Positions 1 through 64,000 of a stretch of 64,000 nucleotides of DNA are shown one piece after another. Within the stretch, counting starts at the first letter, position 1, and each line of letters opens with the position of its first letter. Source of the DNA: Hyphomicrobiales bacterium (GTDB lineage: Bacteria; Pseudomonadota; Alphaproteobacteria; Rhizobiales; Rhizobiaceae); NCBI GenBank assembly GCA_900472295.1, contig UCIA01000021.1:29702-93701 (forward strand), in the 5' to 3' direction. Position numbers and translations under genes: made by a program. The notes below the pieces were generated by a model. The model saw nothing but the letters and a program-made list of their open reading frames with translations, ran no database searches and was not told the origin of the DNA.

Positions 1-112
1 GCGGATCGGGGTGGGGGTCCTCGTAGGGCGCTACCCCCACCCCGTCGAGCGGCTGCCGCTTCGCGGCACCCGCTCGCCGACCCTCCCCACAAGGGGGAGG
101 GTGGAGGTTGGC
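1..112. repeat. Palindromic intergenic mosaic repeat (partial)
   Basis: This GC-rich non-coding stretch is built of short inverted repeats: GGTGGGGGT facing ACCCCCACC near 10-45, and CCCTCCCC (81-88) facing GGGGGAGGG (93-101) across a four-base loop. It resembles the complete mosaic elements at 3395, 23272, 24382 and 30439. The window edge may cut it. It lies downstream of the binding-protein gene that ends at 209. Bases 113-208 hold nothing recognisable. Confidence 0.6.
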
Positions 113-208
113 GCTATCCGGCAGGACAGAGCAGGGGCGCGAAGGAACTCTCATCCCCGATGATGAGCATTCGTCCAATCGATGCGCAAGCATCCCGTGC
201 TGATCGCG

Positions 209-1813
209 CTAGCCAGCCAGATACGTGTCCGCCCAGTTCGACACCGCCCAGCGCGGGTTGTTGGCTATATTCCCCACCGTCTCCCGCGCGACGCTGATGA
301 AACTCCACTCGGCGACGTTGATCAGCGGTAGGTCGGCGGCCACCTCTTTCTGGAACTGCTTGTAGAGATCGGTGCGCGCCGTGGTGTCGAGCGTCTCCGA
401 TGCCTTGGCGATCAGCGCATCCAGCGCTGCGTTCTTGTAACCGCCCTGGTTGGAGAACGGCACGCCGTCGGGAACGCCGCTCTGCACCAGGATGGTGGTC
501 GAGATCGCCGGGTCGCCGCGGAACACCGGTGGGCCAACGGCGAGGTCGAAGGCGTGGTCGGTGTAGACAGCCTTGATGTGCGCGGGCGAGTCGTTGTTGA
601 CGATCTCGGCATCGATGCCGATCGCCGCCAGCGCCTGGCGCAGATAGTCGCCGAATTGTTTTGTCTCGTTGAAGTAGGGCGCCGGCAAAAGCTTGAGCGC
701 AAAACGCTTGCCGTCGTCGGCCTTGGCGTAACCGGCCTCGTCGAGCAACGCGTTGCCCTTGGCGACATCGAAGGCATAGGTCGGCACGTCGGCGGTGTAG
801 AATTGCGGGTCGTTCTTCGGCACCGGGCCGGTGGCGGTCGCGGCATAGCCGAGGAACACCGTCTTGACGACGAAATCCTTGTCGATGGCATGCGCGATCG
901 CCTGGCGGACCTTCACATCGGCCAGTTCCTTGCGGCGATGGTTGATCTCGACGACGAGCTGATAGGTCAGCCCCTCATAGCCCTTGGAGATGACCTTCAG
1001 CCCCGGCACTTTGGAGATGCGGTCGAGGTCGGCCAGCGGCACGGCGGAGAAGGCGGCGAGCTGGATCTCCTCTGCCTCGAGCGCGGCTGCGGCGGACGTG
1101 CGGTCCGGCAGCACCTGATAGATGATCTCGTCCAGATAGGGCTCGTCCTTGCCCCAATAGTCCGCATTCCTGGTGAGCTTGTAGTACTGGCCGGCCTTGT
1201 ACTCGCCGAACTTGAACGGGCCGGTGCCGATGGGCGCATTGTTGGCCGGGTTTTCCTCGATCTTGCCCACCTCGTAGATGTGCTTCGGCACGACGCTCGA
1301 CAGCGCCGGCAGCGCGTTGCGGATCAGCTGGAACGGCGTCGGCTTGGCGAATTTGAACACGGCGGTGAGATCATCGGGGGTGTCGACCGCGCTGAGATCC
1401 TTGAACACGGTGCGGCCGAGATTTTGCAGCGGCTTCCAGATCTGCAGCGCCGAGAAGGCGACATCGGCGGAGGTGAACGGCTTGCCGTCATGCCATTTGA
1501 CGCCGTCGCGCAGTTTGAAGGTCACCGAGAGCCCGTCGGCAGCACCTTCCCAGGAGAGCGCCAGGCGCGGCTCGAGCCCGTCCTTGCCGTCGAACGAGGC
1601 TTCGGCCAGCGTCTCGACGATCTTGCTGGAGATGAAGAAGACGCCGTTGGAGGCGACGATCGCCGGGTTGAGATTGCGCGGTTCGGAATCGGCGGCAAGC
1701 ACGAGGCGGCCTCCTTTCTTCGGCGTCTGCGCCCAGCCCAATGTCGGCATGGCGGTGGAGGCCAGCAGCAAGGCTGAACCCGAAAGCAGCGTACGTCTGG
1801 AAATATCCGACAT
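209..1813 (-). CDS. Family 5 (peptide/nickel/opine-type) ABC transporter substrate-binding protein, Tat-exported
   Basis: This 534-residue protein is a periplasmic binding protein of the SBP_bac_5 (DppA/OppA) family, which delivers peptides, nickel or related solutes to an ABC permease. The N-terminus carries a twin-arginine type signal (SRRTLL at residues 5-10, then a hydrophobic stretch ending at GWAQ), so export may be by Tat. The body has typical family features such as an LAADSEPRNLNP start and SWEGAADGLSVTFKLRDGVKWHDG. The ATG at 1813 follows a GGAGAG ribosome site; a longer frame to 1855 is unlikely. No permease or ATPase gene lies beside it in the window; they may lie left of position 1. 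The solute cannot be told from sequence. Confidence 0.9.
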   Translation of the reverse strand: MSDISRRTLLSGSALLLASTAMPTLGWAQTPKKGGRLVLAADSEPRNLNPAIVASNGVFFISSKIVETLAEASFDGKDGLEPRLALSWEGAADGLSVTFKLRDGVKWHDGKPFTSADVAFSALQIWKPLQNLGRTVFKDLSAVDTPDDLTAVFKFAKPTPFQLIRNALPALSSVVPKHIYEVGKIEENPANNAPIGTGPFKFGEYKAGQYYKLTRNADYWGKDEPYLDEIIYQVLPDRTSAAAALEAEEIQLAAFSAVPLADLDRISKVPGLKVISKGYEGLTYQLVVEINHRRKELADVKVRQAIAHAIDKDFVVKTVFLGYAATATGPVPKNDPQFYTADVPTYAFDVAKGNALLDEAGYAKADDGKRFALKLLPAPYFNETKQFGDYLRQALAAIGIDAEIVNNDSPAHIKAVYTDHAFDLAVGPPVFRGDPAISTTILVQSGVPDGVPFSNQGGYKNAALDALIAKASETLDTTARTDLYKQFQKEVAADLPLINVAEWSFISVARETVGNIANNPRWAVSNWADTYLAG

Positions 1814-1973
1814 GATAACTCTCCGTCCTCTCCGCGACCCTGCCGGGCGCGCCAATCCCCTCGGCGCTGGCAGGCCCCGCCAGCATCCTTGCGGCGGCGA
1901 TTATGGGCTTTGCCAACGGTTTCGCCAGAGACGGTTTTAGCGCATTCTGATGTGGCTTTGAAATTTTCGTCCG

Positions 1974-2098
1974 CTGGACCAGTTTAGTTGAAACGCTCAA
2001 TTTGGCCAATCTGGTAGGACCAGAATATCCGAATGTTCGGCGATGACGACTTGGTGACTGCCTGCTGAAGCTGTTTCCCCTGTTTCTGGCTGGACCAG
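1974..2098. promoter_or_regulatory. Divergent promoter region with two GntR/FadR-type operator candidates
   Basis: The 372-base gap (1814-2185) between the divergent binding-protein and M24 genes holds CTGGTAGGACCAG at 2011-2023, a perfect palindrome with five-base arms around three bases, and CTGGCTGGACCAG at 2086-2098 with one arm mismatch. A compact CTGGACCAG also lies at 1974-1982. The form matches the TNGTNNNACNA consensus known for FadR-subfamily GntR regulators. The same motif recurs near 6820, 6996, 20706 and 20886. Binding is inferred. Confidence 0.6.
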
Positions 2099-2185
2099 AG
2101 CGAGTAAAATGGTGCAGATTTGATCGACAGCCGAGGGATCGGGCGCTGCGCGGCCGGCGATCCTACTGAAATCAGGGAGAGAACA

Positions 2186-3376
2186 ATGAACATTGCCCCG
2201 GGCAAGAGTGCCGTCAGCAATATCCCGTTCGACCAGGCAAGGGTCGACCGGTTGATGGAGGAAGCCGGCATCGATGTGCTGCTGGCGACCTCCAAGCACA
2301 ACACGCAATATCTGCTCGGCGGCTACAAGTTCATCTTCTTCGCCGCCATGGATGCGATCGGCCACAGCCGCTATCTGCCTGTCGTCGTCTATGAGAAAGG
2401 CGGGCCTGATCATGCCGCCTATATCGGCAACCGCATGGAAGGCGCGGAACACCAGAACAACCCGTTCTGGACGCCGACGCTGCATGCGGAATGCTGGGGC
2501 ACGCTGGATGCCGCCAATCTGGCGGTCGAGCATGTCAGAAAGATCGGCAAGGCAGGCGCCCGCATCGGCATCGAGCCGGCCTTCCTGCCGTCCGATGCCT
2601 ATGCGCTGATCCGCAAGGCGCTGCCAGACGCCAAGCTGATCGACGCGACCGGCATGCTGGAGAGCATGCGCGCCATCAAGACCGACGCCGAGCTGGAGAA
2701 GCTGCGCATCGCGTCCGAGCTGATCACTGATTCCATGCTGGCGACCATCCAGTGGGCGCGCGAAGGCACGACCAAGGCCGAGATCATCGAGCATCTGCGG
2801 CGCGAGGAAACCAATCGCGGCGCGCATTTCGAATATTGCCTGCTGACGCTGGGCTCCAGCCACAACCGCGCGGCGTCACCGCAGGCGTGGAAAAAGGGCG
2901 AGGTGCTGTCGATCGATTCCGGCGGCAATTATCACGGCTATATCGGCGATCTTTGCCGGATGGGCATTCTGGGCGAACCGGATGCCGAGCTGGAAGATCT
3001 GCTGGCCGAAGTGGAGACGGTGCAGCAGGCGGCCTTCTCCAAGGTCAAGGCAGGCACAATCGGCGGCGACATGATCTCGCATGCCGAGGGTGTGCTGAAG
3101 GCCTCCAAGGTCGCGCCCTATACGGACTTCTTCGCCCACGGCATGGGGTTGATCACGCATGAAGCGCCGTTCCTGATGACCAACCATCCGGTGACCTATG
3201 AAGGCACCTACGCGGCCAAGCCGCTGGAGACCAACATGGTGCTGTCGGTGGAGACAACCATGCTCCATCCGACGCGGGGGTTCATCAAGCTGGAGGATAC
3301 GCTGGCGGTGACGGATACGGGCTATGTGATGTTTGGGGATAGGGCTCGGGGGTGGAATAGGGGTGGGATTTCCTAA
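2186..3376 (+). CDS. M24 family metallopeptidase (Xaa-Pro aminopeptidase/creatinase-like)
   Basis: This 396-residue protein has a creatinase-type N-terminal domain followed by a pita-bread M24 catalytic domain. The five expected metal ligands can be seen: D244 and D255 (in a DSGG...YIGD segment), a histidine in HGMGLITHE near 318-326, and two glutamates in LSVETT and IKLEDT further on. Relatives cleave X-Pro bonds or hydrolyse small amidines such as creatine, so this may act on a small molecule rather than a peptide. ATG 2186 is preceded by AGGGAGAG. It diverges from the family 5 binding protein across a region with two operator-like palindromes, hinting at joint uptake and hydrolysis. Confidence 0.88.
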   Translation: MNIAPGKSAVSNIPFDQARVDRLMEEAGIDVLLATSKHNTQYLLGGYKFIFFAAMDAIGHSRYLPVVVYEKGGPDHAAYIGNRMEGAEHQNNPFWTPTLHAECWGTLDAANLAVEHVRKIGKAGARIGIEPAFLPSDAYALIRKALPDAKLIDATGMLESMRAIKTDAELEKLRIASELITDSMLATIQWAREGTTKAEIIEHLRREETNRGAHFEYCLLTLGSSHNRAASPQAWKKGEVLSIDSGGNYHGYIGDLCRMGILGEPDAELEDLLAEVETVQQAAFSKVKAGTIGGDMISHAEGVLKASKVAPYTDFFAHGMGLITHEAPFLMTNHPVTYEGTYAAKPLETNMVLSVETTMLHPTRGFIKLEDTLAVTDTGYVMFGDRARGWNRGGIS

Positions 3377-3394
3377 GGCCGAAAAGTCGGCGCC

Positions 3395-3532
3395 GCCCCT
3401 CATCCGCCTGCCGGCACCTTCTCCCCGTAGAACGGGGAGAAGAAGGCAGCTTGGGCGATTTGCGAAACCATCGATGACAGCGTCTTTCTCCCCGTTCTAC
3501 GGGGAGAAATGTCCGGTAGGACAATGAGGGGC
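3395..3532. repeat. Palindromic intergenic mosaic element
   Basis: This element of about 138 bases is bounded by GCCCCTCAT (3395-3403) and its inverse ATGAGGGGC (3524-3532). Inside are two near-perfect hairpins, TTCTCCCCGT/ACGGGGAGAA type, one near each end. It fills the convergent gap between the M24 gene and the cupin gene. The design matches RIME-like elements known in rhizobia. It could also end both transcripts. Confidence 0.75.
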
Positions 3533-3550
3533 AGCGCTGCCCTTGAAAGG

Positions 3551-3967
3551 TTACTTCCCCGCCGGGATCAGCCTGAAATCCGGCAGTTCCCGCAGCACCA
3601 GTTCCGGCCCGGCCGGCGAATAGACGACGAAGAGCTGCATCGGCCCATCGCCCGTATTCAGCGTCGAATGGAAACGGCTTTCCGGCACATAGATGGTGCA
3701 GCCGGGGCCGACCTTGGCGACCACTGGATTGCCCTGCTCGTCCTCGACCATCTGCTCGCCGTTCCCCGAAATAACGAAGATGATTTCTTCCGCGCCGGGA
3801 TGGTTGTGGCGGGTGTGGCCCTGGCCTGAGGGCAGGTCGACGACGCCGCCGGAAAAGCGTGTCGCGCCGTTCACTTCAGGCGCTACCGTCAGTGCCAGTT
3901 TGCCCCAGTCGAAGCCGAAGGCGCTGACGTCCTTCGGGTATACGAACACCTTGCTCTTGTCGGTCAT
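3551..3967 (-). CDS. Cupin domain-containing protein
   Basis: This 138-residue protein is a single-domain cupin. The first motif, HTRHNHPGAEE, offers H54, H56 and E60 and the second offers H100 (SRFHST), the usual 3-His/1-Glu metal set of small cupin isomerases, dioxygenases and sensors. A glycine-rich GNGEQ turn sits between. ATG 3967 lies three bases after the TIM-barrel gene upstream, so the two are co-transcribed, with the Tm-1-like gene before them. Its reaction is not known. Association with the Tm-1-like pair suggests a small-molecule catabolic step. Confidence 0.85.
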   Translation of the reverse strand: MTDKSKVFVYPKDVSAFGFDWGKLALTVAPEVNGATRFSGGVVDLPSGQGHTRHNHPGAEEIIFVISGNGEQMVEDEQGNPVVAKVGPGCTIYVPESRFHSTLNTGDGPMQLFVVYSPAGPELVLRELPDFRLIPAGK

Positions 3968-3970
3968 CTC

Positions 3971-4825
3971 TCATCCCTTCTTTTTCTTCTGGTCGTGCAG
4001 CGTGACGGCCTTGAAATCGGCAGTCTGCCTGGCGATCGCGGCTTCCGCCGGCAACCGTTCCATCGAGCTCGCGCCGTAGAAGCCATGCAGGCCTTTGCAG
4101 CGGTCGAGGATGTAGCGGGCGTCCTCCGGCATCGAGATCGGGCCGCCATGACAAAGCAGGATGACGTCCTTTCGCACCGAGCGCGCCGCATTTGCGATGG
4201 CGTCGATCTCGACAACGCAGTCGTCGAGCGACTTGGCCGACGTCGCGCCGATCGAGCCGCCGGTGGTCACCCCCATATGGGCAACGATGATGTCGGCGCC
4301 GGCGTTGGTCATCGCGCGGGCCTCTTCGGGATTGAAGACATAGGGCGTGGTCAGAAGATCGAGCTTGTGCGCCTCGGCGATCATGTCGACCTCGAGCCCG
4401 AAGCCCATGCCGGTTTCCTCGAAACTCTGGCGCATGCTGCCGTCGAACAGGCCGATGGTGGGAAAATTCTGGACGCCGGAAAAGCCCATCGTCTTCAGCT
4501 CGGCCAGAAGCAGCGGCATGATGACGAAGGGATCGGTGCCATTGACGCCGGCCAGCACCGGCGTCTTCTTCACCACCGGCAGCACCTCATAGGCCATTTC
4601 CTTGACGATCTCGTTGGCATTGCCATAGGCGAGCAGCCCGGCGGCTGAGCCGCGCCCGGCCATGCGGTAGCGGCCGGAATTGTAGATGATGATGAGGTCA
4701 ATGCCGCCGGCTTCCTCGGCCTTGGCCGACAGGCCGGTGCCGGCGCCGCCGCCGACGATCGGCACGCCGTCGGCGATCATGGCCTTGAATTTCTTCAGTA
4801 TGTCCTTGCGCGGTATTGCGGGCAT
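3971..4825 (-). CDS. TIM-barrel protein of the PEP hydrolase-like family (Tm-1 C-terminal half homologue)
   Basis: This 284-residue protein belongs to the TIM-barrel family usually annotated 'phosphoenolpyruvate hydrolase family protein'. Features include [12 protein letters not shown] near residues 25-36, [17 protein letters not shown], and [14 protein letters not shown], with CHGGPI near the C-terminal side of the barrel. The family corresponds to the C-terminal half of tomato Tm-1, while the gene just upstream (4836-6032) corresponds to the N-terminal half. ATG 4825 begins ten bases after that gene's stop, a tight operon. A frame extending to 4882 overlaps the upstream gene and is rejected. 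The true substrate is unknown; an aldolase-like role is possible. Confidence 0.85.
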
Positions 4826-4835
4826 TTGTTGGATC

Positions 4836-6032
4836 TCACTGGCTGGCGATGTCGAGGAAGGCCGCTGTCGCGGCCCTGGCAAATTCCGGATCGTTGATGT
4901 GCAGGGGCAGCCGCGTCAGGCGTCGCGTGGCGCTCGGCTGGATGGTGCGCTCGATGGCATCGAACAGGGCGGCGTCCGCCTCCGGGTCGAAAAACGCGCC
5001 GCCTTCTATGTCGAGTGCCGAGACGCCTTTTTCCGGGATCAGGAAATGCACGGGACCCTCGCAGCGGGTGAGCCTGGTGCCGATCCACTCGCCGATGCTG
5101 CGGCATTCATCCGCCGTGGTGCGCATCAGCGTGACGTTGGGATTGTGCTCGTAAAACAGCCGTCCGCGATATTTTTCCGGGATGGTCTGCGGCGCCCAGA
5201 AATTGACCATGTCGAGCGCGCCGACCGAGCCGACATAGGGCAGCTTCGTGCGGGCGATGGCGCCGAAGCGATCTTCCGTCGCCGGCAGCACGCCGCCAAA
5301 CAGCAGGTCGCAGATCTCCGTCGTGGTGATGTCGATGACGCCGGCGAGCAGCCCTGAGTCCGCGAGCTTCTCCATTGAGCGGCCGCCGGTGCCCGTGGCG
5401 TGGAAAACCATGCAGTCGTAGTTGGCCCGCAGCTGGTCGGCGATTGCCGTCACGCAAGGCGTGGTGACGCCGAACATGGTGAGCCCGAGCGCCGGCTTGC
5501 CGGTGGCAGTCGGCGCCGGCTTGGCAGCCATGCCGGCGATTGCCTGTGCAGCATTGTGCAGGACCGTGCGGGAGAGCCTGTTCAGTCCCGCCATATCGGT
5601 CACCGACGGCATCATGATGATGTCGGAAACGTCGACATAAGGTGCGGTGTCGCCGGAGGCGAGCGTCGAGACCATGACCTTGGGCAGGCCGAGCGGTAGC
5701 GCGCGCATGCCTGACGTGACGATCGAGGTGCCGCCGCCGCCGCCAATACCGATCACGCCCGCTATGTCGTCGCGCGACCGGATGAAGCTGGTGAAGGCAG
5801 CACTCATGCCGGCCACGGCCGTGCCACGGTCGTCTATGCCAAGCACGGCGCCGGCTCCGCCCGGATGGTGCGCCGCGACATCGCTGGCCGGAATATCGAC
5901 CGGCACGGTGGCGCCGCGCGTGCCGATGTCGGCGCGGGCAACCGGGCTGCCGGTCGCGGCAATCGCATCGGCCAGGAAGGCAAGTTCCTCGCCCTTGGTG
6001 TCGGCCGTGCCCACCACGTAGATGCGCTTCAT
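4836..6032 (-). CDS. Tm-1-like ATP-binding domain protein (UPF0261 family)
   Basis: This 398-residue protein starts [16 protein letters not shown], typical of the UPF0261/Tm-1-like ATP-binding family. Further on it has a glycine-rich [19 protein letters not shown] segment and [13 protein letters not shown], both family hallmarks. In plants the equivalent domain of Tm-1 binds ATP and inhibits tobamovirus replication; the bacterial role is not established and is probably metabolic. ATG 6032 follows AGGTGACC, a good ribosome site, so upstream in-frame ATGs to 6122 are not needed. It is first in an operon with the TIM-barrel and cupin genes, and is divergent from a TetR regulator that likely controls it. 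Confidence 0.88.
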
Positions 6033-6118
6033 TGGGGTCACCTGTCTGTCGGCCGGCTGAGCGGTGGCGCCATCCAGCGTTCTGGGACAGGCCATTGCAT
6101 TTTTTTGAGACGCGCGTA

Positions 6119-6132
6119 TCATATTGATATGA
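6119..6132. promoter_or_regulatory. TetR operator candidate overlapping the regulator's start codon
   Basis: TCATATTGATATGA is a perfect inverted repeat (TCATAT-TG-ATATGA) in the 96-base gap between the Tm-1-like gene and the divergent TetR gene. The ATG of the TetR gene (6129-6131) lies inside the right arm. Bound repressor could block both promoters and its own translation start. Binding is inferred from position and symmetry only. Confidence 0.45.
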
Positions 6133-6812
6133 AAGTCTCACGTCAACAAGCCGCTGGAAGCGACGACGCCAATGAGGCCACCGAGCGCGGCCCGCGCGCC
6201 CGCACAAGACGGCTGATGCTGGAGACGGCGACGCGACTGATGCAGGCCGGCGTCACGCCCTCTGTCAGCGAAGTCGCGGAAGCCGCGCAAGTGTCGCGCG
6301 CCACCGCCTATCGCTATTTTCCGAGCCAGGCAGCGCTGGTGCATGCCGTGGTCGATGAGGGGCTCGGGCCGATCCTGACCTGGAAGTCGGCATCGAGCGA
6401 TCCGCAACGCCGCGTCGCCGAACTGTTCGACACCGCCATGCCGCGCATCGAGGCTTTCGAGGCAACCTTCAAGGCGGCGTTGAAGCTGTCGCTCGACCAA
6501 TGGGCGCAGCGTCAGGCAGGCACGCTGGGCAGCGAGCCGCAGTTCACGCGCGGCCATCGTGTCGAGCTGTTGAAGGATGCCATAGCGCCGCTCAAGGGGC
6601 GCCTGCCGCCGCGCGAATTCAAGCGCCTGGCGCAGGCGTTGTCGATGATGTTCGGCGTCGAAGTGCTGATCGTACTGAAGGATATTTGGGGGCTCGACAG
6701 CCGCGGCATGCGGTCGGTCGCGCAATGGGCGGCGGGCGCTCTGGTGCGCGCCGCGATGGCGGAATCGGTTACAGATGTAGATGCGGCCCGGCCGGCGGCA
6801 TTGGCGAAATAG
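6129..6812 (+). CDS. TetR/AcrR family transcriptional regulator
   Basis: This 227-residue protein has an N-terminal helix-turn-helix at about residues 47-66 (SEVAEAAQVSRATAYRYF), the standard TetR DNA-binding motif, preceded by an unusually charged tail of about 25 residues. The C-terminal part is a helical ligand domain without recognisable specificity. There is no clear ribosome site before ATG 6129, so the message may be nearly leaderless. It is divergent from the Tm-1-like operon and is its probable regulator. The gene ends just before the first CTGGT-type palindrome of the next transporter operon. Confidence 0.85.
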   Translation: MKVSRQQAAGSDDANEATERGPRARTRRLMLETATRLMQAGVTPSVSEVAEAAQVSRATAYRYFPSQAALVHAVVDEGLGPILTWKSASSDPQRRVAELFDTAMPRIEAFEATFKAALKLSLDQWAQRQAGTLGSEPQFTRGHRVELLKDAIAPLKGRLPPREFKRLAQALSMMFGVEVLIVLKDIWGLDSRGMRSVAQWAAGALVRAAMAESVTDVDAARPAALAK

Positions 6813-6816
6813 CGCC

Positions 6817-7011
6817 AATCTGGTTCTACCAGATTTGCGCGATGGCCATTAATACTAATAGGAGTGCTGAGGCCCAAACAAGGCGTGTTCATATCAAGGA
6901 GTAGGAAAATTCAGATAAAACAGGCAGATACACCGGGAATCGGCTTGCCGGGCCGGTAGCTGACGCCCAAGAAAGAGCTTGACGCGTATCCAGAATTGGT
7001 AATACCAGATT
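6817..7011. promoter_or_regulatory. Promoter and paired GntR-type operators of the two-ATPase sugar importer
   Basis: The 360-base gap 6813-7172 contains AATCTGGTTCTACCAGATT (6817-6835), a perfect palindrome with eight-base arms, and AATTGGTAATACCAGATT (6994-7011). The second overlaps TAATAC (7000-7005), a likely -10 box, with CTTGAC at 6978-6983 as -35 (16-base spacer). The centres lie 176 bases apart, which would suit DNA looping. Repression by an FCD-type GntR protein is inferred from the TNGTNNNACNA-like form. Confidence 0.6.
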
Positions 7012-7172
7012 AGGACTGACACGGCGGATCGAAATGTGAGGGCTGCGATCCGTTTCCGGACAAGCGAGGAGGCTTGAACCGGAACGGTGCCATCACAGGA
7101 AGAACTACCAAGGCCGGCCTCGCAGCCGGCTCGCATGACAACGGTAGAATGCGCACAAGGGAGGAAACTATT

Positions 7173-8489
7173 ATGCGAAAGACAATGACCAGCATGCTTG
7201 CTGGTATCGGCCTGGTGCTCGCCTGCGGAACGTCCGCTTACGCACAGGACAAGGAACTCACCATATTCTGGGCTGAATGGGATCCGGCGAACTATTTGCA
7301 GGAACTCGTCAACCTTTACGAGGCCGAGAGCGGCGTGAAGGTCACGGTCGAAACCACGCCCTGGTCCGACTTCCAGACCAAGGCATTCACCGAGTTCAAC
7401 GCCAAGGGCAGTGCCTATGACATGGTGGTCGGCGACTCGCAGTGGATCGGCGCTGCATCCGAAGCCGGGCACTATGTCGACCTGACCGACTTCTTCAACA
7501 AACACAATCTGAAGGAGGTAATGGCGCCGGCCACTGTCAAGTACTACGCCGAATATCCGTCGGCCTCTGGCAAGTACTGGTCGATCCCGGCCGAGGGTGA
7601 CGCAGTCGGCTGGTCCTATCGCAAGGACTGGTTCGAAGACCCCAAGGAAATGGAAGCCTTCAAGGCCAAGTATGGCTATGATCTCGGCGTACCGAAGGAT
7701 TTCAAGGCGCTGCGCGACATTGCCGAATTCTTCCACCGTCCCGACCAGAAGCGCTACGGCGTCGCCATCTACACCGACAACTCATATGATGCCCTGGTGA
7801 TGGGCGTCGAGAACGCCATCTTCTCCTACGGCGGCGAACTTGGCGACTATGCCACTTACAAGGTCGACGGGATCATCAACTCCGAGCAGAACGTCAAGGC
7901 GCTCGAGATGTACAAAGAGCTCTATTCGTTCACCCCTCCAGGTTGGGCCAAGAGCTTCTTCATCGAGGACAACCAGGCGATCACCGAGAACCTGGCAGCG
8001 ATGAGCATGAACTACTTCGCCTTCTTCCCGGCGCTCATCAACGAAGCCTCGAACCCGAATGCCAAGAACACCGGCTTCTTCGCCAATCCTGCCGGTCCGA
8101 ACGGCGACCAGTTCGCCGCGCTCGGCGGCCAGGGCATCTCCGTCATCTCCTATTCCCAGAATAAGGAAGAGGCGATGAAGTTCCTGGAATGGTTCATCAA
8201 GGACGAGACGCAGAAGAAATGGGCGGAACTCGGCGGTTACACGGCAAGCGCCAAGGTGCTCGAGTCGCCTGAATTCCAGAACGCCACGCCTTACAACAAG
8301 GCTTTCTACGAAACCATGTTCAAGGTGAAGGACTTCTGGGCGACGCCGGAATATGCCGAGCTGCTCATCGCGATGAACCAACGCGTCTATCCGTACATCA
8401 CCGGCAACCAGGGCACAGCCAAGGAAGTGCTCGATTCGCTCGCTGCGGACTGGAACGCGACGTTCAAGAAATACAACCGCGTGAAGTAA
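7173..8489 (+). CDS. Carbohydrate ABC transporter substrate-binding protein (family 1)
   Basis: This 438-residue protein is a family 1 (MalE-like) periplasmic binding protein. A Sec signal peptide covers residues 1-25 (MRKTMTS, hydrophobic core, AYAQ cleavage). The mature part begins with KELTIFWAEWDPANYLQELV, the typical first strand and helix. The two permeases and two ATPases downstream form the rest of the importer. ATG 7173 has a strong GGGAGG site six to eight bases away. It is followed by a stem-loop at 8505-8530 that probably reduces expression of the downstream genes relative to this one. The solute is unknown; a sugar, polyol or glycerol-type compound is plausible. Confidence 0.92.
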   Translation: MRKTMTSMLAGIGLVLACGTSAYAQDKELTIFWAEWDPANYLQELVNLYEAESGVKVTVETTPWSDFQTKAFTEFNAKGSAYDMVVGDSQWIGAASEAGHYVDLTDFFNKHNLKEVMAPATVKYYAEYPSASGKYWSIPAEGDAVGWSYRKDWFEDPKEMEAFKAKYGYDLGVPKDFKALRDIAEFFHRPDQKRYGVAIYTDNSYDALVMGVENAIFSYGGELGDYATYKVDGIINSEQNVKALEMYKELYSFTPPGWAKSFFIEDNQAITENLAAMSMNYFAFFPALINEASNPNAKNTGFFANPAGPNGDQFAALGGQGISVISYSQNKEEAMKFLEWFIKDETQKKWAELGGYTASAKVLESPEFQNATPYNKAFYETMFKVKDFWATPEYAELLIAMNQRVYPYITGNQGTAKEVLDSLAADWNATFKKYNRVK

Positions 8490-8504
8490 ACGGGACTAAC
8501 GCTC

Positions 8505-8540
8505 GGAAGGGGTGGGAGCCCACCCCTTCCGTTTTCTTTT
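8505..8540 (+). terminator. Stem-loop with T-rich tail after the binding-protein gene
   Basis: GGAAGGGGTGGG pairs with CCACCCCTTCC across a short loop, followed by GTTTTCTTTT. It lies between the binding-protein and first permease genes, so is likely a partial terminator or RNA stabiliser setting higher binding-protein output. Confidence 0.75.
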
Positions 8541-8559
8541 CCAAAGGAAGGAACTGGCT

Positions 8560-9465
8560 TTGGCCACTGCAGTCATGACCACGCTGGATCCCAACTCGCG
8601 CTCCGCCGCCCGCGGCATGAGCGACCTCACGATCCGAAATCTCTTCATCATTCCGACGATCGTTTTCCTGATCGTCTTCAATATCTTTCCACTGCTCTAT
8701 TCGCTCGGTTATTCGTTCACCGACTTTCGCGCGTCGAGCCCGGCGCCGGCCAATTTCGTTGGACTGCAGAACTATCGCGAACTGCTCAACGACCCATTCA
8801 TCTGGTCGAATTTCGCCATCACCGCCAAATATGTCATCGTCTCCGTGGTCGGCCAGGTCATCGTCGGCTTTGGCGTGGCGTTGCTGCTCAACCGCGATAT
8901 CCCGCTGAAGGGTCTGCTGACGACACTGCTGCTGTTGCCGATGATGCTGTCGATGGCCGTCGTCGGTCTGTTCTGGAAACTGCTCTATGATCCATCATGG
9001 GGTGTCATCAACTATGCACTCGGCCTCGGCAATTTCGAGTGGCTGTCCAACCCCGACATGGCGCTCTACGCGGTTGCCATCACCGACATCTGGATGTGGT
9101 CGCCCTTCGTCATGCTGCTGTCGCTTGCCGGCCTGTCGGCAGTGCCGAAGCACCTCTACGAGGCGGCGGCGATCGATCGCGCCGGTTCGTTCTATACCTT
9201 CTTTCGCATTACGCTGCCGCTGGTCGCGCCGATTCTGATGATCGCGATCATCTTTCGCACCATGGAGGCGTTCAAGACCTTCGATCTCGCCTACATCCTG
9301 ACCAGCCAGCCAACCACCGAGGTGATCTCGATCCGGCTCTACAAGATGGCGTTCCAGGAATGGCAGACCGGGCGCTCCTGCGCGCTCGCCTACATCGTGC
9401 TGATCATGGTGCTGGCTATCACCAACATCTACGTCAAATACCTCAACAAGGTGAAGGAGCGCTGA
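8560..9465 (+). CDS. Sugar ABC transporter permease (MalF-like)
   Basis: This inner-membrane permease of about 301 residues has six predicted hydrophobic helices, beginning LFIIPTIVFLIVFNIFPLLYS, and the EAA loop contacting the ATPase (YEAAAIDRAGSFYTFFRITLP). It pairs with the permease directly downstream. The start is taken as TTG 8560, which follows AAGGAAGG; ATG 8575 is an alternative. An in-frame start at 8512 would sit inside the upstream stem-loop and is rejected. It is the second gene of a six-gene importer operon and the stop is one base before the next ATG. Confidence 0.88.
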   Translation: MATAVMTTLDPNSRSAARGMSDLTIRNLFIIPTIVFLIVFNIFPLLYSLGYSFTDFRASSPAPANFVGLQNYRELLNDPFIWSNFAITAKYVIVSVVGQVIVGFGVALLLNRDIPLKGLLTTLLLLPMMLSMAVVGLFWKLLYDPSWGVINYALGLGNFEWLSNPDMALYAVAITDIWMWSPFVMLLSLAGLSAVPKHLYEAAAIDRAGSFYTFFRITLPLVAPILMIAIIFRTMEAFKTFDLAYILTSQPTTEVISIRLYKMAFQEWQTGRSCALAYIVLIMVLAITNIYVKYLNKVKER

Positions 9466-9466
9466 G

Positions 9467-10426
9467 ATGGCCGCCGTCCGCACTTCTTCCGAAATCGGGT
9501 TCAATCGCGTCGCCATCGTCGCCGTCCTGCTGGTGACGATAATCTTTCTCGCGCCGATCTACTGGATTGCCTCGACGGCGTTCAAGCCGCGCAACCTCGC
9601 CACCACGATCCCGCCGACGGTGGTGTTCCAGCCGGAGATATCGCCCTTCGTCAAGCTGTTCACCAAGCGCTCGCAACTGCGCAGCGCGCCGACGCCGGAA
9701 GAGTATGCGGCAGCGCCCTGGTGGGAGCGCGTCGTCTTCGACGGTGGTGAAAAGATCGTGCGCGACGGCAAGGGCCAGGTGCAATGGTCCGGCTATCCGA
9801 GTCGCTTCATGAACTCGCTGATCGTGGCCATAACGTCGACAGTGCTGGCAGTCGGCATGGGCACCTTCACCGCCTACGGCTTCTCGCGCTTCAAGGTGAA
9901 GGGAGAGGCGGACCTGCTCTTCTTCATCCTGTCAACGCGCATGCTGCCGCCGGTGGTGGTGGCGATCCCGATGTTCCTGATGTACCGGGCCGTCGGCCTC
10001 AACGACACGCACTGGGGCCTGATCATCCTCTACACCGCCTTCAACCTCAGCTTCTCCGTATGGCTTATGAAGGGGTTCATGGACGAAATTCCGAAGGAGT
10101 ACGAGGAGGCAGCGTTGGTCGACGGTTACACGCGCATGGAGGCGTTCTTCAAGATCGTGCTGCCCGAGGCCGCCACAGGCATCGCCGCCACAGCCGTGTT
10201 CTGCTTCATCACAGCGTGGAACGAATATGCCTTCGCGCTGATCATGACCAACCGACGCGCGCAGACGGCGCCGCCCTTCATCCCCAGCCAGGTCGGTTCC
10301 GGCCTGCCGGACTGGACGGTGATTGCCGCCGGAACCTTCCTGTTCCTGCTGCCGGTCGCCATCTTCACCTTCCTGCTGCGTAACCACCTTCTGCGCGGCA
10401 TGTCCTTCGGAGCGATCCGCAAATGA
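9467..10426 (+). CDS. Sugar ABC transporter permease (MalG-like)
   Basis: This 319-residue inner-membrane permease resembles MalG. A first helix (VAIVAVLLVTIIFLAPIYW) is followed by a long periplasmic stretch of about 80 residues, then the transport helices. The EAA loop (YEEAALVDGYTRMEAFFKIVLP) is present. The N-terminal periplasmic segment, with PEISPFVKLFTKRSQLRS, is longer than in MalG and is seen in glycerol/polyol-type importers. The gene starts one base after the upstream stop and its own stop overlaps the start of the 73-residue membrane protein gene. Confidence 0.9.
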   Translation: MAAVRTSSEIGFNRVAIVAVLLVTIIFLAPIYWIASTAFKPRNLATTIPPTVVFQPEISPFVKLFTKRSQLRSAPTPEEYAAAPWWERVVFDGGEKIVRDGKGQVQWSGYPSRFMNSLIVAITSTVLAVGMGTFTAYGFSRFKVKGEADLLFFILSTRMLPPVVVAIPMFLMYRAVGLNDTHWGLIILYTAFNLSFSVWLMKGFMDEIPKEYEEAALVDGYTRMEAFFKIVLPEAATGIAATAVFCFITAWNEYAFALIMTNRRAQTAPPFIPSQVGSGLPDWTVIAAGTFLFLLPVAIFTFLLRNHLLRGMSFGAIRK

Positions 10427-10644
10427 GCTTTCGAGCCATCAACCAGAAATATCTCGAACCCGGCTCGCAGATCCTGATGGTGCTCGGCATCATCGCGCTC
10501 TGCCAACCCTGGAACCTGCTGCTGCACCGCTACGGCGTGACCATCATCCTGATCGGCCTGATCGGCTTCAACATCACGTCGAAGATCGCACCGGAGGAGA
10601 AGGCCGGCACCGGACAGACGGGAAATCCGGGAGCACAGCATTGA
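10423..10644 (+). CDS. Small membrane protein embedded in the ABC importer operon
   Basis: This 73-residue protein has two hydrophobic segments (ILMVLGIIALCQPWNLLL and GVTIILIGLIGFNITS) and a charged C-terminal tail. It overlaps the upstream permease by four bases (ATGA) and its stop overlaps the TTG start of the ATPase, so it is translated within the operon. No family is recognised. The position recalls the small GlpU protein in the glycerol importer GlpSTPQV of Rhizobium, but sequence similarity cannot be claimed. It may assist assembly of a transporter with two non-identical ATPases. Confidence 0.75.
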   Translation: MSFRAINQKYLEPGSQILMVLGIIALCQPWNLLLHRYGVTIILIGLIGFNITSKIAPEEKAGTGQTGNPGAQH

Positions 10645-11744
10645 CCCAGATCGAGCTTCGCGGCGTCCAGAAATATTTCGGCGCCGTCCAGGTCATCAAG
10701 GACCTCAACCTCAAGATCGCAGACAATGAGTTCATCGTGCTGCTCGGCCAGTCCGGCTGCGGCAAGACGACGACGTTGCGCGCCATTGCCGGGCTGGAGA
10801 CGATCGACGAAGGCGATATCCTCATCGACGGCAAGCCGGTCCAGCATCTCAAGGCCGCCGACCGCGACATCGCCATGGTGTTCCAGTCATTCTCGCTCTA
10901 TCCGCATATGAGCGTCTACGAGAACATTGCCTTCCCCTTGCGCGCCACGCGCAAGAGCAAGGCCGAGATCGATAGCGAGGTTCGCTCCGTTGCCAAGACG
11001 CTGCAGATCACCGAGCTGCTGGCCAAAAAGCCGTCGGCGCTGTCGGGCGGCGACATGCAGCGCGTCGCCATCGGCCGGGCGCTGGTGCGGCGTCCGAAGG
11101 CGATGCTGATGGATGAGCCGATCGGCGCGCTCGACGCCAAGCTGCGCGAGGAAATGCGGGCCGAGATCAAGCGGCTGCACATCAAGCAGGGCTCGACCAC
11201 AATCTATGTCACGCACGACCAAATCGAGGCGATGAGCCTCGCCGACCGCATCGTCATCATGCATGAAGGCGTGCTGCAGCAGGTCGGCTCGCCGGACGAG
11301 GTCTATTCGCGGCCGGCCAATCTGTTCGTGGCGCAGTTTGTCGGCAGCCCGGTGATGAACGTCGCCGATGCGGCGGTCACCGAGACAGCATCGTCGGCCT
11401 CGGTCACTGTAGGCGGTGCGGCCACCGGGTTCGAATTTCCGCGCGCGCTTTTATCCAAGCTCAACGGTCATGCCGGCGGCCAGTTGGCGCTGGGCATAAG
11501 GCCCGAAGGCGTGCTGGTGCGCCACGAGGCGGCGGAAGGCTTCGTGCCGGTCGAGACGCAGATCGTCGAGCCGCTCGGCTCCTTCGACATTGTCGACCTC
11601 AAGGTCGGCACCAAAATGCTGCGTGCCCGCACCAAGAGCGGCTTCGTCGGCGGCCCCGGCGAAAAGGTCTTCGCCAGGATCGATCCCACGCAGGCACATT
11701 TCTTCGACACGGCAAGCGGCAAGTCGCTCGAGGTGAGGCTCTGA
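10641..11744 (+). CDS. Sugar ABC transporter ATP-binding protein, first of two
   Basis: This 367-residue ATPase is of the MalK/UgpC type. It has Walker A GQSGCGKTT (residues 36-44), Q-loop Q82, signature LSGGDMQR (134-141), Walker B AMLMDEP with E159, and the H-loop in VTHDQIEAM, followed by a C-terminal OB-fold regulatory domain of about 130 residues. The start is TTG 10641, overlapping the stop of the small membrane protein (TTGA); no ATG is available before the Walker A region. A second, distinct ATPase gene follows, so the transporter probably uses a heterodimer. Confidence 0.9.
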   Translation: MTQIELRGVQKYFGAVQVIKDLNLKIADNEFIVLLGQSGCGKTTTLRAIAGLETIDEGDILIDGKPVQHLKAADRDIAMVFQSFSLYPHMSVYENIAFPLRATRKSKAEIDSEVRSVAKTLQITELLAKKPSALSGGDMQRVAIGRALVRRPKAMLMDEPIGALDAKLREEMRAEIKRLHIKQGSTTIYVTHDQIEAMSLADRIVIMHEGVLQQVGSPDEVYSRPANLFVAQFVGSPVMNVADAAVTETASSASVTVGGAATGFEFPRALLSKLNGHAGGQLALGIRPEGVLVRHEAAEGFVPVETQIVEPLGSFDIVDLKVGTKMLRARTKSGFVGGPGEKVFARIDPTQAHFFDTASGKSLEVRL

Positions 11745-12847
11745 TGGCGCATATCCAGCTCAAGAATATTTCCAAGAGCTTCGGCAACCATACCGCGCTG
11801 ACAGGGCTCAATCTCGACATCGCCGATGGCGAGTTCTTCGTGCTGCTCGGCGAGACAGGCGCCGGCAAGACGACGACGCTGCGCATGATAGCCGGTCTGG
11901 AAAAACCGACGGAAGGCCAGGTGTTCATCGACGGCGTCGATGTCGCCGACTGGGGTGCGGCCGAGCGCGACGTGGCGCTGGTGCTGCAGCAATATTCGCT
12001 CTATCCGCGCTACACAGTGCGCGAAAACCTCGAATTCCCGCTGAAGCCGAAGATCCGCCGGTTGCCGGATGCCGAGATCAAGGACCGCGTTGCGCGCGCC
12101 GCCAAGACACTGCGGATCGAGCATCTGCTCGACCGCAAGACCGATCGTCTTTCGGGCGGCGAGATGCAGCGCGTCTCGATCGGCCGCGCCATCGTGCGCA
12201 AGCCGCGCGTGTTCCTGATGGATGAGCCGCTGTCGGCGCTCGACGCCAAATTGCGTGAGGCGCTGCGCACGGAACTGAAGAACCTGCAGATACAGCTCGG
12301 CGCCACTTTCCTGTTCGTCACCCACGACCAGATCGAGGCGATGTCGATGGGCGACAAGGTCGGCGTGCTCAACCATGGCCGCATCGTCCAGACCGGCACG
12401 CCGCACGAAATCTACAACAATCCGCGTGACACCTATGTGGCGAGCTTCGTCGGCTCGCCGCCGATGAACCTCATCGACGGCAGGCTGATCAACAACCGCG
12501 CGGTGATGGCGCCGATGAATTTCGAGCTGCCGCTTTCGGGAGGAGCCAAGGGTTTCGGAGGGGCGAAGACAGGCGCTGCCACGGAAGGGCGCCCGCTCGT
12601 CTTCGGCATCCGTCCGGAGGACGTCTATCTGGAGAGCGGCGCGCCGGTCGAGGCACGCGTCCACGACGTCGAAAACCATGGCGTGGAAAAGATCCTGACT
12701 CTACGGGTCGGCGACACGACGCTGCGCGCCACGGTGTCGGCAAGGACCGATGTGGCGATCGAGCAATCGGTGCGCTTTGCCTGGAACGCGGACAAGGTGG
12801 TGCTGTTCGACAAGGGCAGCGGGGTTAGCTTGCGCCACGCCAGCTAA
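11744..12847 (+). CDS. Sugar ABC transporter ATP-binding protein, second of two
   Basis: This 367-residue MalK-like ATPase has Walker A GETGAGKTT (residues 36-44), signature LSGGEMQR (136-143), Walker B VFLMDEP with E161, H-loop VTHDQIEAM and a C-terminal regulatory domain. Its start codon shares a base with the upstream stop (TGATG). Both catalytic sets are intact, unlike heterodimers with one degenerate site. The paired-ATPase arrangement is known for rhizobial polyol/glycerol importers, which gives a weak hint about substrate class. Confidence 0.9.
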   Translation: MAHIQLKNISKSFGNHTALTGLNLDIADGEFFVLLGETGAGKTTTLRMIAGLEKPTEGQVFIDGVDVADWGAAERDVALVLQQYSLYPRYTVRENLEFPLKPKIRRLPDAEIKDRVARAAKTLRIEHLLDRKTDRLSGGEMQRVSIGRAIVRKPRVFLMDEPLSALDAKLREALRTELKNLQIQLGATFLFVTHDQIEAMSMGDKVGVLNHGRIVQTGTPHEIYNNPRDTYVASFVGSPPMNLIDGRLINNRAVMAPMNFELPLSGGAKGFGGAKTGAATEGRPLVFGIRPEDVYLESGAPVEARVHDVENHGVEKILTLRVGDTTLRATVSARTDVAIEQSVRFAWNADKVVLFDKGSGVSLRHAS

Positions 12848-12886
12848 TTTTGACTACATCCACTCCGAGCTTTGCGCAGCGGCCCA

Positions 12887-13465
12887 TCACGGTTTTCGGG
12901 CCGCTGTCTTGGTGATGGCTGCAACGAAGCGCTTGAGGCTTTCCTCGACATAGGTGGCCACCTCGATCGTCGGGTCGAAACTCCACCACAGCAGTGAGCC
13001 CTGCCAATGCGATGCCATCAGCAGGCCGATGTCGCGCGGGGTGTCGGGCGTTCCGGCGAAGCAAGCCGCAAGGGCCTCGCTCAGGAACGCTTTCCAGGCG
13101 GCGCCTCGCGCCCTGAGCACGGGGTCGCGCAGATCCTCGCGCAGCACGAGCAGGCCTTCGGCATAGGCTTCGATGCCACCATAGCCCTGCGATAGCCCAA
13201 CCAGCAGCTCGATGGCGCCTGCCGGGGTTTTGGCAACCGTGGCCGCCAGCATCCTGGTCTTGTCGTCGAGACCGTCCCAGGCACAGAGCAAGGTGCGCTG
13301 CTTCAACTGCGCCTTGTTTCCAAAGCGCTGCACCAGTGTCGCGCCGGAGAGGCCGCAGGCCTTTGCCAGCCGTTCGAAGGTGAGCGCCTCGGGGCCATGC
13401 TCATGGATCAGGCGCAGCGCGGCTTCCAGCACCTGCTCGTCGGATTGGGTTTTTGGTCTCGTCAC
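12887..13465 (-). CDS. TetR/AcrR family transcriptional regulator
   Basis: This 192-residue regulator has a helix-turn-helix at about residues 30-52 (FERLAKACGLSGATLVQRFG). The C-terminal domain contains a tryptophan-rich stretch (HWQGSLLWWSF) that may line a ligand pocket. The start is GTG 13465; no ATG is available near the N-terminus. It is divergent from the SDR gene with an AATGATCATT palindrome between them, so it probably represses that gene and itself. Confidence 0.85.
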   Translation of the reverse strand: MTRPKTQSDEQVLEAALRLIHEHGPEALTFERLAKACGLSGATLVQRFGNKAQLKQRTLLCAWDGLDDKTRMLAATVAKTPAGAIELLVGLSQGYGGIEAYAEGLLVLREDLRDPVLRARGAAWKAFLSEALAACFAGTPDTPRDIGLLMASHWQGSLLWWSFDPTIEVATYVEESLKRFVAAITKTAARKP

Positions 13466-13486
13466 CTTGACATCTCAATATAACCG

Positions 13487-13496
13487 AATGATCATT
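13487..13496. promoter_or_regulatory. TetR operator candidate between regulator and SDR gene
   Basis: AATGATCATT is a perfect ten-base palindrome in the AT-rich 95-base gap between the divergent TetR and SDR genes, flanked by AACCG and TATATAT. AT-rich flanks could hold both promoters. Binding is inferred. Confidence 0.4.
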
Positions 13497-13560
13497 TATA
13501 TATGATGCGAGCGGCAGAGGCCAGCCCGGTTTGGTCGATGGATTCGTTTGGGAGCCTACC

Positions 13561-14469
13561 ATGACGTTGCAAGGAAAAGTCGCTTTGGTCGCCGGCGCCA
13601 CGCGTGGCGCCGGGCGCGGGATCGCGGTCGAACTCGGGGCTGCCGGGGCCACCGTCTATGTCACCGGGCGCACCACACGCAGCCAGCAATCCGACTACGC
13701 CCGGCCCGAAACCATCGAGGAGACGGCGGAACTGGTTTCTTTACACGGCGGCAAGGGCATTGCCGTGCAAGTCGATCATCTGGTGACTGATGACGTGCGC
13801 AAGCTGATCCAGCGCATCCGCTCCGAACAGGGTCGCCTCGATATTCTCGTCAACGATATCTGGGGCGGCGAAAAGCTGTTCGAATGGAACAAGCCGGTCT
13901 GGGATCACAATCTGGAGAACGGCCTGCGCCTGCTGCGGCTGGGTATCGACACGCATCTGATCACCGCGCATCATGCACTGCCGCTGATGATCGAGCGGCC
14001 CGGCGGGCTGCTGGTCGAAGTCACCGATGGTACCGCCGAATACAATGCCGATCATTACCGGCTGTCGCCCTTCTACGATCTCGCCAAGGTGGCGGTGAAC
14101 CGCATGGCATGGGCGCATGCCAAGGACCTTGCCGCGCATGGCGCCACCTCGGTGTCGCTGACGCCCGGCTGGCTGCGCTCGGAAATGATGCTGGAAGCCT
14201 TTGGCGTCACCGAAGACAATTGGCGCGATGCCACCGCCAAGGTGCCGCATTTCGTCATTTCCGAAACGCCGCGTTTTGTCGGCCGCGCGGTCGCAGCGCT
14301 TGCGGCGGATCCGGATCGTGCGCGCTGGAACGGCCAGTCGCTGTCCAGCGGCGGGCTGGCGCAAATCTACGGCTTTACCGATCTCGACGGTTCGCGCCCG
14401 GACGCCTGGCGTTATGTTCCGGAGGTGCAGGACGCCGGCAAGCCCGCCGATGCCACTGGCTACCGATAA
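13561..14469 (+). CDS. Short-chain dehydrogenase/reductase
   Basis: This 302-residue protein is an NAD(P)-dependent SDR. The nucleotide motif AGATRGAGRG spans residues 11-20 and the active-site YDLAK gives Y172 and K176. The usual NNAG is VNDIWGG here, and no serine is visible about 13 residues before the tyrosine, where the sequence reads TDGT. This places it in a divergent SDR subgroup. ATG 13561 is preceded by GGGAG. It is divergent from a TetR regulator and ends two bases before the convergent GFA gene. The substrate is unknown. Confidence 0.88.
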   Translation: MTLQGKVALVAGATRGAGRGIAVELGAAGATVYVTGRTTRSQQSDYARPETIEETAELVSLHGGKGIAVQVDHLVTDDVRKLIQRIRSEQGRLDILVNDIWGGEKLFEWNKPVWDHNLENGLRLLRLGIDTHLITAHHALPLMIERPGGLLVEVTDGTAEYNADHYRLSPFYDLAKVAVNRMAWAHAKDLAAHGATSVSLTPGWLRSEMMLEAFGVTEDNWRDATAKVPHFVISETPRFVGRAVAALAADPDRARWNGQSLSSGGLAQIYGFTDLDGSRPDAWRYVPEVQDAGKPADATGYR

Positions 14470-14471
14470 AG

Positions 14472-14819
14472 TCAGACCGAGCGGCCGTCGAAGTCGAAGA
14501 TCGACAGGCTGGACGGATCGATATCGTCGACGCAGTTGAGGTTGATATAGGCGTTTCGTTCGCTGCCTTCACGCACGTCCTCGGCGAAAGGGTGGATGCC
14601 GCAGGTTCGGCAGAAGCGATGCGCCAATACATGATTGTTGAACGTATAGGTACCCAGATCGTCGCCCCATGCCAGCACCTTCAGGCTGTCATGCGGGACG
14701 GCGCATAACAGCACGCCCTTGCGCCTGCACATCGAACAATTGCATCGCACGGCGCCGGTCAGTTCGGCCTTGAATTCGAACGCTACCTTGCCGCAGTGGC
14801 AGCTGCCTTTGTACAGCAT
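14472..14819 (-). CDS. GFA family protein (glutathione-dependent formaldehyde-activating enzyme-like)
   Basis: This 115-residue protein matches the GFA/CENP-V fold. Cysteines at 7, 9, 26, 28, 31, 70 and 73 (CHC, CNCSMC, CRTCG) form the two zinc sites of the family. The best known member binds glutathione and was proposed to speed formaldehyde conjugation, but most members have unproven roles. It is transcribed alone, tail to tail with the SDR gene. Confidence 0.9.
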   Translation of the reverse strand: MLYKGSCHCGKVAFEFKAELTGAVRCNCSMCRRKGVLLCAVPHDSLKVLAWGDDLGTYTFNNHVLAHRFCRTCGIHPFAEDVREGSERNAYINLNCVDDIDPSSLSIFDFDGRSV

Positions 14820-14944
14820 CAGTCTCTTCCTATCGCTGGCAGGTGCAAATACACGCTGGCCGGGTTATCCCTTCCGCAGCCGAACGGCCCACATGAGCTG
14901 TTCTGCTTTAAAGACGCTCCACCTTGACGGAATCCGACATCGAC

Positions 14945-16243
14945 ATGCAATCAATCCGCGATCGTCTCGAAATCATCCTGTCACGTCTTGCCAATCGCGC
15001 GGCAGACGAGAAGGTCTTCACCAAACTCCATGCCGAAGCCGCGCGAGCCGCGGCCGATGCCAGCGATGCCCGCGAACGGGCCGGCGTGAGCCTCGGGCCA
15101 CTCGACGGCACCATCGTCTCGATCAAGGATCTGTTCGACGTCGCCGGCGAGCCGACCACGGCCGGTTCACTGATGTTGAAGGACACCGCGCCTCGCCGGC
15201 ACGACGCGGCAATCGTCAACCGGTTGCGGCAGGCCGGCGCTGTCATCATCGGCAAGACCAACATGACCGAATTCGCCTTCACCGCAATTGGCGACAACAT
15301 GCATTTCGGCACACCGGGTAATGCCGCCGATGCCAGCCTGATACCGGGCGGTTCGTCGTCTGGCGCCGGCGTGTCCGTCGGCGAGGGGACGAGCGAAATC
15401 TCCATCGGGTCCGACACCGGCGGCTCGATACGCATTCCGGCTTCATTGAACGGTGTCGTTGGTTTCAAGCCGACGGCGCGGCGGGTTCCGTTGACCGGCG
15501 CCTATCCCTTGTCATCGACGCTGGATTCGATCGGGCCGCTGGCACTGGGCGTCGCTGCCTGCGCGCTTGCCGACGCGGCGATGTCGGGTGAGGACTTGCC
15601 GCCATTGCATTTGCCGCTGTCGCTTGCCGGGCTTCGCGTCGGCATTCCGCACGGTCTGCTTTTCGAAGACACAGAAACTGAGGTTGCTGCTGCGTTCGAC
15701 CGCAGCCTTGCCAAGGTCGAGCGAGCAGGCGCGTGGCTGACGGACAGTTCGATCGACGGCCTCATCACCGATCTGCGCGCCGCCACCAAACGCGGTTCGA
15801 TTGCGGCCATGGAAGGTGCAGAGGTTCATGCCGACTGGCTGGCGACGGGCGCATCGGTGCCGGTCGATCCCTATGTCAGCGGCCCGCTGTCGCGGGCGGC
15901 GGCCATACCGACGCCGGTCTATATCAGGGCAATGCGTCGCCGCGCGGCACTGTGCATCGCCATGGAGGAGCGGTTGCTTTCGGTCGACGTGCTGGCGCTG
16001 CCGACCACGCCGGTGACGGCGCCGACCGTTGTTTCGATGGCTGCGGACTCCGCTCTGCGCGAACGCACCGAAGGCCTGTTGTTGCGCAACACCCAGGTCG
16101 CCAACCAATTCGACCTCTGCGCGATCTCGCTGCCGATGCCCGGCATGACGCGGCCGGCCGGGCTGATGCTGGTGGCGCGCAATGGCCACGACCATCACCT
16201 GCTGCGCATCGCGGCTGAAGTCGAGCGGCTGCTCAGCCAGTAA
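14945..16243 (+). CDS. Amidase (amidase signature family)
   Basis: This protein of about 432 residues belongs to the amidase signature family, which hydrolyses amide bonds using a Ser-cisSer-Lys triad. K61 (SIKDLFDVAG), the serines in GGSSSG near 137-139 and nucleophile S161 (SDTGGSIR) are all in place. Such enzymes include GatA, indoleacetamide hydrolase and aryl-acylamidases; without a GatB/GatC neighbour a GatA role is unlikely. ATG 14945 is chosen; TTG 14924 in the same frame is possible and neither has a strong ribosome site. It stands as a single gene. Confidence 0.88.
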   Translation: MQSIRDRLEIILSRLANRAADEKVFTKLHAEAARAAADASDARERAGVSLGPLDGTIVSIKDLFDVAGEPTTAGSLMLKDTAPRRHDAAIVNRLRQAGAVIIGKTNMTEFAFTAIGDNMHFGTPGNAADASLIPGGSSSGAGVSVGEGTSEISIGSDTGGSIRIPASLNGVVGFKPTARRVPLTGAYPLSSTLDSIGPLALGVAACALADAAMSGEDLPPLHLPLSLAGLRVGIPHGLLFEDTETEVAAAFDRSLAKVERAGAWLTDSSIDGLITDLRAATKRGSIAAMEGAEVHADWLATGASVPVDPYVSGPLSRAAAIPTPVYIRAMRRRAALCIAMEERLLSVDVLALPTTPVTAPTVVSMAADSALRERTEGLLLRNTQVANQFDLCAISLPMPGMTRPAGLMLVARNGHDHHLLRIAAEVERLLSQ

Positions 16244-16256
16244 TCGGCGTTCACCG

Positions 16257-16646
16257 TCAGCGCGACGAGCAGTGCTTGCGTTCGCTGTCCTTGGCGGTGC
16301 GCAGGATGCCGGTCGCGACCAAGGTCGGCAGGCTGTATTGCTTGCCGTTGAAACTATGCGACCTGTTCTCGATCGTACCCGTGACAACGAGCTTGCCGGC
16401 ATAGAGCTTGTCGGCGAGGTCGAGCGCCTTGTCCTGCTGCGGCAGGCCGTCAGTATCGACCCAGACGCCCTTGGCGACCTTGCCGGTGGCGAGGTCGAGC
16501 GCGCTGGTGGAAGGGCAGGGCGCCATAACACAATCCAGGCCGTTGTCGCAGGGCACGTAGCTGCCTTGGCCATCGGCTTGAGCGTCAGTCACCGCCACGC
16601 AGGTGCCGGCAATCAGAACAAGAATTTTTGCGACGCTCTTCGCCAT
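16257..16646 (-). CDS. Small secreted protein of unknown function
   Basis: This 129-residue protein has a Sec signal peptide (MAKSVAKILVLIAGTCVAVTDAQA) and a mature domain with four or more cysteines (VPCDNGLDCVMAPC near the start, KHC near the end) that could form disulfides. No known family is recognised. ATG 16646 is chosen over a TTG at 16667. It is tail to tail with the amidase gene, with a gap of only 13 bases. Confidence 0.7.
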   Translation of the reverse strand: MAKSVAKILVLIAGTCVAVTDAQADGQGSYVPCDNGLDCVMAPCPSTSALDLATGKVAKGVWVDTDGLPQQDKALDLADKLYAGKLVVTGTIENRSHSFNGKQYSLPTLVATGILRTAKDSERKHCSSR

Positions 16647-16699
16647 GGCGGCGAAGATCGTCGCCAAATCCGCGAAAATTGAGGCGGCTTGCGGAACCG

Positions 16700-17677
16700 T
16701 TAGTCGGCCGGAAACCGCCTGCGGTAATGCTCGACCACGTCGGGGTTGCGCAAATTGACCGGCAGCCGGTTGGCCAGCACCAGGAGCGTCTCGCCGGCAG
16801 CACCCACGCCCATGCGCATCATCGACTGCTCGGTAATGCCGGCCATATGCGGAGTGACGATGACGTTGTCGAAACCGAAATAGGGATGATTTGCGGGCAG
16901 CGGCTGGGTGGCAAAGACGTCGAGCGCGGCGCCGCCGATGCGGCTCTTGCGCAAGGCCTCGATCAGCGCCTCATCGTCGATCACCGGCCCGCGCGAAATG
17001 TTGATCAAAAGCGCATCCGGCTTCATGCGCGCAATGCGTTCGCGGCTGATCAGGCCGCGCGTTTCCTCGGTCAGCGGGCAGCACAGCACGATGATGTCGC
17101 TCTGCTCGACCAGCGCGTCGATCGACAGGAAGCCGATCCTGTCGGGCGCCGGCTGCATGCTGCGCGTCGTTGCCACGACGTTGAGCCCGAAGCCGTGCGC
17201 GGCGATATGGGCGACGGCCTGGCCGATGGCGCCGAAGCCGATGATGCCAATGGTCTTGCCGGCGAGTTCGCTGGCATGGCTGGCGTGGTCGCGGCCGGCA
17301 TTCCAGCCCTTGGCGCGCAGGTCGCCGTCGACTGAACGGAAGCGGCGAAGCAAAGCGAGCGCTGCGAACATCACATATTCGGCGACCGAGCGCGCATTGA
17401 CCGCCGGCACGTTGGCGACCAACACACCGGCCGCGGCAGCCGCCTCCATCGGCACCATGTCGAGGCCGGCGCCGTGGCGGACCGCGGCCCTGAGTTTGGT
17501 CGCGTGTTCGAACAGCGCCGGCGGCAGCGGCGCGCGCACGATGATGACGTCGGCGTTCCTGGCCTCGTTGGTCAGCGTGGCGGCATCGAGCGCCGAGGCA
17601 ACGACGAGTTCGCCGGCGCCAGCCAGCATGGCGGAGGCACGCGGATGCAGCGTGTGCGTCGACAGGATTCTGGGCAT
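16700..17677 (-). CDS. D-isomer-specific 2-hydroxyacid dehydrogenase
   Basis: This 325-residue NAD(P)-dependent dehydrogenase has the Rossmann motif GFGAIG (147-152) and the active-site R229 (NISRGP) and H277 (TPHMAG). The glutamate that normally pairs with the histidine is Q258 (FATQPLP), with the same 19-residue spacing to histidine as the Gln/His pair of formate dehydrogenase. Members reduce 2-keto acids such as hydroxypyruvate or phosphohydroxypyruvate. It lies upstream-to-downstream after the GntR regulator and the enolase-superfamily gene, so may work in sugar-acid breakdown. A repeat at 17696-17769 separates it from the regulator. Confidence 0.88.
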   Translation of the reverse strand: MPRILSTHTLHPRASAMLAGAGELVVASALDAATLTNEARNADVIIVRAPLPPALFEHATKLRAAVRHGAGLDMVPMEAAAAAGVLVANVPAVNARSVAEYVMFAALALLRRFRSVDGDLRAKGWNAGRDHASHASELAGKTIGIIGFGAIGQAVAHIAAHGFGLNVVATTRSMQPAPDRIGFLSIDALVEQSDIIVLCCPLTEETRGLISRERIARMKPDALLINISRGPVIDDEALIEALRKSRIGGAALDVFATQPLPANHPYFGFDNVIVTPHMAGITEQSMMRMGVGAAGETLLVLANRLPVNLRNPDVVEHYRRRFPAD

Positions 17678-17695
17678 GGGGCTCTCGTTTTTAGT

Positions 17696-17769
17696 CGCAA
17701 TTCCCTAGGGAAAGCGCTGCGCGCTTTTCACGGGAAAACCGTTTTCACACTTTTCCTGGAATTACTCTA
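17696..17769 (-). repeat. Stop-codon-linked hairpin repeat, copy 1
   Basis: Read on the minus strand, the sequence begins with TAGAGTAATTCCAGGAAAAG, continues through CGGTTTTCC and ends with GGAATTGCG. The outer AATTCC and GGAATT can pair. A close copy lies at 62907-62955. In both copies the first three bases TAG are the stop codon of the adjacent minus-strand gene. Copy 1 carries an extra inner palindrome built on AAAGCGC. Confidence 0.75.
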
Positions 17770-18483
17770 GACCTTCTCGAGTGCCAGGCTTTGCACTTGC
17801 GCCTCCCGGCCCTCGATGATCCCTTTCCAGTAGCTTTCCGCGCCCTGCAGATGGGCGTTCATCAGCGCCTGGGCGAGATTGCCGTCGCGGCGCAGCAGCG
17901 CCTCGTAGATCTGGATGTGCTCGGCATGCGAGCGCACGCTACGCTCGGGATCGTTGAAGTAGATCGGCAGCCGCTGCTCGCCCATCAGATAGTAGACGCT
18001 GCAGATGTTGTGGAAGACCCCGTTCTTGGTCGCTCGCACGATCTCGAGGTGGAATTCGCGGTCCTCCTTGGCGAGGCCTTCGCCGGCGGCGATGCGCTCC
18101 TCCGAGGCCTTGAGTATCTCGCGCAGGCGTTCGAAATTCTCTTCGGTGGCGCGCGAGCAGGCAAGCTCGGCGGCCTTGATCTCGTGGATCTTGCGCAGCT
18201 CGACGGTCTCGTAAATCTGCACCGGATCAAGCGGCAGGCCGGCGCGGGCGAAAAGGGCCAAGGCTTCGACGCTGGCCTGCCTGGTGTCGACATAGATGCC
18301 GGATTTGGCGCGGCGCTCGACGATGCGCATGGCTTCGAGAATGGCCAACGCCTCGCGGATCTGGCCGCGGCTGACGCTGAAATGCTCCGCCAGTTCGCGC
18401 TCCGATGGCGTGCGGCCGGTCTCGTTGTCCGAATGGGAGAACAGATAGGCGGCGAGTTCGGCGAGAAGGTTCTTTTCTTTCAT
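17767..18483 (-). CDS. GntR family regulator, FadR/FCD subfamily
   Basis: This 238-residue regulator has an N-terminal winged helix at about residues 20-66 (RTPSERELAEHFSVSRGQIREAL) and a C-terminal FCD ligand domain with the conserved DREFH and later histidines expected to hold a metal or bind an organic acid. FCD regulators typically bind TNGTNNNACNA palindromes and sense sugar acids or carboxylates. Such sites occur in front of several nearby operons, making this their candidate regulator. ATG 18483 is chosen; TTG 18489 is in frame. Its start overlaps the enolase-superfamily gene end, so the two are co-transcribed. Confidence 0.88.
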   Translation of the reverse strand: MKEKNLLAELAAYLFSHSDNETGRTPSERELAEHFSVSRGQIREALAILEAMRIVERRAKSGIYVDTRQASVEALALFARAGLPLDPVQIYETVELRKIHEIKAAELACSRATEENFERLREILKASEERIAAGEGLAKEDREFHLEIVRATKNGVFHNICSVYYLMGEQRLPIYFNDPERSVRSHAEHIQIYEALLRRDGNLAQALMNAHLQGAESYWKGIIEGREAQVQSLALEKV

Positions 18484-18485
18484 CG

Positions 18486-19661
18486 TCAACCGCGTTGCGC
18501 GTGCGCCTCCAGGAACCGCTCTGAAATGGTGAATCCCAGACCCGGCTTTTCGGGGATCGCTATCATACCGTCCTTTGCTTCGACAGTCTCTTCGATAAGA
18601 TCGTGGATCATCGGGTTGGCGCCGAGCGAATATTCGACCGTGAAGCTAGCCGGCGAAGCAGCGCAAACATGCAGTCCGGCGAAGAAACACGGTGCGCCGG
18701 CCCACAGATGCGGCGCAAAGCGCAGATTGAAGGCGCTGGCGATGGTGCCGATCTTGATGGCTTCGCTGATGCCGCCGCAGAAGGCCGGATCGGGCTGGAA
18801 GATGTCGGCCGATTTCAGCACGGCGAGATCGCGGAAGGCGTAGCGCGTCGCTTCGCTTTCGCCGGTGGCGATCGGGATCGATCCGGAGGCGCGCACCTCG
18901 GCCATGCCTGACTTGTCGTCGGCAATGACCGGCTCCTCGAACCAGGCGAGGTCGAGGTCGGCAGTCAGCTGGATGAAGCGCTTGGCTTCGGCCACCGTAT
19001 AGGTGCCGTGGGCGTCGACCATCAGCTCGACATCAGGGCCGAGCGCCTGTCTGGCGGCGCGAACGCGGGTGGCGGAAATATGCGGGGCGCCGTCCATGGC
19101 GCCGACGCGCATCTTCAGCGCCTTGAAGCCTCCCTTGGCGATGTAGGATTTGAGCTGTTCGCCGATGGCGTCGGCGGCGGCCCAGCCGCCGGAGGCGTAG
19201 GCTTGCATGCGGTCGAGCTTGCGGCCGCCGATGAGCCGCCACACCGGCTGCCCAAGCGACTTGCCCAGAATATCCCAGAGCGCGATATCGACCGCGCTGA
19301 TTGCCGCAATGCTCATGCCGCGCCGCGCCAGTTGCGGCATGGCATGGCCGGCGCGCGCGGCACTGTCATGTCGCACGCCGTTGTAGAGCATTTCCCAGAT
19401 GATGCCGATGTCGGCGGGGTCGCGGCCGATCAGCTGCGGCCCAACCTCGTGGTTCAGCATGTGGACCAGCGCACCATAACTGCCGGCGCTGCCGGCGGCG
19501 TTCTTGCCCTCGCCCCAGCCGATCAGCCCGTCATCGGTCTCGATGCGTAAAATGGCGGCGTCGAACGTCGTCACCTGACCGAAGTCGCTGCGATGCTGCT
19601 TCGCGGCTTCGATCGGTATGCTGACCCACCAGGCCTGGACGTTTCTGATGCGCATGGTCAT
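18486..19661 (-). CDS. Mandelate racemase/muconate-lactonizing enzyme family protein
   Basis: This 391-residue enolase-superfamily enzyme has metal ligands D216 (VDAHGT), E242 or E243 (WFEEP) and E268 (TGESE), and the H318/D291 dyad of the mandelate racemase subgroup (APHLW, QPDPAF). The usual KxK on the second strand reads K183-M-R185. Members dehydrate or racemise sugar acids; with the neighbouring 2-hydroxyacid dehydrogenase and epimerases, a sugar-acid dehydratase is the best guess. The start could be ATG 19661 or ATG 19655. Confidence 0.87.
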   Translation of the reverse strand: MTMRIRNVQAWWVSIPIEAAKQHRSDFGQVTTFDAAILRIETDDGLIGWGEGKNAAGSAGSYGALVHMLNHEVGPQLIGRDPADIGIIWEMLYNGVRHDSAARAGHAMPQLARRGMSIAAISAVDIALWDILGKSLGQPVWRLIGGRKLDRMQAYASGGWAAADAIGEQLKSYIAKGGFKALKMRVGAMDGAPHISATRVRAARQALGPDVELMVDAHGTYTVAEAKRFIQLTADLDLAWFEEPVIADDKSGMAEVRASGSIPIATGESEATRYAFRDLAVLKSADIFQPDPAFCGGISEAIKIGTIASAFNLRFAPHLWAGAPCFFAGLHVCAASPASFTVEYSLGANPMIHDLIEETVEAKDGMIAIPEKPGLGFTISERFLEAHAQRG

Positions 19662-19712
19662 CCCCGGCCCCGCCGCCGGCAGGCGGAAGGGCGCATTTCC
19701 AAATCGGATCGG

Positions 19713-20600
19713 CTACTTGATCAGCGGCAGCAGCGTTTCGGCGGTGATGCGCATCTGGTCGGTGTAGAATTTCTCCGTCAGCACGCTGGAGCCGTGGTCC
19801 TGGATGAACTTCAGCTGTTCGGGCGAAATGTCGACCGGATTGCGCTCGACCATGTCTGGATAGGGCGCGGCGGGTGTGCGGTCGACGGGCGCGACGAACT
19901 CATTGGTCAGCGCGCCGTCATAGCCGACTTCCTTCAGCGTCTGCACGATCCGTGGCCAGTCGATCTGGCCGAGGCCGGCAGCAAAGCGGTTGTTGTCGGC
20001 GACGTGGAAGTCGAACAGCCGTTTGCCGACCTGGCGGATCGCGTCATGGACGTTAAATTCTTCCATATGGATGTGGTAGGCGTCGAGGCAGACGCCGCAT
20101 TCGGGGCTGACCGCATCGGCCAAAGCCAGCGCTTGCGCGCCGCGGTTGAACAGATAGGTCTCGAAGCGGTTGAGCGGCTCGACCGCGATCTTGACGCCGA
20201 CCTTCTTGGCATGGGTGAAGCACTCGCGGGTGGCGTCGACCACCCACTTCCATTCCTCTTCCTCGGTGCCATCCGGCACCACCTTGCCGACCGTGGCGGG
20301 CACCAGCGTGATGATCTCGCCGTCGAGTTCGCTGACCATGGTCAACACGTCCTTGACGTACTGCACCGAGCGTTCGCGCTGGCCCTGGTCCCTGGCGGCC
20401 AGATTGCGTTCACCCAGCATCAACGTCACCGAACCCCAGCAGCGGATGCCGTGTTCTTTCAGCAGCGCGCGGGTCTCCTTGGTCTTGTATTGCTCGGGCT
20501 CGCCGGAAATCTCGATCGACTCGTAGCCGAACTTCTTGATGCGCTTCAGCGTCACCTCCAACGGCTCCGCGCGCATCCAGTTGTGCGTCGAAAGATGCAT
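19713..20600 (-). CDS. Sugar isomerase/epimerase, D-tagatose 3-epimerase-like TIM barrel
   Basis: This 295-residue TIM-barrel protein shows the metal and catalytic set of ketose 3-epimerases: E141 (VEPLNRFE), D173 (CLDAYH), H199 (FDFHVADN) and E234 (TNEF). Their spacing (32, 26, 35) is nearly identical to E152, D185, H211 and E246 known in D-tagatose 3-epimerase. It probably epimerises or isomerises a ketose or keto-acid. ATG 20600 has a good GGAAGGA site. It is first in a minus-strand run with the enolase-superfamily, regulator and dehydrogenase genes, and is divergent from a second epimerase operon across shared operators. Confidence 0.88.
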   Translation of the reverse strand: MHLSTHNWMRAEPLEVTLKRIKKFGYESIEISGEPEQYKTKETRALLKEHGIRCWGSVTLMLGERNLAARDQGQRERSVQYVKDVLTMVSELDGEIITLVPATVGKVVPDGTEEEEWKWVVDATRECFTHAKKVGVKIAVEPLNRFETYLFNRGAQALALADAVSPECGVCLDAYHIHMEEFNVHDAIRQVGKRLFDFHVADNNRFAAGLGQIDWPRIVQTLKEVGYDGALTNEFVAPVDRTPAAPYPDMVERNPVDISPEQLKFIQDHGSSVLTEKFYTDQMRITAETLLPLIK

Positions 20601-20705
20601 GGTCTATCCTTCCCAGAATTCGTCTGTGCCAGTTCGCCTGCGATGCGCCCCACCGAGGCGCGTCGCGTGTTTCCTCCCCAAGGCGCTCCAGCGTTTTTGC
20701 ACAAA

Positions 20706-20898
20706 CTGGTTCGACCAATTGGGCCCGAATGGAGGTCTACAGCAATTTTTGTCGCGCGGCAAGAACTGCCGTTGTGCGACAACGGCAACCGTTTACTGTA
20801 TTGATTATGCTGGAATATATCGCTCAAACCCAATCACCGTATCGGCTTTGGACGGGAGTCAAATGGCTTGACCCAATTTCGATATTTGGTAATACCAG
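20706..20898. promoter_or_regulatory. Divergent promoter region with three GntR-type operator candidates
   Basis: The 400-base gap 20601-21000 holds CTGGTTCGACCAA (20706-20718), a nine-base-arm palindrome TGCCGTTGT-GCG-ACAACGGCA (20767-20787) and TTGGTAATACCAG (20886-20898). The last overlaps TAATAC (20890-20895), a likely -10 box for the rightward operon, with CTTGAC (20867-20872) 17 bases upstream as -35. The first and third lie 180 bases apart, like the 176-base pair at 6820 and 6996. The middle one also fits TNGTNNNACNA through TTGTGCGACAA. Confidence 0.6.
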
Positions 20899-21000
20899 AA
20901 TGGCAAGCCGAGAATGCACATCACAAAAGACCAAAGAGGCTGGCCCTGCTTTCATCAGGCGCTATGCTTGGTCCCTGGAAAATGAATTGGGAGGATGCCG

Positions 21001-22056
21001 ATGCCGTCGACAATGAAGGGTCCGGGGCTTTTTCTGGCGCAGTTCGCGGGCGATGCCGCGCCATTCAATTCGCTGGCCTCGATCACCAAATGGGCGGCCG
21101 GCCTCGGCTACAAGGGCGTGCAGATCCCGACCTGGGACGCACGCCTGTTCGACCTCAAGAAAGCGGCATCTTCCAAGACCTATTGCGATGAGGTGAGAGG
21201 CATCTGCACTGAGGCCGGTGTCGAGATCACCGAACTGTCGACGCATCTTCAGGGGCAGTTGGTGGCGGTGCATCCGGCCTATGATGCGCAGTTCGACGGC
21301 TTCGCGCCGGCCTCGGTGCACAACAACCCGAAGGCGCGGCAGAAATGGGCAGTCGAACAGATGAAGTTCGGCGCCAAGGCGTCGAAGAATCTCGGCCTCA
21401 AGGCCTCGGTGACGTTCTCCGGTGCACTGGCCTTCCCTTACCTTTACCCCTGGCCGCAGCGCCCGGCCGGACTGATCGAGGAAGCCTTTGCCGAACTCGG
21501 AAAACGCTGGAAACCGATCCTCGACGTCTATGACGAGAACGGCGTCGATGTCGGCTACGAGATCCATCCTGGCGAAGACATTTTCGACGGCGCCACCTTC
21601 GAAATGTTCCTCGATGCGGTCGGCGGTCACAAGCGCTGCAACATCAATTACGACCCGTCGCATTTCCTGTTGCAGCAGCTCGACTATCTCGAATTCATCG
21701 ACATCTATCACGAGCGCATCAAGGCCTTCCACGCCAAGGATGCCGAGTTCAACCCGACGGGGCGGCAAGGGGTTTATTCCGGCTACCAGAGCTGGACCAA
21801 TCGCGCCGGCCGCTTCCGCTCGCTGGGCGATGGCCAGGTCGATTTCGGCGGCATCTTCTCCAAGCTCACGCAGTATGGCTACGATTCCTGGGCGGTGCTG
21901 GAATGGGAATGCTGCCTGAAGCATCCGGAGGACGGCGCGGCCGAAGGCGCGCCCTTTATCGAACACCACATCATCCGGGTGACGGAAAAGGCATTCGACG
22001 ATTTCGCCGGCGGCACCACCGACAAGAAGATGCTGCGCACGATGATGGGTATTTGA
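21001..22056 (+). CDS. Sugar phosphate isomerase/epimerase family protein (TIM barrel)
   Basis: This 351-residue protein belongs to the AP endonuclease 2-like TIM-barrel family. Metal-site candidates are in YEIHPGED, NYDPSHF, FHAKDAEF and the EWECC near the end. It is longer than usual for the family because of loops containing YPWPQRPAG and a SGYQSWTNRAGRFRSLGDG segment. ATG 21001 is chosen because GGGAGG (20989-20994) abuts ATG 20995 but suits 21001. It is followed closely by a Gfo/Idh/MocA dehydrogenase, an arrangement typical of 3-keto-sugar or inositol-type catabolism. Confidence 0.88.
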   Translation: MPSTMKGPGLFLAQFAGDAAPFNSLASITKWAAGLGYKGVQIPTWDARLFDLKKAASSKTYCDEVRGICTEAGVEITELSTHLQGQLVAVHPAYDAQFDGFAPASVHNNPKARQKWAVEQMKFGAKASKNLGLKASVTFSGALAFPYLYPWPQRPAGLIEEAFAELGKRWKPILDVYDENGVDVGYEIHPGEDIFDGATFEMFLDAVGGHKRCNINYDPSHFLLQQLDYLEFIDIYHERIKAFHAKDAEFNPTGRQGVYSGYQSWTNRAGRFRSLGDGQVDFGGIFSKLTQYGYDSWAVLEWECCLKHPEDGAAEGAPFIEHHIIRVTEKAFDDFAGGTTDKKMLRTMMGI

Positions 22057-22074
22057 GACAAGCAGGAGAAGAAA

Positions 22075-23262
22075 ATGGTTGGCGCATCGAAGGCGGAAGC
22101 GGGAGGCGGCCCGATCCGCTACGGCATGGTCGGCGGCGGACAGGGCGCCTTCATAGGCGCGGTGCACCGGATCGCGGCGCGCATGGACAATGACTTCGTG
22201 CTGGTGGCCGGTGCGCTGTCGGCCAATCCCGAACGCGCCAAGGCGTCGGCCGCCGAGCTCGGGCTCGATCCGTCGCGCAGCTATGCGTCCTATGCCGAAA
22301 TGGCCAAGGCCGAAGCCAAGCGTCCTGACGGCATCGAGGCGGTGGCCATCGTCACCCCCAACAATGTGCATGTGCCCGCGGCCAAGGCGTTCCTTGAAGC
22401 CGGCATCCACGTCATCTGCGACAAGCCGCTGGCGACGACATTGGCCGAAGCCAGGAAGCTTGCTGCCGTGGTCGAGAAGACCGGCAAGGTGTTCGTGCTG
22501 ACCCACAACTACACCGCCTATCCGATGATCCGCCAGGCGCGCGAGATGGTGGCCAAGGGCCAGCTTGGCGACATCCGCATCGTGCAGTCGGAATACCCGC
22601 AGGACTGGCTGACCGAAGACCTTGCCGCCACCGGCCAGAAGCAGGCGGCGTGGCGCTCCGACCCTAAGCAGGCGGGTGCCGGCGGTGCGCTCGGCGACAT
22701 CGGCACGCATGCCTACAATCTGGCGCGTTTCGTCTCCGGGCTGGAGCTCGATTCGCTGTCGGCCGATCTCGATGCTTTCGTGCCGGGCCGGCTGCTCGAC
22801 GACAACGTCAACGTCATGCTGCGCTTCAAGCCGGTCGGTAAGACGCATCCGGCCAAGGGCATGATCTGGGCGAGCCAGGTGGCGCCCGGCCACGAGAACG
22901 GGCTGAAGCTGCGCATCTACGGCTCCAAGGGCGGGTTGGAATGGGTGCAGGCCGATCCGAACTATCTCTGGTACACGCCGTTCGGCCAGCCCAAGCAGTT
23001 GCTCACCCGCAATGGCGCCGGCGCGCTGCCTGTGGCGGGACGCGTCAGCCGTGTGCCGTCGGGCCATCCGGAAGGCTATCTCGAAGGCTTCGCCAACATC
23101 TATCAGGAGGCCGCACGGGCGATCCGGGCAGCGCGTCGGAAAGGCGGAAAGCCGGGCAAGGATGTGGTGTTCCCGACCATCCAGGATGGCGTCGAAGGCA
23201 TGGCGTTCATCGAGGCCTGCGTGAAGTCTTCGAAGAAGAACGGGGCTTGGACGAAGCTTTAG
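22075..23262 (+). CDS. Gfo/Idh/MocA family oxidoreductase
   Basis: This 395-residue NAD(P)-dependent dehydrogenase has a glycine-rich MVGGGQGAFIG near residues 18-28, the CDKPLATT motif with catalytic K117, and the downstream GDIGTHAYNL typical of the C-terminal domain. Relatives oxidise a hydroxyl of sugars, inositols or glycosides. ATG 22075 follows GCAGGAGAAG. It is 18 bases after the epimerase-like gene, within one operon. The substrate is unknown. Confidence 0.9.
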   Translation: MVGASKAEAGGGPIRYGMVGGGQGAFIGAVHRIAARMDNDFVLVAGALSANPERAKASAAELGLDPSRSYASYAEMAKAEAKRPDGIEAVAIVTPNNVHVPAAKAFLEAGIHVICDKPLATTLAEARKLAAVVEKTGKVFVLTHNYTAYPMIRQAREMVAKGQLGDIRIVQSEYPQDWLTEDLAATGQKQAAWRSDPKQAGAGGALGDIGTHAYNLARFVSGLELDSLSADLDAFVPGRLLDDNVNVMLRFKPVGKTHPAKGMIWASQVAPGHENGLKLRIYGSKGGLEWVQADPNYLWYTPFGQPKQLLTRNGAGALPVAGRVSRVPSGHPEGYLEGFANIYQEAARAIRAARRKGGKPGKDVVFPTIQDGVEGMAFIEACVKSSKKNGAWTKL

Positions 23263-23271
23263 GCGGCGGCT

Positions 23272-23418
23272 CCCCCTCACCCGGATAGCCATCCGAATTG
23301 CGAAGGGCAATTCGGGGCAATCCGACCTCTCCCCGAGGGGAAAGGAGGTGTTGGCGCCGACGCTAAGTCTCTTCTCCCCTCGGGGAGAAGGTGGCCGCGC
23401 AGCGGCCGGATGAGGGGG
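23272..23418. repeat. Palindromic intergenic mosaic element inside an operon
   Basis: The element is bounded by CCCCCTCA (23272-23279) and TGAGGGGG (23411-23418). It contains an AATTGC/GCAATT inverted pair and CTCCCCGAGGGG-type hairpins. It belongs to the same class as elements at 3395, 24382 and 30439. It sits between two co-directional sugar genes and may affect the message. Confidence 0.75.
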
Positions 23419-23472
23419 CATGGCGCAAAGCTGGCGAATGAGACCGGCGCGCCGTTAAATGGGGAGGCATCG

Positions 23473-24324
23473 ATGAAAATCGGCATGTGCATGTTCTTGT
23501 GGACGACCAGCGTTTCGAAGAAGCACGAGGCGCTGCTCAGGGACATCAAGGCGACAGGCTTCGATGGCGTCGAGATTCCGGTCTTTGCCGGTGCGCCTGA
23601 CGACTACAAAAAGCTCGGTGAAATGCTCGACCGCATCGGGCTAGAGCGAACCGCTGTCACAGCGATGGGCGATCCGGCGATGAATCTGATCTCGCCGGAT
23701 GCCGTGACCCGCAGAGCCGGCATCGACTACATGAAATGGGCGATCGATTGCAGCGCGGCACTCGGCGCGAACACCCTCAGCGGCCCGCTGCACTCGACGC
23801 TCGGCGCCTTCTCCGGCAACGGGCCTACGGCAGCCGAGAAAAAACGCTCCGTCGCCTCGCAGCGCGCGATTGGTGACCATGCCGGCAAGCGAGGGGTGAC
23901 TATCGGGCTTGAGGCGCTCAACCGTTTCGAATGCTATTTGCTGAACACGATGGCTGACCTGTCCGAGCACATCGATGCGATCGACCGGCCGCACATCAAG
24001 GCGATGTACGACACCTTCCACGCCAATATCGAGGAGGCCGACCCGATCGGCGCCTACACCAAGCACCGCAGGAATGTCGTGCACATCCACATCTCCGAGA
24101 ACGACCGCGGCGTGCCTGGGCGCGGCAACATTCCGTGGAAAGAGACTTTCGCGGCCATCCGCAAGAGTGGGTATGACGACTGGCTGACGATCGAGGCTTT
24201 CGGAAGGTCGCTGAAGGATCTGGCGGCGGCGACGAAGGTGTGGCGGGATTTTTCCGAGACGCCGGAGGCGGTTTATCGCGAAGGGTATAGGCATATCAGG
24301 GACGGGTGGAGGAAGGCGGCGTAG
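23473..24324 (+). CDS. Sugar isomerase/epimerase, D-tagatose/allulose 3-epimerase-like TIM barrel
   Basis: This 283-residue protein shows E147 (LEALNRFE), D180 (MYDTFH), H206 (VHIHISEN) and E241 (TIEAF). The spacing of 33, 26 and 35 residues is exactly that of the catalytic set in D-tagatose 3-epimerase, so a ketose 3-epimerase or isomerase activity is likely. ATG 23473 follows GGGGAGG. It is the third gene of the rightward operon, separated from the dehydrogenase by a mosaic repeat, and it ends before another repeat in a convergent gap. Confidence 0.88.
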   Translation: MKIGMCMFLWTTSVSKKHEALLRDIKATGFDGVEIPVFAGAPDDYKKLGEMLDRIGLERTAVTAMGDPAMNLISPDAVTRRAGIDYMKWAIDCSAALGANTLSGPLHSTLGAFSGNGPTAAEKKRSVASQRAIGDHAGKRGVTIGLEALNRFECYLLNTMADLSEHIDAIDRPHIKAMYDTFHANIEEADPIGAYTKHRRNVVHIHISENDRGVPGRGNIPWKETFAAIRKSGYDDWLTIEAFGRSLKDLAAATKVWRDFSETPEAVYREGYRHIRDGWRKAA

Positions 24325-24381
24325 GGCCTTGCGCCTGGTCCATTTTCTATTTGCGTTCGCAAGGGTTGCCAGGTGGTTCCC

Positions 24382-24517
24382 CCACTCCGTCGCCGCTTCG
24401 CGGCGCCACCTCTCCCCCCTCCGGAGGGAGAGGAAGGGAGCCAGCCTGCATAAGTTCGCGCCTTTCCTCTACCCCGTCGATCGGGGGAGAGGTGTCGAGC
24501 GAAGCTCGACGGAGTGG
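24382..24517. repeat. Palindromic intergenic mosaic element
   Basis: CCACTCCGTCG (24382-24392) faces CGACGGAGTGG (24507-24517) as outer arms. Inner parts include GCCGCTTCGCGGC and GTCGAGCGAAGCTCGAC hairpins and TCTCCCCC/GGGGGAGA type arms. It occupies the convergent 247-base gap between the epimerase and phnE2 genes; no other feature is seen there. Confidence 0.75.
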
Positions 24518-24571
24518 CGGTCGACCCTTTGACGCCGGGCGAGACGATGCCTGCGCTTCTGCGCCACAAGG

Positions 24572-25939
24572 CTATCCCTGCTCGGCCTGGATCCTGTTGT
24601 AATCATGGATCGTCCGGCTCAACCTCCGGCGCAGAAAATTCGAGATGTTGTCGAAGATGAAGACGACAAACAGGATCAGCAGCACCATGTAGAAGACGTT
24701 GGCCCAGTTGGAATTGGTGCGCATGGCTTCCCAGAGTTTCAGGCCGATGCCGCCGGCGCCGACGGCGCCGATGATGGTGGCGCCGCGGGTGTTGGATTCC
24801 CACTGGTAGAGCGTCTGACTGATGAAGACCGGGATCACTTCCGGCATCACGCCATAGCGCTGCACAAGCAAGCCGTTGGCGCCCGTGGACTTGATGCCTT
24901 CGCGCGGCTTGTCGTCGATGTTTTCCAGGCTTTCCGAATAGGTTTTGCCGAGCGTGCCGATCTCGGTGAAGAAGATGGCAGCACTTCCGGCCAGCGGCCC
25001 CGGGCCGAAGGCGCGGGTGAAGAACAGCGCCCAGATCAGCATGTCGACCGAGCGCATGAAGTCGAAGAAGCGCTTGAGCACCTGGCTGAGCAATCCGCTC
25101 GGCGTGATGTTGCGGGCGGCAAAGAAGGCGAGCGGGAAGGCGACGAGGCCGCCGAGCAGCGTACCCAGAAACGCCATGACGATGGTCTGCAGCAGCTTCG
25201 TCCAGACGTCGCCATGCTGCCACTGCGCATTGTTCCAGATGTTGTCGCCGGCGAGCGCAAGGTTCGAGGTGCCTGGTTTCAGTTCGGGTCCGGACCAGAT
25301 CAGCGAGATCACTTCACCGGCCGATTTGCCGAAGAAGGGCGAGCGTGTGTCGAACACGAAATTCGCCCAGCCGAGAAAGCGCTTGCGCACTTTAACGCGG
25401 TCGACGGTGACGCGGACTTCGCCGACAAAGCCCATCTTGGCGACGATCTCGTCATCATGCGCGGTGATCCAGCCGGGCGCCGGACCTGAAATCACCGGCT
25501 TGCCGCTGGTCAGCGCCACCGGCACCGTCTCGCCATTGGCAATGATCGTCGCCCTGGTTTTGTCGAAGGTGACGGATTTTCCGGGACCGTCGATCAGGAT
25601 GGTGAAGGTGCCGTCCGCGTTCTTGACCACCCAATCGGGATTTGGATTCTCGCCAAGCGCTGAAAAGCGTGGGTATTTCGGCGTGATCTCGGGCTGGTCG
25701 AGGCGGAATTCCGGCTGCAGGTCGTAGCTGATCCATTGCGTCAGGAAGAGCGGCAGGCGCTCCCAGTGCGAGTCGCGCATCACTTGCGGCAGGTTGAAGA
25801 ACCACAAGGCGTAGACGAGGTAGAGCAGGATGCCGCCGAACAGGAACAGCGGCGCGAAGCGCTTGTAGGCCGGCCGACGAAAGACTTGCGGATAGCGCTC
25901 CTCGATCGACAGTATTTGCTCGGATGTCATCGTCGCCAT
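24572..25939 (-). CDS. phnE2: Phosphonate ABC transporter permease PhnE2, with large periplasmic insertion
   Basis: This 455-residue permease is far longer than the usual 260-320 residues of PhnE. After one N-terminal helix (LFLFGGILLYLVYALWFF) there is a segment of about 170 residues that appears to be periplasmic (residues roughly 60-230, with many prolines and acidic residues), followed by a normal permease core with the EAA-like loop (EGIKSTGANGLLVQRYGVMPEVIP). It pairs with the shorter PhnE1 gene two bases upstream. The pair works with PhnC and PhnD to import phosphonates or phosphite-like anions. ATG 25939 is chosen; a second ATG three codons later is possible. Confidence 0.9.
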   Translation of the reverse strand: MATMTSEQILSIEERYPQVFRRPAYKRFAPLFLFGGILLYLVYALWFFNLPQVMRDSHWERLPLFLTQWISYDLQPEFRLDQPEITPKYPRFSALGENPNPDWVVKNADGTFTILIDGPGKSVTFDKTRATIIANGETVPVALTSGKPVISGPAPGWITAHDDEIVAKMGFVGEVRVTVDRVKVRKRFLGWANFVFDTRSPFFGKSAGEVISLIWSGPELKPGTSNLALAGDNIWNNAQWQHGDVWTKLLQTIVMAFLGTLLGGLVAFPLAFFAARNITPSGLLSQVLKRFFDFMRSVDMLIWALFFTRAFGPGPLAGSAAIFFTEIGTLGKTYSESLENIDDKPREGIKSTGANGLLVQRYGVMPEVIPVFISQTLYQWESNTRGATIIGAVGAGGIGLKLWEAMRTNSNWANVFYMVLLILFVVFIFDNISNFLRRRLSRTIHDYNRIQAEQG

Positions 25940-25941
25940 GA

Positions 25942-26898
25942 TCAGGCTCTCATGAGGAAAGCTTGCTCGCCGACCAGCTTGCGGCGCAGCCAGGCGGAGA
26001 ACTGGTCGACGATGAAGATCGTCGTAAACAGAAGCAGCACCAGCGCCAGCGTCTTGGCGCCGAAGCCGCGCGAGATCGACAGTTTCAATTCCTCGCCGAT
26101 GCCGCCGCCGCCGACGGCGCCGATGATGGTCGACGCCCGCACGTTTATCTCGACGCGCAGCAGTGTGTAGGACATGAAATTGGGCAGCACCTGCGGCAGG
26201 TCGGCGAAGCGCACCCGCTCGAACCAGTTGGCGCCGACCGCCCTCAGGCCCTCTTCGGGGCGCATGTCGATGTTCTCGTTGATCTCGTAGAACAGCTTGC
26301 CAAGCGCGCCGATCGAATGCAGGCCGATGGCGATGATAGCGGCGATCGGGCCGGTCGAGACGATGGCCGCAAACAGGCCGGCAATGACGATCTCGGGAAA
26401 GGCGCGCAGCAATTCCATCAGACGCTTGACGACGAGACGCAGCGCCGGGTGCGGCGTCAGATTGCGTGCGGCGATGAAGGAAAACGGCACGGCTAAGACG
26501 AAGCCGATGAAGGTCGAGACCAGCGCCACGTTCAGCGTGGTCAGCATCAGCTCGAAATATTCGGGGATGTAGAAACCGCCCCAGACATAGACGCGGCCGA
26601 GCGGGAAGTTGAACTCCTGGGTGCCGGTATCATGCGGTGAGGCGGTGTCGAACAGCGCCCGCCAGACGTCGTTCCAGTCCTTGGGGATCAGCCAGCTCAG
26701 AAAGTCGAGGAGATGCGGCAGACGGTCCCAGAAGTGACCGGCATTGGCTTCATCGGCGAACCACATGCTCGACAGCGTTGCCGCCAGCAGCAGGCCGATG
26801 CCGAGGATCGTATAGAGCCGCCGCAACGATGTCTGGCGCTGCCAGGACTTGGCTACCTGCAGGGTCGCGTCGGAGCGGGCTGTTGCTGAGATGGTCAT
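25942..26898 (-). CDS. phnE1: Phosphonate ABC transporter permease PhnE1
   Basis: This permease of about 318 residues has a first helix near residues 25-45, a short periplasmic segment with a tryptophan-rich region, and the core with EAA-like loop (EGLRAVGANWFERVRFADLPQVLP). It forms the channel with PhnE2. ATG 26898 lacks a strong ribosome site; TTG 26913 in the same frame overlaps the upstream hairpin and is less likely. It is separated from phnD by a terminator-like stem-loop. Confidence 0.9.
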   Translation of the reverse strand: MTISATARSDATLQVAKSWQRQTSLRRLYTILGIGLLLAATLSSMWFADEANAGHFWDRLPHLLDFLSWLIPKDWNDVWRALFDTASPHDTGTQEFNFPLGRVYVWGGFYIPEYFELMLTTLNVALVSTFIGFVLAVPFSFIAARNLTPHPALRLVVKRLMELLRAFPEIVIAGLFAAIVSTGPIAAIIAIGLHSIGALGKLFYEINENIDMRPEEGLRAVGANWFERVRFADLPQVLPNFMSYTLLRVEINVRASTIIGAVGGGGIGEELKLSISRGFGAKTLALVLLLFTTIFIVDQFSAWLRRKLVGEQAFLMRA

Positions 26899-26912
26899 GA
26901 TCGGGACATGCA

Positions 26913-26944
26913 AAAAGGGCGGTGTTTTGCAACACCGCCCTTTT
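26913..26944 (-). terminator. Stem-loop between phnD and phnE1
   Basis: A perfect 14-base stem, AAAAGGGCGGTGTT pairing with AACACCGCCCTTTT around a four-base loop, lies between the phnD stop and the phnE1 start. The T-run on the minus strand supports at least partial termination, so PhnD would be made in excess of the permeases. Confidence 0.8.
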
Positions 26945-26954
26945 CGATTTTCCG

Positions 26955-27863
26955 TTAGCCGCCGATGGCTGCCTTACGGGCTTCGACGATGACGTTGTAG
27001 AAGTCGGCCTTGACCGGAACGTAGCCGGTGAAATCGCCACCTTCGACGCCTTCGAAGCAGGCCTTGTCCTTGGTCGGCAGGGCGGTGAAGAACGTGGTGA
27101 GCTTGGCGGTCATGTCGTCGCCGAGCGCGGTGCGCACGACCAGCGGGCCGTTCGGGATCAGGTCAGAGCGCCAGACTTCGACGAAGTCGTTGGGGTCAAC
27201 GGCGCCCTTGGCGGTTACCTTGTGGAAGCTGCCGGAGCTGTAGCCGTTCTTGAAGTCGCCGATGCCCGAGGAATCGTCGACGGCGACGTCGACCTTGCCG
27301 TCGCGGACGGCGAGGATGTTGTTTTCATGGCCGCCATTGAACTGGGTCGAGGCGAAGAAGGTGTCGTTCGAAGCGCCGGTGTCCTTCGGAATCTGGGTCA
27401 GCGGGATCAAATAGCCCGAGGTCGAATCCGGATCGGCGTAGCCGAGCTTCTTGCCCTTGGCCGACTTGATGTCGGTGATACCCGAGGATTTCAGCGCCAG
27501 GCCGATCGAATAATAGCCGGTGGCGCCGTCGGTCTGCTGGGTGGTGAGGATCGGGGTGACCGCCTTCGGGTCCTTGATGTAGACGCTGGCATAGCCGGAA
27601 GCGCCGAGCTCGGCGAAGTCGAGCGTGCCGCCAAGCAGGCCCTGGATGACGCCGTCATAGTCGGCGGCCGGGAACAGCGACACTTTCTCGAAGCCGAACT
27701 CGGTCTTCAGATGGTCGGCCAGGCACTGGTAGTTACGCAGGCGGTCGGTTTCGTTCTCGCCGCCGAGGATGCCGACACGGAATTCCTTGAGGTCGGCCGC
27801 ATGCGCGGCGCTGGTCGCCATGGCGAGCACCGAAACGGCGCTGAATACCATCTTCCTGAACAT
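26955..27863 (-). CDS. phnD: Phosphonate ABC transporter substrate-binding protein
   Basis: This 302-residue periplasmic protein has a signal peptide (MFRKMVFSAVSVLAMATSAAHA) and the PhnD family body, beginning FRVGILGGENETDRLRNY and containing DFAELGASGYASVY and YADPDSTSGYLIP, the loop that holds the phosphonate group. It captures alkylphosphonates for PhnE1E2 and PhnC. ATG 27863 is preceded by GGAGAG. It lies 89 bases after phnC and is followed by a terminator-like stem-loop. Confidence 0.95.
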   Translation of the reverse strand: MFRKMVFSAVSVLAMATSAAHAADLKEFRVGILGGENETDRLRNYQCLADHLKTEFGFEKVSLFPAADYDGVIQGLLGGTLDFAELGASGYASVYIKDPKAVTPILTTQQTDGATGYYSIGLALKSSGITDIKSAKGKKLGYADPDSTSGYLIPLTQIPKDTGASNDTFFASTQFNGGHENNILAVRDGKVDVAVDDSSGIGDFKNGYSSGSFHKVTAKGAVDPNDFVEVWRSDLIPNGPLVVRTALGDDMTAKLTTFFTALPTKDKACFEGVEGGDFTGYVPVKADFYNVIVEARKAAIGG

Positions 27864-27952
27864 TGATGTCTCTCCTGTAAGTTCCGGCCCCGCGCCGGCA
27901 GCGTTCTTGATTTTTGCAGATGCCCTTGACGCGGGCGGTCGATCACAGTCGC

Positions 27953-28804
27953 TCAGTAGCCGGGGAATGCGGGCTCGAGCGGGCTGGCGGATGCGGCGAT
28001 CTTTTGCTTGTAGGCGATGCTGGTCGAGGTGATGGCCTCGGAGATCTCTGCGCCGTTGGCGTCGGCGCCGTAGACCAGGCGCACGGCCTCGCGGTTGAGG
28101 TCTTCCGGCGGACCGTCGAAGACGATCTTGCCGGCGGCCATGCCGATGATGCGGCTGCAATAGGTGCGGGCGGTGTCGAGCGTGTGCAGATTGGTGACGA
28201 CGGTGATGCCTTCGCGCAGATTGATGTCCTGCAGCGAGTCCATCACCACCTTGGCGTTGAGCGGGTCGAGCGAGGCGATCGGCTCGTCGGCGAGCAGCAC
28301 CTTGGGCTGCTGCATCAAAGCGCGGGCAATGGCGACACGTTGCTGCTGGCCGCCGGACAAAGTGCCGGCCGGCTGCAGGGCTGTGCGGGCGATGTCGAGG
28401 CGCTCAAGCGCGGCAATCGCCTCGGCGCATTCGGCGCGGGTAAACATGCCGAGCAGGTTGGAGAAGGTCGAGCGATGATTGAGGCGGCCGAGCAGCACGT
28501 TGGTCAGCACGTCGAGGCGCGGCACCAGATTGAACTGCTGGAAGATCATGGCGCAGTCGCGCTGCCATCGGCGCAGCGGCGAACCGCTGAGCCGGGAAAC
28601 CTCGGCACCGTCAAAAAAAATCGACCCCTGGCTAGGGTCGATGAGACGGTTGATCATGCGAAGAAGGGTGGACTTGCCGGCGCCGGAACGGCCGATGATG
28701 CCGACCATCTGGCCCTGCGGGATCGACAGGTCGATGGCGCTGACGGCGGTGTTCTTGCCAAATCGGCGCGAGACGCCGCGGATTTCGAGGGTGGCTGAAG
28801 ACAT
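27953..28804 (-). CDS. phnC: Phosphonate ABC transporter ATP-binding protein
   Basis: This 283-residue ATPase has Walker [10 protein letters not shown] (residues 38-46), signature LSGGQQQR near 150, Walker B VLLADEP and the NLHTLD switch histidine typical of PhnC. It powers PhnE1E2. It is the first gene of the phnCDE1E2 unit, with a possible Pho box about 57 bases upstream of ATG 28804, and lies 273 bases downstream of the acetyltransferase gene end. Confidence 0.95.
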
Positions 28805-28860
28805 GGGCAGGTTCCAGTCCGGACCTTATTGATCGTCAGGCTTTCGCCTAACGCAGCCAC

Positions 28861-28889
28861 ATGAACCTGCCGTGTCGCCAGCATGTCAG
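28861..28889 (-). promoter_or_regulatory. Possible Pho box upstream of phnC
   Basis: On the minus strand three seven-base units phased at 11 bases can be read: CTGACAT, GCGACAC and GGTTCAT (starting at 28889, 28878 and 28867). The first matches the PhoB half-site consensus CTGTCAT at six of seven bases; the others are weaker. Position about 57 bases before phnC fits activation under phosphate starvation. The rest of the gap 28805-29077 shows no gene. Confidence 0.45.
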
Positions 28890-29077
28890 TTTTGTTACGC
28901 TCCACAGATGTGAGTTAGGAGTGCCCCAGGATCAGCAGCTCTTCGAAATGGTTCATGTCGTTGAAGCTGCAGAAGGCAGGCGGCTTGATTTCAATCACCG
29001 GGGCCAGCCGCTCGAACAGCGCCAGACTGTCATCGAAGAAACGAAGCGGGCCGGTGTTATGACGATGATGTGATGGG

Positions 29078-29695
29078 CTATCCGCCGTATTTTTCCAAGA
29101 AGGCTTCCGCTTCAAGCTCGCGAAAATCGTCGAGCGCGGCGCGCAGCCTTGTGTGGTCCCAGTCCCACCAAGCAAGCGCCTGGTAGCGTTCGGCGGTGCG
29201 ACGGTCGAAACGTTCGCGGATAGGCTTGGCCGGCACGCCGCCGACGATGGTGTAGGGCGCGACATCCTTCGACACGACCGCACCGGCGCCGACCGCGGCG
29301 CCATCGCCAACAGTCACGCCGGGCAGGATGGTCGAGCCGTGGCCGAGCCAGGTGTCGTGGCCGATGGTGACGCGCTTGGCGCGGCGTTGGGCAAAGAATT
29401 CTGTTTCGTGCTCGGCGTCGTCCCAATAGTCCGAAGCACGATAGGTGAAGTGGTGCAAAGTCGGCCGCCAGGTCGGGTGGTTGGTGGCGTTGATGCGCAC
29501 GGCGGCTGCGATGTTGGAGAACTTGCCGATGGTCGCGCACCAGACGGCGCAGTCCTGCATCATGTAGGAATAGTCGCCGAGGATGCTTTCTGACACGCGG
29601 CTGCGGTCGGCGATCTCGGTCCAGCGTCCCAGTGTCGAATTCTCGACCTGCGCCGTTTCATGGACGCGCGGAGCTTCCGACAATTTCTTGCTCAT
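29078..29695 (-). CDS. Phosphonate-associated hexapeptide-repeat acetyltransferase
   Basis: This 205-residue protein is a left-handed beta-helix acyltransferase with hexapeptide repeats ([39 protein letters not shown]) and the catalytic-type histidine in TNHPTW. It matches the family found beside C-P lyase genes in rhizobia, often labelled chloramphenicol acetyltransferase. It may acetylate aminoalkylphosphonates, the role known for the unrelated PhnO. ATG 29695 overlaps the phnL stop by four bases (ATGA), so it belongs to the phnGHIJKL operon. Confidence 0.9.
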
Positions 29696-30399
29696 GCGGC
29701 GATTTTTCCGGCAGCGAAAGAGGTCACGTCGATGATGCGGTCGGCGACGGCGTCGCGCACATCCTGATCGTGGAAGATGCCGAGCAAAGCGACGCCCGCC
29801 GCCTTCTTCTCGGCGATAAGGGCAACCACGACATCGCGGTTCTTGGCATCGAGCGAAGCGGTCGGTTCGTCGAGCAGCAGCACCGGGTGCTCGGTGATGA
29901 AGCCGCGCGCGATGTTGACGCGCTGCTGTTCACCGCCCGAGAAGGTCGCCGGCGGCAAGGCCCAGAGTTTTTCCGGCAGGTTGAGCTGCGCAAGCAAAGC
30001 ACGGGCTTTTTCCCGCGCGCTCTCGCGCTCCTCGCCGCGTTCGACCAATGGCTCGGCGACGACATCCAGCGCGGAAACGCGCGGCACGGTGCGCAGGAAC
30101 TGGCTGACATAGCCGATCGTCTGGCGGCGCACGGCAAGCACCGTGCGCGGGCTGGCATTGGCGAGATCGATCAGGCCGCCCTCATGCTGGACGATGATCT
30201 GGCCTTCATCGACGGCATAGTTGCCGTAGAGCATTTTCAGGATGGAGCTCTTGCCGGCGCCGGAGGGGCCGCCAAGCACGGCGCATTCGCCGGCCCGGAT
30301 CGAGAACGAAACGCCGGCCACGACCGGCAGCTTGATGCCGTCGCGCAGATGCATGGTGAAGCTTTTGGCGACGTCGGAAACAACGAGGGGCGTCGGCAT
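29692..30399 (-). CDS. phnL: Phosphonate C-P lyase system protein PhnL (ABC-type ATPase)
   Basis: This 235-residue ABC-type ATPase has Walker [10 protein letters not shown] (44-52), signature FSGGEQQR, Walker B VLLLDEP and switch histidine in GIFHDQD. PhnL is needed for phosphonate breakdown with PhnG-K and PhnI in making ribosyl-triphosphate phosphonate; it is not a transporter subunit. ATG 30399 follows GGAGG. A mosaic repeat of about 150 bases separates it from phnK. Confidence 0.93.
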
Positions 30400-30438
30400 C
30401 AGAAGGTCCTCCAATCGTTACTCGTTTGCGGGCCGGCA

Positions 30439-30591
30439 CCCCCCTCTGCCTTGCCAGGCATCTCCCCCTCAAGGGGGGAGATTGGCAGCTTTTTCGTTGC
30501 GCCTGTTCTGCGACGTCGGAGAGTGGCGAAGTCGGGGAGAACAGCCAATCTCCCCCCTTGAGGGGGAGATGGCCGGCAGGCCAGAGGGGGG
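30439..30591. repeat. Palindromic mosaic element inserted between phnK and phnL
   Basis: CCCCCCTCT (30439-30447) faces AGAGGGGGG (30583-30591). Inner arms are ATCTCCCCCTCAAGGGGGGA near the left end and a matching inverse near the right end. It belongs to the same class as elements at 3395, 23272 and 24382, and here it splits an otherwise tight operon. Confidence 0.8.
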
Positions 30592-30607
30592 TGACTTGGC
30601 GCCATCA

Positions 30608-31384
30608 TCACACCTGCAAAATCGATGAAACAAGCAATTGCGTATAAGGCGCGCGCGGGTCGTCGAGGACGCGGTCGGTGAGACCGCTCTCGACGACGCG
30701 GCCGTCCTTCATCACCATCATGCGCTGCGACAAGAGACGGGCCACCGCAAGGTCATGGGTAACGACGATCGCCGCAAGGCCGAGATCGGTGACCAGGCCG
30801 CGCAACAGGTCGAGCAGGCGCGCCTGCACCGAGACATCGAGGCCTCCCGTCGGCTCGTCCATGAACACCAGACGCGGGCCGGTGACGAGGTTGCGGGCGA
30901 TCTGGAGGCGCTGGCGCATGCCGCCGGAAAAGGCGCGCGGCTCGTCGTCGATGCGGTCCTCGTCGATCTCGACGCGCGACAGCCAGTCGACGGCGGTGGC
31001 GCGGATCTTGCCGTAGTGGCGGTCGCCGACCGCCATCAGCCGCTCACCGACATTGGCGCCGGCCGACACCGTCATGCGCAGGCCGTCGGCGGGGTTCTGG
31101 TGGACGAAGCCCCAGTCGGTGCGCATCAGGAAGCGGCGCTCGGCCTCGCTCATGCGGTAGAGTTCACGGAACTGGCCGTCGCGCATGCGGTAGCTGGCGG
31201 TGCCGGAAGAGGGCAACAGCCGCGTCGACAGGCAGTTGAGCAGCGTCGTCTTTCCGGAGCCGGATTCGCCGACGACGGCCAGGACTTCGCCTGGCCACAG
31301 GTCGAAGGTGACGTTCTCGCAGCCGATGCGCGAGCCGTAGAATTTGGACAATCCCGAGACGCGCAGCAGTGGTTCGTCGGTCAT
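30608..31384 (-). CDS. phnK: Phosphonate C-P lyase system protein PhnK (ABC-type ATPase)
   Basis: This 258-residue ABC-type ATPase has Walker A GESGSGKTT (39-47), signature FSGGMRQR, Walker B LVFMDEP and switch histidine VTHDLA. PhnK docks on the PhnGHIJ core complex at PhnJ and drives conformational change rather than transport. ATG 31384 overlaps the phnJ stop (ATGA). A longer frame to 31468 lies inside phnJ and is rejected. Confidence 0.95.
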   Translation of the reverse strand: MTDEPLLRVSGLSKFYGSRIGCENVTFDLWPGEVLAVVGESGSGKTTLLNCLSTRLLPSSGTASYRMRDGQFRELYRMSEAERRFLMRTDWGFVHQNPADGLRMTVSAGANVGERLMAVGDRHYGKIRATAVDWLSRVEIDEDRIDDEPRAFSGGMRQRLQIARNLVTGPRLVFMDEPTGGLDVSVQARLLDLLRGLVTDLGLAAIVVTHDLAVARLLSQRMMVMKDGRVVESGLTDRVLDDPRAPYTQLLVSSILQV

Positions 31385-32280
31385 TGCGCCGGCTCCATTT
31401 TTCCTGGGGCAAGATGGCTTTCGGGGGCAAGATGGCCGCGATGGCCGTCGGCGCGCCGCTTCTCGCAATGGTCGGTGTCGGAGCAGACGAACATGTGGCC
31501 GCCATGGTCGTCGAGGATGACTTCATCGAGGTAGACATTCTCGGCCGCGCACAGCGCGCAGGGCTGGTCGAAGGTCTGCACCTCGAACGGATGGTCCTCG
31601 AAGTCGAGGCTGACGACATCGGTGAAAGGCGGCACGGCGTAGATTCGCTTTTCGCGGCCGGCGCCGAACAGCTGCAAGGCCGGCGAGCGGTGCATCTTGG
31701 GATTGTCGAATTTCGGCGTCGGCGAGGGGTCCATGACATAGCGGCCCTCGACCTTCACCGGATAGGCATAGGTGGTGGCGATGCGGCCGTGTTTGGCGAT
31801 GTCCTCATAGAGCTTCACATGCATCAGGCCGTATTCCTCCAGCGCATGCATTTTGCGGGTCTCGGTTTCGCGCGGTTCGAGGAAGCGCAGCGGCTCGGGG
31901 ATCGGCACCTGATAGACCAGAACCTGGCCGGCGCTGAGCGGATGTTCGGGGATGCGGTGGCGGGTCTGGATGATCGTGGCCGTTGCCGTGTCGGTGGTGA
32001 CGGCGACATTGGCGACCTTCCTGAAGAAGGCGCGGATCGAGACGGCATTGGTCGTGTCGTCGGCGCCCTGGTCGATGACCTTCAGCACATCGTCGGGCCC
32101 GATGATCGACGCCGTGACCTGCACGCCGCCAGTGCCCCAGCCATAGGGCATCGGCATTTCACGCGACGCGAAGGGAACCTGGTAGCCGGGGATGGCGATG
32201 CCCTTGAGGATCGCCCGGCGGATCATCCTTTTGGTCTGTTCGTCGAGATAGGCGAAGTTGTAGGTGGCGATGTCGGTCAT
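31381..32280 (-). CDS. phnJ: Alpha-D-ribose 1-methylphosphonate 5-phosphate C-P lyase
   Basis: This 299-residue radical SAM enzyme cleaves the carbon-phosphorus bond of ribose-phosphonate 5-phosphate. It carries C241, C244, C266 and C272, the CX2CX21CX5C pattern that holds the iron-sulfur cluster, and G32 in the GYQVPFASRE segment, at the same numbers known for the Escherichia coli enzyme where that glycine forms a radical. ATG 32280 is used; an upstream start at 32289 is unlikely. It is separated from phnI by 274 bases that hold a small gene on the other strand. Confidence 0.97.
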   Translation of the reverse strand: MTDIATYNFAYLDEQTKRMIRRAILKGIAIPGYQVPFASREMPMPYGWGTGGVQVTASIIGPDDVLKVIDQGADDTTNAVSIRAFFRKVANVAVTTDTATATIIQTRHRIPEHPLSAGQVLVYQVPIPEPLRFLEPRETETRKMHALEEYGLMHVKLYEDIAKHGRIATTYAYPVKVEGRYVMDPSPTPKFDNPKMHRSPALQLFGAGREKRIYAVPPFTDVVSLDFEDHPFEVQTFDQPCALCAAENVYLDEVILDDHGGHMFVCSDTDHCEKRRADGHRGHLAPESHLAPGKMEPAQ

Positions 32281-32345
32281 GGCGATCACATCCGCATTGT
32301 GCTATCGAATTGGCGTCCAGGACGCGGAAACAGGGGCGAAATCGG

Positions 32346-32552
32346 ATGACCCAAGCCGCATGGCTGCATATCGGAATTTTGCTGCTGGCGTTCGTCGGCG
32401 TGGTTGCCTTTATCCTTCGAAAAATGGTCTGGCCCGCAGCCAGGGAAGGCGCGCATGGCGAGAGCATTGGCATCGGCGGCGGTGGCTACAGTGGAGGACA
32501 TGGCGGCCATTCGCACGACAGCGGTGGCGGTGATGGCGGGTCGGGCGACTAG
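32346..32552 (+). CDS. Small membrane protein with Gly/His-rich tail, antisense inside the phn operon
   Basis: This predicted 68-residue protein has one hydrophobic segment (LHIGILLLAFVGVVAFIL) and a C-terminal tail rich in glycine, histidine and aspartate (GGGGYSGGHGGHSHDSGGG). It is read against the phn genes, in the gap between phnI and phnJ, and its TAG ends two bases before the phnI stop. Codon use and lack of any minus-strand frame in the gap support it, but the ribosome site is weak. The tail could bind metal. No family is recognised. Confidence 0.5.
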   Translation: MTQAAWLHIGILLLAFVGVVAFILRKMVWPAAREGAHGESIGIGGGGYSGGHGGHSHDSGGGDGGSGD

Positions 32553-32554
32553 CC

Positions 32555-33667
32555 TCATTCCGCGGCCTCCTTCTTGTCTTCCAGCATGTCGGCATTTTCG
32601 CGCGCGTCGTGTTCGGCGCGCATGCGGCGCACGAGGTCGAGTTCGGCCTGGAAGTCGACATAGTGCGGCAGCTTCAGATGCTCGACAAAGCCGGTCGCCT
32701 GGACATTGTCCGAGTGCGAGATGACAAACTCCTCGTCCTGCGCGGCGGCGACGACATCCTCGCCGAGCTCCTTTGCGCGCAGTGCGCGGTCGCACAGCGC
32801 CATGGCCATCGCCTTGCGCTCGCTCTGGCCGAAGACCAGGCCGTAGCCGCGGGTGAATTGCGGCGGCGCCTTGGCCGAACCCTTGAACTGGTTGACCATC
32901 TGGCACTCGGTGACGCGAACCTTGCCCAGCGGCGCGGCGAAGGGCAGTTCCGGCACGTCGAGCTCCAGCTCGACCTCGCCGATGCGCACCTCACCGACGA
33001 ACGGATGGTTGCGGGCATAACCGCGCTGGGTGGAATAGCCGAGCGCCAGAAGAAACCCTTCATCGCCGCGTGACAGCGCCTGCAGGCGGATGTCACGCGC
33101 CATCGGGAATTCCAGCGGCTCGCGGGTGATATCGCCGGGGACATGGTCCTGCGGCATGTCGCCGTCCGGCTCGATCAGGCCTTCGCGAGCAAGGATGGCC
33201 GAGACGCGCGGCATCGCCTCAGCCTCGCCGGCGCGCTGCAACGGTTCCGCGACATCGGCACCGGCGGCAAGCTCCGGGTCGAGCAGCCGGTGGGTGTAAT
33301 CGAAGGTCGGCCCAAGCAATTGGCCGCCGGGCAAATCCTTGTAGGTCGCCGACACGCGCCGCTCGACCAGCATGGCGCCGGTGTCGATGGCGTTGGTGTA
33401 GCCGAAGCGCGGCAGTGTGGTGCGGTAGGCGCGCACCAGGAAGATCGCCTCGATCATGTCGCCGCGCGCCTGGACGATGGCGAGCGCTGCCAGTTCGCGG
33501 TCATAGAGCGAGCCTTCGCTCATCACCCGGTCGACGCCGAGCGCCAGCTGCTCGACAATCTGGTCGAGACGCAGCGCCGGCACCGAACGGTCGCCGCGCC
33601 GGCGGTCGGCGAGCAGGCTGTGGGCATTGGCGATGGCGGCTTCGCCGCCTTTTACCGCGACATACAT
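32555..33667 (-). CDS. phnI: C-P lyase core protein PhnI (nucleoside phosphonylase)
   Basis: This 370-residue protein is PhnI, which with PhnG, H and L exchanges the adenine of ATP for a phosphonate to give ribose phosphonate triphosphate. The start MYVAVKGGEAAIANAH and the segment TRGYGLVFGQSERKAMAMALCDRAL are family hallmarks. It starts one base after the phnH stop. Its end is followed by the unusual opposite-strand gene rather than directly by phnJ. Confidence 0.96.
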   Translation of the reverse strand: MYVAVKGGEAAIANAHSLLADRRRGDRSVPALRLDQIVEQLALGVDRVMSEGSLYDRELAALAIVQARGDMIEAIFLVRAYRTTLPRFGYTNAIDTGAMLVERRVSATYKDLPGGQLLGPTFDYTHRLLDPELAAGADVAEPLQRAGEAEAMPRVSAILAREGLIEPDGDMPQDHVPGDITREPLEFPMARDIRLQALSRGDEGFLLALGYSTQRGYARNHPFVGEVRIGEVELELDVPELPFAAPLGKVRVTECQMVNQFKGSAKAPPQFTRGYGLVFGQSERKAMAMALCDRALRAKELGEDVVAAAQDEEFVISHSDNVQATGFVEHLKLPHYVDFQAELDLVRRMRAEHDARENADMLEDKKEAAE

Positions 33668-33668
33668 T

Positions 33669-34280
33669 TTATGCCTCCATCGTCTTGATGCGCGTCGTGC
33701 GCGGCAGGCAGGCGATGCCGTCGGGCGCCGCCAGGATGATGTCGACGCCGCGCGGAAAGCGCTGGCTGTTCTGCTTCCACTGTTCGACGAAATGGCGCGG
33801 CATCTGCGCCGGCGCGATGGTCGCGCTGGTTTCTATGCCTGGGCCTTCGAGCAGCAGCGGACTGCCCGAAGTGAGGTCGCCGACCAGCAGGATCAGCGTC
33901 GTCGAGCGGTCGGGATAGTCTTGTGTGCCTTGAGAAAAACCGTCGAGTGCCGCCATTTCCGCCGGATTGGCGATGAGCGCGAAATGCGCGTCGGCCGGCG
34001 TGTTGGCGAGCGGCGCGCCGGCGTGGAAGCCGAGCCAGGCTTTCACTGCTGATGACGCCTGCAGAGCAGGGTCGAGCCAGAGCGGGGTGTCGTGGTCGCA
34101 CAGCGAAAGCGCGATGGCGCCGGCGGTTGCCGACAGCGGCGCCGGGGGGCGGGCGAAGGCCGGCAGCGGCTGCACGCTGCCCGGTCGCGCCATGGCATCC
34201 ATGACGGCGCGAAAGACGGTCTGGGCGTTGAACACCGGATCGGCGAAACCGCCATCGATTGCTTGTGTTGCGATGTCCAT
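33669..34280 (-). CDS. phnH: C-P lyase core protein PhnH
   Basis: This 203-residue protein is PhnH, a subunit of the PhnGHIJ core complex. Family features include AIDGGFADPVFNAQTVFRAVMDAMARPGS at the start (read here as separate motifs FADPVFNAQ and MDAMARPG) and FPRGVDIILAA near the end. ATG 34280 overlaps the phnG stop by one base and the next gene begins one base after its own stop. Confidence 0.95.
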   Translation of the reverse strand: MDIATQAIDGGFADPVFNAQTVFRAVMDAMARPGSVQPLPAFARPPAPLSATAGAIALSLCDHDTPLWLDPALQASSAVKAWLGFHAGAPLANTPADAHFALIANPAEMAALDGFSQGTQDYPDRSTTLILLVGDLTSGSPLLLEGPGIETSATIAPAQMPRHFVEQWKQNSQRFPRGVDIILAAPDGIACLPRTTRIKTMEA

Positions 34281-34741
34281 CAGTCTTCTCCGCGCACCAT
34301 GGTGAAGAAATCCACTTTCGTTGCCGCCGTCTCGGCGCGGCGCTTTTTTTGCGCGTCGCTCTGCGCTGCCCGCAGCGGCGCGACCAGCGCGGTCTCGACC
34401 GTCTGGCGCTGCGTTGGGTCCTGCCAGAGCGCGTCGGCAATCGCCGCGAGCTTCGCCTTCTGCCTGTCGCGGCCGAGTGTGTAGGAATGGCCGACCTGCC
34501 CGGAGGCAAGCCGAACGGTGGCGCGGGTGACTGTGGCTTCACCGACATTGAAGGGCGCCCCGCCGCCGCCGATGCGGCCACGCACGGTGACCAGTCCGGT
34601 TTCCGGGCCACGCAGAAGTTCTGCTTCGGAGGCCAGGCCGGCTTCATTCCACAGCCGGACGATGTCGTCACCGCTGGCCTGTGCCAGCGTCGCCATGACG
34701 GCTTTGCGCTCGGCCTGGTCGCGGGCTTCCTGTCCTCGCAT
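34280..34741 (-). CDS. phnG: C-P lyase core protein PhnG
   Basis: This 153-residue protein is PhnG, the first gene of the phnGHI-JKL unit. Motifs such as GPETGLVTVRGR, GGAPFNVGEATVTRATV and GHSYTLGRDRQKA are diagnostic. ATG 34741 lies about 106 bases from the divergent phnF gene, with a strong palindrome between them. Confidence 0.95.
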   Translation of the reverse strand: MRGQEARDQAERKAVMATLAQASGDDIVRLWNEAGLASEAELLRGPETGLVTVRGRIGGGGAPFNVGEATVTRATVRLASGQVGHSYTLGRDRQKAKLAAIADALWQDPTQRQTVETALVAPLRAAQSDAQKKRRAETAATKVDFFTMVRGED

Positions 34742-34764
34742 CGGGCAACTCCCTATATGTGTAA

Positions 34765-34798
34765 AATTTGTCTAGTGATATAGACAACTATACAAATT
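34765..34798. promoter_or_regulatory. PhnF operator candidate between phnG and phnF
   Basis: AATTTGTCTAG (34765-34775) faces CTATACAAATT (34788-34798), 11-base arms with one mismatch around 12 bases. A second nested palindrome, TTGTCTA-GTGATA-TAGACAA, lies at 34768-34787. The GTnTAnAC-like half-sites suit HutC-type GntR regulators such as PhnF. The sites cover the start region of both divergent promoters. Confidence 0.65.
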
Positions 34799-34847
34799 AT
34801 ACCTATTATCTAACCCGTGTCCATGACGGGTGGATGACAGGGGCGGG

Positions 34848-35609
34848 ATGGGAACCAAAATGGTCGGTCAAAAGAGCGCGAGCAGCATCGAACGCCGCAG
34901 CGGCGTCTCGGTGTGGCGGCAGATCGCCGACCAGATCCTGCACTCGATCGCGGCCGGCGACTTCGCCGAAAATGCCGCGCTGCCGCCGGAGGTGGCGCTT
35001 GCCGAACGCTACGGCGTCAACCGTCACACAGTGCGCAGCGCCATATCGGCCCTGGTACAGGACGGTGTTCTCAGGGCCGAGCAGGGACGCGGCACCTTCG
35101 TCTTGTCGCGCAAGCGGCTGTCCTATCCGATCGGCGCCCGCACGCGGTTTTCGACCGGACTGCAAGGACAGACATCGGAACGGCACATCGTGCTGCTCAC
35201 TTCCGCTATCGAGCCGGCCAGCCAGCGCATCGCCGAGGGGCTTGGTATTGCCAGGGGAACCGACGTGATCCGGCTGGAGACGCGCGGCGAGGCCGATGGC
35301 CGGCCGGTGTCGCGGGCCGCCGCATGGTATGAGGCCAAGCGCTTCACCGGCATCGATGCCGCGATGGCCGAGACCGGTTCGGTCACCGCCTCGCTCAAGC
35401 GCTTCGGCATCGACGACTATCTCCGCCAATCGACAGTGCTGTCGGCGCGCCACGCCGATGCCGCCGACCTCGCCGATCTCGATCTGCAGCCGGGCGCCAT
35501 CGTGCTGGTTGCGATCGCCGTCAATGTCACGCCCGACGGCCGGCCGATCCAGTTCGCCGAAACGCGGTTTCCGGCGGAGCGGGTGGAGCTGAAACTGTCG
35601 GCACTGTAG
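34848..35609 (+). CDS. phnF: Phosphonate metabolism transcriptional regulator (GntR/HutC family)
   Basis: This 253-residue regulator has an N-terminal winged helix (VSVWRQIADQILHSI then LPPEVALAERYGVNRHTVRSAI) and a C-terminal UTRA ligand domain. It is divergent from phnG and likely represses the C-P lyase operon until phosphonate or a phosphate-related signal appears. ATG 34848 is chosen; ATG 34860 or GTG 34830 are also in frame. Confidence 0.93.
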   Translation: MGTKMVGQKSASSIERRSGVSVWRQIADQILHSIAAGDFAENAALPPEVALAERYGVNRHTVRSAISALVQDGVLRAEQGRGTFVLSRKRLSYPIGARTRFSTGLQGQTSERHIVLLTSAIEPASQRIAEGLGIARGTDVIRLETRGEADGRPVSRAAAWYEAKRFTGIDAAMAETGSVTASLKRFGIDDYLRQSTVLSARHADAADLADLDLQPGAIVLVAIAVNVTPDGRPIQFAETRFPAERVELKLSAL

Positions 35610-35630
35610 GGAGCGTCGCGCTATTTTTCA

Positions 35631-35672
35631 GCGGCTCGGCGAAGCCGAGACGGAGTGGGGGTCGCCCTGCGC
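35631..35672. repeat. Remnant of the mosaic repeat
   Basis: GGCTCGGCGAAGCCGAG forms a hairpin and is followed by ACGGAGTGGGGGTCG, similar to the right half of the element at 24382-24517. It lies in the short convergent gap after phnF. It seems a half element. Confidence 0.5.
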
Positions 35673-35697
35673 GGCCGTTGTCAATTCGAGCCGGGGT

Positions 35698-36717
35698 TTA
35701 CGACCCCACCTCGATCACCGCCTTGATCAACCCCGATTTTTCATGTGCCCATCTTGCGAGGTCGCGCGGCGTATCAGCCAGCGTGGTGCGGTGGGTGACC
35801 AGTTTTGCCAGCGGCACGGCGCCGTTGCGGATCGAGGCGGCGACGTGGTCGAAATCGGCCTTCAGCGCATTGCGGCTGCCGACCAGCGTCATTTCGCGTT
35901 TGTGGAATTCCGGGTCGGAAAAGACGATGTCGTCCTTGACGACGCTGACCAGAACCAGCGTGCCGCCATGCGCGACATGGGCGAAGGCAGACTGCACCGA
36001 GGCGGTGTTGCCGGTTGCGTCGAAGACCAGGTCGAAGCCTTCGCCGCCGGTTGCTTCGCGCACCAGTTCAGCCACCGCTTTCTGCGAGCCGTCGAGCGTG
36101 GCGAAGCCGAGTTCGCCTTTGGCGAAATCCAGCCTCTCAGTGCTCATGTCGAGCAGGCTGACATCGAGCCCGGCGATACGGGCAAACAGCGCTGTGCCAA
36201 GCCCGATCGGCCCGGCGCCGATGACCAGCGTGCGGGCGCCTGGTTCAGCGCGGGCGCGGCGCACGGCATGCGCGCCGATGGCGAGGAATTCCACCGCCGC
36301 GGCATCGGCCAATGAGAGACCGTTTGCCGGATAGAGATTTTGAGCCGGCACAAGAATCTGCTCCGCCATGGCGCCGTCGCGATGGACGCCGAGCACCTCG
36401 ATCCGCACGCAGCAATTGGGCTTGCCCTGCCGGCAGGCGATGCATTTGCCGCAAGCGAGATAGGGGTTGATGATGACGGCTTCGCCAATGGCAAGGCCGA
36501 CGCCTTCGCCGGTCTCGACGACGGTTCCCGACACTTCGTGGCCCATGATGCGGGGATAGGCCAGGAACGGGTGCTTGCCTTCGAAGATGTGATAGTCGGT
36601 GCCGCATATGCCGACATGGCTGACGGCGACCAGCGCCCAGCCGGCAGGGGGAGCGCCGGGCTCGGCGCGGTCTTCCAGGACAAGGTCGCCGGGCGAGCGA
36701 CAGACGACGGCTTTCAT
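35698..36717 (-). CDS. Zinc-dependent alcohol dehydrogenase (sorbitol/idonate dehydrogenase-like)
   Basis: This 339-residue medium-chain dehydrogenase has catalytic zinc ligands C38 (ICGTD) and H60-E61 (GHE), a structural zinc set C89, C92, C95 and C103, and a Rossmann motif GAGPIGLG. Relatives oxidise sugar alcohols or sugar acids such as L-idonate or galactonate. A strong terminator (36735-36769) separates it from the Rbs-type importer upstream, so it may have its own promoter, though cluster context links it to the same sugar pathway. Confidence 0.9.
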   Translation of the reverse strand: MKAVVCRSPGDLVLEDRAEPGAPPAGWALVAVSHVGICGTDYHIFEGKHPFLAYPRIMGHEVSGTVVETGEGVGLAIGEAVIINPYLACGKCIACRQGKPNCCVRIEVLGVHRDGAMAEQILVPAQNLYPANGLSLADAAAVEFLAIGAHAVRRARAEPGARTLVIGAGPIGLGTALFARIAGLDVSLLDMSTERLDFAKGELGFATLDGSQKAVAELVREATGGEGFDLVFDATGNTASVQSAFAHVAHGGTLVLVSVVKDDIVFSDPEFHKREMTLVGSRNALKADFDHVAASIRNGAVPLAKLVTHRTTLADTPRDLARWAHEKSGLIKAVIEVGS

Positions 36718-36734
36718 GCAGCAGTTCCAGTTTT

Positions 36735-36769
36735 CAAAAAAGGCGCCGGTCCGTTGAGTGGACCGGCGC
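36735..36769 (-). terminator. Rho-independent terminator after the Rbs-type permease
   Basis: GCGCCGGTCC (36743-36752) pairs with GGACCGGCGC (36760-36769) around a seven-base loop, and on the minus strand the stem is followed by CTTTTTT. It ends the binding protein-ATPase-permease transcript. Confidence 0.9.
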
Positions 36770-36786
36770 AGAAGGTCAGGGAGGAT

Positions 36787-37752
36787 TTATTTGCCGCGGC
36801 GGCGCAGGCCGTCGAAGTAGACGATGACGATGATCAGCACGCCGGTGATGATGCGCTGCCAGAAGGCATTGACGTTCAGCAGGTTCGCGCCGTTGTTGAT
36901 GGTGGCGAGGATGAAGGCGCCGAGCAGCGGGCCGTGCACCGAGCCGACGGCGCCGAACAGCGAGGTGCCGCCGATGACCGAAGAGGCGATCGCCTGCAGC
37001 TCCCAGCCCTCGGCCTGGGTCGGGTTGCCGATGCCGATGCGCGACGCCAGCAGCACGCCGACGAAGGCCGCGCACAGGCCGGACAGCGTGTAGGCCATAT
37101 AGATGGTGCGCTGGACATTGACGCCGGAGAGACGCGAGGCCTCGGAGTTGGAGCCAACCGAAAAGAGGTAGCGGCCCCAGCGGCTGTGATGCAGGAAGAC
37201 GTAGGCCGGGATGCCGACCAGGATCACCATCCAGAACAAATTGGGGACGCCGATGAAGGAGTTGCGCGAGAACTCCTGGAAGGCGTCATTGTTGATCGAG
37301 ATCGAGTTGCCGTTGGTCATCAACAGGCCGATGCCGCGCAATGAGGTCAGCGTCGCCAGCGTGATGATGAAGGGCGGCAGGCCCATTTTGACGATGCCGA
37401 AACCGTGGAACATGCCGATGGCGACGCCGACAAGCAGCGTCAGCAGGATGGCGAGGAAGACGGGCACGCCGGCATTGATCAGCATGGCCGCGATGACGGT
37501 GGCGAAGCCGACCACAGCGCCGACCGACAGATCGATACCGCCGGTGATGATGACGAAGGTCTGGCCGACCGCCAGGATGGCGATCATCGAGCCCTGACGC
37601 AGAAGGTTCGAGATGTTGTTGGCCGAGGCAAAGCTCTGTGTCGATAGCGACAGGATGATCCACAGCAGAACCAGCAGCGCCAGCAGCGTCAGCCCGAACA
37701 GGGCGTTGTAATTGCGTTTCGGTTTTTCGACAGGGGCTGCTTCGGTGCTCAT
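36787..37752 (-). CDS. Sugar ABC transporter permease (RbsC-like)
   Basis: This 321-residue permease of the RbsC family has eight or more hydrophobic segments and the family motifs ITGGIDLSVGAVVGF and AVGSNSEASRLSGVNV (here SVGSNSEASRLSGV). It pairs as a homodimer with the RbsA-like double ATPase. Start ATG 37752 overlaps the ATPase stop by four bases; the much longer frame to 38235 runs inside the ATPase gene and is rejected. The sugar is probably an aldopentose or deoxyhexose, judged only from neighbouring enzymes. Confidence 0.92.
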   Translation of the reverse strand: MSTEAAPVEKPKRNYNALFGLTLLALLVLLWIILSLSTQSFASANNISNLLRQGSMIAILAVGQTFVIITGGIDLSVGAVVGFATVIAAMLINAGVPVFLAILLTLLVGVAIGMFHGFGIVKMGLPPFIITLATLTSLRGIGLLMTNGNSISINNDAFQEFSRNSFIGVPNLFWMVILVGIPAYVFLHHSRWGRYLFSVGSNSEASRLSGVNVQRTIYMAYTLSGLCAAFVGVLLASRIGIGNPTQAEGWELQAIASSVIGGTSLFGAVGSVHGPLLGAFILATINNGANLLNVNAFWQRIITGVLIIVIVYFDGLRRRGK

Positions 37753-39302
37753 GTCTGTCCTCCCAGCTTTTCTTGTTTCTCGGCGAGCGCCTGTGTGAGA
37801 ATTTCCTCGTGATCGGCGGTGCGGAAGCCGTGCGTGGCGACCAGTTTGCCGCGCCGGAAAACGTGCAGCGTGTCGGACAACTCGTAGACCTCGGGCAGAT
37901 AGGACGAGATCAGGATGATGCCGGCGCCTTTCGACAGCAGCGCGCCAAACAGGCGGTAGATCTCGGCCTTGGTGCCGACATCGACGCCGACCGTCGGCTC
38001 GTCGAAGATGAACAGCTTGGCGCCGTGCGCCAACCATTTGCCGATGACGATCTTCTGCTGGTTGCCGCCGGACAGGCTGGACGCCAACGCGCCGCGCGTC
38101 GGCGTCTTGATCCTGAGGTCGGCGATCTGGCGATCGGCCTCGGCCTTCTCCTTGGCGCCGGAGATCAGCATGTTCTTGGAGATGCGCTTGTAGATCGGCA
38201 GATTGAGGTTGAGGCCGACCGGCAGGTTCAGGCACAGGCCCTGGTCGCGGCGGCTTTCCGGTGCCAGCGCCATGCCAAGCTTAATGGCGTCATGCTCGGA
38301 GTTGATCAGCACCGGCTTGCCTTGCCACAGGATCTGGCCGGCCGACTTCTTGTGGCGGCCATAGAGCGTGGTGACGAACTCGCTGCGGCCGGCGCCGATC
38401 AGGCCGTAGAGGCCGACGATCTCACCGGCACGCACCGTCATCGAAACGTTTTCGAAGCCCTTGCCCGACAGGTTCCGGGTTTCGACGATCGCGGCGCCCG
38501 GCGTGAAATGCTCCTTGTGATAGACCTGCTCGATCGAGCGGTTGATCATCAGCTTGACCAGTTCGGCGTCGTTGGTCTCGGCAATGTTGCGGGTGCCGAC
38601 CAGCGTGCCGTCGCGCAGCACCGAGACGCGGTCGGCGAGTTCGAAGACTTCTTCCATGCGGTGGCTGATGTAGATGATGGTAACGCCTTCGCCCTTCAGC
38701 CTGCGGATCAGCGTAAACAGCTGGTCGGCTTCCTTGCGGGTGAGGTAGGCCGTCGGCTCGTCGAAGATCAGGAACTTTGTGCCGCGCACGGTGGCCCGCG
38801 CTGCGGCGATCAATTGCTGCTGGCCGATGGTCAGGTCGCCGAGCGTGACATGCGCCGGCAGGTCGAAGCCAAGACCGTCGATGATCTTCTGTGCTTCCCG
38901 GACCATGGCGCGCTGCTGCAGGATGCCGAAGCGTGAATTCTCCTCGCCGAGGAACATGTTGGCGGCGACGGTGAGATGGCGGCAGAGTACGACTTCCTGG
39001 TGGACGGCATTGATGCCGAGCGCCATCGCCTCGTGCGGGGTGGCAAGGGCTGCCGGTTTGCCTTCCCAGATGACGTCGCCGGAGGTGCGCGGCATGACGC
39101 CGGTCAGAAGCTTGATGAGGGTGGATTTGCCGGCGCCGTTCTCGCCGACGATGGCGTGGATCTCGCCTGCCTTGAAAGCGAGATGGACCGGCTTCAGCGC
39201 ATGCGTGCCGGGATAGCGCTTCTCCAGCCCCTGCAGTTCGAGGATCGTCCTGCCTGGCTGCAACTTGGGGGCGGGGTGCAGGTCTTGCGCCGTCGACGTC
39301 AT
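37749..39302 (-). CDS. Sugar ABC transporter double ATP-binding protein (RbsA-like)
   Basis: This 517-residue protein has two ABC domains in tandem. The first has Walker A GENGAGKST (53-61), a signature reading LTIGQQQL and Walker B FLIFDEPTAYL; the second has a degenerate Walker A region (YGLIGAGRSE) and an intact signature LSGGNQQK. This asymmetry is normal for RbsA/MglA. It drives the RbsC-like permease. It starts 131 bases after the binding-protein gene across a stem-loop. Confidence 0.93.
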   Translation of the reverse strand: MTSTAQDLHPAPKLQPGRTILELQGLEKRYPGTHALKPVHLAFKAGEIHAIVGENGAGKSTLIKLLTGVMPRTSGDVIWEGKPAALATPHEAMALGINAVHQEVVLCRHLTVAANMFLGEENSRFGILQQRAMVREAQKIIDGLGFDLPAHVTLGDLTIGQQQLIAAARATVRGTKFLIFDEPTAYLTRKEADQLFTLIRRLKGEGVTIIYISHRMEEVFELADRVSVLRDGTLVGTRNIAETNDAELVKLMINRSIEQVYHKEHFTPGAAIVETRNLSGKGFENVSMTVRAGEIVGLYGLIGAGRSEFVTTLYGRHKKSAGQILWQGKPVLINSEHDAIKLGMALAPESRRDQGLCLNLPVGLNLNLPIYKRISKNMLISGAKEKAEADRQIADLRIKTPTRGALASSLSGGNQQKIVIGKWLAHGAKLFIFDEPTVGVDVGTKAEIYRLFGALLSKGAGIILISSYLPEVYELSDTLHVFRRGKLVATHGFRTADHEEILTQALAEKQEKLGGQT

Positions 39303-39385
39303 GACAATCCTCCCAGATTGGTCTTACGAATGGGCACACTGCGATGCGGCGGTGCCGCGTCGTAAGGAAATGGCCGGTGAAGGAT

Positions 39386-39413
39386 GTTTCCGGGGCAACG
39401 AGGCCCCGGAAAC
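39386..39413 (-). terminator. Stem-loop between binding-protein and ATPase genes
   Basis: GTTTCCGGGGC (39386-39396) pairs perfectly with GCCCCGGAAAC (39403-39413) around six bases. No long T-run follows, so it is more likely a message stabiliser or partial terminator that favours the binding protein. Confidence 0.65.
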
Positions 39414-39433
39414 GATGGCGTCTGTAGAGCTGC

Positions 39434-40429
39434 TTAGTCGAGCTTGGGGTTGAGCAGCGCGTCGATCTTCGGCTCTTTCATGTTGGCCTTGGTGACCAGA
39501 TTGGCGCCAGTGTCGACATTGGCTTCGACCTTCTCGCCCTTGGAGGCGGCGAGTGCGGTCTTGATGCCGTCATAGCCCATCCGGTACGGGTCCTGGACGA
39601 CGAGGCCGGAGATGACACCGTCATTGAGGAACTTGACCAGCTTCTCGTCGCTGTCGAAGCCGATCAGCCCGACCTTGCCGGCAAGGTTGTTCTCGGCGAT
39701 CGCCTGGCCAACGCCCTGCGCCATGATCAGGTTGGAGGCGAAGATGCCTTTCAGGTCCGGATTGGCGGTGATCAGGTCGGTGGCGATGTTGAGGCCGGTG
39801 GTGGCCTGGCCGTCGGCATATTTGTCGGCGATCAGTTCAAGGCCGGGATACTTGGCCTTGAGCTGTTCCTTGAAGCCTTCCGCGCGCTGTTCGAGCGAGC
39901 CGGCGCCGGGCAGCGCGGTGATCAGCGCAACCTTGCCCTCGACCTTGCCGCCATTGGCTTCGCCGATGGCTGCGGCAAGACCGTCAGCAGCGACGCGGCC
40001 GCCCTGGACGTTGTCGGTGGTCAGGAACGAGGTGAAGGCCTTGGAGTCGGCGCCGGAGTCGATGCCGATGATCTTGACCTTGCTGGCAGCCTCGTCGATC
40101 GGCTTGCCGAGCGCCTTGAATTCGGTCGGCGAGATGACGACGGCGGCCGGGTTGCCGGCGACGGCGTTTTCGAGGATCGAGATCTGGCCGTTGACGTCGG
40201 TTTCGGCCTGGGCGCCGAGTTCCGGCACGTTGACGCCGAGATCCTTGCCGGCCTTGCGGGCGCCGGCCAGAACGATCTGCCAGTAGAAAGACGTGGTGTC
40301 CTTGACGATGATCGGAATGGTCACGTCCGCCGCCGAAGCCGGCGCCGTGTGCAGCGCGCCGGCAAGCATCGAGGCGGCGGCAAGCGCCACAAGCGAGCGG
40401 CGGTTGAGAATGGTGGTCACGAATTTCAT
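39434..40429 (-). CDS. Sugar ABC transporter substrate-binding protein (RbsB-like)
   Basis: This 331-residue periplasmic protein has a signal peptide (MKFVTTILNRR, hydrophobic core, PASA cleavage) and the periplasmic binding protein 4 fold of the ribose/galactose type, with IPIIVKDTTSFYWQIV and AVVISPTEFKAL segments. It is the first gene of the Rbs-type operon, with ATG 40429 after GGGAGGA. Regulatory palindromes lie 230-270 bases upstream. Confidence 0.92.
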   Translation of the reverse strand: MKFVTTILNRRSLVALAAASMLAGALHTAPASAADVTIPIIVKDTTSFYWQIVLAGARKAGKDLGVNVPELGAQAETDVNGQISILENAVAGNPAAVVISPTEFKALGKPIDEAASKVKIIGIDSGADSKAFTSFLTTDNVQGGRVAADGLAAAIGEANGGKVEGKVALITALPGAGSLEQRAEGFKEQLKAKYPGLELIADKYADGQATTGLNIATDLITANPDLKGIFASNLIMAQGVGQAIAENNLAGKVGLIGFDSDEKLVKFLNDGVISGLVVQDPYRMGYDGIKTALAASKGEKVEANVDTGANLVTKANMKEPKIDALLNPKLD

Positions 40430-40657
40430 TAGGAATCCTCCCTAGATCGCCCGGTGAAGGTTACGGAAGCTCCATTCGGATAGGCGCGGCCCAAACAGAA
40501 CTTTATCAATAAAAAACAGTTGCCGCTTTTTGATAGTGCATCGATCCGGCCGACGCAAGCGGTGTTTCATATCGGCCTGCCCATGGCTCGGCGGATAAGC
40601 TCCCTTGCCGATCCTCAATGCCATGTCCAGACGCTTCCGATCCTCCCTTGATCGTCA

Positions 40658-40701
40658 TGGAATATTAATTCCATCGTCTAGTCAATATGGAATGTTCATT
40701 C
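40658..40701. promoter_or_regulatory. Two inverted repeats upstream of the Rbs-type operon
   Basis: TGGAAT-ATTA-ATTCCA (40658-40673) and GAATG-TT-CATTC (40690-40701) lie in the 318-base gap 40430-40747, in an AT-rich stretch where the leftward promoter is expected. They share the GGAAT half-site. The regulator is unknown; the two-headed GntR protein at 43563 is a candidate. Confidence 0.5.
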
Positions 40702-40716
40702 TTTCTTGAAGTGCCT

Positions 40717-40744
40717 GTGATCGTGATGTTGTGATCGTGATGTT
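40717..40744. repeat. Tandem 14-base duplication
   Basis: GTGATCGTGATGTT occurs twice without a gap, just beyond the stop codon of the aldo/keto reductase gene. It probably arose by slippage. No function is seen. Confidence 0.8.
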
Positions 40745-40747
40745 CCG

Positions 40748-41746
40748 TCAGCCGAGTTCCTGAACAACGGTGTAGGGAGCATAGCGGGCAAACTCCGCTT
40801 GCGGCACCTTGATGTCGAGCAATTCCAAGTTACGCGTCAGATTGGCGGGCTTGGCCGTTCCGGTCAGCACGGACGCCACGACCGGCTCATGCAGCGGAAA
40901 CTGCAACGCTGCAGCCGCCAGCGGATAGCCACCTTCGCCGGCGATTTTTTCCATCGCGCCGACACGTTCGAGAATATCCTGCGTCGCCGGCAAATAGTCG
41001 AAATGCGCGCCGTGCACCGGCCCGGTCGCCAGAATGCCGGAGTTGAAGACGCCACCGACGATGAGCGAGGTCTGCCTCTGCCGGCAGAGCGGCAACAGCT
41101 CAGCTTCGGCCGAGCGGTCGAGCAGCGAATAGCGGCTGGCGAGCAGGATGCAGTCGAGCGGCGCTTCGCGCAGCACGTCGAGGCAGATTTGCACCTCGTT
41201 GACGCCGAGCCCGTAGGCGGAAATCACGCCGGACGATTTCAGCTCCTCCAGCGCTTTCAGGCCACCATCCATCAGCTGGCGAAAATGCACTTTCGTCTTC
41301 TCGACGCCATGCGTGTAAGTGCCGATGTCGTGGACAAACAGGATGTCTATCCGGTTTAGTCCGAGCCGCGCATAGGAGAATTCGACCGAGCGCATGATGC
41401 CGTCATAGGAATAGTCGTAGTCAACGGCGAAAGGCAGTGGATCGACATAGGAATGATCGGGAACCTGGTCTTCCGGCACGGGGCGGAACAGCCGCCCGAC
41501 CTTGGTCGACAGCACATAGGAATCGCGCGGCTTGTAGCGCAGGAAATCGCCGGTCCGACGCTCCGACAGGCCGAAGCCATAGAAGGGCGCGGTGTCGAAA
41601 TAGCGCAGGCCGGCTTCCCAGGCGGTCTGCAGCGTCTCCATCGCCGCCTCGCGCGGACAGGCCCGGTAGAGCCCGCCGATCGCCGCCCCGCCGAAGCTAA
41701 TCTCGGTGACCTCGAGCGCAGTCGTGCCGATACGGCGTTTGTCCAT
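40748..41746 (-). CDS. Aldo/keto reductase (aldose 1-dehydrogenase-like)
   Basis: This 332-residue protein is an aldo/keto reductase with tetrad D51, Y56 (FDTAPFYG), K82 (STKVG) and H139 (FVHDIG). The overall form, with RRIGTTALEVTEISFGGAAIGGLY at the start (read as separate motifs), resembles L-fucose/D-threo-aldose 1-dehydrogenases that oxidise a free sugar to its lactone. ATG 41746 follows GGGGAGG. Together with the downstream importer and upstream UxaA-like dehydratase it suggests a non-phosphorylative aldose pathway. Confidence 0.88.
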   Translation of the reverse strand: MDKRRIGTTALEVTEISFGGAAIGGLYRACPREAAMETLQTAWEAGLRYFDTAPFYGFGLSERRTGDFLRYKPRDSYVLSTKVGRLFRPVPEDQVPDHSYVDPLPFAVDYDYSYDGIMRSVEFSYARLGLNRIDILFVHDIGTYTHGVEKTKVHFRQLMDGGLKALEELKSSGVISAYGLGVNEVQICLDVLREAPLDCILLASRYSLLDRSAEAELLPLCRQRQTSLIVGGVFNSGILATGPVHGAHFDYLPATQDILERVGAMEKIAGEGGYPLAAAALQFPLHEPVVASVLTGTAKPANLTRNLELLDIKVPQAEFARYAPYTVVQELG

Positions 41747-41797
41747 CCAAAGCCTCCCCTTGCCGGTTCTTTCGACCGGCTCTGTTCTTGACGGTTT

Positions 41798-43303
41798 TTA
41801 GAGTGTCGCGCCGAGATGCCACGGCACGAACTCATTGTCGCCGTAGCCGAACGCCTCGCTCTTGGTCTTGCGGCCCGACGCCGTCTCAACGATGAGCTCG
41901 AAGAGCTCGCGGCCCATGCCGGCGATGGTCTTTTCACCGGAGGCGATGACGCCGCAATTGACGTCCATGTCCTCTTCCATCTGGTGATACATGGTCGAGT
42001 TGGTGGCCACTTTGATCGACGGCGTTGGCCGGCAGCCGAAGCAGGAACCGCGGCCGGTGGTGAAGACGATGATGTTGGCGCCGCCCGCCACCTGGCCGGT
42101 GGCCGAGACCGGGTCGTAGCCGGGTGTGTCCATGAACACCAGGCCGCTGCCGGTGACCTTCTCGGCATAGCCGAAAACACCGTTGAGCGGCGTCTGGCCG
42201 CCCTTGGCGACGGCCCCCAGCGACTTCTCCAGAATGGTGGTCAGGCCGCCGCGCTTGTTGCCGGGCGAGGGATTGTTGTCGATCGAGGCGCCATGCTTGG
42301 CGACATGGTCTTCCCACCATTTGACGAAACCGTCGAGCTTCTTGGCGATCTCGGGCGTCGCGGCGCGATAGGCGAGCAGATGCTCTGCGCCATAAATCTC
42401 CGTCGTCTCCGACAGGATGCCGATGCCGCCGACGCCGGCCAGGATATCGACCGCCGCGCCAAGTGCGGGATTGGCGGTGATGCCCGACATGCCGTCGGAG
42501 CCGCCGCATTGCAGGCCGACGACGATCTCCGAGACCGGGATCGGCTCACGCTGATATTGGCCGACTTCCTCGGCGATTTCAGCCAGCACGCCCATCGCCT
42601 TTTCCACGGATTTGCGCGAGCCGCCGGCGTCCTGGATGTTGAAATGGCGCTTTCCCGCTGCCGCACCCTTCTGGCCGTAGAGGGTGAGCTGGTTGACTTC
42701 GCAGCCGAGGCCGACCATCAGCGCGCCGCCGAAATTCGGATGGCGAGTGTAGCCGGCCAGCGTGCGGTGCAGCACCATCATGCCGTCGCCGGTGCCGCTC
42801 ATGCCGCAGCCCTGGCCGTGGACGATCGGCACGAAGCCGTCGATCCCCGGATATTTCGGCAACAGCACGCGGTTGGCCTCATCGGCGATGGCGTGGCAGA
42901 CGGTGGCCGAGCAATTGACGCTGGCAATGATGCCGATGAAGTTGCGGGTGCCGGCGCGGCCGTCGGCGCGGCGATAACCCATGAAGGTGCGGGCGCGATC
43001 GGCTTCCGTCGCATGCTCAGCCTCGCTCGGCGGCACCACCGGCAGACGGCCGGACTCAAAAACCAGATTGTGCGAATGGACATGGTCGCCGGGCGCGATG
43101 TCCTGAGTCGCGCGGCCGATCGCCTGGGCGTATTTCACCACGGCTTCACCGGCTGCGATCGGCTTGATCGCCACCTTGTGGCCGGGCTCGATCAGCGCCG
43201 TGGCAAGCGCGCCGCCGGGCAGAGCGGTGCCGATCTCGATGCGGCCGTTGGCGACCGCGACATTGTCGGCGGGGGACAGAAGAATGCTGTTGGAGGCGTT
43301 CAC
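41798..43303 (-). CDS. UxaA family dehydratase (altronate/galactarate dehydratase-like)
   Basis: This protein of about 501 residues has an N-terminal SAF domain (residues about 8-85) and a C-terminal catalytic domain with histidines and cysteines (VNCSATVC, GQGCGMSGTG, GLGCEVNQ, GLQCGGSDGMSG) typical of UxaA. It would remove water from a sugar acid. The best start is GTG 43303 after AGGA; the GTG at 43348 in frame gives an implausible leader. It is first in a minus-strand run with the aldo/keto reductase. Confidence 0.88.
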   Translation of the reverse strand: MNASNSILLSPADNVAVANGRIEIGTALPGGALATALIEPGHKVAIKPIAAGEAVVKYAQAIGRATQDIAPGDHVHSHNLVFESGRLPVVPPSEAEHATEADRARTFMGYRRADGRAGTRNFIGIIASVNCSATVCHAIADEANRVLLPKYPGIDGFVPIVHGQGCGMSGTGDGMMVLHRTLAGYTRHPNFGGALMVGLGCEVNQLTLYGQKGAAAGKRHFNIQDAGGSRKSVEKAMGVLAEIAEEVGQYQREPIPVSEIVVGLQCGGSDGMSGITANPALGAAVDILAGVGGIGILSETTEIYGAEHLLAYRAATPEIAKKLDGFVKWWEDHVAKHGASIDNNPSPGNKRGGLTTILEKSLGAVAKGGQTPLNGVFGYAEKVTGSGLVFMDTPGYDPVSATGQVAGGANIIVFTTGRGSCFGCRPTPSIKVATNSTMYHQMEEDMDVNCGVIASGEKTIAGMGRELFELIVETASGRKTKSEAFGYGDNEFVPWHLGATL

Positions 43304-43379
43304 GGGCAGTGTCCTGGGTCTGTTTCCTGGGGGTGCGCGGATTGACACGCGTCTGTTTACATATAATGTCTTTTATCGT

Positions 43380-43410
43380 GAAAAAACATTTGTGCGTCAA
43401 TTGTTTTTTC
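43380..43410. promoter_or_regulatory. Inverted repeat between the UxaA-like gene and divergent GntR gene
   Basis: GAAAAAACA (43380-43388) faces TGTTTTTTC (43402-43410) across 13 bases, in an AT-rich part of the gap 43304-43562. It is a candidate site for the two-headed GntR regulator next door. It could alternatively be a weak hairpin. Confidence 0.4.
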
Positions 43411-43562
43411 CGGAGGAGGCCATGCGTCCGATGGACGCTTGGGTTGCAGGGAGCAGCGTCTGATACGCAAAGCGTTTTGCTTTGCCGGGTCTTGCGCTAG
43501 GACATAAGTGATATTGCGCTTCAAGCCAGCCACAGCAAGCGCGGGCGCGCAACGGGGCAGGG

Positions 43563-44465
43563 ATGTCGAAGAGCAACAACGTCTACAAGGACGCTTACAA
43601 CAGAGGTCTGCGGCTGCTCGATGAAACCCAGAGCCTGCCGTCGGAACCGGAACTTGGCACTCTGCTCGGCGTCAGCCGCACCACGGTGCGAACCATTCTG
43701 GCGCGCATGGAAGAGACCGGGCTGATCGCCTGGAACAAGCGCAACAAGACGGTGCTCAGGGCGCCGAAGCCGGATGATTTCTTCCCCGAGGAAGAGACAG
43801 ACACGCTGGCCCAGATCATCGAGCGCTCGTTCATGCGCCGGCTGCTTGCCGGCGGCGCCGAGGCAGGCATGCAGATCAACGAGCTCGAGCTGGCGCGCGA
43901 GATCGGCGTCGGCACCACCAGCGTGCGTGAATTCCTGATCCGATTCTCGCGCTTCGGCCTGATCGAGAAGCGGCGCAACAGCCACTGGGTGCTGAAAGGT
44001 TTTACGCGCGCCTTTGCACTCGAACTCACCGAAATCCGCGAGATGTTCGAACTGCGCTCGGCGGCGGCCTTTGCGGCCTTGCCTGGGGATAGTCCGGTCT
44101 GGGCCGATCTCGACCGGCTGGAAGCCGAGCATCACCTGCTGAAAACCGAGATCGCCACCCGTTTCAACGAATTCTCCGAGCTCGACGAACGCTTCCACCG
44201 GCTGATCCACAGGGCGTCGCACAACCGCTTCATCGTCGATTTCTACGACGTCATCGCCATGATCTTCCATTACCACTACCAGTGGAACAAGGCGCAGGAG
44301 CGCGAGCGTAACGAAGTCGCGGTGGGCGAGCATCTCGCTTACATCGCAGCGCTCAAATCGCGCGATCTCGGCAAGGTCGACGCCGCCTGCCGCAAGCATC
44401 TGAAGTCGGCGCGCCACACGCTGTTGACCTCGATCCCGGAAATCGGCGGCCGTATCGTTTCCTGA
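43563..44465 (+). CDS. GntR/FCD family regulator with two winged-helix domains
   Basis: This 300-residue protein has a first GntR-type winged helix at about residues 24-66 (LPSEPELGTLLGVSRTTVRTI), a linker, a second at about 97-147 (INELELAREIGVGTTSVREFL) and an FCD ligand domain from about 155 to 290 with the DERFH motif and later histidines. Ordinary FCD regulators have only one DNA-binding domain. It is divergent from the UxaA-like gene and likely controls the aldose operons. ATG 43563 is used. Confidence 0.88.
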   Translation: MSKSNNVYKDAYNRGLRLLDETQSLPSEPELGTLLGVSRTTVRTILARMEETGLIAWNKRNKTVLRAPKPDDFFPEEETDTLAQIIERSFMRRLLAGGAEAGMQINELELAREIGVGTTSVREFLIRFSRFGLIEKRRNSHWVLKGFTRAFALELTEIREMFELRSAAAFAALPGDSPVWADLDRLEAEHHLLKTEIATRFNEFSELDERFHRLIHRASHNRFIVDFYDVIAMIFHYHYQWNKAQERERNEVAVGEHLAYIAALKSRDLGKVDAACRKHLKSARHTLLTSIPEIGGRIVS

Positions 44466-44601
44466 GCACATGACGTCGGAAGGGACGTCATTTGGGCGAC
44501 ATGCATTAAACGCGCCGCGTTGCCGCAGCGATGATTTGGCGATTTTCCGGCCGATAGCCACGTGCTAGGTATCTGCCGTTGCTGCGTGAAGAGGCAGGTC
44601 T

Positions 44602-44985
44602 TTGAACATCCGGCGCAAGAGATGGAGCATGCCGGCCGCGCTTGTCGCGGCCTGTGTGTTGCTGCTTCAGTCGACGTTCGGCGTCTTTGCCCTCGGCGCT
44701 GCACCGGAAGCCGCGCAACGCGACGCATTCGGCAACGTCATCTGCTCGCCCCTTGGCGCCACACAGCTTCCCGGCGGCGATCGGCATCCTGAGCATCTGC
44801 CGGCATGCTGCACGCTTGGCTGCAACATGGTGTCGGCTGCCTATGCGCCGCCATCCGATATCGGCATGGCTTTGGTCATCCTCTCCTTCGAGACTGTCGC
44901 CTTTGTGCTTCCGTCTGCCAGGCATCCCGACGTCTCACGCGAACGCTCTCCGGCCAATCCGCGCGCGCCGCCGCTCGCGGCCTGA
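44602..44985 (+). CDS. DUF2946-like small secreted or membrane protein
   Basis: This 127-residue protein has an N-terminal hydrophobic signal segment (MPAALVAACVLLLQSTFGVFALG) and a cysteine pair region (PACCTLGCNM) followed by a second hydrophobic stretch. It resembles DUF2946 proteins found beside copper genes. Start TTG 44602 follows GAGGCAGG; ATG 44629 is possible. It heads a four-gene run of periplasmic copper functions. Confidence 0.72.
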   Translation: MNIRRKRWSMPAALVAACVLLLQSTFGVFALGAAPEAAQRDAFGNVICSPLGATQLPGGDRHPEHLPACCTLGCNMVSAAYAPPSDIGMALVILSFETVAFVLPSARHPDVSRERSPANPRAPPLAA

Positions 44986-45083
44986 AGCAGACGCTCCGCG
45001 CACCGCGCAGGCTACAATCATCCAATGACCGACATCGTTCGCGACCGGGCAACGGCGCGACCTCATATTCATGGAGCCTACCC

Positions 45084-45623
45084 ATGTCCCGTTTTCCTCG
45101 TGCCGCCGCATTGCGCCGCAGCACGCATGTCTTGCGCACACTCGAACGCCGTCTTGGCAGCGCCGTCTTCGCCTTCGCGCTGTTGTTCGTCGGCGCCCAC
45201 TCCGTCCTTGCGCATGAGTTCAAGGCCGGCGACATCGAGATCGAACATCCCTGGTCGCGCGCAACGCCGGCCGGCGCCAAGGTCGCCGGCGGCTATTTCA
45301 CCATCGTCAACAAGGGCAGCGTGCCGGACCGGCTGCTGTCGATTGCTTCCGACATCTCAGGCAAGACCGAGCTGCACGAGATGGGGGTGAAGGACGGCGT
45401 CATGACCATGCGTCCGGTCGAAGGCGGCCTGGAAGTCCCGGCCGGTGGCAAGGTTATCCTGGGTCCCGGCGCCTACCATGTGATGTTCATGGATCTGAAG
45501 CAGCCGCCGAAAGAGGGCCAGATGTTTGCCGCGACGCTGACCTTCGAGAAGGCCGGGACGGTGACCGTCGAGTTTGCCGTTCAAGCCATAGGCAGCGCAC
45601 CGCCCCAGGAAGACAACGACTGA
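45084..45623 (+). CDS. PCu(A)C-type periplasmic copper chaperone
   Basis: This 179-residue protein has an N-terminal signal segment and a DUF461/PCu(A)C domain with copper ligands H98, M109, H132 and M134 (ELHEM, MTMR, YHVMFM). Such proteins deliver copper(I) to cytochrome oxidase or the periplasm. ATG 45084 follows GGAG. The longer frame from 44805 overlaps the previous gene and is rejected. The next gene, YcnI-like, is a known partner. Confidence 0.92.
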   Translation: MSRFPRAAALRRSTHVLRTLERRLGSAVFAFALLFVGAHSVLAHEFKAGDIEIEHPWSRATPAGAKVAGGYFTIVNKGSVPDRLLSIASDISGKTELHEMGVKDGVMTMRPVEGGLEVPAGGKVILGPGAYHVMFMDLKQPPKEGQMFAATLTFEKAGTVTVEFAVQAIGSAPPQEDND

Positions 45624-45664
45624 CCAACCAATTTTGCCAACCGAGTTTTTCGAGAGGGACCATC

Positions 45665-46183
45665 ATGAAGAACTATCTTTTGCCGGCTGCTGCATTCCTT
45701 GTCCTGGGGACAAGTGCGGCCTTCGCCCATGTCACGCTCGAAACCCAGGACGCGCCTGTGGGATCGACCTACAAGGCCGTGCTGCGCGTGCCACATGGCT
45801 GCGACGGCAAGGCAACCATCGCCTTGCGCGTGCAGATCCCGGAAGGGGTGATTGCGGTGAAGCCGATGCCGAAGCCGGGCTGGACGCTGCAGGTCAAGAA
45901 AGGCAAGTACGAGAAATCCTACGAGCTCTATGGCGAGGCGGTGACGTCGGGCGTCAAGGAAGTCGACTGGAGCGGCGGCAACCTGCCGGATGAATTCTAT
46001 GACGAGTTCGTCTTCCGCGGCACGCTGGCCGCCGATCTGCCGGCAGGCCAGAAGATCTATTTCCCGGTGGTGCAGGAATGCGAAGGTGCCACCACGCGTT
46101 GGATAGAGATTCCGGCGGCCGGTCAGGATGAGGACGCGCTGGAAGATCCGGCGCCCGGCCTCAAGCTCTTGCCGAAGAAGTGA
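45665..46183 (+). CDS. YcnI-family (DUF1775) copper-binding protein
   Basis: This 172-residue protein has a signal peptide ending ...AFA and the mature chain starts with H22 (HVTLE), the residue that forms the copper-binding histidine brace of YcnI proteins. The domain continues with YKAVLRVPHGCDGKAT and WTLQVKKGKYE. It probably works with PCu(A)C and CopC-CopD. ATG 45665 follows GAGAGGG. Confidence 0.92.
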   Translation: MKNYLLPAAAFLVLGTSAAFAHVTLETQDAPVGSTYKAVLRVPHGCDGKATIALRVQIPEGVIAVKPMPKPGWTLQVKKGKYEKSYELYGEAVTSGVKEVDWSGGNLPDEFYDEFVFRGTLAADLPAGQKIYFPVVQECEGATTRWIEIPAAGQDEDALEDPAPGLKLLPKK

Positions 46184-46192
46184 TGCATAGGC

Positions 46193-46225
46193 GGCGCGCT
46201 GCCTTTAAGCGGCGCGCCGTCTTTT
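46193..46225 (+). terminator. Stem-loop after the YcnI-like gene
   Basis: GGCGCGC (46193-46199) pairs with GCGCGCC (46212-46218), followed by GTCTTTTGG. It lies just before the CopC-CopD gene and may partly end the upstream transcript. Confidence 0.45.
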
Positions 46226-46235
46226 GGTGGGTGGC

Positions 46236-47858
46236 ATGAGCGTGGCCTGTTTTCAGTTAGTCGAACGGACAGTCGGCAGATGTTTCGGCCTGCTGGCCAT
46301 GGTCATGCTGCTTGCTGTCCTTGCCGCGCCGAATACGGCCTTCGCCCATGCGGCGCTGATCAAGGCCGAGCCGGCCGACGGCGCCGTGCTGGAGCAAGCG
46401 CCGACGCAGTTTTCGCTGACCTTCAGCGAGCCGGTGTCGCCGCTGGTGCTGACCCTGGTGCGGCCCGACGGCACGCCTGTCGCGCTGACCTCGTTTCGGC
46501 TCAGCGACCAGACGGTCGCGATCGACAACCCGCAAAAGCTCGGGCCCGGCACGCATGTCTTGAGCTGGCGGGTGATTTCCGAAGACGGCCATCCGGTTGG
46601 GGGCTCCGTGCTGTTTTCCGTCGGCGCGCCAAGCGAGGCGCCGGCGGTGGCGGACGCCGTGGATCTCGACCTGCGGTCGGCGATCTGGACCGGCAAGGTC
46701 TTGCTCTACATCGGCCTTTTCCTCGGCGTCGGCGGCGCCTTCGCGTTGACCTGGCTGACGCAAGGCGTGCGATGGGGCCAGCGCTTCGTCATTGCCGCCA
46801 TGCTGTGCGGCCTCATCGCCGCACCGTTGTCGCTCGGCTTCCAGGGGCTGGACGCATTGGGGGCGCCATTCGCCCGGCTGGCGCAGCCATTGATCTGGCG
46901 AACCGGGCTCGCCACCAGCTTTGGCTGGACGGTGATGATCGGCCTGGTAGCGCTCGGGTTTGGCCTGTTGTCGCTGGTCGGGCCGCGCGCCGGCGCCAGG
47001 CCATTGGCGCTTGCCGGACTTGCCGGCTTGGGCGCGGCCCTTGCCGCCAGCGGCCACGCCAGTGCGGCCGAGCCGCAATGGCTGACGCGGCCGATGGTGT
47101 TCCTGCATGGCGTGGGCATCGCCTTCTGGGCCGGGGCGCTGTTGCCGCTCGGCCTGGCGCTGAACAGCCAATCGGCGGAGGCCGGCACTTTCCTGCGGCG
47201 GTTTTCGCGCGCGATCATGCCTGTGGTGGCGGTGCTTGCCGCTGCCGGCATCGTGCTGGCCATCATTCAGGTGCAGACGCCGTCGGCGCTGGTCAACACC
47301 GCCTATGGCCGGCTGCTGCTGATCAAGCTGGCGCTGCTGGTGTTTCTGTTCACGCTGGCGGCGGTCAATCGCTGGCGGCTCACCGCCTCGGCCGAGGCCG
47401 GAGCGACGGAAGTGCGGCGCCGGCTCACCCGCTCGATCTCGGTCGAAATGCTGATCGTGCTGGCCATCTTCGGCGTTGCCGCCGGCTGGCGCTTCACGCC
47501 ACCGCCGCGGGCGTTGGCCATCGCTGCGGCGCAGCCGACATCGACCCATATCCACGCGCTGAAGGCAATGGCCGACATCGAGATCACGCCCGGCCACACC
47601 GGCCCGGTCGCGGCCTCCATCGTCATCATGACCGGCGATTTCGGCCCGCTCGACGCCAAGGAGGTGACGCTGGTGCTGTCCAAGCCCGATTCGGGCATCG
47701 AGCCGATCAAGCGCCCGGCGACCAAACCCGGCGACGGCACCTGGCGCGTCGACGATCTCGTCATCCCGATACCGGGCCGGTGGACGGCGCGGCTCGATAT
47801 CCTGATTTCGGATTTCGAAGTGGTAAAGATCGAAGCGCCGATCGACATCAGGCCATAA
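46236..47858 (+). CDS. CopC-CopD fusion copper transport/resistance protein
   Basis: This 540-residue protein joins a periplasmic CopC domain to a membrane CopD domain. After a signal sequence the mature CopC part starts at H38 (HAALIKAEPADG) and holds D117 and H119 (SEDGHPVGG), the copper(II) ligands. From about residue 155 at least eight hydrophobic helices follow, then a soluble tail of about 100 residues resembling the YtkA domain (VAASIVIMTGDFGPL). ATG 46236 follows GGTGGGTGG. It moves or binds copper at the inner membrane. Confidence 0.92.
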   Translation: MSVACFQLVERTVGRCFGLLAMVMLLAVLAAPNTAFAHAALIKAEPADGAVLEQAPTQFSLTFSEPVSPLVLTLVRPDGTPVALTSFRLSDQTVAIDNPQKLGPGTHVLSWRVISEDGHPVGGSVLFSVGAPSEAPAVADAVDLDLRSAIWTGKVLLYIGLFLGVGGAFALTWLTQGVRWGQRFVIAAMLCGLIAAPLSLGFQGLDALGAPFARLAQPLIWRTGLATSFGWTVMIGLVALGFGLLSLVGPRAGARPLALAGLAGLGAALAASGHASAAEPQWLTRPMVFLHGVGIAFWAGALLPLGLALNSQSAEAGTFLRRFSRAIMPVVAVLAAAGIVLAIIQVQTPSALVNTAYGRLLLIKLALLVFLFTLAAVNRWRLTASAEAGATEVRRRLTRSISVEMLIVLAIFGVAAGWRFTPPPRALAIAAAQPTSTHIHALKAMADIEITPGHTGPVAASIVIMTGDFGPLDAKEVTLVLSKPDSGIEPIKRPATKPGDGTWRVDDLVIPIPGRWTARLDILISDFEVVKIEAPIDIRP

Positions 47859-47903
47859 AGACGGTTTTCGCGCCAGTTCGTCTCGACAATCGATGCAACA
47901 CAA

Positions 47904-47955
47904 TTCGGCGAGGCGGTTGACGCGGCGCGAAAGGCCCGTCAATCATCTCGCCGAA
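47904..47955. other. Large imperfect hairpin upstream of gnd
   Basis: TTCGGCGAG (47904-47912) faces CTCGCCGAA (47947-47955), and inside it TTGACG (47917-47922) faces CGTCAA (47937-47942); a four-by-four internal loop separates the stems. It is in the 153-base gap before gnd, 56 bases from its start. It may act in the gnd leader RNA or as an end for copper-gene transcripts. Confidence 0.55.
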
Positions 47956-48011
47956 AAATGGGCACCCCCAAACACGCGGCCTCAACAAAATCCGAAAGCA
48001 GGGAAGAAACG

Positions 48012-49439
48012 ATGGAAAAAGCCGAAATCGGCCTGATCGGCCTTGGCACGATGGGCTCCAACCTGGCGCTCAACATTGCCGAGCACGGGCACCGCATCGC
48101 CGTCTTCAACCGCACCAGGGCGCGCACCGATGCCTTTCTCGAAAGCGCCGGCGCGCTCAGGGACAGGGTGGTGCCTTGCTATAGCCTGGAAGAGCTGGCA
48201 GATGCGATCAAGCCGCCGCGCCCGGTCATCATCATGGTTCTCGCCGGCAAGCCGGTCGACGAACAGATCGAAGCCTTGCGCGGTGTGATGTCCGACAATG
48301 ACATCGTCATCGATGCCGGTAACGCCAATTTCCGTGACACGATGCGGCGCTTTTCCGAACTGTCGGGCTCCGGCCTGACCTTCATCGGCATGGGTGTATC
48401 GGGCGGCGAGGAGGGTGCACGCCACGGCCCGTCGATCATGGTCGGCGGCACCGAAGAATCCTGGAAGCGCGTCGAAAGCGTGCTGACGGCAATCTCGGCC
48501 AAGTTCAAGGACGAGCCCTGCGCCGCCTGGCTGGGCACCGACGGCGCCGGCCACTTCGTCAAAACCATCCACAACGGCATCGAATATGCCGACATGCAGA
48601 TGATCGCCGAGATATACGGCATCCTGCGCGACGGCCTCGGCATGGGGCCGAAGGAGATCGGCAAGGTCTTTGAAGATTGGAACAAGGGCCGGCTCGATTC
48701 GTATCTGATCGAGATCACCGCCAAGGTTCTGGCCGCCGACGATGCGAAGACCGGCAAGCCCGTGGTCGACATCATCCTCGACCGCGCCGGCCAGAAGGGC
48801 ACCGGCAAATGGTCTGTCATCGAGGCGCAGCAGCTCGGCATTCCGGCGACGGCGATCGAGGCCGCGGTTGCGGCGCGCGTGCTGTCGTCGATCAAGGACG
48901 AGCGCCAGGCGGCAGAAAAGGCCTATGGCAATATCGGCGTGACCAAGATTTCCGGCGACAAGGCGGCACTTCTGAAAGACCTGGAACTGGCGCTGCTCGC
49001 CGGCAAGATCGCCGCCTATGCGCAAGGCTTCGCAGTGATGAGCGCCGCCTCGAAGGAATTCAACTGGAACCTGCCGATGCCGACCATCGCCAAGATCTGG
49101 CGCGCCGGCTGCATCATCCGTTCGCAGATGCTGGACACGATGGCGGAAGCCTTCGGTTCCGGCGGCGCGTCCACCAACCTTTTGATGGCGCCGGCCTTCA
49201 TCACCATGATGCAGGAGGCGCATCCGTCACTCCGGCGCATCGTCGCCAAGGCATCGGAAGCCGGCTCGCCGGTGCCGGCGCTTGCATCCGCTCTTGCCTA
49301 TTTCGACAGCTACCGCCAGGGCCGCGGCACCTCGAACCTGATCCAGGCGCAGCGCGATTTCTTCGGCGCACATGGCTTCGAGCGCATCGGCGAGCAGGGT
49401 GCTTTCCATGGGCCGTGGGGAAGTGGAGCGGCTGGCTAG
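48012..49439 (+). CDS. gnd: 6-phosphogluconate dehydrogenase, decarboxylating
   Basis: This 475-residue enzyme oxidises 6-phosphogluconate to ribulose 5-phosphate, CO2 and NADPH in the pentose phosphate pathway. It has the GLGTMG nucleotide motif (10-15), NRT at 33-35, the substrate loop GMGVSGGEEGARHGPS, the active-site K in GHFVKTIHNGIEYADMQ and the C-terminal QRDFFGAHGFER. The length matches the long (homodimeric) type. ATG 48012 follows GGGAAG. It seems a single-gene unit, next to a sugar catabolic operon. Confidence 0.97.
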   Translation: MEKAEIGLIGLGTMGSNLALNIAEHGHRIAVFNRTRARTDAFLESAGALRDRVVPCYSLEELADAIKPPRPVIIMVLAGKPVDEQIEALRGVMSDNDIVIDAGNANFRDTMRRFSELSGSGLTFIGMGVSGGEEGARHGPSIMVGGTEESWKRVESVLTAISAKFKDEPCAAWLGTDGAGHFVKTIHNGIEYADMQMIAEIYGILRDGLGMGPKEIGKVFEDWNKGRLDSYLIEITAKVLAADDAKTGKPVVDIILDRAGQKGTGKWSVIEAQQLGIPATAIEAAVAARVLSSIKDERQAAEKAYGNIGVTKISGDKAALLKDLELALLAGKIAAYAQGFAVMSAASKEFNWNLPMPTIAKIWRAGCIIRSQMLDTMAEAFGSGGASTNLLMAPAFITMMQEAHPSLRRIVAKASEAGSPVPALASALAYFDSYRQGRGTSNLIQAQRDFFGAHGFERIGEQGAFHGPWGSGAAG

Positions 49440-49484
49440 AGTCAGAAGAGGCCGGCCGGCGCGACCTGACACAGGCCGGGCCAG

Positions 49485-50528
49485 TCAGCCTCGATAGGCG
49501 ACGACGTCGCCCGGTTTGACCACGGTCTGCAAGGAACCGGGTGCTGCGCCGCCGATCCAGCCCAGCACCGCGCGGGCAAGCTCGGTGCCGGCCAGCCTGA
49601 AGTCTTCGTTGACGACGAGCAATTCCCGGCGGAACAGATGCAGCAGTTCCGACGACTGTTTTGACACCACATCGACGTCGCGGCCGAGTTTCAGGCCGGC
49701 ATCCTCGATGCCGGCGACGACAGCCAGCGTCGCCGCGGCGGCACTGCTGACGAAACCGTCCGGCCTGACGTCGCGGCGCATCAATTGCGCGGTCCGCGTC
49801 CTGATTTGATCGATCGACTGGTCGATCGAAACGGTGTTGAACGGCACTTCGCTGGCGCTGGTCTCGCCCAGCGCATCGGCAAAGCCGTTGACCGTGTGGC
49901 CGTAATAGGTGAGCCCGACCGGTGGCGCTACCAGCGCCAGCCGGCGCCGGCCGATGCCGGCCAGATGGCGCACGGCCTCGGCGGCGAAGGCGTAGTTGTC
50001 GAAGTCATGATAGGGGTGGACCAGCCCCATATCGGTGCGGCCATGCGTGGCAAAGGGAATTCCGCGTTCCAGCATGTAGCGGGCGCGCGGGTCATTGGGC
50101 TGCGTGCGCGAGATGATGACGCCGTCGGCCGAGCCGGATTCGACCAGGTACTTCACCGGATCCAGTGGATCCTGCGAGCGCGAATAGGGCGTGACGATCA
50201 GATGATAGGGCGTGTCGGCAATGACCTCCGAGACGCCGTAGATGATATCGGAGACAAAGCTCATGATCTCGCGCTCGGTGTTGAGCACCAGGCTGATGAC
50301 ATTGGTCTTGCCGGTCCGCAGCCGAACGCCGGCGCGGTTCGGCCGGTAGCCGATCTGCCTGGCGACGAGCTGGACGCGTCGCCTGGTCTCGGCGCCGATC
50401 TCCGGCGCATCCTTCAAGGCGCGTGAGACCGTGGTGACGCCGAGCCCGGTCATGAAGGCAAGCGTCTTCAGCGTCGGCCGCTCATGCGCCGACGCCTCGT
50501 CGTCCCTGTCCTTCTGGTCCCTGTCCAT
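49485..50528 (-). CDS. LacI family transcriptional regulator
   Basis: This protein of about 347 residues has a LacI helix-turn-helix at about residues 19-40 (TLKTLAFMTGLGVTTVSRAL) and a periplasmic-binding-like effector domain. The start is set at ATG 50528; an ATG at 50585 and an upstream start at 50612 are in frame but add residues before the DNA-binding domain. It is divergent from a sugar importer operon, with one operator copy by each gene, so it likely represses the importer and itself. Confidence 0.9.
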   Translation of the reverse strand: MDRDQKDRDDEASAHERPTLKTLAFMTGLGVTTVSRALKDAPEIGAETRRRVQLVARQIGYRPNRAGVRLRTGKTNVISLVLNTEREIMSFVSDIIYGVSEVIADTPYHLIVTPYSRSQDPLDPVKYLVESGSADGVIISRTQPNDPRARYMLERGIPFATHGRTDMGLVHPYHDFDNYAFAAEAVRHLAGIGRRRLALVAPPVGLTYYGHTVNGFADALGETSASEVPFNTVSIDQSIDQIRTRTAQLMRRDVRPDGFVSSAAAATLAVVAGIEDAGLKLGRDVDVVSKQSSELLHLFRRELLVVNEDFRLAGTELARAVLGWIGGAAPGSLQTVVKPGDVVAYRG

Positions 50529-50626
50529 TCGTCCCGCCCCGTCAGGCGCATAACAGCCGCCGGTTCCGCCGACAATCGCTTCCATGACGATGTGGCATGG
50601 CTGTTCACCCACAAGGCGTCAGTATA

Positions 50627-50640
50627 CTGAAACGTTACAG
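50627..50640. promoter_or_regulatory. LacI operator copy 1 (regulator side)
   Basis: CTGAAACGTTACAG lies about 100 bases before the LacI start and is the exact reverse complement of the copy at 50894-50907. The central AACGTT is typical of LacI-family sites. Confidence 0.8.
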
Positions 50641-50742
50641 ATTGCCAACATCGCTGCCACGAGGGTCTCCCAAGCCGTGGTTCTGACAGGGTTTTTGCGG
50701 CCGGCAGCACCGCGCGGCAAATGACGGTCCTCAGTAGGGTTC

Positions 50743-50774
50743 TTGCGCCGCAGCATGGTTTTTGCGCCGCAGCA
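50743..50774. repeat. Direct repeat in the LacI/importer gap
   Basis: TTGCGCCGCAGCA occurs at 50743-50755 and 50762-50774, one repeat every 19 bases, between the two LacI operators. It may be an extra binding site or chance. Nothing else is seen in the gap 50529-50925 apart from the operators. Confidence 0.5.
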
Positions 50775-50893
50775 ACCGATTTCGTGCCGCGCTTGCCCGC
50801 TTGAACGCAAGGAATTTGTTCGCGTGTCGAAAAAATATCGAACCGCTTTTGCCCGAGGGGTTGCGCGCACCGCACAATTGCCTTATCGAAAAT

Positions 50894-50907
50894 CTGTAAC
50901 GTTTCAG
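50894..50907. promoter_or_regulatory. LacI operator copy 2 (importer side)
   Basis: CTGTAACGTTTCAG lies 18 bases before the binding-protein start and would block its promoter or leader. It is the exact inverse of copy 1, 267 bases away, so DNA looping is possible. Confidence 0.8.
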
Positions 50908-50925
50908 ATTCTGGGAGGAACCGAA

Positions 50926-52164
50926 ATGCGCTATAGATTTTTGACCGCTGCACTTGCCGCGACAGCCGCACTGCAATTTGCCGGCCCGGCAGCCGCGACC
51001 GACCTGGAAGTCACCCATTGGTGGACTTCGGGTGGCGAGGCGGCGGCGGTTGCGGAATTCGCCAAGGCCTTCGATGCGACCGGCAATCACTGGGTGGACG
51101 GCGCCATTGCCGGTTCCGGCGGCACGGCACGGCCGATCATGATCAGCCGCATCACCGGCGGCGACCCGATGGGCGCAACCCAGTTCAACCATGGCCGGCA
51201 GGCGGAAGAGCTGGTGCAGGCCGGCCTGATGCGCGACCTCACCGATGTCGCCACCAAGGGCAAGTGGGCGGAGGTCGTGCGGCCGAAGAGCCTGCTCGAC
51301 TCGTGCACCATCGACGGCAAGATTTATTGCGTGCCCGTCAACATCCATTCCTGGCAGTGGCTGTGGCTATCGAACGAAGCCTTCGAGAAGGCCGGCGTGC
51401 CGCTGCCGAAGGATTGGAATGAATTCGTCGCGGCAGCGCCCGCGCTGGAAAAGGCCGGCATCATCCCGCTCGCCGTCGGCGGCCAGGCCTGGCAGTCCTC
51501 CGGCGCCTTCGACGTGTTGCTGGCGGCCGTGGGCGGCACCGATGCATTCCTCAAGGTCTACAAGGACAAGGATGCCACCTTCGCTGCCGGACCCGAGATC
51601 GCCAAGGTCTTCAAGGCTGCGGACGATGCCCGCAAGATGGCCAAGAACACCAATGTGCAGGACTGGAACCAGGCGACCAATCTCGTCATCACCGGCAAGG
51701 CCGGCGGCCAGATCATGGGCGACTGGGCGCAAGGCGAATTCCAGGTTGCCGGCAAGGTCGCGGGCAAGGATTACAGCTGCCTGCCGGGCCTTGGCCTGAA
51801 CGAAGTCATCGCCACCGGCGGTGACGCTTTCTACTTCCCGCTGCTCAAGGATGCCGACAAATCCAAGGCGCAGGAAGTGCTGGCCGAAACGCTGCTCGAC
51901 CCCAAGACGCAGGTCGCCTTCAACCTGAAGAAAGGCTCGCTGCCGGTGCGCGGCGACGTCGATCTCAATGCGGCCAATGACTGCATGAAGAAGGGCCTCG
52001 CCATCCTCGCCAAGGGCAGCGTCATGCCCTGGACGGACCAGCTGCTGTCGCAGGACACCCAGAAGCAGAAGGAAGATCTCTTCGCCGAGTTCTTCGCCAA
52101 GCCGGACCTGACCGTCGAAGAGGCGCAAAAGCGCTTCGCCGCCCTCGTCGCTTCGGCGGACTGA
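50926..52164 (+). CDS. Sugar ABC transporter substrate-binding protein (glucose/mannose type)
   Basis: This 412-residue periplasmic protein has a signal peptide (about 24 residues, ending PAAA) and the family 1 fold starting DLEVTHWWTSGGEAAAV, with AGSGGTARPIMISRI and the tryptophan-rich IHSWQWLWLSNEAF. These features match binding proteins for glucose or mannose. Two cysteine pairs may form disulfides. ATG 50926 follows GGGAGG. It is first in the LacI-controlled operon. Confidence 0.92.
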   Translation: MRYRFLTAALAATAALQFAGPAAATDLEVTHWWTSGGEAAAVAEFAKAFDATGNHWVDGAIAGSGGTARPIMISRITGGDPMGATQFNHGRQAEELVQAGLMRDLTDVATKGKWAEVVRPKSLLDSCTIDGKIYCVPVNIHSWQWLWLSNEAFEKAGVPLPKDWNEFVAAAPALEKAGIIPLAVGGQAWQSSGAFDVLLAAVGGTDAFLKVYKDKDATFAAGPEIAKVFKAADDARKMAKNTNVQDWNQATNLVITGKAGGQIMGDWAQGEFQVAGKVAGKDYSCLPGLGLNEVIATGGDAFYFPLLKDADKSKAQEVLAETLLDPKTQVAFNLKKGSLPVRGDVDLNAANDCMKKGLAILAKGSVMPWTDQLLSQDTQKQKEDLFAEFFAKPDLTVEEAQKRFAALVASAD

Positions 52165-52186
52165 AATTGGAGGCAATCCACCTCGC

Positions 52187-52215
52187 TCCCGGCCTTGCTG
52201 CAAGCAGGGCCGGGA
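52187..52215 (+). terminator. Stem-loop between binding-protein and permease genes
   Basis: TCCCGGCC pairs with GGCCGGGA through an inner TGCT/AGCA stem. No T-run follows, so it is likely a message-stabilising or attenuating structure that favours the binding protein. Confidence 0.6.
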
Positions 52216-52246
52216 CCGCACCGCCCTTACCCAGCTGGCTGACGAG

Positions 52247-53140
52247 ATGAGCAAGAGCGAACGCCCCAATCCGCTGTTCCGCAACCTCAATGCGAAGATC
52301 GCCTCGATTCCGATGATCCTCACCGCGTCGGTGATTTTCGTCGGGGGCACCGTCTGGACCGTGTTTTACTCCTTCACCAATTCGAAGCTGTTGCCGCGGC
52401 TGAATTTCGTCGGGCTCGACCAGTACTACCGGCTCTGGGCAACGCCGCGATGGCTGATCTCGATCGAAAACCTGTTGATCTACGGCGCCATCTCGCTGGT
52501 GTTCTCACTGGTCATAGGCTTCCTGCTGGCCGCGCTGCTCGACCAGAAGATCCGTTTCGAAGACACGTTCCGCACCATCTTCCTCTATCCGTTCGCGCTC
52601 TCCTTCATCGTCACCGGCCTTGTGTGGCAGTGGTTGCTCAATCCGGATTTCGGCATCCAGCATGTGGTGCGGGACCTTGGCTGGACGAGCTTCACCTTCG
52701 ACCCGCTCTATAACTCCAGCATCGTCATCTACGGCATATCGATCGCCGCACTTTGGCAAGGCACCGGGCTCATCATGTGCCTGATGCTGGCCGGCTTGCG
52801 CGGCATTGACGAGGACATCTGGAAAGCGGCGCGGGTGGACGGTATCCCGATGTGGAAGACCTATCTGTTCATCGTCATTCCGATGATGCGGCCGGTCTTC
52901 ATCACCACGCTGGTCATCATCGCTTCCGGCATCGTCAAGGTCTACGACCTCGTCGTCGCCCAGACCAGCGGCGGGCCGGGCATCGCCTCCGAAGTGCCGG
53001 CAAAATACGTCTACGACTACATGTTCTTCGCCCAGAATCTCGGTCAGGGCTTTGCCGCCTCGACCATGATGCTGCTGTCCGTGGTGATTGTCATCGTGCC
53101 GTGGGCCTATCTCGAGTTCGGAGGCAAGAAGCGTGTCTGA
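52247..53140 (+). CDS. Sugar ABC transporter permease (MalF-like)
   Basis: This 297-residue permease has about six hydrophobic helices starting IPMILTASVIFVGGTVWTVF, and the EAA-type loop (DIWKAARVDGIPMWKTYLFIVIP). It is paired with the next permease and overlaps its start by eight bases. ATG 52247 has only a weak GACGAG site. It is part of the LacI-controlled importer. Confidence 0.92.
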   Translation: MSKSERPNPLFRNLNAKIASIPMILTASVIFVGGTVWTVFYSFTNSKLLPRLNFVGLDQYYRLWATPRWLISIENLLIYGAISLVFSLVIGFLLAALLDQKIRFEDTFRTIFLYPFALSFIVTGLVWQWLLNPDFGIQHVVRDLGWTSFTFDPLYNSSIVIYGISIAALWQGTGLIMCLMLAGLRGIDEDIWKAARVDGIPMWKTYLFIVIPMMRPVFITTLVIIASGIVKVYDLVVAQTSGGPGIASEVPAKYVYDYMFFAQNLGQGFAASTMMLLSVVIVIVPWAYLEFGGKKRV

Positions 53141-54074
53141 CCAGGCCGTCACCTTGCCCGCCTCGGCTGGCGCCGTTGCCAACAGGCTCGAAGCGTCCGG
53201 GCCGCGCGGGCCGAAGCCGCGGCACGTGTTCTCGCGCCGCAACATCTTCCTCTATGGAACGCTGTTCGTGGTGGCCGTCTATTATCTCCTGCCGCTCTAT
53301 GTGATGGTCGTCACCTCGCTCAAAGGCATGCCGGAGATACGGCTCGGCAACATCTTCTCGCCGCCGCTCGAAATCACCTTCGAGCCATGGGTCAAGGCGT
53401 GGTCGACGGCCTGCACCGGCCTCAATTGCGACGGGCTTTCGCGCGGCTTCTGGAATTCGGTGCGCATCACCGTGCCGTCGGTGCTGCTGTCGATCGCCAT
53501 TGCCTCGGTCAATGGTTACGCGCTGGCCAACTGGCGCTTCAAGGGCGCCGACACGTTCTTCGTCATCCTGATCGTCGGCGCCTTCATTCCCTATCAGATC
53601 ATGATCTATCCGATCGTCATCATCCTGCGCGAGGTCGGCCTCTATGGCAGTCTCGCCGGCCTGGTGATCGTGCATTCGATCTTCGGCATGCCGATCCTGA
53701 CGCTGCTGTTCCGCAATTATTTTTCCTCGATGCCGGAAGAGCTGTTTCGCGCCGCGCGCGTCGACGGCGCCGGCTTCTGGGGCATCTTCCTGCGTATCAT
53801 GGCGCCGATGTCGCTGCCGATCTTCGTCGTCGCCATCATCCTGCAGGTGACCGGCATCTGGAACGACTTCCTGTTCGGCGTCGTCTACACCCGCCCCGAC
53901 ACCTATCCGATGACGGTGCAGCTCAACAACATCGTCAATTCGGTGCAAGGTGTGAAGGAGTACAACGTCAACATGGCAGCCACCATCCTGACCGGGCTCG
54001 TGCCGCTCATCGTCTACTTCATTTCCGGCAAGCTTTTCGTGCGCGGCATCGCCGCCGGCGCGGTGAAAGGGTGA
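53133..54074 (+). CDS. Sugar ABC transporter permease (MalG-like)
   Basis: This 313-residue permease has a first helix (IFLYGTLFVVAVYYLLPLY), about six in all, and the EAA-type loop (ELFRAARVDGAGFWGIFLRIMAP). GTG 53133 is chosen because GGAGG precedes it by nine bases; it overlaps the upstream gene by eight bases. An in-frame start at 53088 would extend further into that gene. It forms the channel with the first permease. Confidence 0.92.
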   Translation: MSDQAVTLPASAGAVANRLEASGPRGPKPRHVFSRRNIFLYGTLFVVAVYYLLPLYVMVVTSLKGMPEIRLGNIFSPPLEITFEPWVKAWSTACTGLNCDGLSRGFWNSVRITVPSVLLSIAIASVNGYALANWRFKGADTFFVILIVGAFIPYQIMIYPIVIILREVGLYGSLAGLVIVHSIFGMPILTLLFRNYFSSMPEELFRAARVDGAGFWGIFLRIMAPMSLPIFVVAIILQVTGIWNDFLFGVVYTRPDTYPMTVQLNNIVNSVQGVKEYNVNMAATILTGLVPLIVYFISGKLFVRGIAAGAVKG

Positions 54075-54079
54075 TAGCG

Positions 54080-55174
54080 ATGACGGAAGCCAACGGCACC
54101 AGCGTTTCGATCCAGGACCTGTCGCTCAATTTCGGCGCGGTGTCGGTGCTGCAGACGCTCAATCTCGATGTCGCCGAGGGCGAGTTCATCGTGCTGCTCG
54201 GTCCCTCGGGCTGCGGCAAGTCGACCTTGCTCAACTGCATTGCCGGCCTGCTCGACATTTCCGAAGGCCGCATCTTCATCAAGGGCAAGAATGTCACCTG
54301 GGAAGAGCCCAAGGACCGTGGCATCGGCATGGTGTTCCAGTCCTACGCGCTCTACCCGCAAATGACGGTGGAGAAGAACTTGTCCTTCGGCCTGCGCGTT
54401 GCCGGCGTCGCCAGGGACGAGATCGCCAAGCGCATCGCGCGCGCGGCCGAGATCCTGCAGATCGAACCACTTCTGCAGCGCAAGCCCGCGGCCCTTTCGG
54501 GCGGCCAACGCCAGCGCGTGGCGATCGGGCGGGCGCTGGTGCGCGATGTCGACGTGTTCCTGTTCGACGAGCCGCTGTCCAATCTCGACGCCAAGCTGCG
54601 CGCCGAGCTGCGGGTCGAGATCAAGCTTCTGCATCGCAAGCTGCAGAACACCATGATCTACGTTACCCACGACCAGATCGAGGCGATGACGCTGGCCGAC
54701 CGCATCGCGGTGATGCGCGGTGGCATCATCCAGCAGCTCGACGCGCCGCAGACGATCTACAACCGTCCGGTCAATCGCTTCGTCGCCGGCTTCCTCGGCT
54801 CGCCGGCGATGAATTTCCTCGACGGGCAGGTGGAAGCCGGTCCCGTGTTCAAGACGGACGGTGTTTCGGTGCCGCTCGACCGCTACGTCTTTGACGGCAC
54901 GGAGCGTCCGACCGGCGCCTGCGTGCTTGGCATCCGGCCCGAACACATCGCCTTCGGCGACGCGGCCAAGTCGATGCCGTTTTCCGCAAGCGGTTCAGTT
55001 GAGATCGTCGAGCCGATGGGTTCCGACACGCTGGTGTGGACCAAGCTCGGCGGCCGCAACCTCTCCTTCCGCGTCGAGGCGGAAAGGACGCTGCGCCCCG
55101 GCGACCCGGTCCAGATCGGTTTCGATCCGGTGCGTGCCTCGCTGTTCGACGCCGCCACCGGCAACCGCCTGTAA
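54080..55174 (+). CDS. Sugar ABC transporter ATP-binding protein (MalK/UgpC-like)
   Basis: This 364-residue ATPase has Walker A GPSGCGKST (41-49), signature LSGGQRQR, Walker B VFLFDEP, H-loop VTHDQIEAM and a C-terminal regulatory domain. ATG 54080 is five bases after the permease stop. The longer frame from 53387 lies inside the permease gene and is rejected. It completes a four-gene importer, unlike the six-gene one at 7173. Confidence 0.93.
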   Translation: MTEANGTSVSIQDLSLNFGAVSVLQTLNLDVAEGEFIVLLGPSGCGKSTLLNCIAGLLDISEGRIFIKGKNVTWEEPKDRGIGMVFQSYALYPQMTVEKNLSFGLRVAGVARDEIAKRIARAAEILQIEPLLQRKPAALSGGQRQRVAIGRALVRDVDVFLFDEPLSNLDAKLRAELRVEIKLLHRKLQNTMIYVTHDQIEAMTLADRIAVMRGGIIQQLDAPQTIYNRPVNRFVAGFLGSPAMNFLDGQVEAGPVFKTDGVSVPLDRYVFDGTERPTGACVLGIRPEHIAFGDAAKSMPFSASGSVEIVEPMGSDTLVWTKLGGRNLSFRVEAERTLRPGDPVQIGFDPVRASLFDAATGNRL

Positions 55175-55236
55175 CTTTCGAGAATCATCCCAAATACATC
55201 CCCCAAGACCCAACACCCAAGAAACGGACAAAGACG

Positions 55237-55983
55237 ATGAACTGGTCATTCCAACTTTACAGCGCCCGCAATTTCCTGCCTTGGGACGGCGTCCTCAAAA
55301 TGCTGGGCAAGCTCGGCTACCAGGAAGTGGAAGGCTTCGGTGGCGTCTATGACGACCCCAAGGCGTTCCGTGCCGAGCTCGACAAGAACGGGCTTGCAAT
55401 GCCGACCGGGCATTTCTCGATCGATGCGCTGGAGAATGATTTCGACGGCGTGCGCAGAATAGCCGACGCGCTCGGCATCACGCTGGTTATCTGCCCCTAT
55501 CTGGTGGCCGAACAGCGGCCGGCCGATGCCGCCGGTTGGCGCGGCTTTGGCGAGCGTCTGGCCAAGGTCGGCGAAACGGCAAAAAAGGCCGGCTACGGCT
55601 TTGCCTGGCACAACCATGATTTCGAGTTCAAGACACTCGCCGACGGCTCGGTGCCGCAGGACCATATACTGTCGGCAGCGCCCGATATCGGCTGGGAGAT
55701 GGACGTCGCCTGGGTGATCCGTGGCGGCGTCGATCCGCTGCCGTGGATCGAAAAGCACGGCAAGCGCATCAGCGCGGTCCATGTCAAGGACATGGCCAAA
55801 CCGGGCGAAGGGCTCGACGAGGATGGCTGGGCCGATGTCGGCCATGGCACCATCGACTGGGCCGGCCTGATCAAGGCGCTGCGCGCCAAGACGCCGGCCA
55901 AATATTACGTCATGGAACAGGACAACCCAAACAATATCGAGCGCTTCGCCAGCCGTTCGCTCGCATCCGTCAAGGCTTACTAG
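55237..55983 (+). CDS. Sugar phosphate isomerase/epimerase family protein (TIM barrel)
   Basis: This 248-residue TIM-barrel protein has metal-site candidates in FAWHNHDFEF, WEMDVAWV and VHVKDM, with HGTIDW and VMEQDN further on. It belongs to the AP endonuclease 2-like family found with Gfo/Idh/MocA dehydrogenases in sugar and inositol breakdown. ATG 55237 lacks a strong ribosome site. It is followed by a dehydrogenase ten bases later, suggesting consecutive reactions. Confidence 0.88.
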   Translation: MNWSFQLYSARNFLPWDGVLKMLGKLGYQEVEGFGGVYDDPKAFRAELDKNGLAMPTGHFSIDALENDFDGVRRIADALGITLVICPYLVAEQRPADAAGWRGFGERLAKVGETAKKAGYGFAWHNHDFEFKTLADGSVPQDHILSAAPDIGWEMDVAWVIRGGVDPLPWIEKHGKRISAVHVKDMAKPGEGLDEDGWADVGHGTIDWAGLIKALRAKTPAKYYVMEQDNPNNIERFASRSLASVKAY

Positions 55984-55993
55984 GAAAACCATC

Positions 55994-57136
55994 ATGGCAA
56001 AGAAACTGGGTATCGGCGTCATTGGCTGCGGCAACATCTCGAAGGCGTATTTCTCGCTGGCGCCGCTGTTTCGCGGCATCGAGATGCGCGCTTGCGCCGA
56101 CATCAACATGGACGCGGCCAAGGCGCGGGCGAAGGAGTTCAAGCTGCGCGCCGAGACAGTCGAAGGGCTGCTCAAGGCCGACGACATCGACATCATCGTC
56201 AACCTTACCATCCCTGCGGTGCACTACGACGTCTCCAAGCAGATCCTCGATGCAGGCAAGCACGTCTATTCGGAAAAGCCGTTCGTGCTGTCGGTCAAGG
56301 AAGGGCTCGACCTGAAGAGCCGCGCCGAGAAGAAAGGGCTGCGCATCGGCTCGGCCCCGGACACTTTCCTCGGCGGCGCGCACCAGCTGGTGCGCAACCT
56401 CATCGACAATGGCACGCTCGGCAAGATCACCAGCGGCACCTGCCATGTGATGAGCCACGGTATGGAGCACTGGCATCCAAACCCGGATTTCTTCTTCCAG
56501 CCGGGCGCCGGCCCGGTGCTCGACATCGGGCCGTACTACATCACCAACCTGATCCAGCTGATCGGGCCGGTGAAGCAGGTGGCGGCCTTTGCCTCTATCC
56601 CGGCTAAGGAGCGCACGATCTCGTCGAAGCCGCGGGCGGGCGAGAAGATCCCCGTCGACACGCCCACCACCATCCACGGCCTGCTCGAATTCGAGAACGG
56701 CGCGGTGATCACGCTCAATACCAGCTGGGACGTCTGGAGCCATGGCCATGCGCCGATGGAGCTCTATGGCGAGGCCGGCACGGTCTATGTGCCGGATCCG
56801 AATTTCTTCGGCGGCGACGTGCGCATCACCGAGGCGGCCAAGCCGGTCAAGAAATTGCCGAAATGGAAGCATCCGTTTGGCGTGCCCAACGAAATGCACG
56901 GCCAGGGCATGATGGCCAACTACCGCACATCAGGCCTCGCCGACATGGCGCTGGCGATCGCCGAGGGCCGGCCGCACCGCTGCTCGATGGAGCTGGCACT
57001 GCATGCCGTCGACGTCATGACCGGCCTGCTGCGGTCGGGCGAGACCGGCAAGTTCGTCGCCATGCAGACGACTTGCGAGCGGCCGGCAGCACTTGGCGTC
57101 AAGGACGCAAAGGGGCTGTTGGCGAAGCAGAAATGA
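55994..57136 (+). CDS. Gfo/Idh/MocA family oxidoreductase
   Basis: This 380-residue NAD(P)-dependent dehydrogenase has GVIGCGNIS (8-16), the SEKP motif with K95 and the downstream VLDIGPYYITNL typical of the family, where tyrosines replace the usual histidine of GDxGxH. It probably oxidises a sugar or glycoside hydroxyl. ATG 55994 follows AGGAAAACC. A long stem-loop follows the gene. Confidence 0.9.
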   Translation: MAKKLGIGVIGCGNISKAYFSLAPLFRGIEMRACADINMDAAKARAKEFKLRAETVEGLLKADDIDIIVNLTIPAVHYDVSKQILDAGKHVYSEKPFVLSVKEGLDLKSRAEKKGLRIGSAPDTFLGGAHQLVRNLIDNGTLGKITSGTCHVMSHGMEHWHPNPDFFFQPGAGPVLDIGPYYITNLIQLIGPVKQVAAFASIPAKERTISSKPRAGEKIPVDTPTTIHGLLEFENGAVITLNTSWDVWSHGHAPMELYGEAGTVYVPDPNFFGGDVRITEAAKPVKKLPKWKHPFGVPNEMHGQGMMANYRTSGLADMALAIAEGRPHRCSMELALHAVDVMTGLLRSGETGKFVAMQTTCERPAALGVKDAKGLLAKQK

Positions 57137-57143
57137 GATAGAA

Positions 57144-57171
57144 GGGTGTCGGCGCGTTTGCGCCGACACCC
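57144..57171 (+). terminator. Perfect 12-base stem-loop after the dehydrogenase gene
   Basis: GGGTGTCGGCGC (57144-57155) pairs with GCGCCGACACCC (57160-57171) around GTTT. There is no T-run, so it may modulate rather than end transcription into the aldo/keto reductase gene. Confidence 0.6.
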
Positions 57172-57192
57172 ATTCAATCCAGGATACATCCC

Positions 57193-58239
57193 ATGCGCTG
57201 GCAGCCGGCTGAAAACCGCTATGAGAAAATGCTCTACAACAGATGCGGGCGGTCCGGCCTGAAACTGCCGGCGATCTCGCTCGGCCTGTGGCACAATTTC
57301 GGCAACGATACGCCGCACAAGACCAAGCAGGCGATTGCGCGCAAGGCCTTCGATCTCGGCATCACCCATTTCGATCTAGCCAACAATTACGGCCCGCCGC
57401 CCGGCTCGGCCGAGACCGCCTTCGGCGAAATCCTTCGCACCGATTTCGCCGGCTATCGCGACGAGCTGATCATCTCGACCAAGTCCGGCTACGAAATGTG
57501 GGCCGGTCCTTACGGCGAATGGGGCAGCCGCAAATATGTGCTGGCCAGCCTCGACCAGAGCCTGAAGCGGATGGGGCTCGACTATGTCGACATCTTCTAT
57601 TCGCACCGCTTCGATCCCGATACGCCGCTGGAAGAAACCATGGGCGCGCTCGACCATGCGGTGCGTTCGGGCAAGGCGCTCTATGCCGGCATCTCGTCCT
57701 ACAATTCCCAGCGCACGCGCGAGGCTGCCGACATATTGAAGCAGCTCGGCACGCCCTGCATCATCCATCAGCCAAGCTATTCGATGCTCAACCGCTGGGT
57801 CGAAGAGGACGGATTGCTCGATACGCTGGAAGGGCTGGGCGTCGGCTCGATCGTGTTCTCGCCGCTGGCGCAAGGCATGCTGACCGACAAATATCTCGGC
57901 GGCATTCCGCAGGGCAGCCGCGCTGCCCAGGGCAAGTCGCTGCGTCCCGCCTTCATCAACGACAAGACCATCGCCAACATCCAGGCGCTGAACGCGATCG
58001 CAGGCAAGCGCGGCCAGACGCTGGCGCAGATGGCGCTGGCCTGGGTGCTGCGCAAGGGCCGGGTGACCTCGGCGCTGATCGGCGCCAGCCGGCCGGAGCA
58101 GGTCGAGGACTGCGTCGGTGCACTCAAGGTGCTCGACTTCAGCGATGCCGAGCTCGCCGAGATCGACACCTACGCGCGCGAATCAGACATCAATCTTTGG
58201 GCGGCTTCGGCGGAGCGCAAAGGCCCGCCGCGGAAGTAA
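57193..58239 (+). CDS. Aldo/keto reductase, YghZ-like (L-glyceraldehyde 3-phosphate reductase type)
   Basis: This 348-residue aldo/keto reductase has tetrad D61, Y66 (FDLANNYGPPPG), K97 (STKSG) and H138 (FYSHRFDPDTPLEET), and GYEMWAGPYGEWGSRKY, features of the YghZ group that reduces L-glyceraldehyde 3-phosphate and detoxifies methylglyoxal. It is the last gene of the LacI-controlled operon, before a strong terminator. Its role could be aldehyde clean-up in the pathway. Confidence 0.9.
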   Translation: MRWQPAENRYEKMLYNRCGRSGLKLPAISLGLWHNFGNDTPHKTKQAIARKAFDLGITHFDLANNYGPPPGSAETAFGEILRTDFAGYRDELIISTKSGYEMWAGPYGEWGSRKYVLASLDQSLKRMGLDYVDIFYSHRFDPDTPLEETMGALDHAVRSGKALYAGISSYNSQRTREAADILKQLGTPCIIHQPSYSMLNRWVEEDGLLDTLEGLGVGSIVFSPLAQGMLTDKYLGGIPQGSRAAQGKSLRPAFINDKTIANIQALNAIAGKRGQTLAQMALAWVLRKGRVTSALIGASRPEQVEDCVGALKVLDFSDAELAEIDTYARESDINLWAASAERKGPPRK

Positions 58240-58270
58240 GCTAAAACACAGCCGGCAACCGGCACGAATC

Positions 58271-58303
58271 AAAACGGCGGGAAGATCCCGCCGTTTTCGT
58301 TTT
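58271..58303 (+). terminator. Rho-independent terminator, probably bidirectional
   Basis: AAAACGGCGGGA (58271-58282) pairs with TCCCGCCGTTTT (58286-58297) around three bases, followed by CGTTTT. A-runs on one side and T-runs on the other suit both the sugar operon and the convergent protease gene. Confidence 0.92.
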
Positions 58304-58329
58304 GGTGGAGCGATGAACCGTCCTGGTCC

Positions 58330-59415
58330 TCAGGGCTTCTTGGCAGTGCCGAGACCAGCCTTGGGCGCCGCGGCCGGCGCCTTGGTCTTCATCTTGGCCT
58401 CGATCCAGCCGGTGTAGTTGGCCAGCCGCGTATAGATGCCATAGGCGTTCTTGTGGCCGCAGGCGGCGGTGCCGTCGGAGGGACCTTCACCCCAGGAGAC
58501 GACGCCGATCTGTACCGGACCGTTGGCGCCGGTCATGAACAACGGGCCGCCGCTGTCGCCGTTGCAGGCGTCGCGCTCGCCGCTGGCGGTGCCGGCGCAG
58601 ATCATGTTGTCGGTCAGCGGATCCGACATGTCGGCGGCAATCGCATTGGCGGCGGCATCGATGCCCTTTTCCGAATAGCGCATACGGCGCGAGAGATCGC
58701 TGAGCGCTGCCTTGAGGTCGCGCGCATAGATCGACTTGATGCCGCTGTTGCAGGTCGCGGCCGGTTCGAGATTGAGGTCGGCCACCATCAGTGCTGTGGG
58801 GAAAGTGCCGTCCTGCATCTTGCCCCAGCCGATGACAGTGGTCTTGCCGCTGTCGGGCGTCGGCCCGCGCGTGATCTTGATGACTGGCGCGTCGGCCGGC
58901 TCGGCCAGCCGGAGCAGGCCGATATCGTTGTCCAGCGTCTGCGTGCTGTAGTTCTCGTTGACGATGACCTCGACCACCTTATAGCGCTTGCCTTCGGTGA
59001 GGTCGGTGGCGCCGGTCAGCACGGTCACCGTTTCGGGCGAAATCGGCTTGCCTTTGTCGTTCAGGCAGTGCGCTGCCGTCAGCACCCATTGCGGTGCGAT
59101 CAGGCTGCCGCCGCAGAATTGTGCGTTCGCCTGCGAGGCTGGGCTGGCATCCAGCCGGGCGGTGGTCAGCAACGCCACCTGGAAAGGATAGGCGCCCTTG
59201 TCGGCCTCCTTGCCACCATAGACGCGGTCGGCGCCGTCGGGGTTCTCGGCCTTGGCCTTGTCCCTGGCTTCCGCGACGCGTTGCATCGGCGAGACCGCCG
59301 CTTCCGGCCTGACGGCATCGTCGGCCGCGTGCAGGGCATTGACGGCGGGAAAGGCAGCTGCGATGCCCAACAGCGATGCAGCGGCGAGTGGCCTGAACCG
59401 ATGGATAATGTTCAC
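58330..59415 (-). CDS. Secreted trypsin-like serine protease (S1 family)
   Basis: This protein of about 361 residues has a signal peptide (HRFRPLAAASLLGIAAAFPAV), a pro-segment of some 35 residues and a chymotrypsin-fold domain. The triad is H116 (LTAAHC), D164 (DNDIGLLRL) and S288 (GDSGGP); D282, six residues before the serine, predicts cleavage after Arg or Lys. The region YGGKEADKGAYPFQVAL includes the likely activation junction near residue 65. GTG 59415 follows AGGAGG. It is divergent from a second secreted protease. Confidence 0.92.
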   Translation of the reverse strand: MNIIHRFRPLAAASLLGIAAAFPAVNALHAADDAVRPEAAVSPMQRVAEARDKAKAENPDGADRVYGGKEADKGAYPFQVALLTTARLDASPASQANAQFCGGSLIAPQWVLTAAHCLNDKGKPISPETVTVLTGATDLTEGKRYKVVEVIVNENYSTQTLDNDIGLLRLAEPADAPVIKITRGPTPDSGKTTVIGWGKMQDGTFPTALMVADLNLEPAATCNSGIKSIYARDLKAALSDLSRRMRYSEKGIDAAANAIAADMSDPLTDNMICAGTASGERDACNGDSGGPLFMTGANGPVQIGVVSWGEGPSDGTAACGHKNAYGIYTRLANYTGWIEAKMKTKAPAAAPKAGLGTAKKP

Positions 59416-59816
59416 CTTGAAACCTCCTGAGACGAAAATTGACGAGCGATACTGCCACGACGCAAATTGCCAAAGTGGAAACCGGTACGCCGATCCAGCC
59501 TGTTCTGGATGGAACGGCGCACGAACGGTCATAAAACCGAAGTACCACCTTTGCTAATCGTGCCGCACCGGGCAGAGCCCGCCAAAACCCTATAGCCCCC
59601 CACGGGCTACGTGGAAGCGATTTGTCATTGCCAATGTTGAATTATTTTAGGCAGTATATCGACGCGCGTGCGTTTGGCGGAGGGCTTTAACGAGGCCGCC
59701 CGGAGCGATGATCCGATACGGGCGGGTAACCAAACTGATTTTTTAACGCCACCACGATCTCGACAATATTTCTGTATTTTGATCCACTCCTTGCTGACTT
59801 TTGGGAGAGTCTCACC
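59416..59816. other. Gap between divergent protease genes
   Basis: These 401 bases hold the promoters of the two divergent protease genes. A small hairpin, TAGCCC (59593-59598) facing GGGCTA (59604-59609), and an AT-rich stretch near 59725-59790 (AATATTTCTGTATTTTGAT) before the second protease are visible. No gene is recognised. Confidence 0.4.
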
Positions 59817-60899
59817 ATGACGAAACTGACAAGCACTATCATTGCGTCCGCACTGCTATCCACCGCACTGTGGGCGATGCCTGCCTTCGCCGCCGATCCT
59901 GGCTCCGCGAATGCCGGCAGTGGCGAAAGCATGCGCGATGTCGGGACGGGCGACTATCAGCCCGGCCGGGCGAAACCGATCGCGCCGCCGAAACTGACCG
60001 AAGACGAAGCCAGCCGGGCAGCGCCGCTGACCGACGAGGGAACGGCGGTCAAATCCTATGGCATCGTTGGGCGTTCCGCCGATGGCAAGGACATCAAGAT
60101 CGATGCCGACGAGACGCTGAAGGGCCTTGTCATCAAGGAACTGAATGCGCCCGCCAACGCGCCGGACGCCGACAAAACCGGACTGACGGGCGGCGACGAA
60201 GCCGGCCGTCAGGTGTTCGGCGAAGACGACCGCGAGCAGATCAAGAACACCAAGACCTATCCGTTCACTGCGATCGGCTATATCGAAGGCAAGTCGAAGA
60301 GCGGCGGCTATGGCAGCTGCTCAGGGACCTTGATCGGGCCACGCACGGTGCTTACCGCCGCGCATTGCCTCTACAGCAATGAAGACAAGGCCTGGCTCGA
60401 CGACGTCATCTACGTGCCGGCGCTCAACGGCAACACCGCCGACGATGCCCCGTTCGGCGCTTTCAGCTATGAGAGCGTCTATATCCTGCAGGGCTTCATC
60501 GACAACTATCAGGGCTATTACGGCTCGGTCATTCCCTGGGACCTCGGCATTATCACGCTGAAGCAGGATGTCGGCACCAGTCTGGGTTGGCTGGGTTATG
60601 CCAACTATGAGGGTCTTAGCGATTTCACCGCCAACATCATCGGCTATCCCGGCGACAAGCCGATGGGCACGATGTGGAAGGCGACCTGCGAAGTCACCGG
60701 CGAAAACGTCGGCGCGGAGTATTTCCAGTACGACTGCGACACCTATCCGGGGTCGAGCGGCAGCTCGGTCTATGCCTATGACAATGGCGCCAAGCAGCGC
60801 GTCGTCACCGGCGTGAACGTGGCCGAAAGCCCCAACGCCAACACCGCTGTGCGCCTGAACGCCGCCAATGTGGCGTGGATCAACAGCCTGTACAAATAA
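59817..60899 (+). CDS. Secreted serine protease, glutamyl endopeptidase-like (S1B type)
   Basis: This 360-residue protein has a signal peptide (to ...AFAAD), a long acidic pro-region of about 120 residues rich in Asp and Ala, then a protease domain with H183 (LTAAHC), D242 (WDLGIITL) and S314 (YPGSSGSS). The serine motif GSSGS resembles V8/glutamyl endopeptidases rather than trypsin's GDSGG. ATG 59817 follows GGGAGAG. It is divergent from the trypsin-like gene and is followed by a terminator. Confidence 0.88.
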   Translation: MTKLTSTIIASALLSTALWAMPAFAADPGSANAGSGESMRDVGTGDYQPGRAKPIAPPKLTEDEASRAAPLTDEGTAVKSYGIVGRSADGKDIKIDADETLKGLVIKELNAPANAPDADKTGLTGGDEAGRQVFGEDDREQIKNTKTYPFTAIGYIEGKSKSGGYGSCSGTLIGPRTVLTAAHCLYSNEDKAWLDDVIYVPALNGNTADDAPFGAFSYESVYILQGFIDNYQGYYGSVIPWDLGIITLKQDVGTSLGWLGYANYEGLSDFTANIIGYPGDKPMGTMWKATCEVTGENVGAEYFQYDCDTYPGSSGSSVYAYDNGAKQRVVTGVNVAESPNANTAVRLNAANVAWINSLYK

Positions 60900-60945
60900 G
60901 GCCTGATCTTTCGCCGGCAAACAGCGGCGAAAACCGGCAATACCG

Positions 60946-60981
60946 AACCGGCGGCGGGACTTTCCCGCTGCCGGTTTTTTG
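60946..60981 (+). terminator. Rho-independent terminator after the second protease gene
   Basis: AACCGGC-G-GCGGGA pairs with TCCCGC-T-GCCGGTT around CTT and is followed by TTTTTTG. This is a strong intrinsic terminator. Confidence 0.9.
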
Positions 60982-61049
60982 TTGGGAATCGCTCCCTTGC
61001 GCAGAGTTGCAGCGGCGCTTACGCTGAGCGATCCAAGGGGTTGGGAACG

Positions 61050-62888
61050 ATGGCGCGAGCAGGGGTGATCTCTAGGGTCAGGGCGATGACGGCTGCATCC
61101 ATGCTGGCCGCGCTGACATGTTTTCCCGCTATGGCCGATCAAGGCGGTGCGTCACCTGGCGGCGCCTGGGCCAAGCGGGTGCAAATCCTCTATCAAAGTG
61201 ACACGCGTTCGGTGCTGCGCAAAGAAGTGCGGGTCTGGGATTTCCATCCGGAACTGGGCCTGGATTTCACCTGGGAGCCGGCGGCCGGCCGATCGCCGGA
61301 CCGCACCGTCGCCGCTGACGGCACCGTCAACGGCAAGGGCAGGCTGGTCTGGCGGGTGCGCGGCTCGGCGAGCTACGACCCCAAGACCATCTATTCCAGC
61401 TATTTCGGCGAGATCAAAAATGGCAAGCCCGATGGGCAAGGCCGGCTGGAGCTGCGTTCAGGCGAGATTTTTGATGGCCATTGGCTTGCCGGCCAACTCG
61501 ACGGCCACGGCATCCATCTCGATGCCGACGGCAATCGTTATGAAGGGCAATTCGTTGCCGGCGCGCCGAACGGCGAAGGCCGGCTGGAGACGAAAACCGG
61601 CGAGATATTTGTCGGCTCATTTGCCGATGGGCTGAAGAACGGCAAGGGCCGCACCCGGTTGCCGGGCGGCACCGTCTACGAATCACAATGGGCGATGGGC
61701 AAGGAGACCGGCGGCGCGCGCCCCGACGTGCTGGCCGATGCCAAAGTGGGCGGGTTGCTCAAGGCACAAACCGGCGGCGGTGCCGCAGGCAAGGTCGAGA
61801 TCGGCATTGCCGTCGACCAGCGCATGACGCAGCAGGCCGACATGCAGTACCAGCATCTGGTGCGCGATGAGGATATTGCGATCTATCCGGTGGCGGACCA
61901 GTACAACGACGCCTGGAACGGCACCGGACAGCTCGGCCTCGGCAATGTCTATGACGGCATGGATTGGGAGACGGCGCCGGCCTTCGCCGAGGTCGATCTC
62001 AAGACCACCGATCAGTCCCGGGTCAAGCTCGACAGCCTGGAAATGAAGGTGGCTTCCAGCGATGCCTACCGTAAGCCGATGCTGTCGATCAGCGATCACT
62101 ATGGCTGCGTCGGGTTCCGGCCGGATTTCTCGATCGTCAACAATGGCTGGGGCGATGTGAAAGACATGAAGATGTCGATCCAGTTCACCAGGACCGACGA
62201 AGAGGACAAGCCGACCGGCGAACCGAGCCGCATGTTCACCAAGGACATCGGCACCTTTGGCGATGGCGTCGATGTGTCGGTCAAAAATGTGCTGACCGAG
62301 GCCGGCGTCGATACGACCACGCTCGAGACCGAGCGCTTCACTTGCCCGTCTCGGGACAGCCTGGACGTCTGCCGCGCCCAGGTGGCCAACAAGGTGAAGT
62401 TCGGTGACGTTGCCGATTATGTCAGCGGCAGCGTCGAGAAGATGAGCGTGACCGGCATCGGCAAGTTCGATTATTCCTGGGCGGACGATCAGGGCGCCGT
62501 CTACCAGCAGAGCGAGGCGTTTCGCGTCGTCGTCTCGCTGGCCAGCATCGAGGTTCCCGAATCACTGGCCGAATGCGGCGATGGCGGTGGCGCCTCGCCC
62601 GAAGCCCTGCGTTACCAGAACATCGAATTTCCGATCGGCAAGAGCGATTACAGCATCCCCATGCCGTTGCGCGGCAACAAGAATCTAAGCAGCTACACGG
62701 CGCGGCTGAAGATGTGGTCGTCAATGTCGTCGATCCATCGTTTCAGCATCGCCGCGCATTTCGCCGACGGCAGCACGCGCGAGAGCAAGCCTGCCACATT
62801 CTTCTATTTCAAGCCGAAGCAATCCCTGTTCGAGACCAAAACCAAGCCCGCGGTCTGCTATCTGCCGGAAGATCTGCAGGGCTGCTGA
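61050..62888 (+). CDS. Secreted MORN-repeat protein
   Basis: This 612-residue protein has a signal sequence (MTAASMLAALTCFPAMA after a basic start) and about four MORN repeats at roughly residues 115-210 (FGEIKNGKPDGQGRLEL, FDGHWLAGQLDGHGIHL, YEGQFVAGAPNGEGRLE, FVGSFADGLKNGKGRTR). The remaining 400 residues form no recognised domain and contain several cysteines (HYGCVGFRP, TCPSRDSLDVCRA) that may form disulfides. Bacterial MORN proteins often bind lipids or organise envelope complexes. ATG 61050 follows AAGGGG; a TTG at 61041 is possible. Confidence 0.85.
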   Translation: MARAGVISRVRAMTAASMLAALTCFPAMADQGGASPGGAWAKRVQILYQSDTRSVLRKEVRVWDFHPELGLDFTWEPAAGRSPDRTVAADGTVNGKGRLVWRVRGSASYDPKTIYSSYFGEIKNGKPDGQGRLELRSGEIFDGHWLAGQLDGHGIHLDADGNRYEGQFVAGAPNGEGRLETKTGEIFVGSFADGLKNGKGRTRLPGGTVYESQWAMGKETGGARPDVLADAKVGGLLKAQTGGGAAGKVEIGIAVDQRMTQQADMQYQHLVRDEDIAIYPVADQYNDAWNGTGQLGLGNVYDGMDWETAPAFAEVDLKTTDQSRVKLDSLEMKVASSDAYRKPMLSISDHYGCVGFRPDFSIVNNGWGDVKDMKMSIQFTRTDEEDKPTGEPSRMFTKDIGTFGDGVDVSVKNVLTEAGVDTTTLETERFTCPSRDSLDVCRAQVANKVKFGDVADYVSGSVEKMSVTGIGKFDYSWADDQGAVYQQSEAFRVVVSLASIEVPESLAECGDGGGASPEALRYQNIEFPIGKSDYSIPMPLRGNKNLSSYTARLKMWSSMSSIHRFSIAAHFADGSTRESKPATFFYFKPKQSLFETKTKPAVCYLPEDLQGC

Positions 62889-62906
62889 TTCGCCGCGCTG
62901 TCTTGG

Positions 62907-62955
62907 CGCAATTCCGGACGGAAAACCGCTTCACACTTTTCCTGGAATTGCTCTA
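62907..62955 (-). repeat. Stop-codon-linked hairpin repeat, copy 2
   Basis: On the minus strand it begins TAGAGCAATTCCAGGAAAAG, continues through GCGGTTTTCC and ends GGAATTGCGC. It matches copy 1 (17696-17769) in its first 36 bases with few changes but lacks the inner AAAGCGC palindrome. The TAG is the stop codon of the CapA-family gene. It lies in the convergent gap with the MORN gene. Confidence 0.75.
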
Positions 62956-64000
62956 TTTCGAGCCCATCTCGAAATAGTTGGGAAGCGGGATAAGCCGGGC
63001 AAAGATCGTGCCCTGGCTGAAAACCCTGAGTTCCAGCATCGAGCCGGACGACCGCTCGGCCTTCTGGTCGAACAGGAAATTGCCGAGCGAATAGATTTCC
63101 GCCACATCGCCGCCGGCGAGCGGCAGGATCGCTTCGCTCGACACATGCGGATGGCCGCCGACGATGGCTGACACACCGCGCAGCCGCATCTGGTCGGCCA
63201 GCATCTCCTCGCGCGGCGAAGGCTCGGTCTTGTACTCGCGGCCCCAATGAACGAAGGCGACCACCGGCCGCTGCGCATTGTCGTGCAGCAGCCGGTCAAG
63301 CAGAGCAGGCGTCAAAAGGTCGGTGTTCCTGGAGCCGTTGGTATCGATGTCGGTCAGTCCAACGACGTCGAGATCGGCAAGCGCCAGCGTCTCGCCCTGG
63401 CCGAAATGGGCGATGCCGGCGGCATCGAGCGCGGCCAGCGTCTCGGCATAGCCGGACGGTCCGAGATCGTAGGCATGGTTGTTGGCAAGGCTGACGGCGG
63501 CGACATGCAATTTCTTGAGCATGTCGACGGCGAGATCGGCCGGCATGGCCAGCGTCATGTCATCGATGGCCTCGGGGACGTTGGGCAGAATGACGCCTTC
63601 GAGATTGACGATCAGCGGCCGCGACCGGGTCAGGGCGAGCACGCTGTCGACGATCTTCTCGGCAACGCCGTCGCGGACCAGGACCTTTTTCATGGCGCGG
63701 CCGAAATTCACGTCGCCGGCGAAATAATAGAGTTTGTCGTTTGGCCGGGCCGGGTTGTTGTAACCGGGACCGAAAGCGCCGAACAGCGCCACGACATAGC
63801 TGGTGGTGCGTTCGACATAGTCGCTCGAATGCGCCTGCGAATTCTCGTTGGCGACGACCAGCGGCGCCGCACCGAACAGTTCGCGCTGCAGCCTGGTCTG
63901 GATGTAGAGCGCGCCGACCGAATCGGCGTGGTCCGGCTGATGCAGCGCCGCGATACCGTCGAGCGATCCGGCGGCGAGCATATTCAACGTCTGCTGGTCG
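62953..64000 (-). CDS. CapA family protein (metallophosphatase-fold), 5' end outside the window
   Basis: The frame is open to the window edge, so the N-terminus is missing; at least 349 residues are present. The CapA/PgsA-type domain begins near LYYFAGDVNFGRA and has NLEGVI, NNHAYDLG, VHWGREYK and GGHPHV, the metal-binding motifs of the family. Relatives take part in poly-gamma-glutamate capsule making, though many have unknown roles. About 100 residues before the domain form a separate region. The stop codon TAG belongs to a repeat. Confidence 0.85.
   Translation of the reverse strand, partial: DQQTLNMLAAGSLDGIAALHQPDHADSVGALYIQTRLQRELFGAAPLVVANENSQAHSSDYVERTTSYVVALFGAFGPGYNNPARPNDKLYYFAGDVNFGRAMKKVLVRDGVAEKIVDSVLALTRSRPLIVNLEGVILPNVPEAIDDMTLAMPADLAVDMLKKLHVAAVSLANNHAYDLGPSGYAETLAALDAAGIAHFGQGETLALADLDVVGLTDIDTNGSRNTDLLTPALLDRLLHDNAQRPVVAFVHWGREYKTEPSPREEMLADQMRLRGVSAIVGGHPHVSSEAILPLAGGDVAEIYSLGNFLFDQKAERSSGSMLELRVFSQGTIFARLIPLPNYFEMGSK

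Follow-up and report, generated by a model that had tools for sequence, protein, structure and literature searches.

Paired palindromes as candidate operators of an FCD/GntR regulator in a rhizobial gene cluster for putative sugar-acid metabolism

Five perfect copies of the palindrome YTGGTNNNACCAR occupy three promoter gaps of the window (the whole 64-kb stretch of DNA that was analysed), and two of these gaps hold the sites as pairs at a near-fixed distance. Sequence comparison makes it highly probable that the FCD/GntR protein encoded at 17767–18489 uses the palindromes as its operators and is the autoregulated repressor of one regulon for sugar-acid uptake and catabolism; this assessment leaves DNA looping aside. 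The candidate regulon comprises the operon of ISO1, an MR_MLE enzyme, the FCD regulator and a dehydrogenase, the divergent ISO2 operon and a two-ATPase importer, to which an M24/SBP5 divergon is probably to be added. That the repressor acts through looping is suggested by the spacing analysis, with the balance close to even and tipping slightly in favour.

Palindromes and genes of the window

The first-pass annotation had listed six palindromes, and all six sequences are present where it placed them. Its view that they fit a single form held for five, which match YTGGTNNNACCAR exactly, but not for the one at 2086, which carries one mismatch. The sites are as follows (no strand assigned).

2011–2023: candidate operator CTGGTAGGACCAG in the gap between the family-5 binding protein and the M24 hydrolase; kept in same-genus loci, with CTGGTAATACCAG in one
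2086–2098: imperfect operator-like palindrome CTGGCTGGACCAG, one mismatch; kept in six aligned sequences including the window
6820–6832: CTGGTTCTACCAG, candidate upstream member of the importer operator pair, in the gap between the TetR-type gene and the importer operon; 7 bp after the TetR-type stop codon
6996–7008: TTGGTAATACCAG, candidate promoter member of the importer operator pair; covers a −10-like TAATAC; 176 bp from its partner
20706–20718: candidate operator CTGGTTCGACCAA, ISO1 side of the gap between the two divergent epimerase-type operons
20886–20898: candidate operator TTGGTAATACCAG, ISO2 side of the same gap; covers a −10-like TAATAC; 180 bp from its partner

The genes behind them are listed next.

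209–1855, minus strand: family-5 binding protein at the head of an Opp-type importer; may belong to the regulon (Pfam; start uncertain)
2186–3376, plus strand: M24 hydrolase, likely regulon member (Pfam)
about 6150–6812: TetR-type gene
7134–12847, plus strand: importer operon with a family-1 binding protein, two permeases and two MalK-type ATPases (Pfam; N-terminus of the first gene uncertain)
16700–20600, minus strand: operon of ISO1 (ketose 3-epimerase-like), an MR_MLE dehydratase-type enzyme, the FCD regulator and a D-2-hydroxyacid dehydrogenase (Pfam, NCBIfam and PDB sequence matches)
17767–18489, minus strand: FadR-type FCD/GntR regulator and candidate reader of every site (Pfam; co-occurrence)
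20995–24324, plus strand: divergent operon of ISO2 (xylose-isomerase-like), a Gfo/Idh/MocA oxidoreductase and a third isomerase-like protein (Pfam)

The perfect sites are all intergenic, in agreement with their earlier placement in promoter gaps, and no further perfect copy was found in the window. Five exact copies compare with 0.06 expected, and 0 of 100 shuffles reached five. An artefact of composition, in which unrelated palindromes are grouped and the two TTGGTAATACCAG copies are alike only through a shared −10 element, has a negligible probability: both copies do share a −10-like constraint and the genome as a whole shows no enrichment of the motif (24 exact copies versus 36 for a reversed control pattern), yet the sites are near-invariant over many genera in poorly conserved surroundings. 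The copy number in the window and the conservation of the sites across genera rule chance out.

The genome scan used the exact pattern in place of a matrix built from the six sites. Of the 19 perfect sites elsewhere in the genome, 18 are contained in an ORF of 300 nt or more under a permissive six-frame criterion, spurious ORFs included; a site in a gap-like stretch (L017, C61:136257) reads TTTTTGGTAGGACCAGAAG. The concern that the motif might be equally common inside genes does not apply within the window. A genome-wide regulon was rejected upon this inspection, and the motif is meaningful in this cluster, not genome-wide.

The cluster is widely conserved in rhizobia and borne on pSymA in Sinorhizobium meliloti. 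The M24/SBP5 divergon, a probable regulon member, is the weakest of them: its gap in the window holds a single perfect site, and 11 of the 14 genomes examined have such a site ahead of M24. The imperfect palindrome at 2086 is retained in the five other same-genus sequences aligned for this gap, one of which reads CTGGCTAGACCAG. The neighbourhood of the importer also holds apparent bacterial counterparts of both domains of the plant Tm-1-like protein, and this context could help to find their function.

Pairing and spacing of the sites

In each of 32 same-genus sequences, the two operators of the epimerase gap lie 180 bp apart and cover a span of exactly 193 bp; those of the importer gap lie 176 bp apart in each of 29, with a span of exactly 189 bp. 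Conservation in the same genus amounts to 0.73 (epimerase) and 0.97 (importer) bits per position in the interiors, scored with the sites and roughly 30 bp next to them excluded, versus 1.92–2.00 in the sites. The epimerase spacer keeps a constant length over most of its interior without sequence conservation. Constrained operator distance with unconstrained sequence between, a trait of loop-forming repressors, is found within the genus and, with a wider spread, across genera.

Over a wider set of genera, two or more perfect sites precede ISO1 in 72 of 74 genomes, representing 27 of 28 genera, and SBP1 in 54 of 60 genomes (19 of 21 genera), with only one in six of the 60 and at least one in all of them; many of the loci behind these counts were picked through the pair pattern itself. 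In the distant homologs L162–L171 (52–61% identity) a perfect pair is found upstream of ISO1 in nine of ten, and L167 has one perfect site. Between genera the ISO pair is spaced by 127 to 181 bp and the importer pair by 65 to 190 bp. The standard deviation of the ISO spacing is 2.4 bp over 20 genera, calculated from hand-entered values that exclude distant homologs with 127–156 bp and use the outer pair for L118, which has three sites. Helical phasing across genera was not significant (best-period p 0.09 for ISO, 0.60 for importer, 0.33 for both) in a test of low power on short hand-entered spacing lists, the ISO list holding 177 twice. Strict same-face looping is unsupported because there is no significant helical phase and the spacing range is wide.

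The promoter context of the pairs is given by the following elements.

6979–7005, plus strand: inferred importer promoter, TTGACG (6979–6984), 15 bp, TAATAC (7000–7005) within the operator
20868–20895, plus strand: inferred ISO2 promoter, TTGACC (20868–20873), 16 bp, TAATAC (20890–20895)
20734–20762, minus strand: inferred ISO1 promoter, TTGCCG, 17 bp, TAGACC; followed closely by the 20706 operator
6892–6904, plus strand: conserved IHF-like mid-spacer block, one mismatch to the IHF consensus; weakly conserved outside the genus
20794–20806, minus strand: IHF-like mid-spacer block, one mismatch to the IHF consensus; comparable in position and strand in only part of the other genera

One operator of each pair (6996; 20886) covers a −10-like element. 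All 60 unique contexts of the importer gap have TTGAC starting 17–19 bp ahead of the site's TGGT, and 60 of 74 on the ISO2 side have it starting 18–19 bp ahead. For the ISO1 promoter, 37 of the 74 unique contexts show the strict pattern and 36 of those 37 have the site 15–16 bp further on; its CTA and GCAAG blocks are conserved over 20 genera.

These data bear on a reading with the same regulator and regulon and no loop, in which each site acts independently on a promoter close by and fixed promoter geometry accounts for the near-fixed distance. We consider it a serious possibility, albeit somewhat short of an even chance. In the epimerase gap each site indeed adjoins its own divergent promoter, and the variation of spacing between genera (ISO pair) without significant phasing fits equally well; among FadR-type divergons with a regulator gene, independent double sites are the commoner arrangement, 71 of 100 in the available excerpt of Suvorova et al. 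(PMC4494728). Conversely, a profile over 13 genera revealed no conserved promoter-like element beside the importer upstream site, and still its distance is held at 176 bp in all 29 same-genus sequences. The length-constant, sequence-variable epimerase interior and the narrow ISO spacing of the hand-entered set, distant homologs left out, also speak against promoter geometry alone.

For the looping reading, IHF sites at mid-spacer are only a suggestion. Summed over 27 genera, the best matches in the ISO spacers to the IHF consensus had 45 mismatches versus a minimum of 51 in 60 shuffles; the importer spacers of 19 genera gave a weaker result with the same consensus (2 of 60 shuffle sums equally low), and matches in most single genera are unremarkable.

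Probable identity of the regulator

The FCD gene starts at TTG 18489 or ATG 18483, overlapping or abutting the upstream MR_MLE gene, and is a member of one of the operons probably governed by the candidate sites. The protein has the FCD/FadR architecture of a GntR winged HTH followed by an FCD domain, both above the Pfam cut-off (GntR 3.2e-11, 43.1 bits; FCD 1.1e-23, 84.4 bits). Residues D143, H147, H191 and H213, which we take to be the Asp/His metal site of many FCD domains, and the HTH residue R31 are invariant in 37 sequences. The single-chain AlphaFold model (pLDDT 85) shows a helix at 74–82 after the linker, in a block of only pLDDT 71–75, plus six main helices; its fold matches include both the FadR (seven-helix) and VanR (six-helix) groups.

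An ortholog (67% identity or more, G148 being counted through a partial match at a contig end) is present in 48 of the 247 genomes of the family; the S. meliloti ortholog on pSymA shares 82% identity. A palindrome pair 166–194 bp apart was found in 47 of these 48 versus 3 of the 199 genomes without the ortholog, in a search that accepted gaps of 155–183 bp only, scored the 127–156 bp pairs of distant homologs as absent and left out same-genus genomes without the ortholog. In the 48th genome (L173) the contig begins inside ISO1. The association was evaluated by Fisher's test with kinship ignored, on loci not preselected by the pair pattern and for the 17767 gene alone among the 35 FCD genes of the genome. 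It is partly trivial because the regulator adjoins one pair and the whole module is passed on as a unit. Of the 30 genomes with both pairs listed, 11 have them on different contigs (7) or 41–82 kb apart (4), which suggests a reader acting in trans.

One operator family with the 17767 protein as reader had been proposed in the first-pass annotation, and footprinting, co-occurrence in the 247 genomes and the 11 separated cases support this; what it overlooked is the near-fixed pairing, the −10 overlap and the position of the regulator inside one of the operons behind the sites. The sites also persist where the neighbouring operon differs. In L072 both importer-gap sites and their 176-bp spacing are kept, the transporter genes behind are 41–43% identical and the importer's binding protein was not found in the locus; in L170 and L171 the pair is kept though the divergent operon is a different transporter.

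The sites could instead be read by another regulator, either the TetR-type protein or another FCD protein of the genome, which we regard as improbable. The TetR-type gene ends 7 bp before 6820 and accompanies the importer in most loci fetched. FCD proteins share similar sites, and another FCD gene of the genome bears a perfect site of the TTGGTTAAACCAA form at its start (L007). However, the epimerase-gap pair is kept in L165, L166, L169, L170 and L171, where no TetR-type gene was found, and L122 retains the importer pair without one; the TetR-type protein is disfavoured as reader on these grounds. The 17767 gene, moreover, belongs to one of the operons behind the sites and is found together with ISO1 and the pair in the examined loci, and TGGTNNNACCA is the FadR-subfamily form TKGT-N3-ACMA, as described in excerpts of PMC4494728.

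Proposed mechanism

With the FCD protein as repressor, dimers would sit in the absence of inducer on the operators covering the −10-like elements of the importer (6996) and ISO2 (20886) promoters. The partner operators 176–180 bp away, 6820 and 20706, the latter just downstream of the ISO1 promoter, would be occupied as well. Two dimers might then be bridged, closing a loop of about 180 bp and keeping the sugar-uptake genes off, a step for which the chances are nearly balanced; a bend near the middle of the loop would perhaps help closure. The repressor would be released by an intermediate, either a sugar acid or a 2-keto acid, that probably binds together with a metal at the FCD Asp/His site. 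The fullest version, a FadR-type FCD repressor closing loops of about 180 bp at two separate promoters, with length rather than sequence held over some twenty genera and IHF possibly bending the DNA, is put forward tentatively, at a little below even likelihood.

A widely conserved rhizobial cluster hereby gains a candidate regulator, operators and a regulon testable in laboratory strains, and its many natural spacing variants are material for how GntR-type repressors use paired operators. If the loops are real, they would form a natural replicate series of lengths (65, 127–156 and 165–190 bp) for one protein family member.

Comparison with known systems

The regulon was not met in the open-licence literature searched and may still be published. 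The SMa1354 "isomerase" (PMC12542648, excerpt) may be a member in S. meliloti, and a systematic GntR mutagenesis in this species, cited in the accessible part of PMC7950203, reportedly gave symbiotic defects for SMa0160 and SMa0222.

The closest parallel is Atu1419 of Agrobacterium fabrum (FCD, VanR group), likewise an FCD repressor with a palindrome pair in its own promoter region, one over the −10; its tetramer loops DNA between two palindromes 190 bp apart, as seen by electron microscopy, albeit with its own site ATGTATACAT and a hydroxycinnamic acid regulon (PMC7797058, excerpt). The 17767 protein differs from it by a fold-search identity of 17–20% and, with modest confidence, by the extra helix 74–82, as described for the FadR group. 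The nearest solved structures in sequence and fold comparisons include PmiR (7xp0), DhdR (9jpj) and NanR (6on4), with 24–28% identity in the fold search. They have other ligands and sites. DhdR (9jpj) carries the label PdhR in the sequence-match table.

E. coli LldR, of the FadR subfamily, controls the lactate regulon, and looping was reportedly proposed for it by Aguilera in 2008, as cited in PMC7804116. Its site has the same GT-N3-AC spacing (PMC4494728, excerpt), and pairing LldR sites in a synthetic set-up brought no significant gain (PMC7804116, excerpt). In the accessible text of PMC4494728, the main text of which lacks the string "Rhizobi", FadR-subfamily divergons with a regulator gene share the TKGT-N3-ACMA consensus and keep a near-constant inter-site distance in 29 of 100 cases, read as co-operative control; here, in contrast to those divergons, a second pair stands at an operon without a regulator gene.

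Distribution of the sites

The first-pass annotation described six palindromes of one form. A pattern search of the 64-kb window, which spans C61:29702-93701, returned five perfect copies of YTGGTNNNACCAR against an expected 0.06; the sixth site, at 2086, fits the form with one mismatch. Their assignment to promoter gaps was confirmed for every perfect copy in the window, each lying in one of three such gaps.

2011 and 2086: sites between the M24 hydrolase and family-5 binding protein genes
6820 and 6996: importer pair
7134-12847: importer headed by SBP1
17767-18489 (-): FCD/GntR regulator, candidate reader of the sites
20706 and 20886: epimerase pair, between the divergent ISO1 and ISO2 operons

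The signal is local, as the whole 6.45-Mb genome holds 24 copies versus 36 for the reversed pattern; 19 copies lie beyond the window, and a permissive count puts 18 of them within an ORF of 300 nt or longer. A lone TTGGTAGGACCAG (G000:C61:136257-136269) is a possible extra regulon site; it lies ~105 kb away from the one at 2011, in what looks like an intergenic gap, and the sequence to its left is A/T-rich. At C36:214502, TTGGTTAAACCAA stands at the start of an ORF holding another FCD domain and is probably the operator of that protein itself. The window contains a second FCD-domain gene at about 44022-44405 (C61:73723-74106), near which no TGGTNNNACCA site was found.

Regulator and neighbouring genes

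By Pfam assignment, the genes flanking the gaps encode an Opp-type importer with a family-5 binding protein at its head, an M24 hydrolase and a sugar-type importer with two ATPases; two epimerase-type operons, transcribed divergently, complete the set. The minus-strand operon comprises ISO1 (closest solved proteins, D-tagatose/D-psicose 3-epimerases), an MR_MLE enzyme (closest models arabinonate and galactonate dehydratase, scoring below their cut-offs), the regulator and a D-2-hydroxyacid dehydrogenase. As the regulator start overlaps or abuts the MR_MLE gene end, the regulator very likely shares the operon transcript that starts at the promoter next to the 20706/20886 pair, and would thereby be autoregulated. 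From the enzymes of the cluster, the inducer may be guessed to be a sugar acid or keto acid.

The AlphaFold model of the regulator has a mean pLDDT of 85, and a fold search lists PmiR, a Brucella GntR protein, NanR, DhdR, FadR and Atu1419 among the closest folds. Residues D143, H147, H191 and H213, together with R31 in the HTH, are invariant in 37 sequences. PMC4494728 pairs an HTH arginine with the G in TKGT, half of the FadR-subfamily site form; by our reading R31 occupies that position. Where a related regulator is found on a plasmid, the host is mostly Sinorhizobium or Rhizobium.

At 3971-6122 (-) a UPF0261 protein adjoins a PEP-hydrolase-like TIM-barrel protein, and both occur beside the importer in many fetched loci. 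The plant Tm-1-like protein has two domains according to the abstract of PMC5028733, and the two bacterial proteins look like their counterparts encoded separately.

Conservation and co-occurrence

Regulator orthologs of at least 90% identity were used to fetch 31 loci; the counts exclude L085, a 36% homolog that lacks both the neighbouring genes and any site. All 31 loci have the epimerase pair (180 bp start to start) and all 28 that reach the importer gap have the importer pair (176 bp; L055, L061 and L078 end short of it). Counting the window as well, all 32 epimerase gaps show a span of exactly 193 bp, and all 29 importer gaps one of 189 bp. Information content is 1.92-2.00 bits per position in the sites, and 0.73 (epimerase) and 0.97 (importer) in the interiors, measured with ~30 bp beside each site omitted; the spacers are thus fixed in length and mostly free in sequence. 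The 20706 site lies 101-108 bp from the ISO1 start, depending on the locus, while the two sites keep a constant distance from each other. Between the importer operators, 6889-6930 is a strongly conserved block in the genus (ATCAAGGAGTAGGAAAA...AAAACAG.CAGATA).

Many loci in the upstream-site counts were picked by the pair pattern, and the unselected test is the comparison of pattern and ortholog across 247 genomes. The pattern (155-183-bp gap, i.e. 166-194 bp start to start) matches 50 of these, in 27/109 genera, and its reversed control nine. A regulator ortholog of at least 67% identity occurs in 48, and both features coincide in 47 of the 247 genomes, kinship among them being uncorrected. 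In the sole regulator genome lacking the pair, the contig is cut off within ISO1 (L173); three genomes (G116, G255, G299) show the pattern without the regulator. With the pair in 47/48 ortholog genomes, the earlier proposal of this FCD protein as reader is strengthened, its binding being predicted from sequence.

Homologs of 54-61% identity in eight of the 199 other genomes are pair-negative in this search because of the gap limit; seven of the eight loci carry a perfect pair before ISO1 at shorter spacing. Two homologs that are more distant still and belong to other families, L170 and L171, likewise have a perfect pair there. Five genus genomes without the ortholog (G005, G006, G013, G520, G537) have no ISO1 match, save one of 27%, and the permease appears only as a 56% relative in three and not at threshold in two. 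The module thus comes and goes as a unit.

Among the 30 genomes listed with both pairs, 11 have them well separated: in 7 they fall on different contigs, and in 4 the distance is 41-82 kb. At L072 the importer pair keeps both sites although a search for the usual binding protein behind it came up empty and the transporter genes there are 41-43% identical; L170 and L171 keep the pair with another transporter divergent from ISO1. Sites that outlive their neighbour genes argue for a reader that would be diffusible. Within the substituted transporter genes of L072 (2917-4328), the first matched stretch contains a single stop codon in the frame of the match.

Promoter placement and possible looping

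In all 60 unique importer contexts a TTGAC starts 17-19 bp ahead of TGGT in the promoter-side site, and that site contains TAATAC in 55 and TACTAC in 5. For ISO2, TTGAC starts 18-19 bp ahead of TGGT in 60 of 74 contexts. Hexamer spacing in the window is slightly short (15 bp importer, 16 bp ISO2), which makes "-10-like" a provisional label. The ISO1 side shows TTGC..N17..TRGA in 37/74 contexts under a strict pattern, 36 of which have the site another 15-16 bp along; CTA and GCAAG blocks are conserved there across 20 genera. Such placement at promoters favours repression.

Looping between the paired operators is favoured by the fixed spacer and by the importer upstream site, at which no conserved promoter of its own was seen. 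Against it count the wide family-level spread in spacing (ISO 127-181 bp, importer 65-190 bp) and helical phasing, for which nothing significant emerged among the distinct spacings, entered by hand. Spacer middles are A/T-rich in both pairs, with an IHF-like block in the genus; either might relax phasing, a suggestion only. S. meliloti (L156) has its importer sites spaced 167 bp and its ISO sites 165 bp, one of the ISO sites being degenerate. Genus g40 (L138, L150, L151) offers a natural short-spacing variant, its importer pair only 65 bp apart and its ISO pair 170 bp, and L118 (genus g129) has three perfect sites, 32 and 143 bp apart, in its epimerase gap (5118-5305). The proposed looping also has a precedent in its favour, the Agrobacterium fabrum FCD repressor Atu1419, according to PMC7797058 a tetramer with palindromes 190 bp apart and loops seen.
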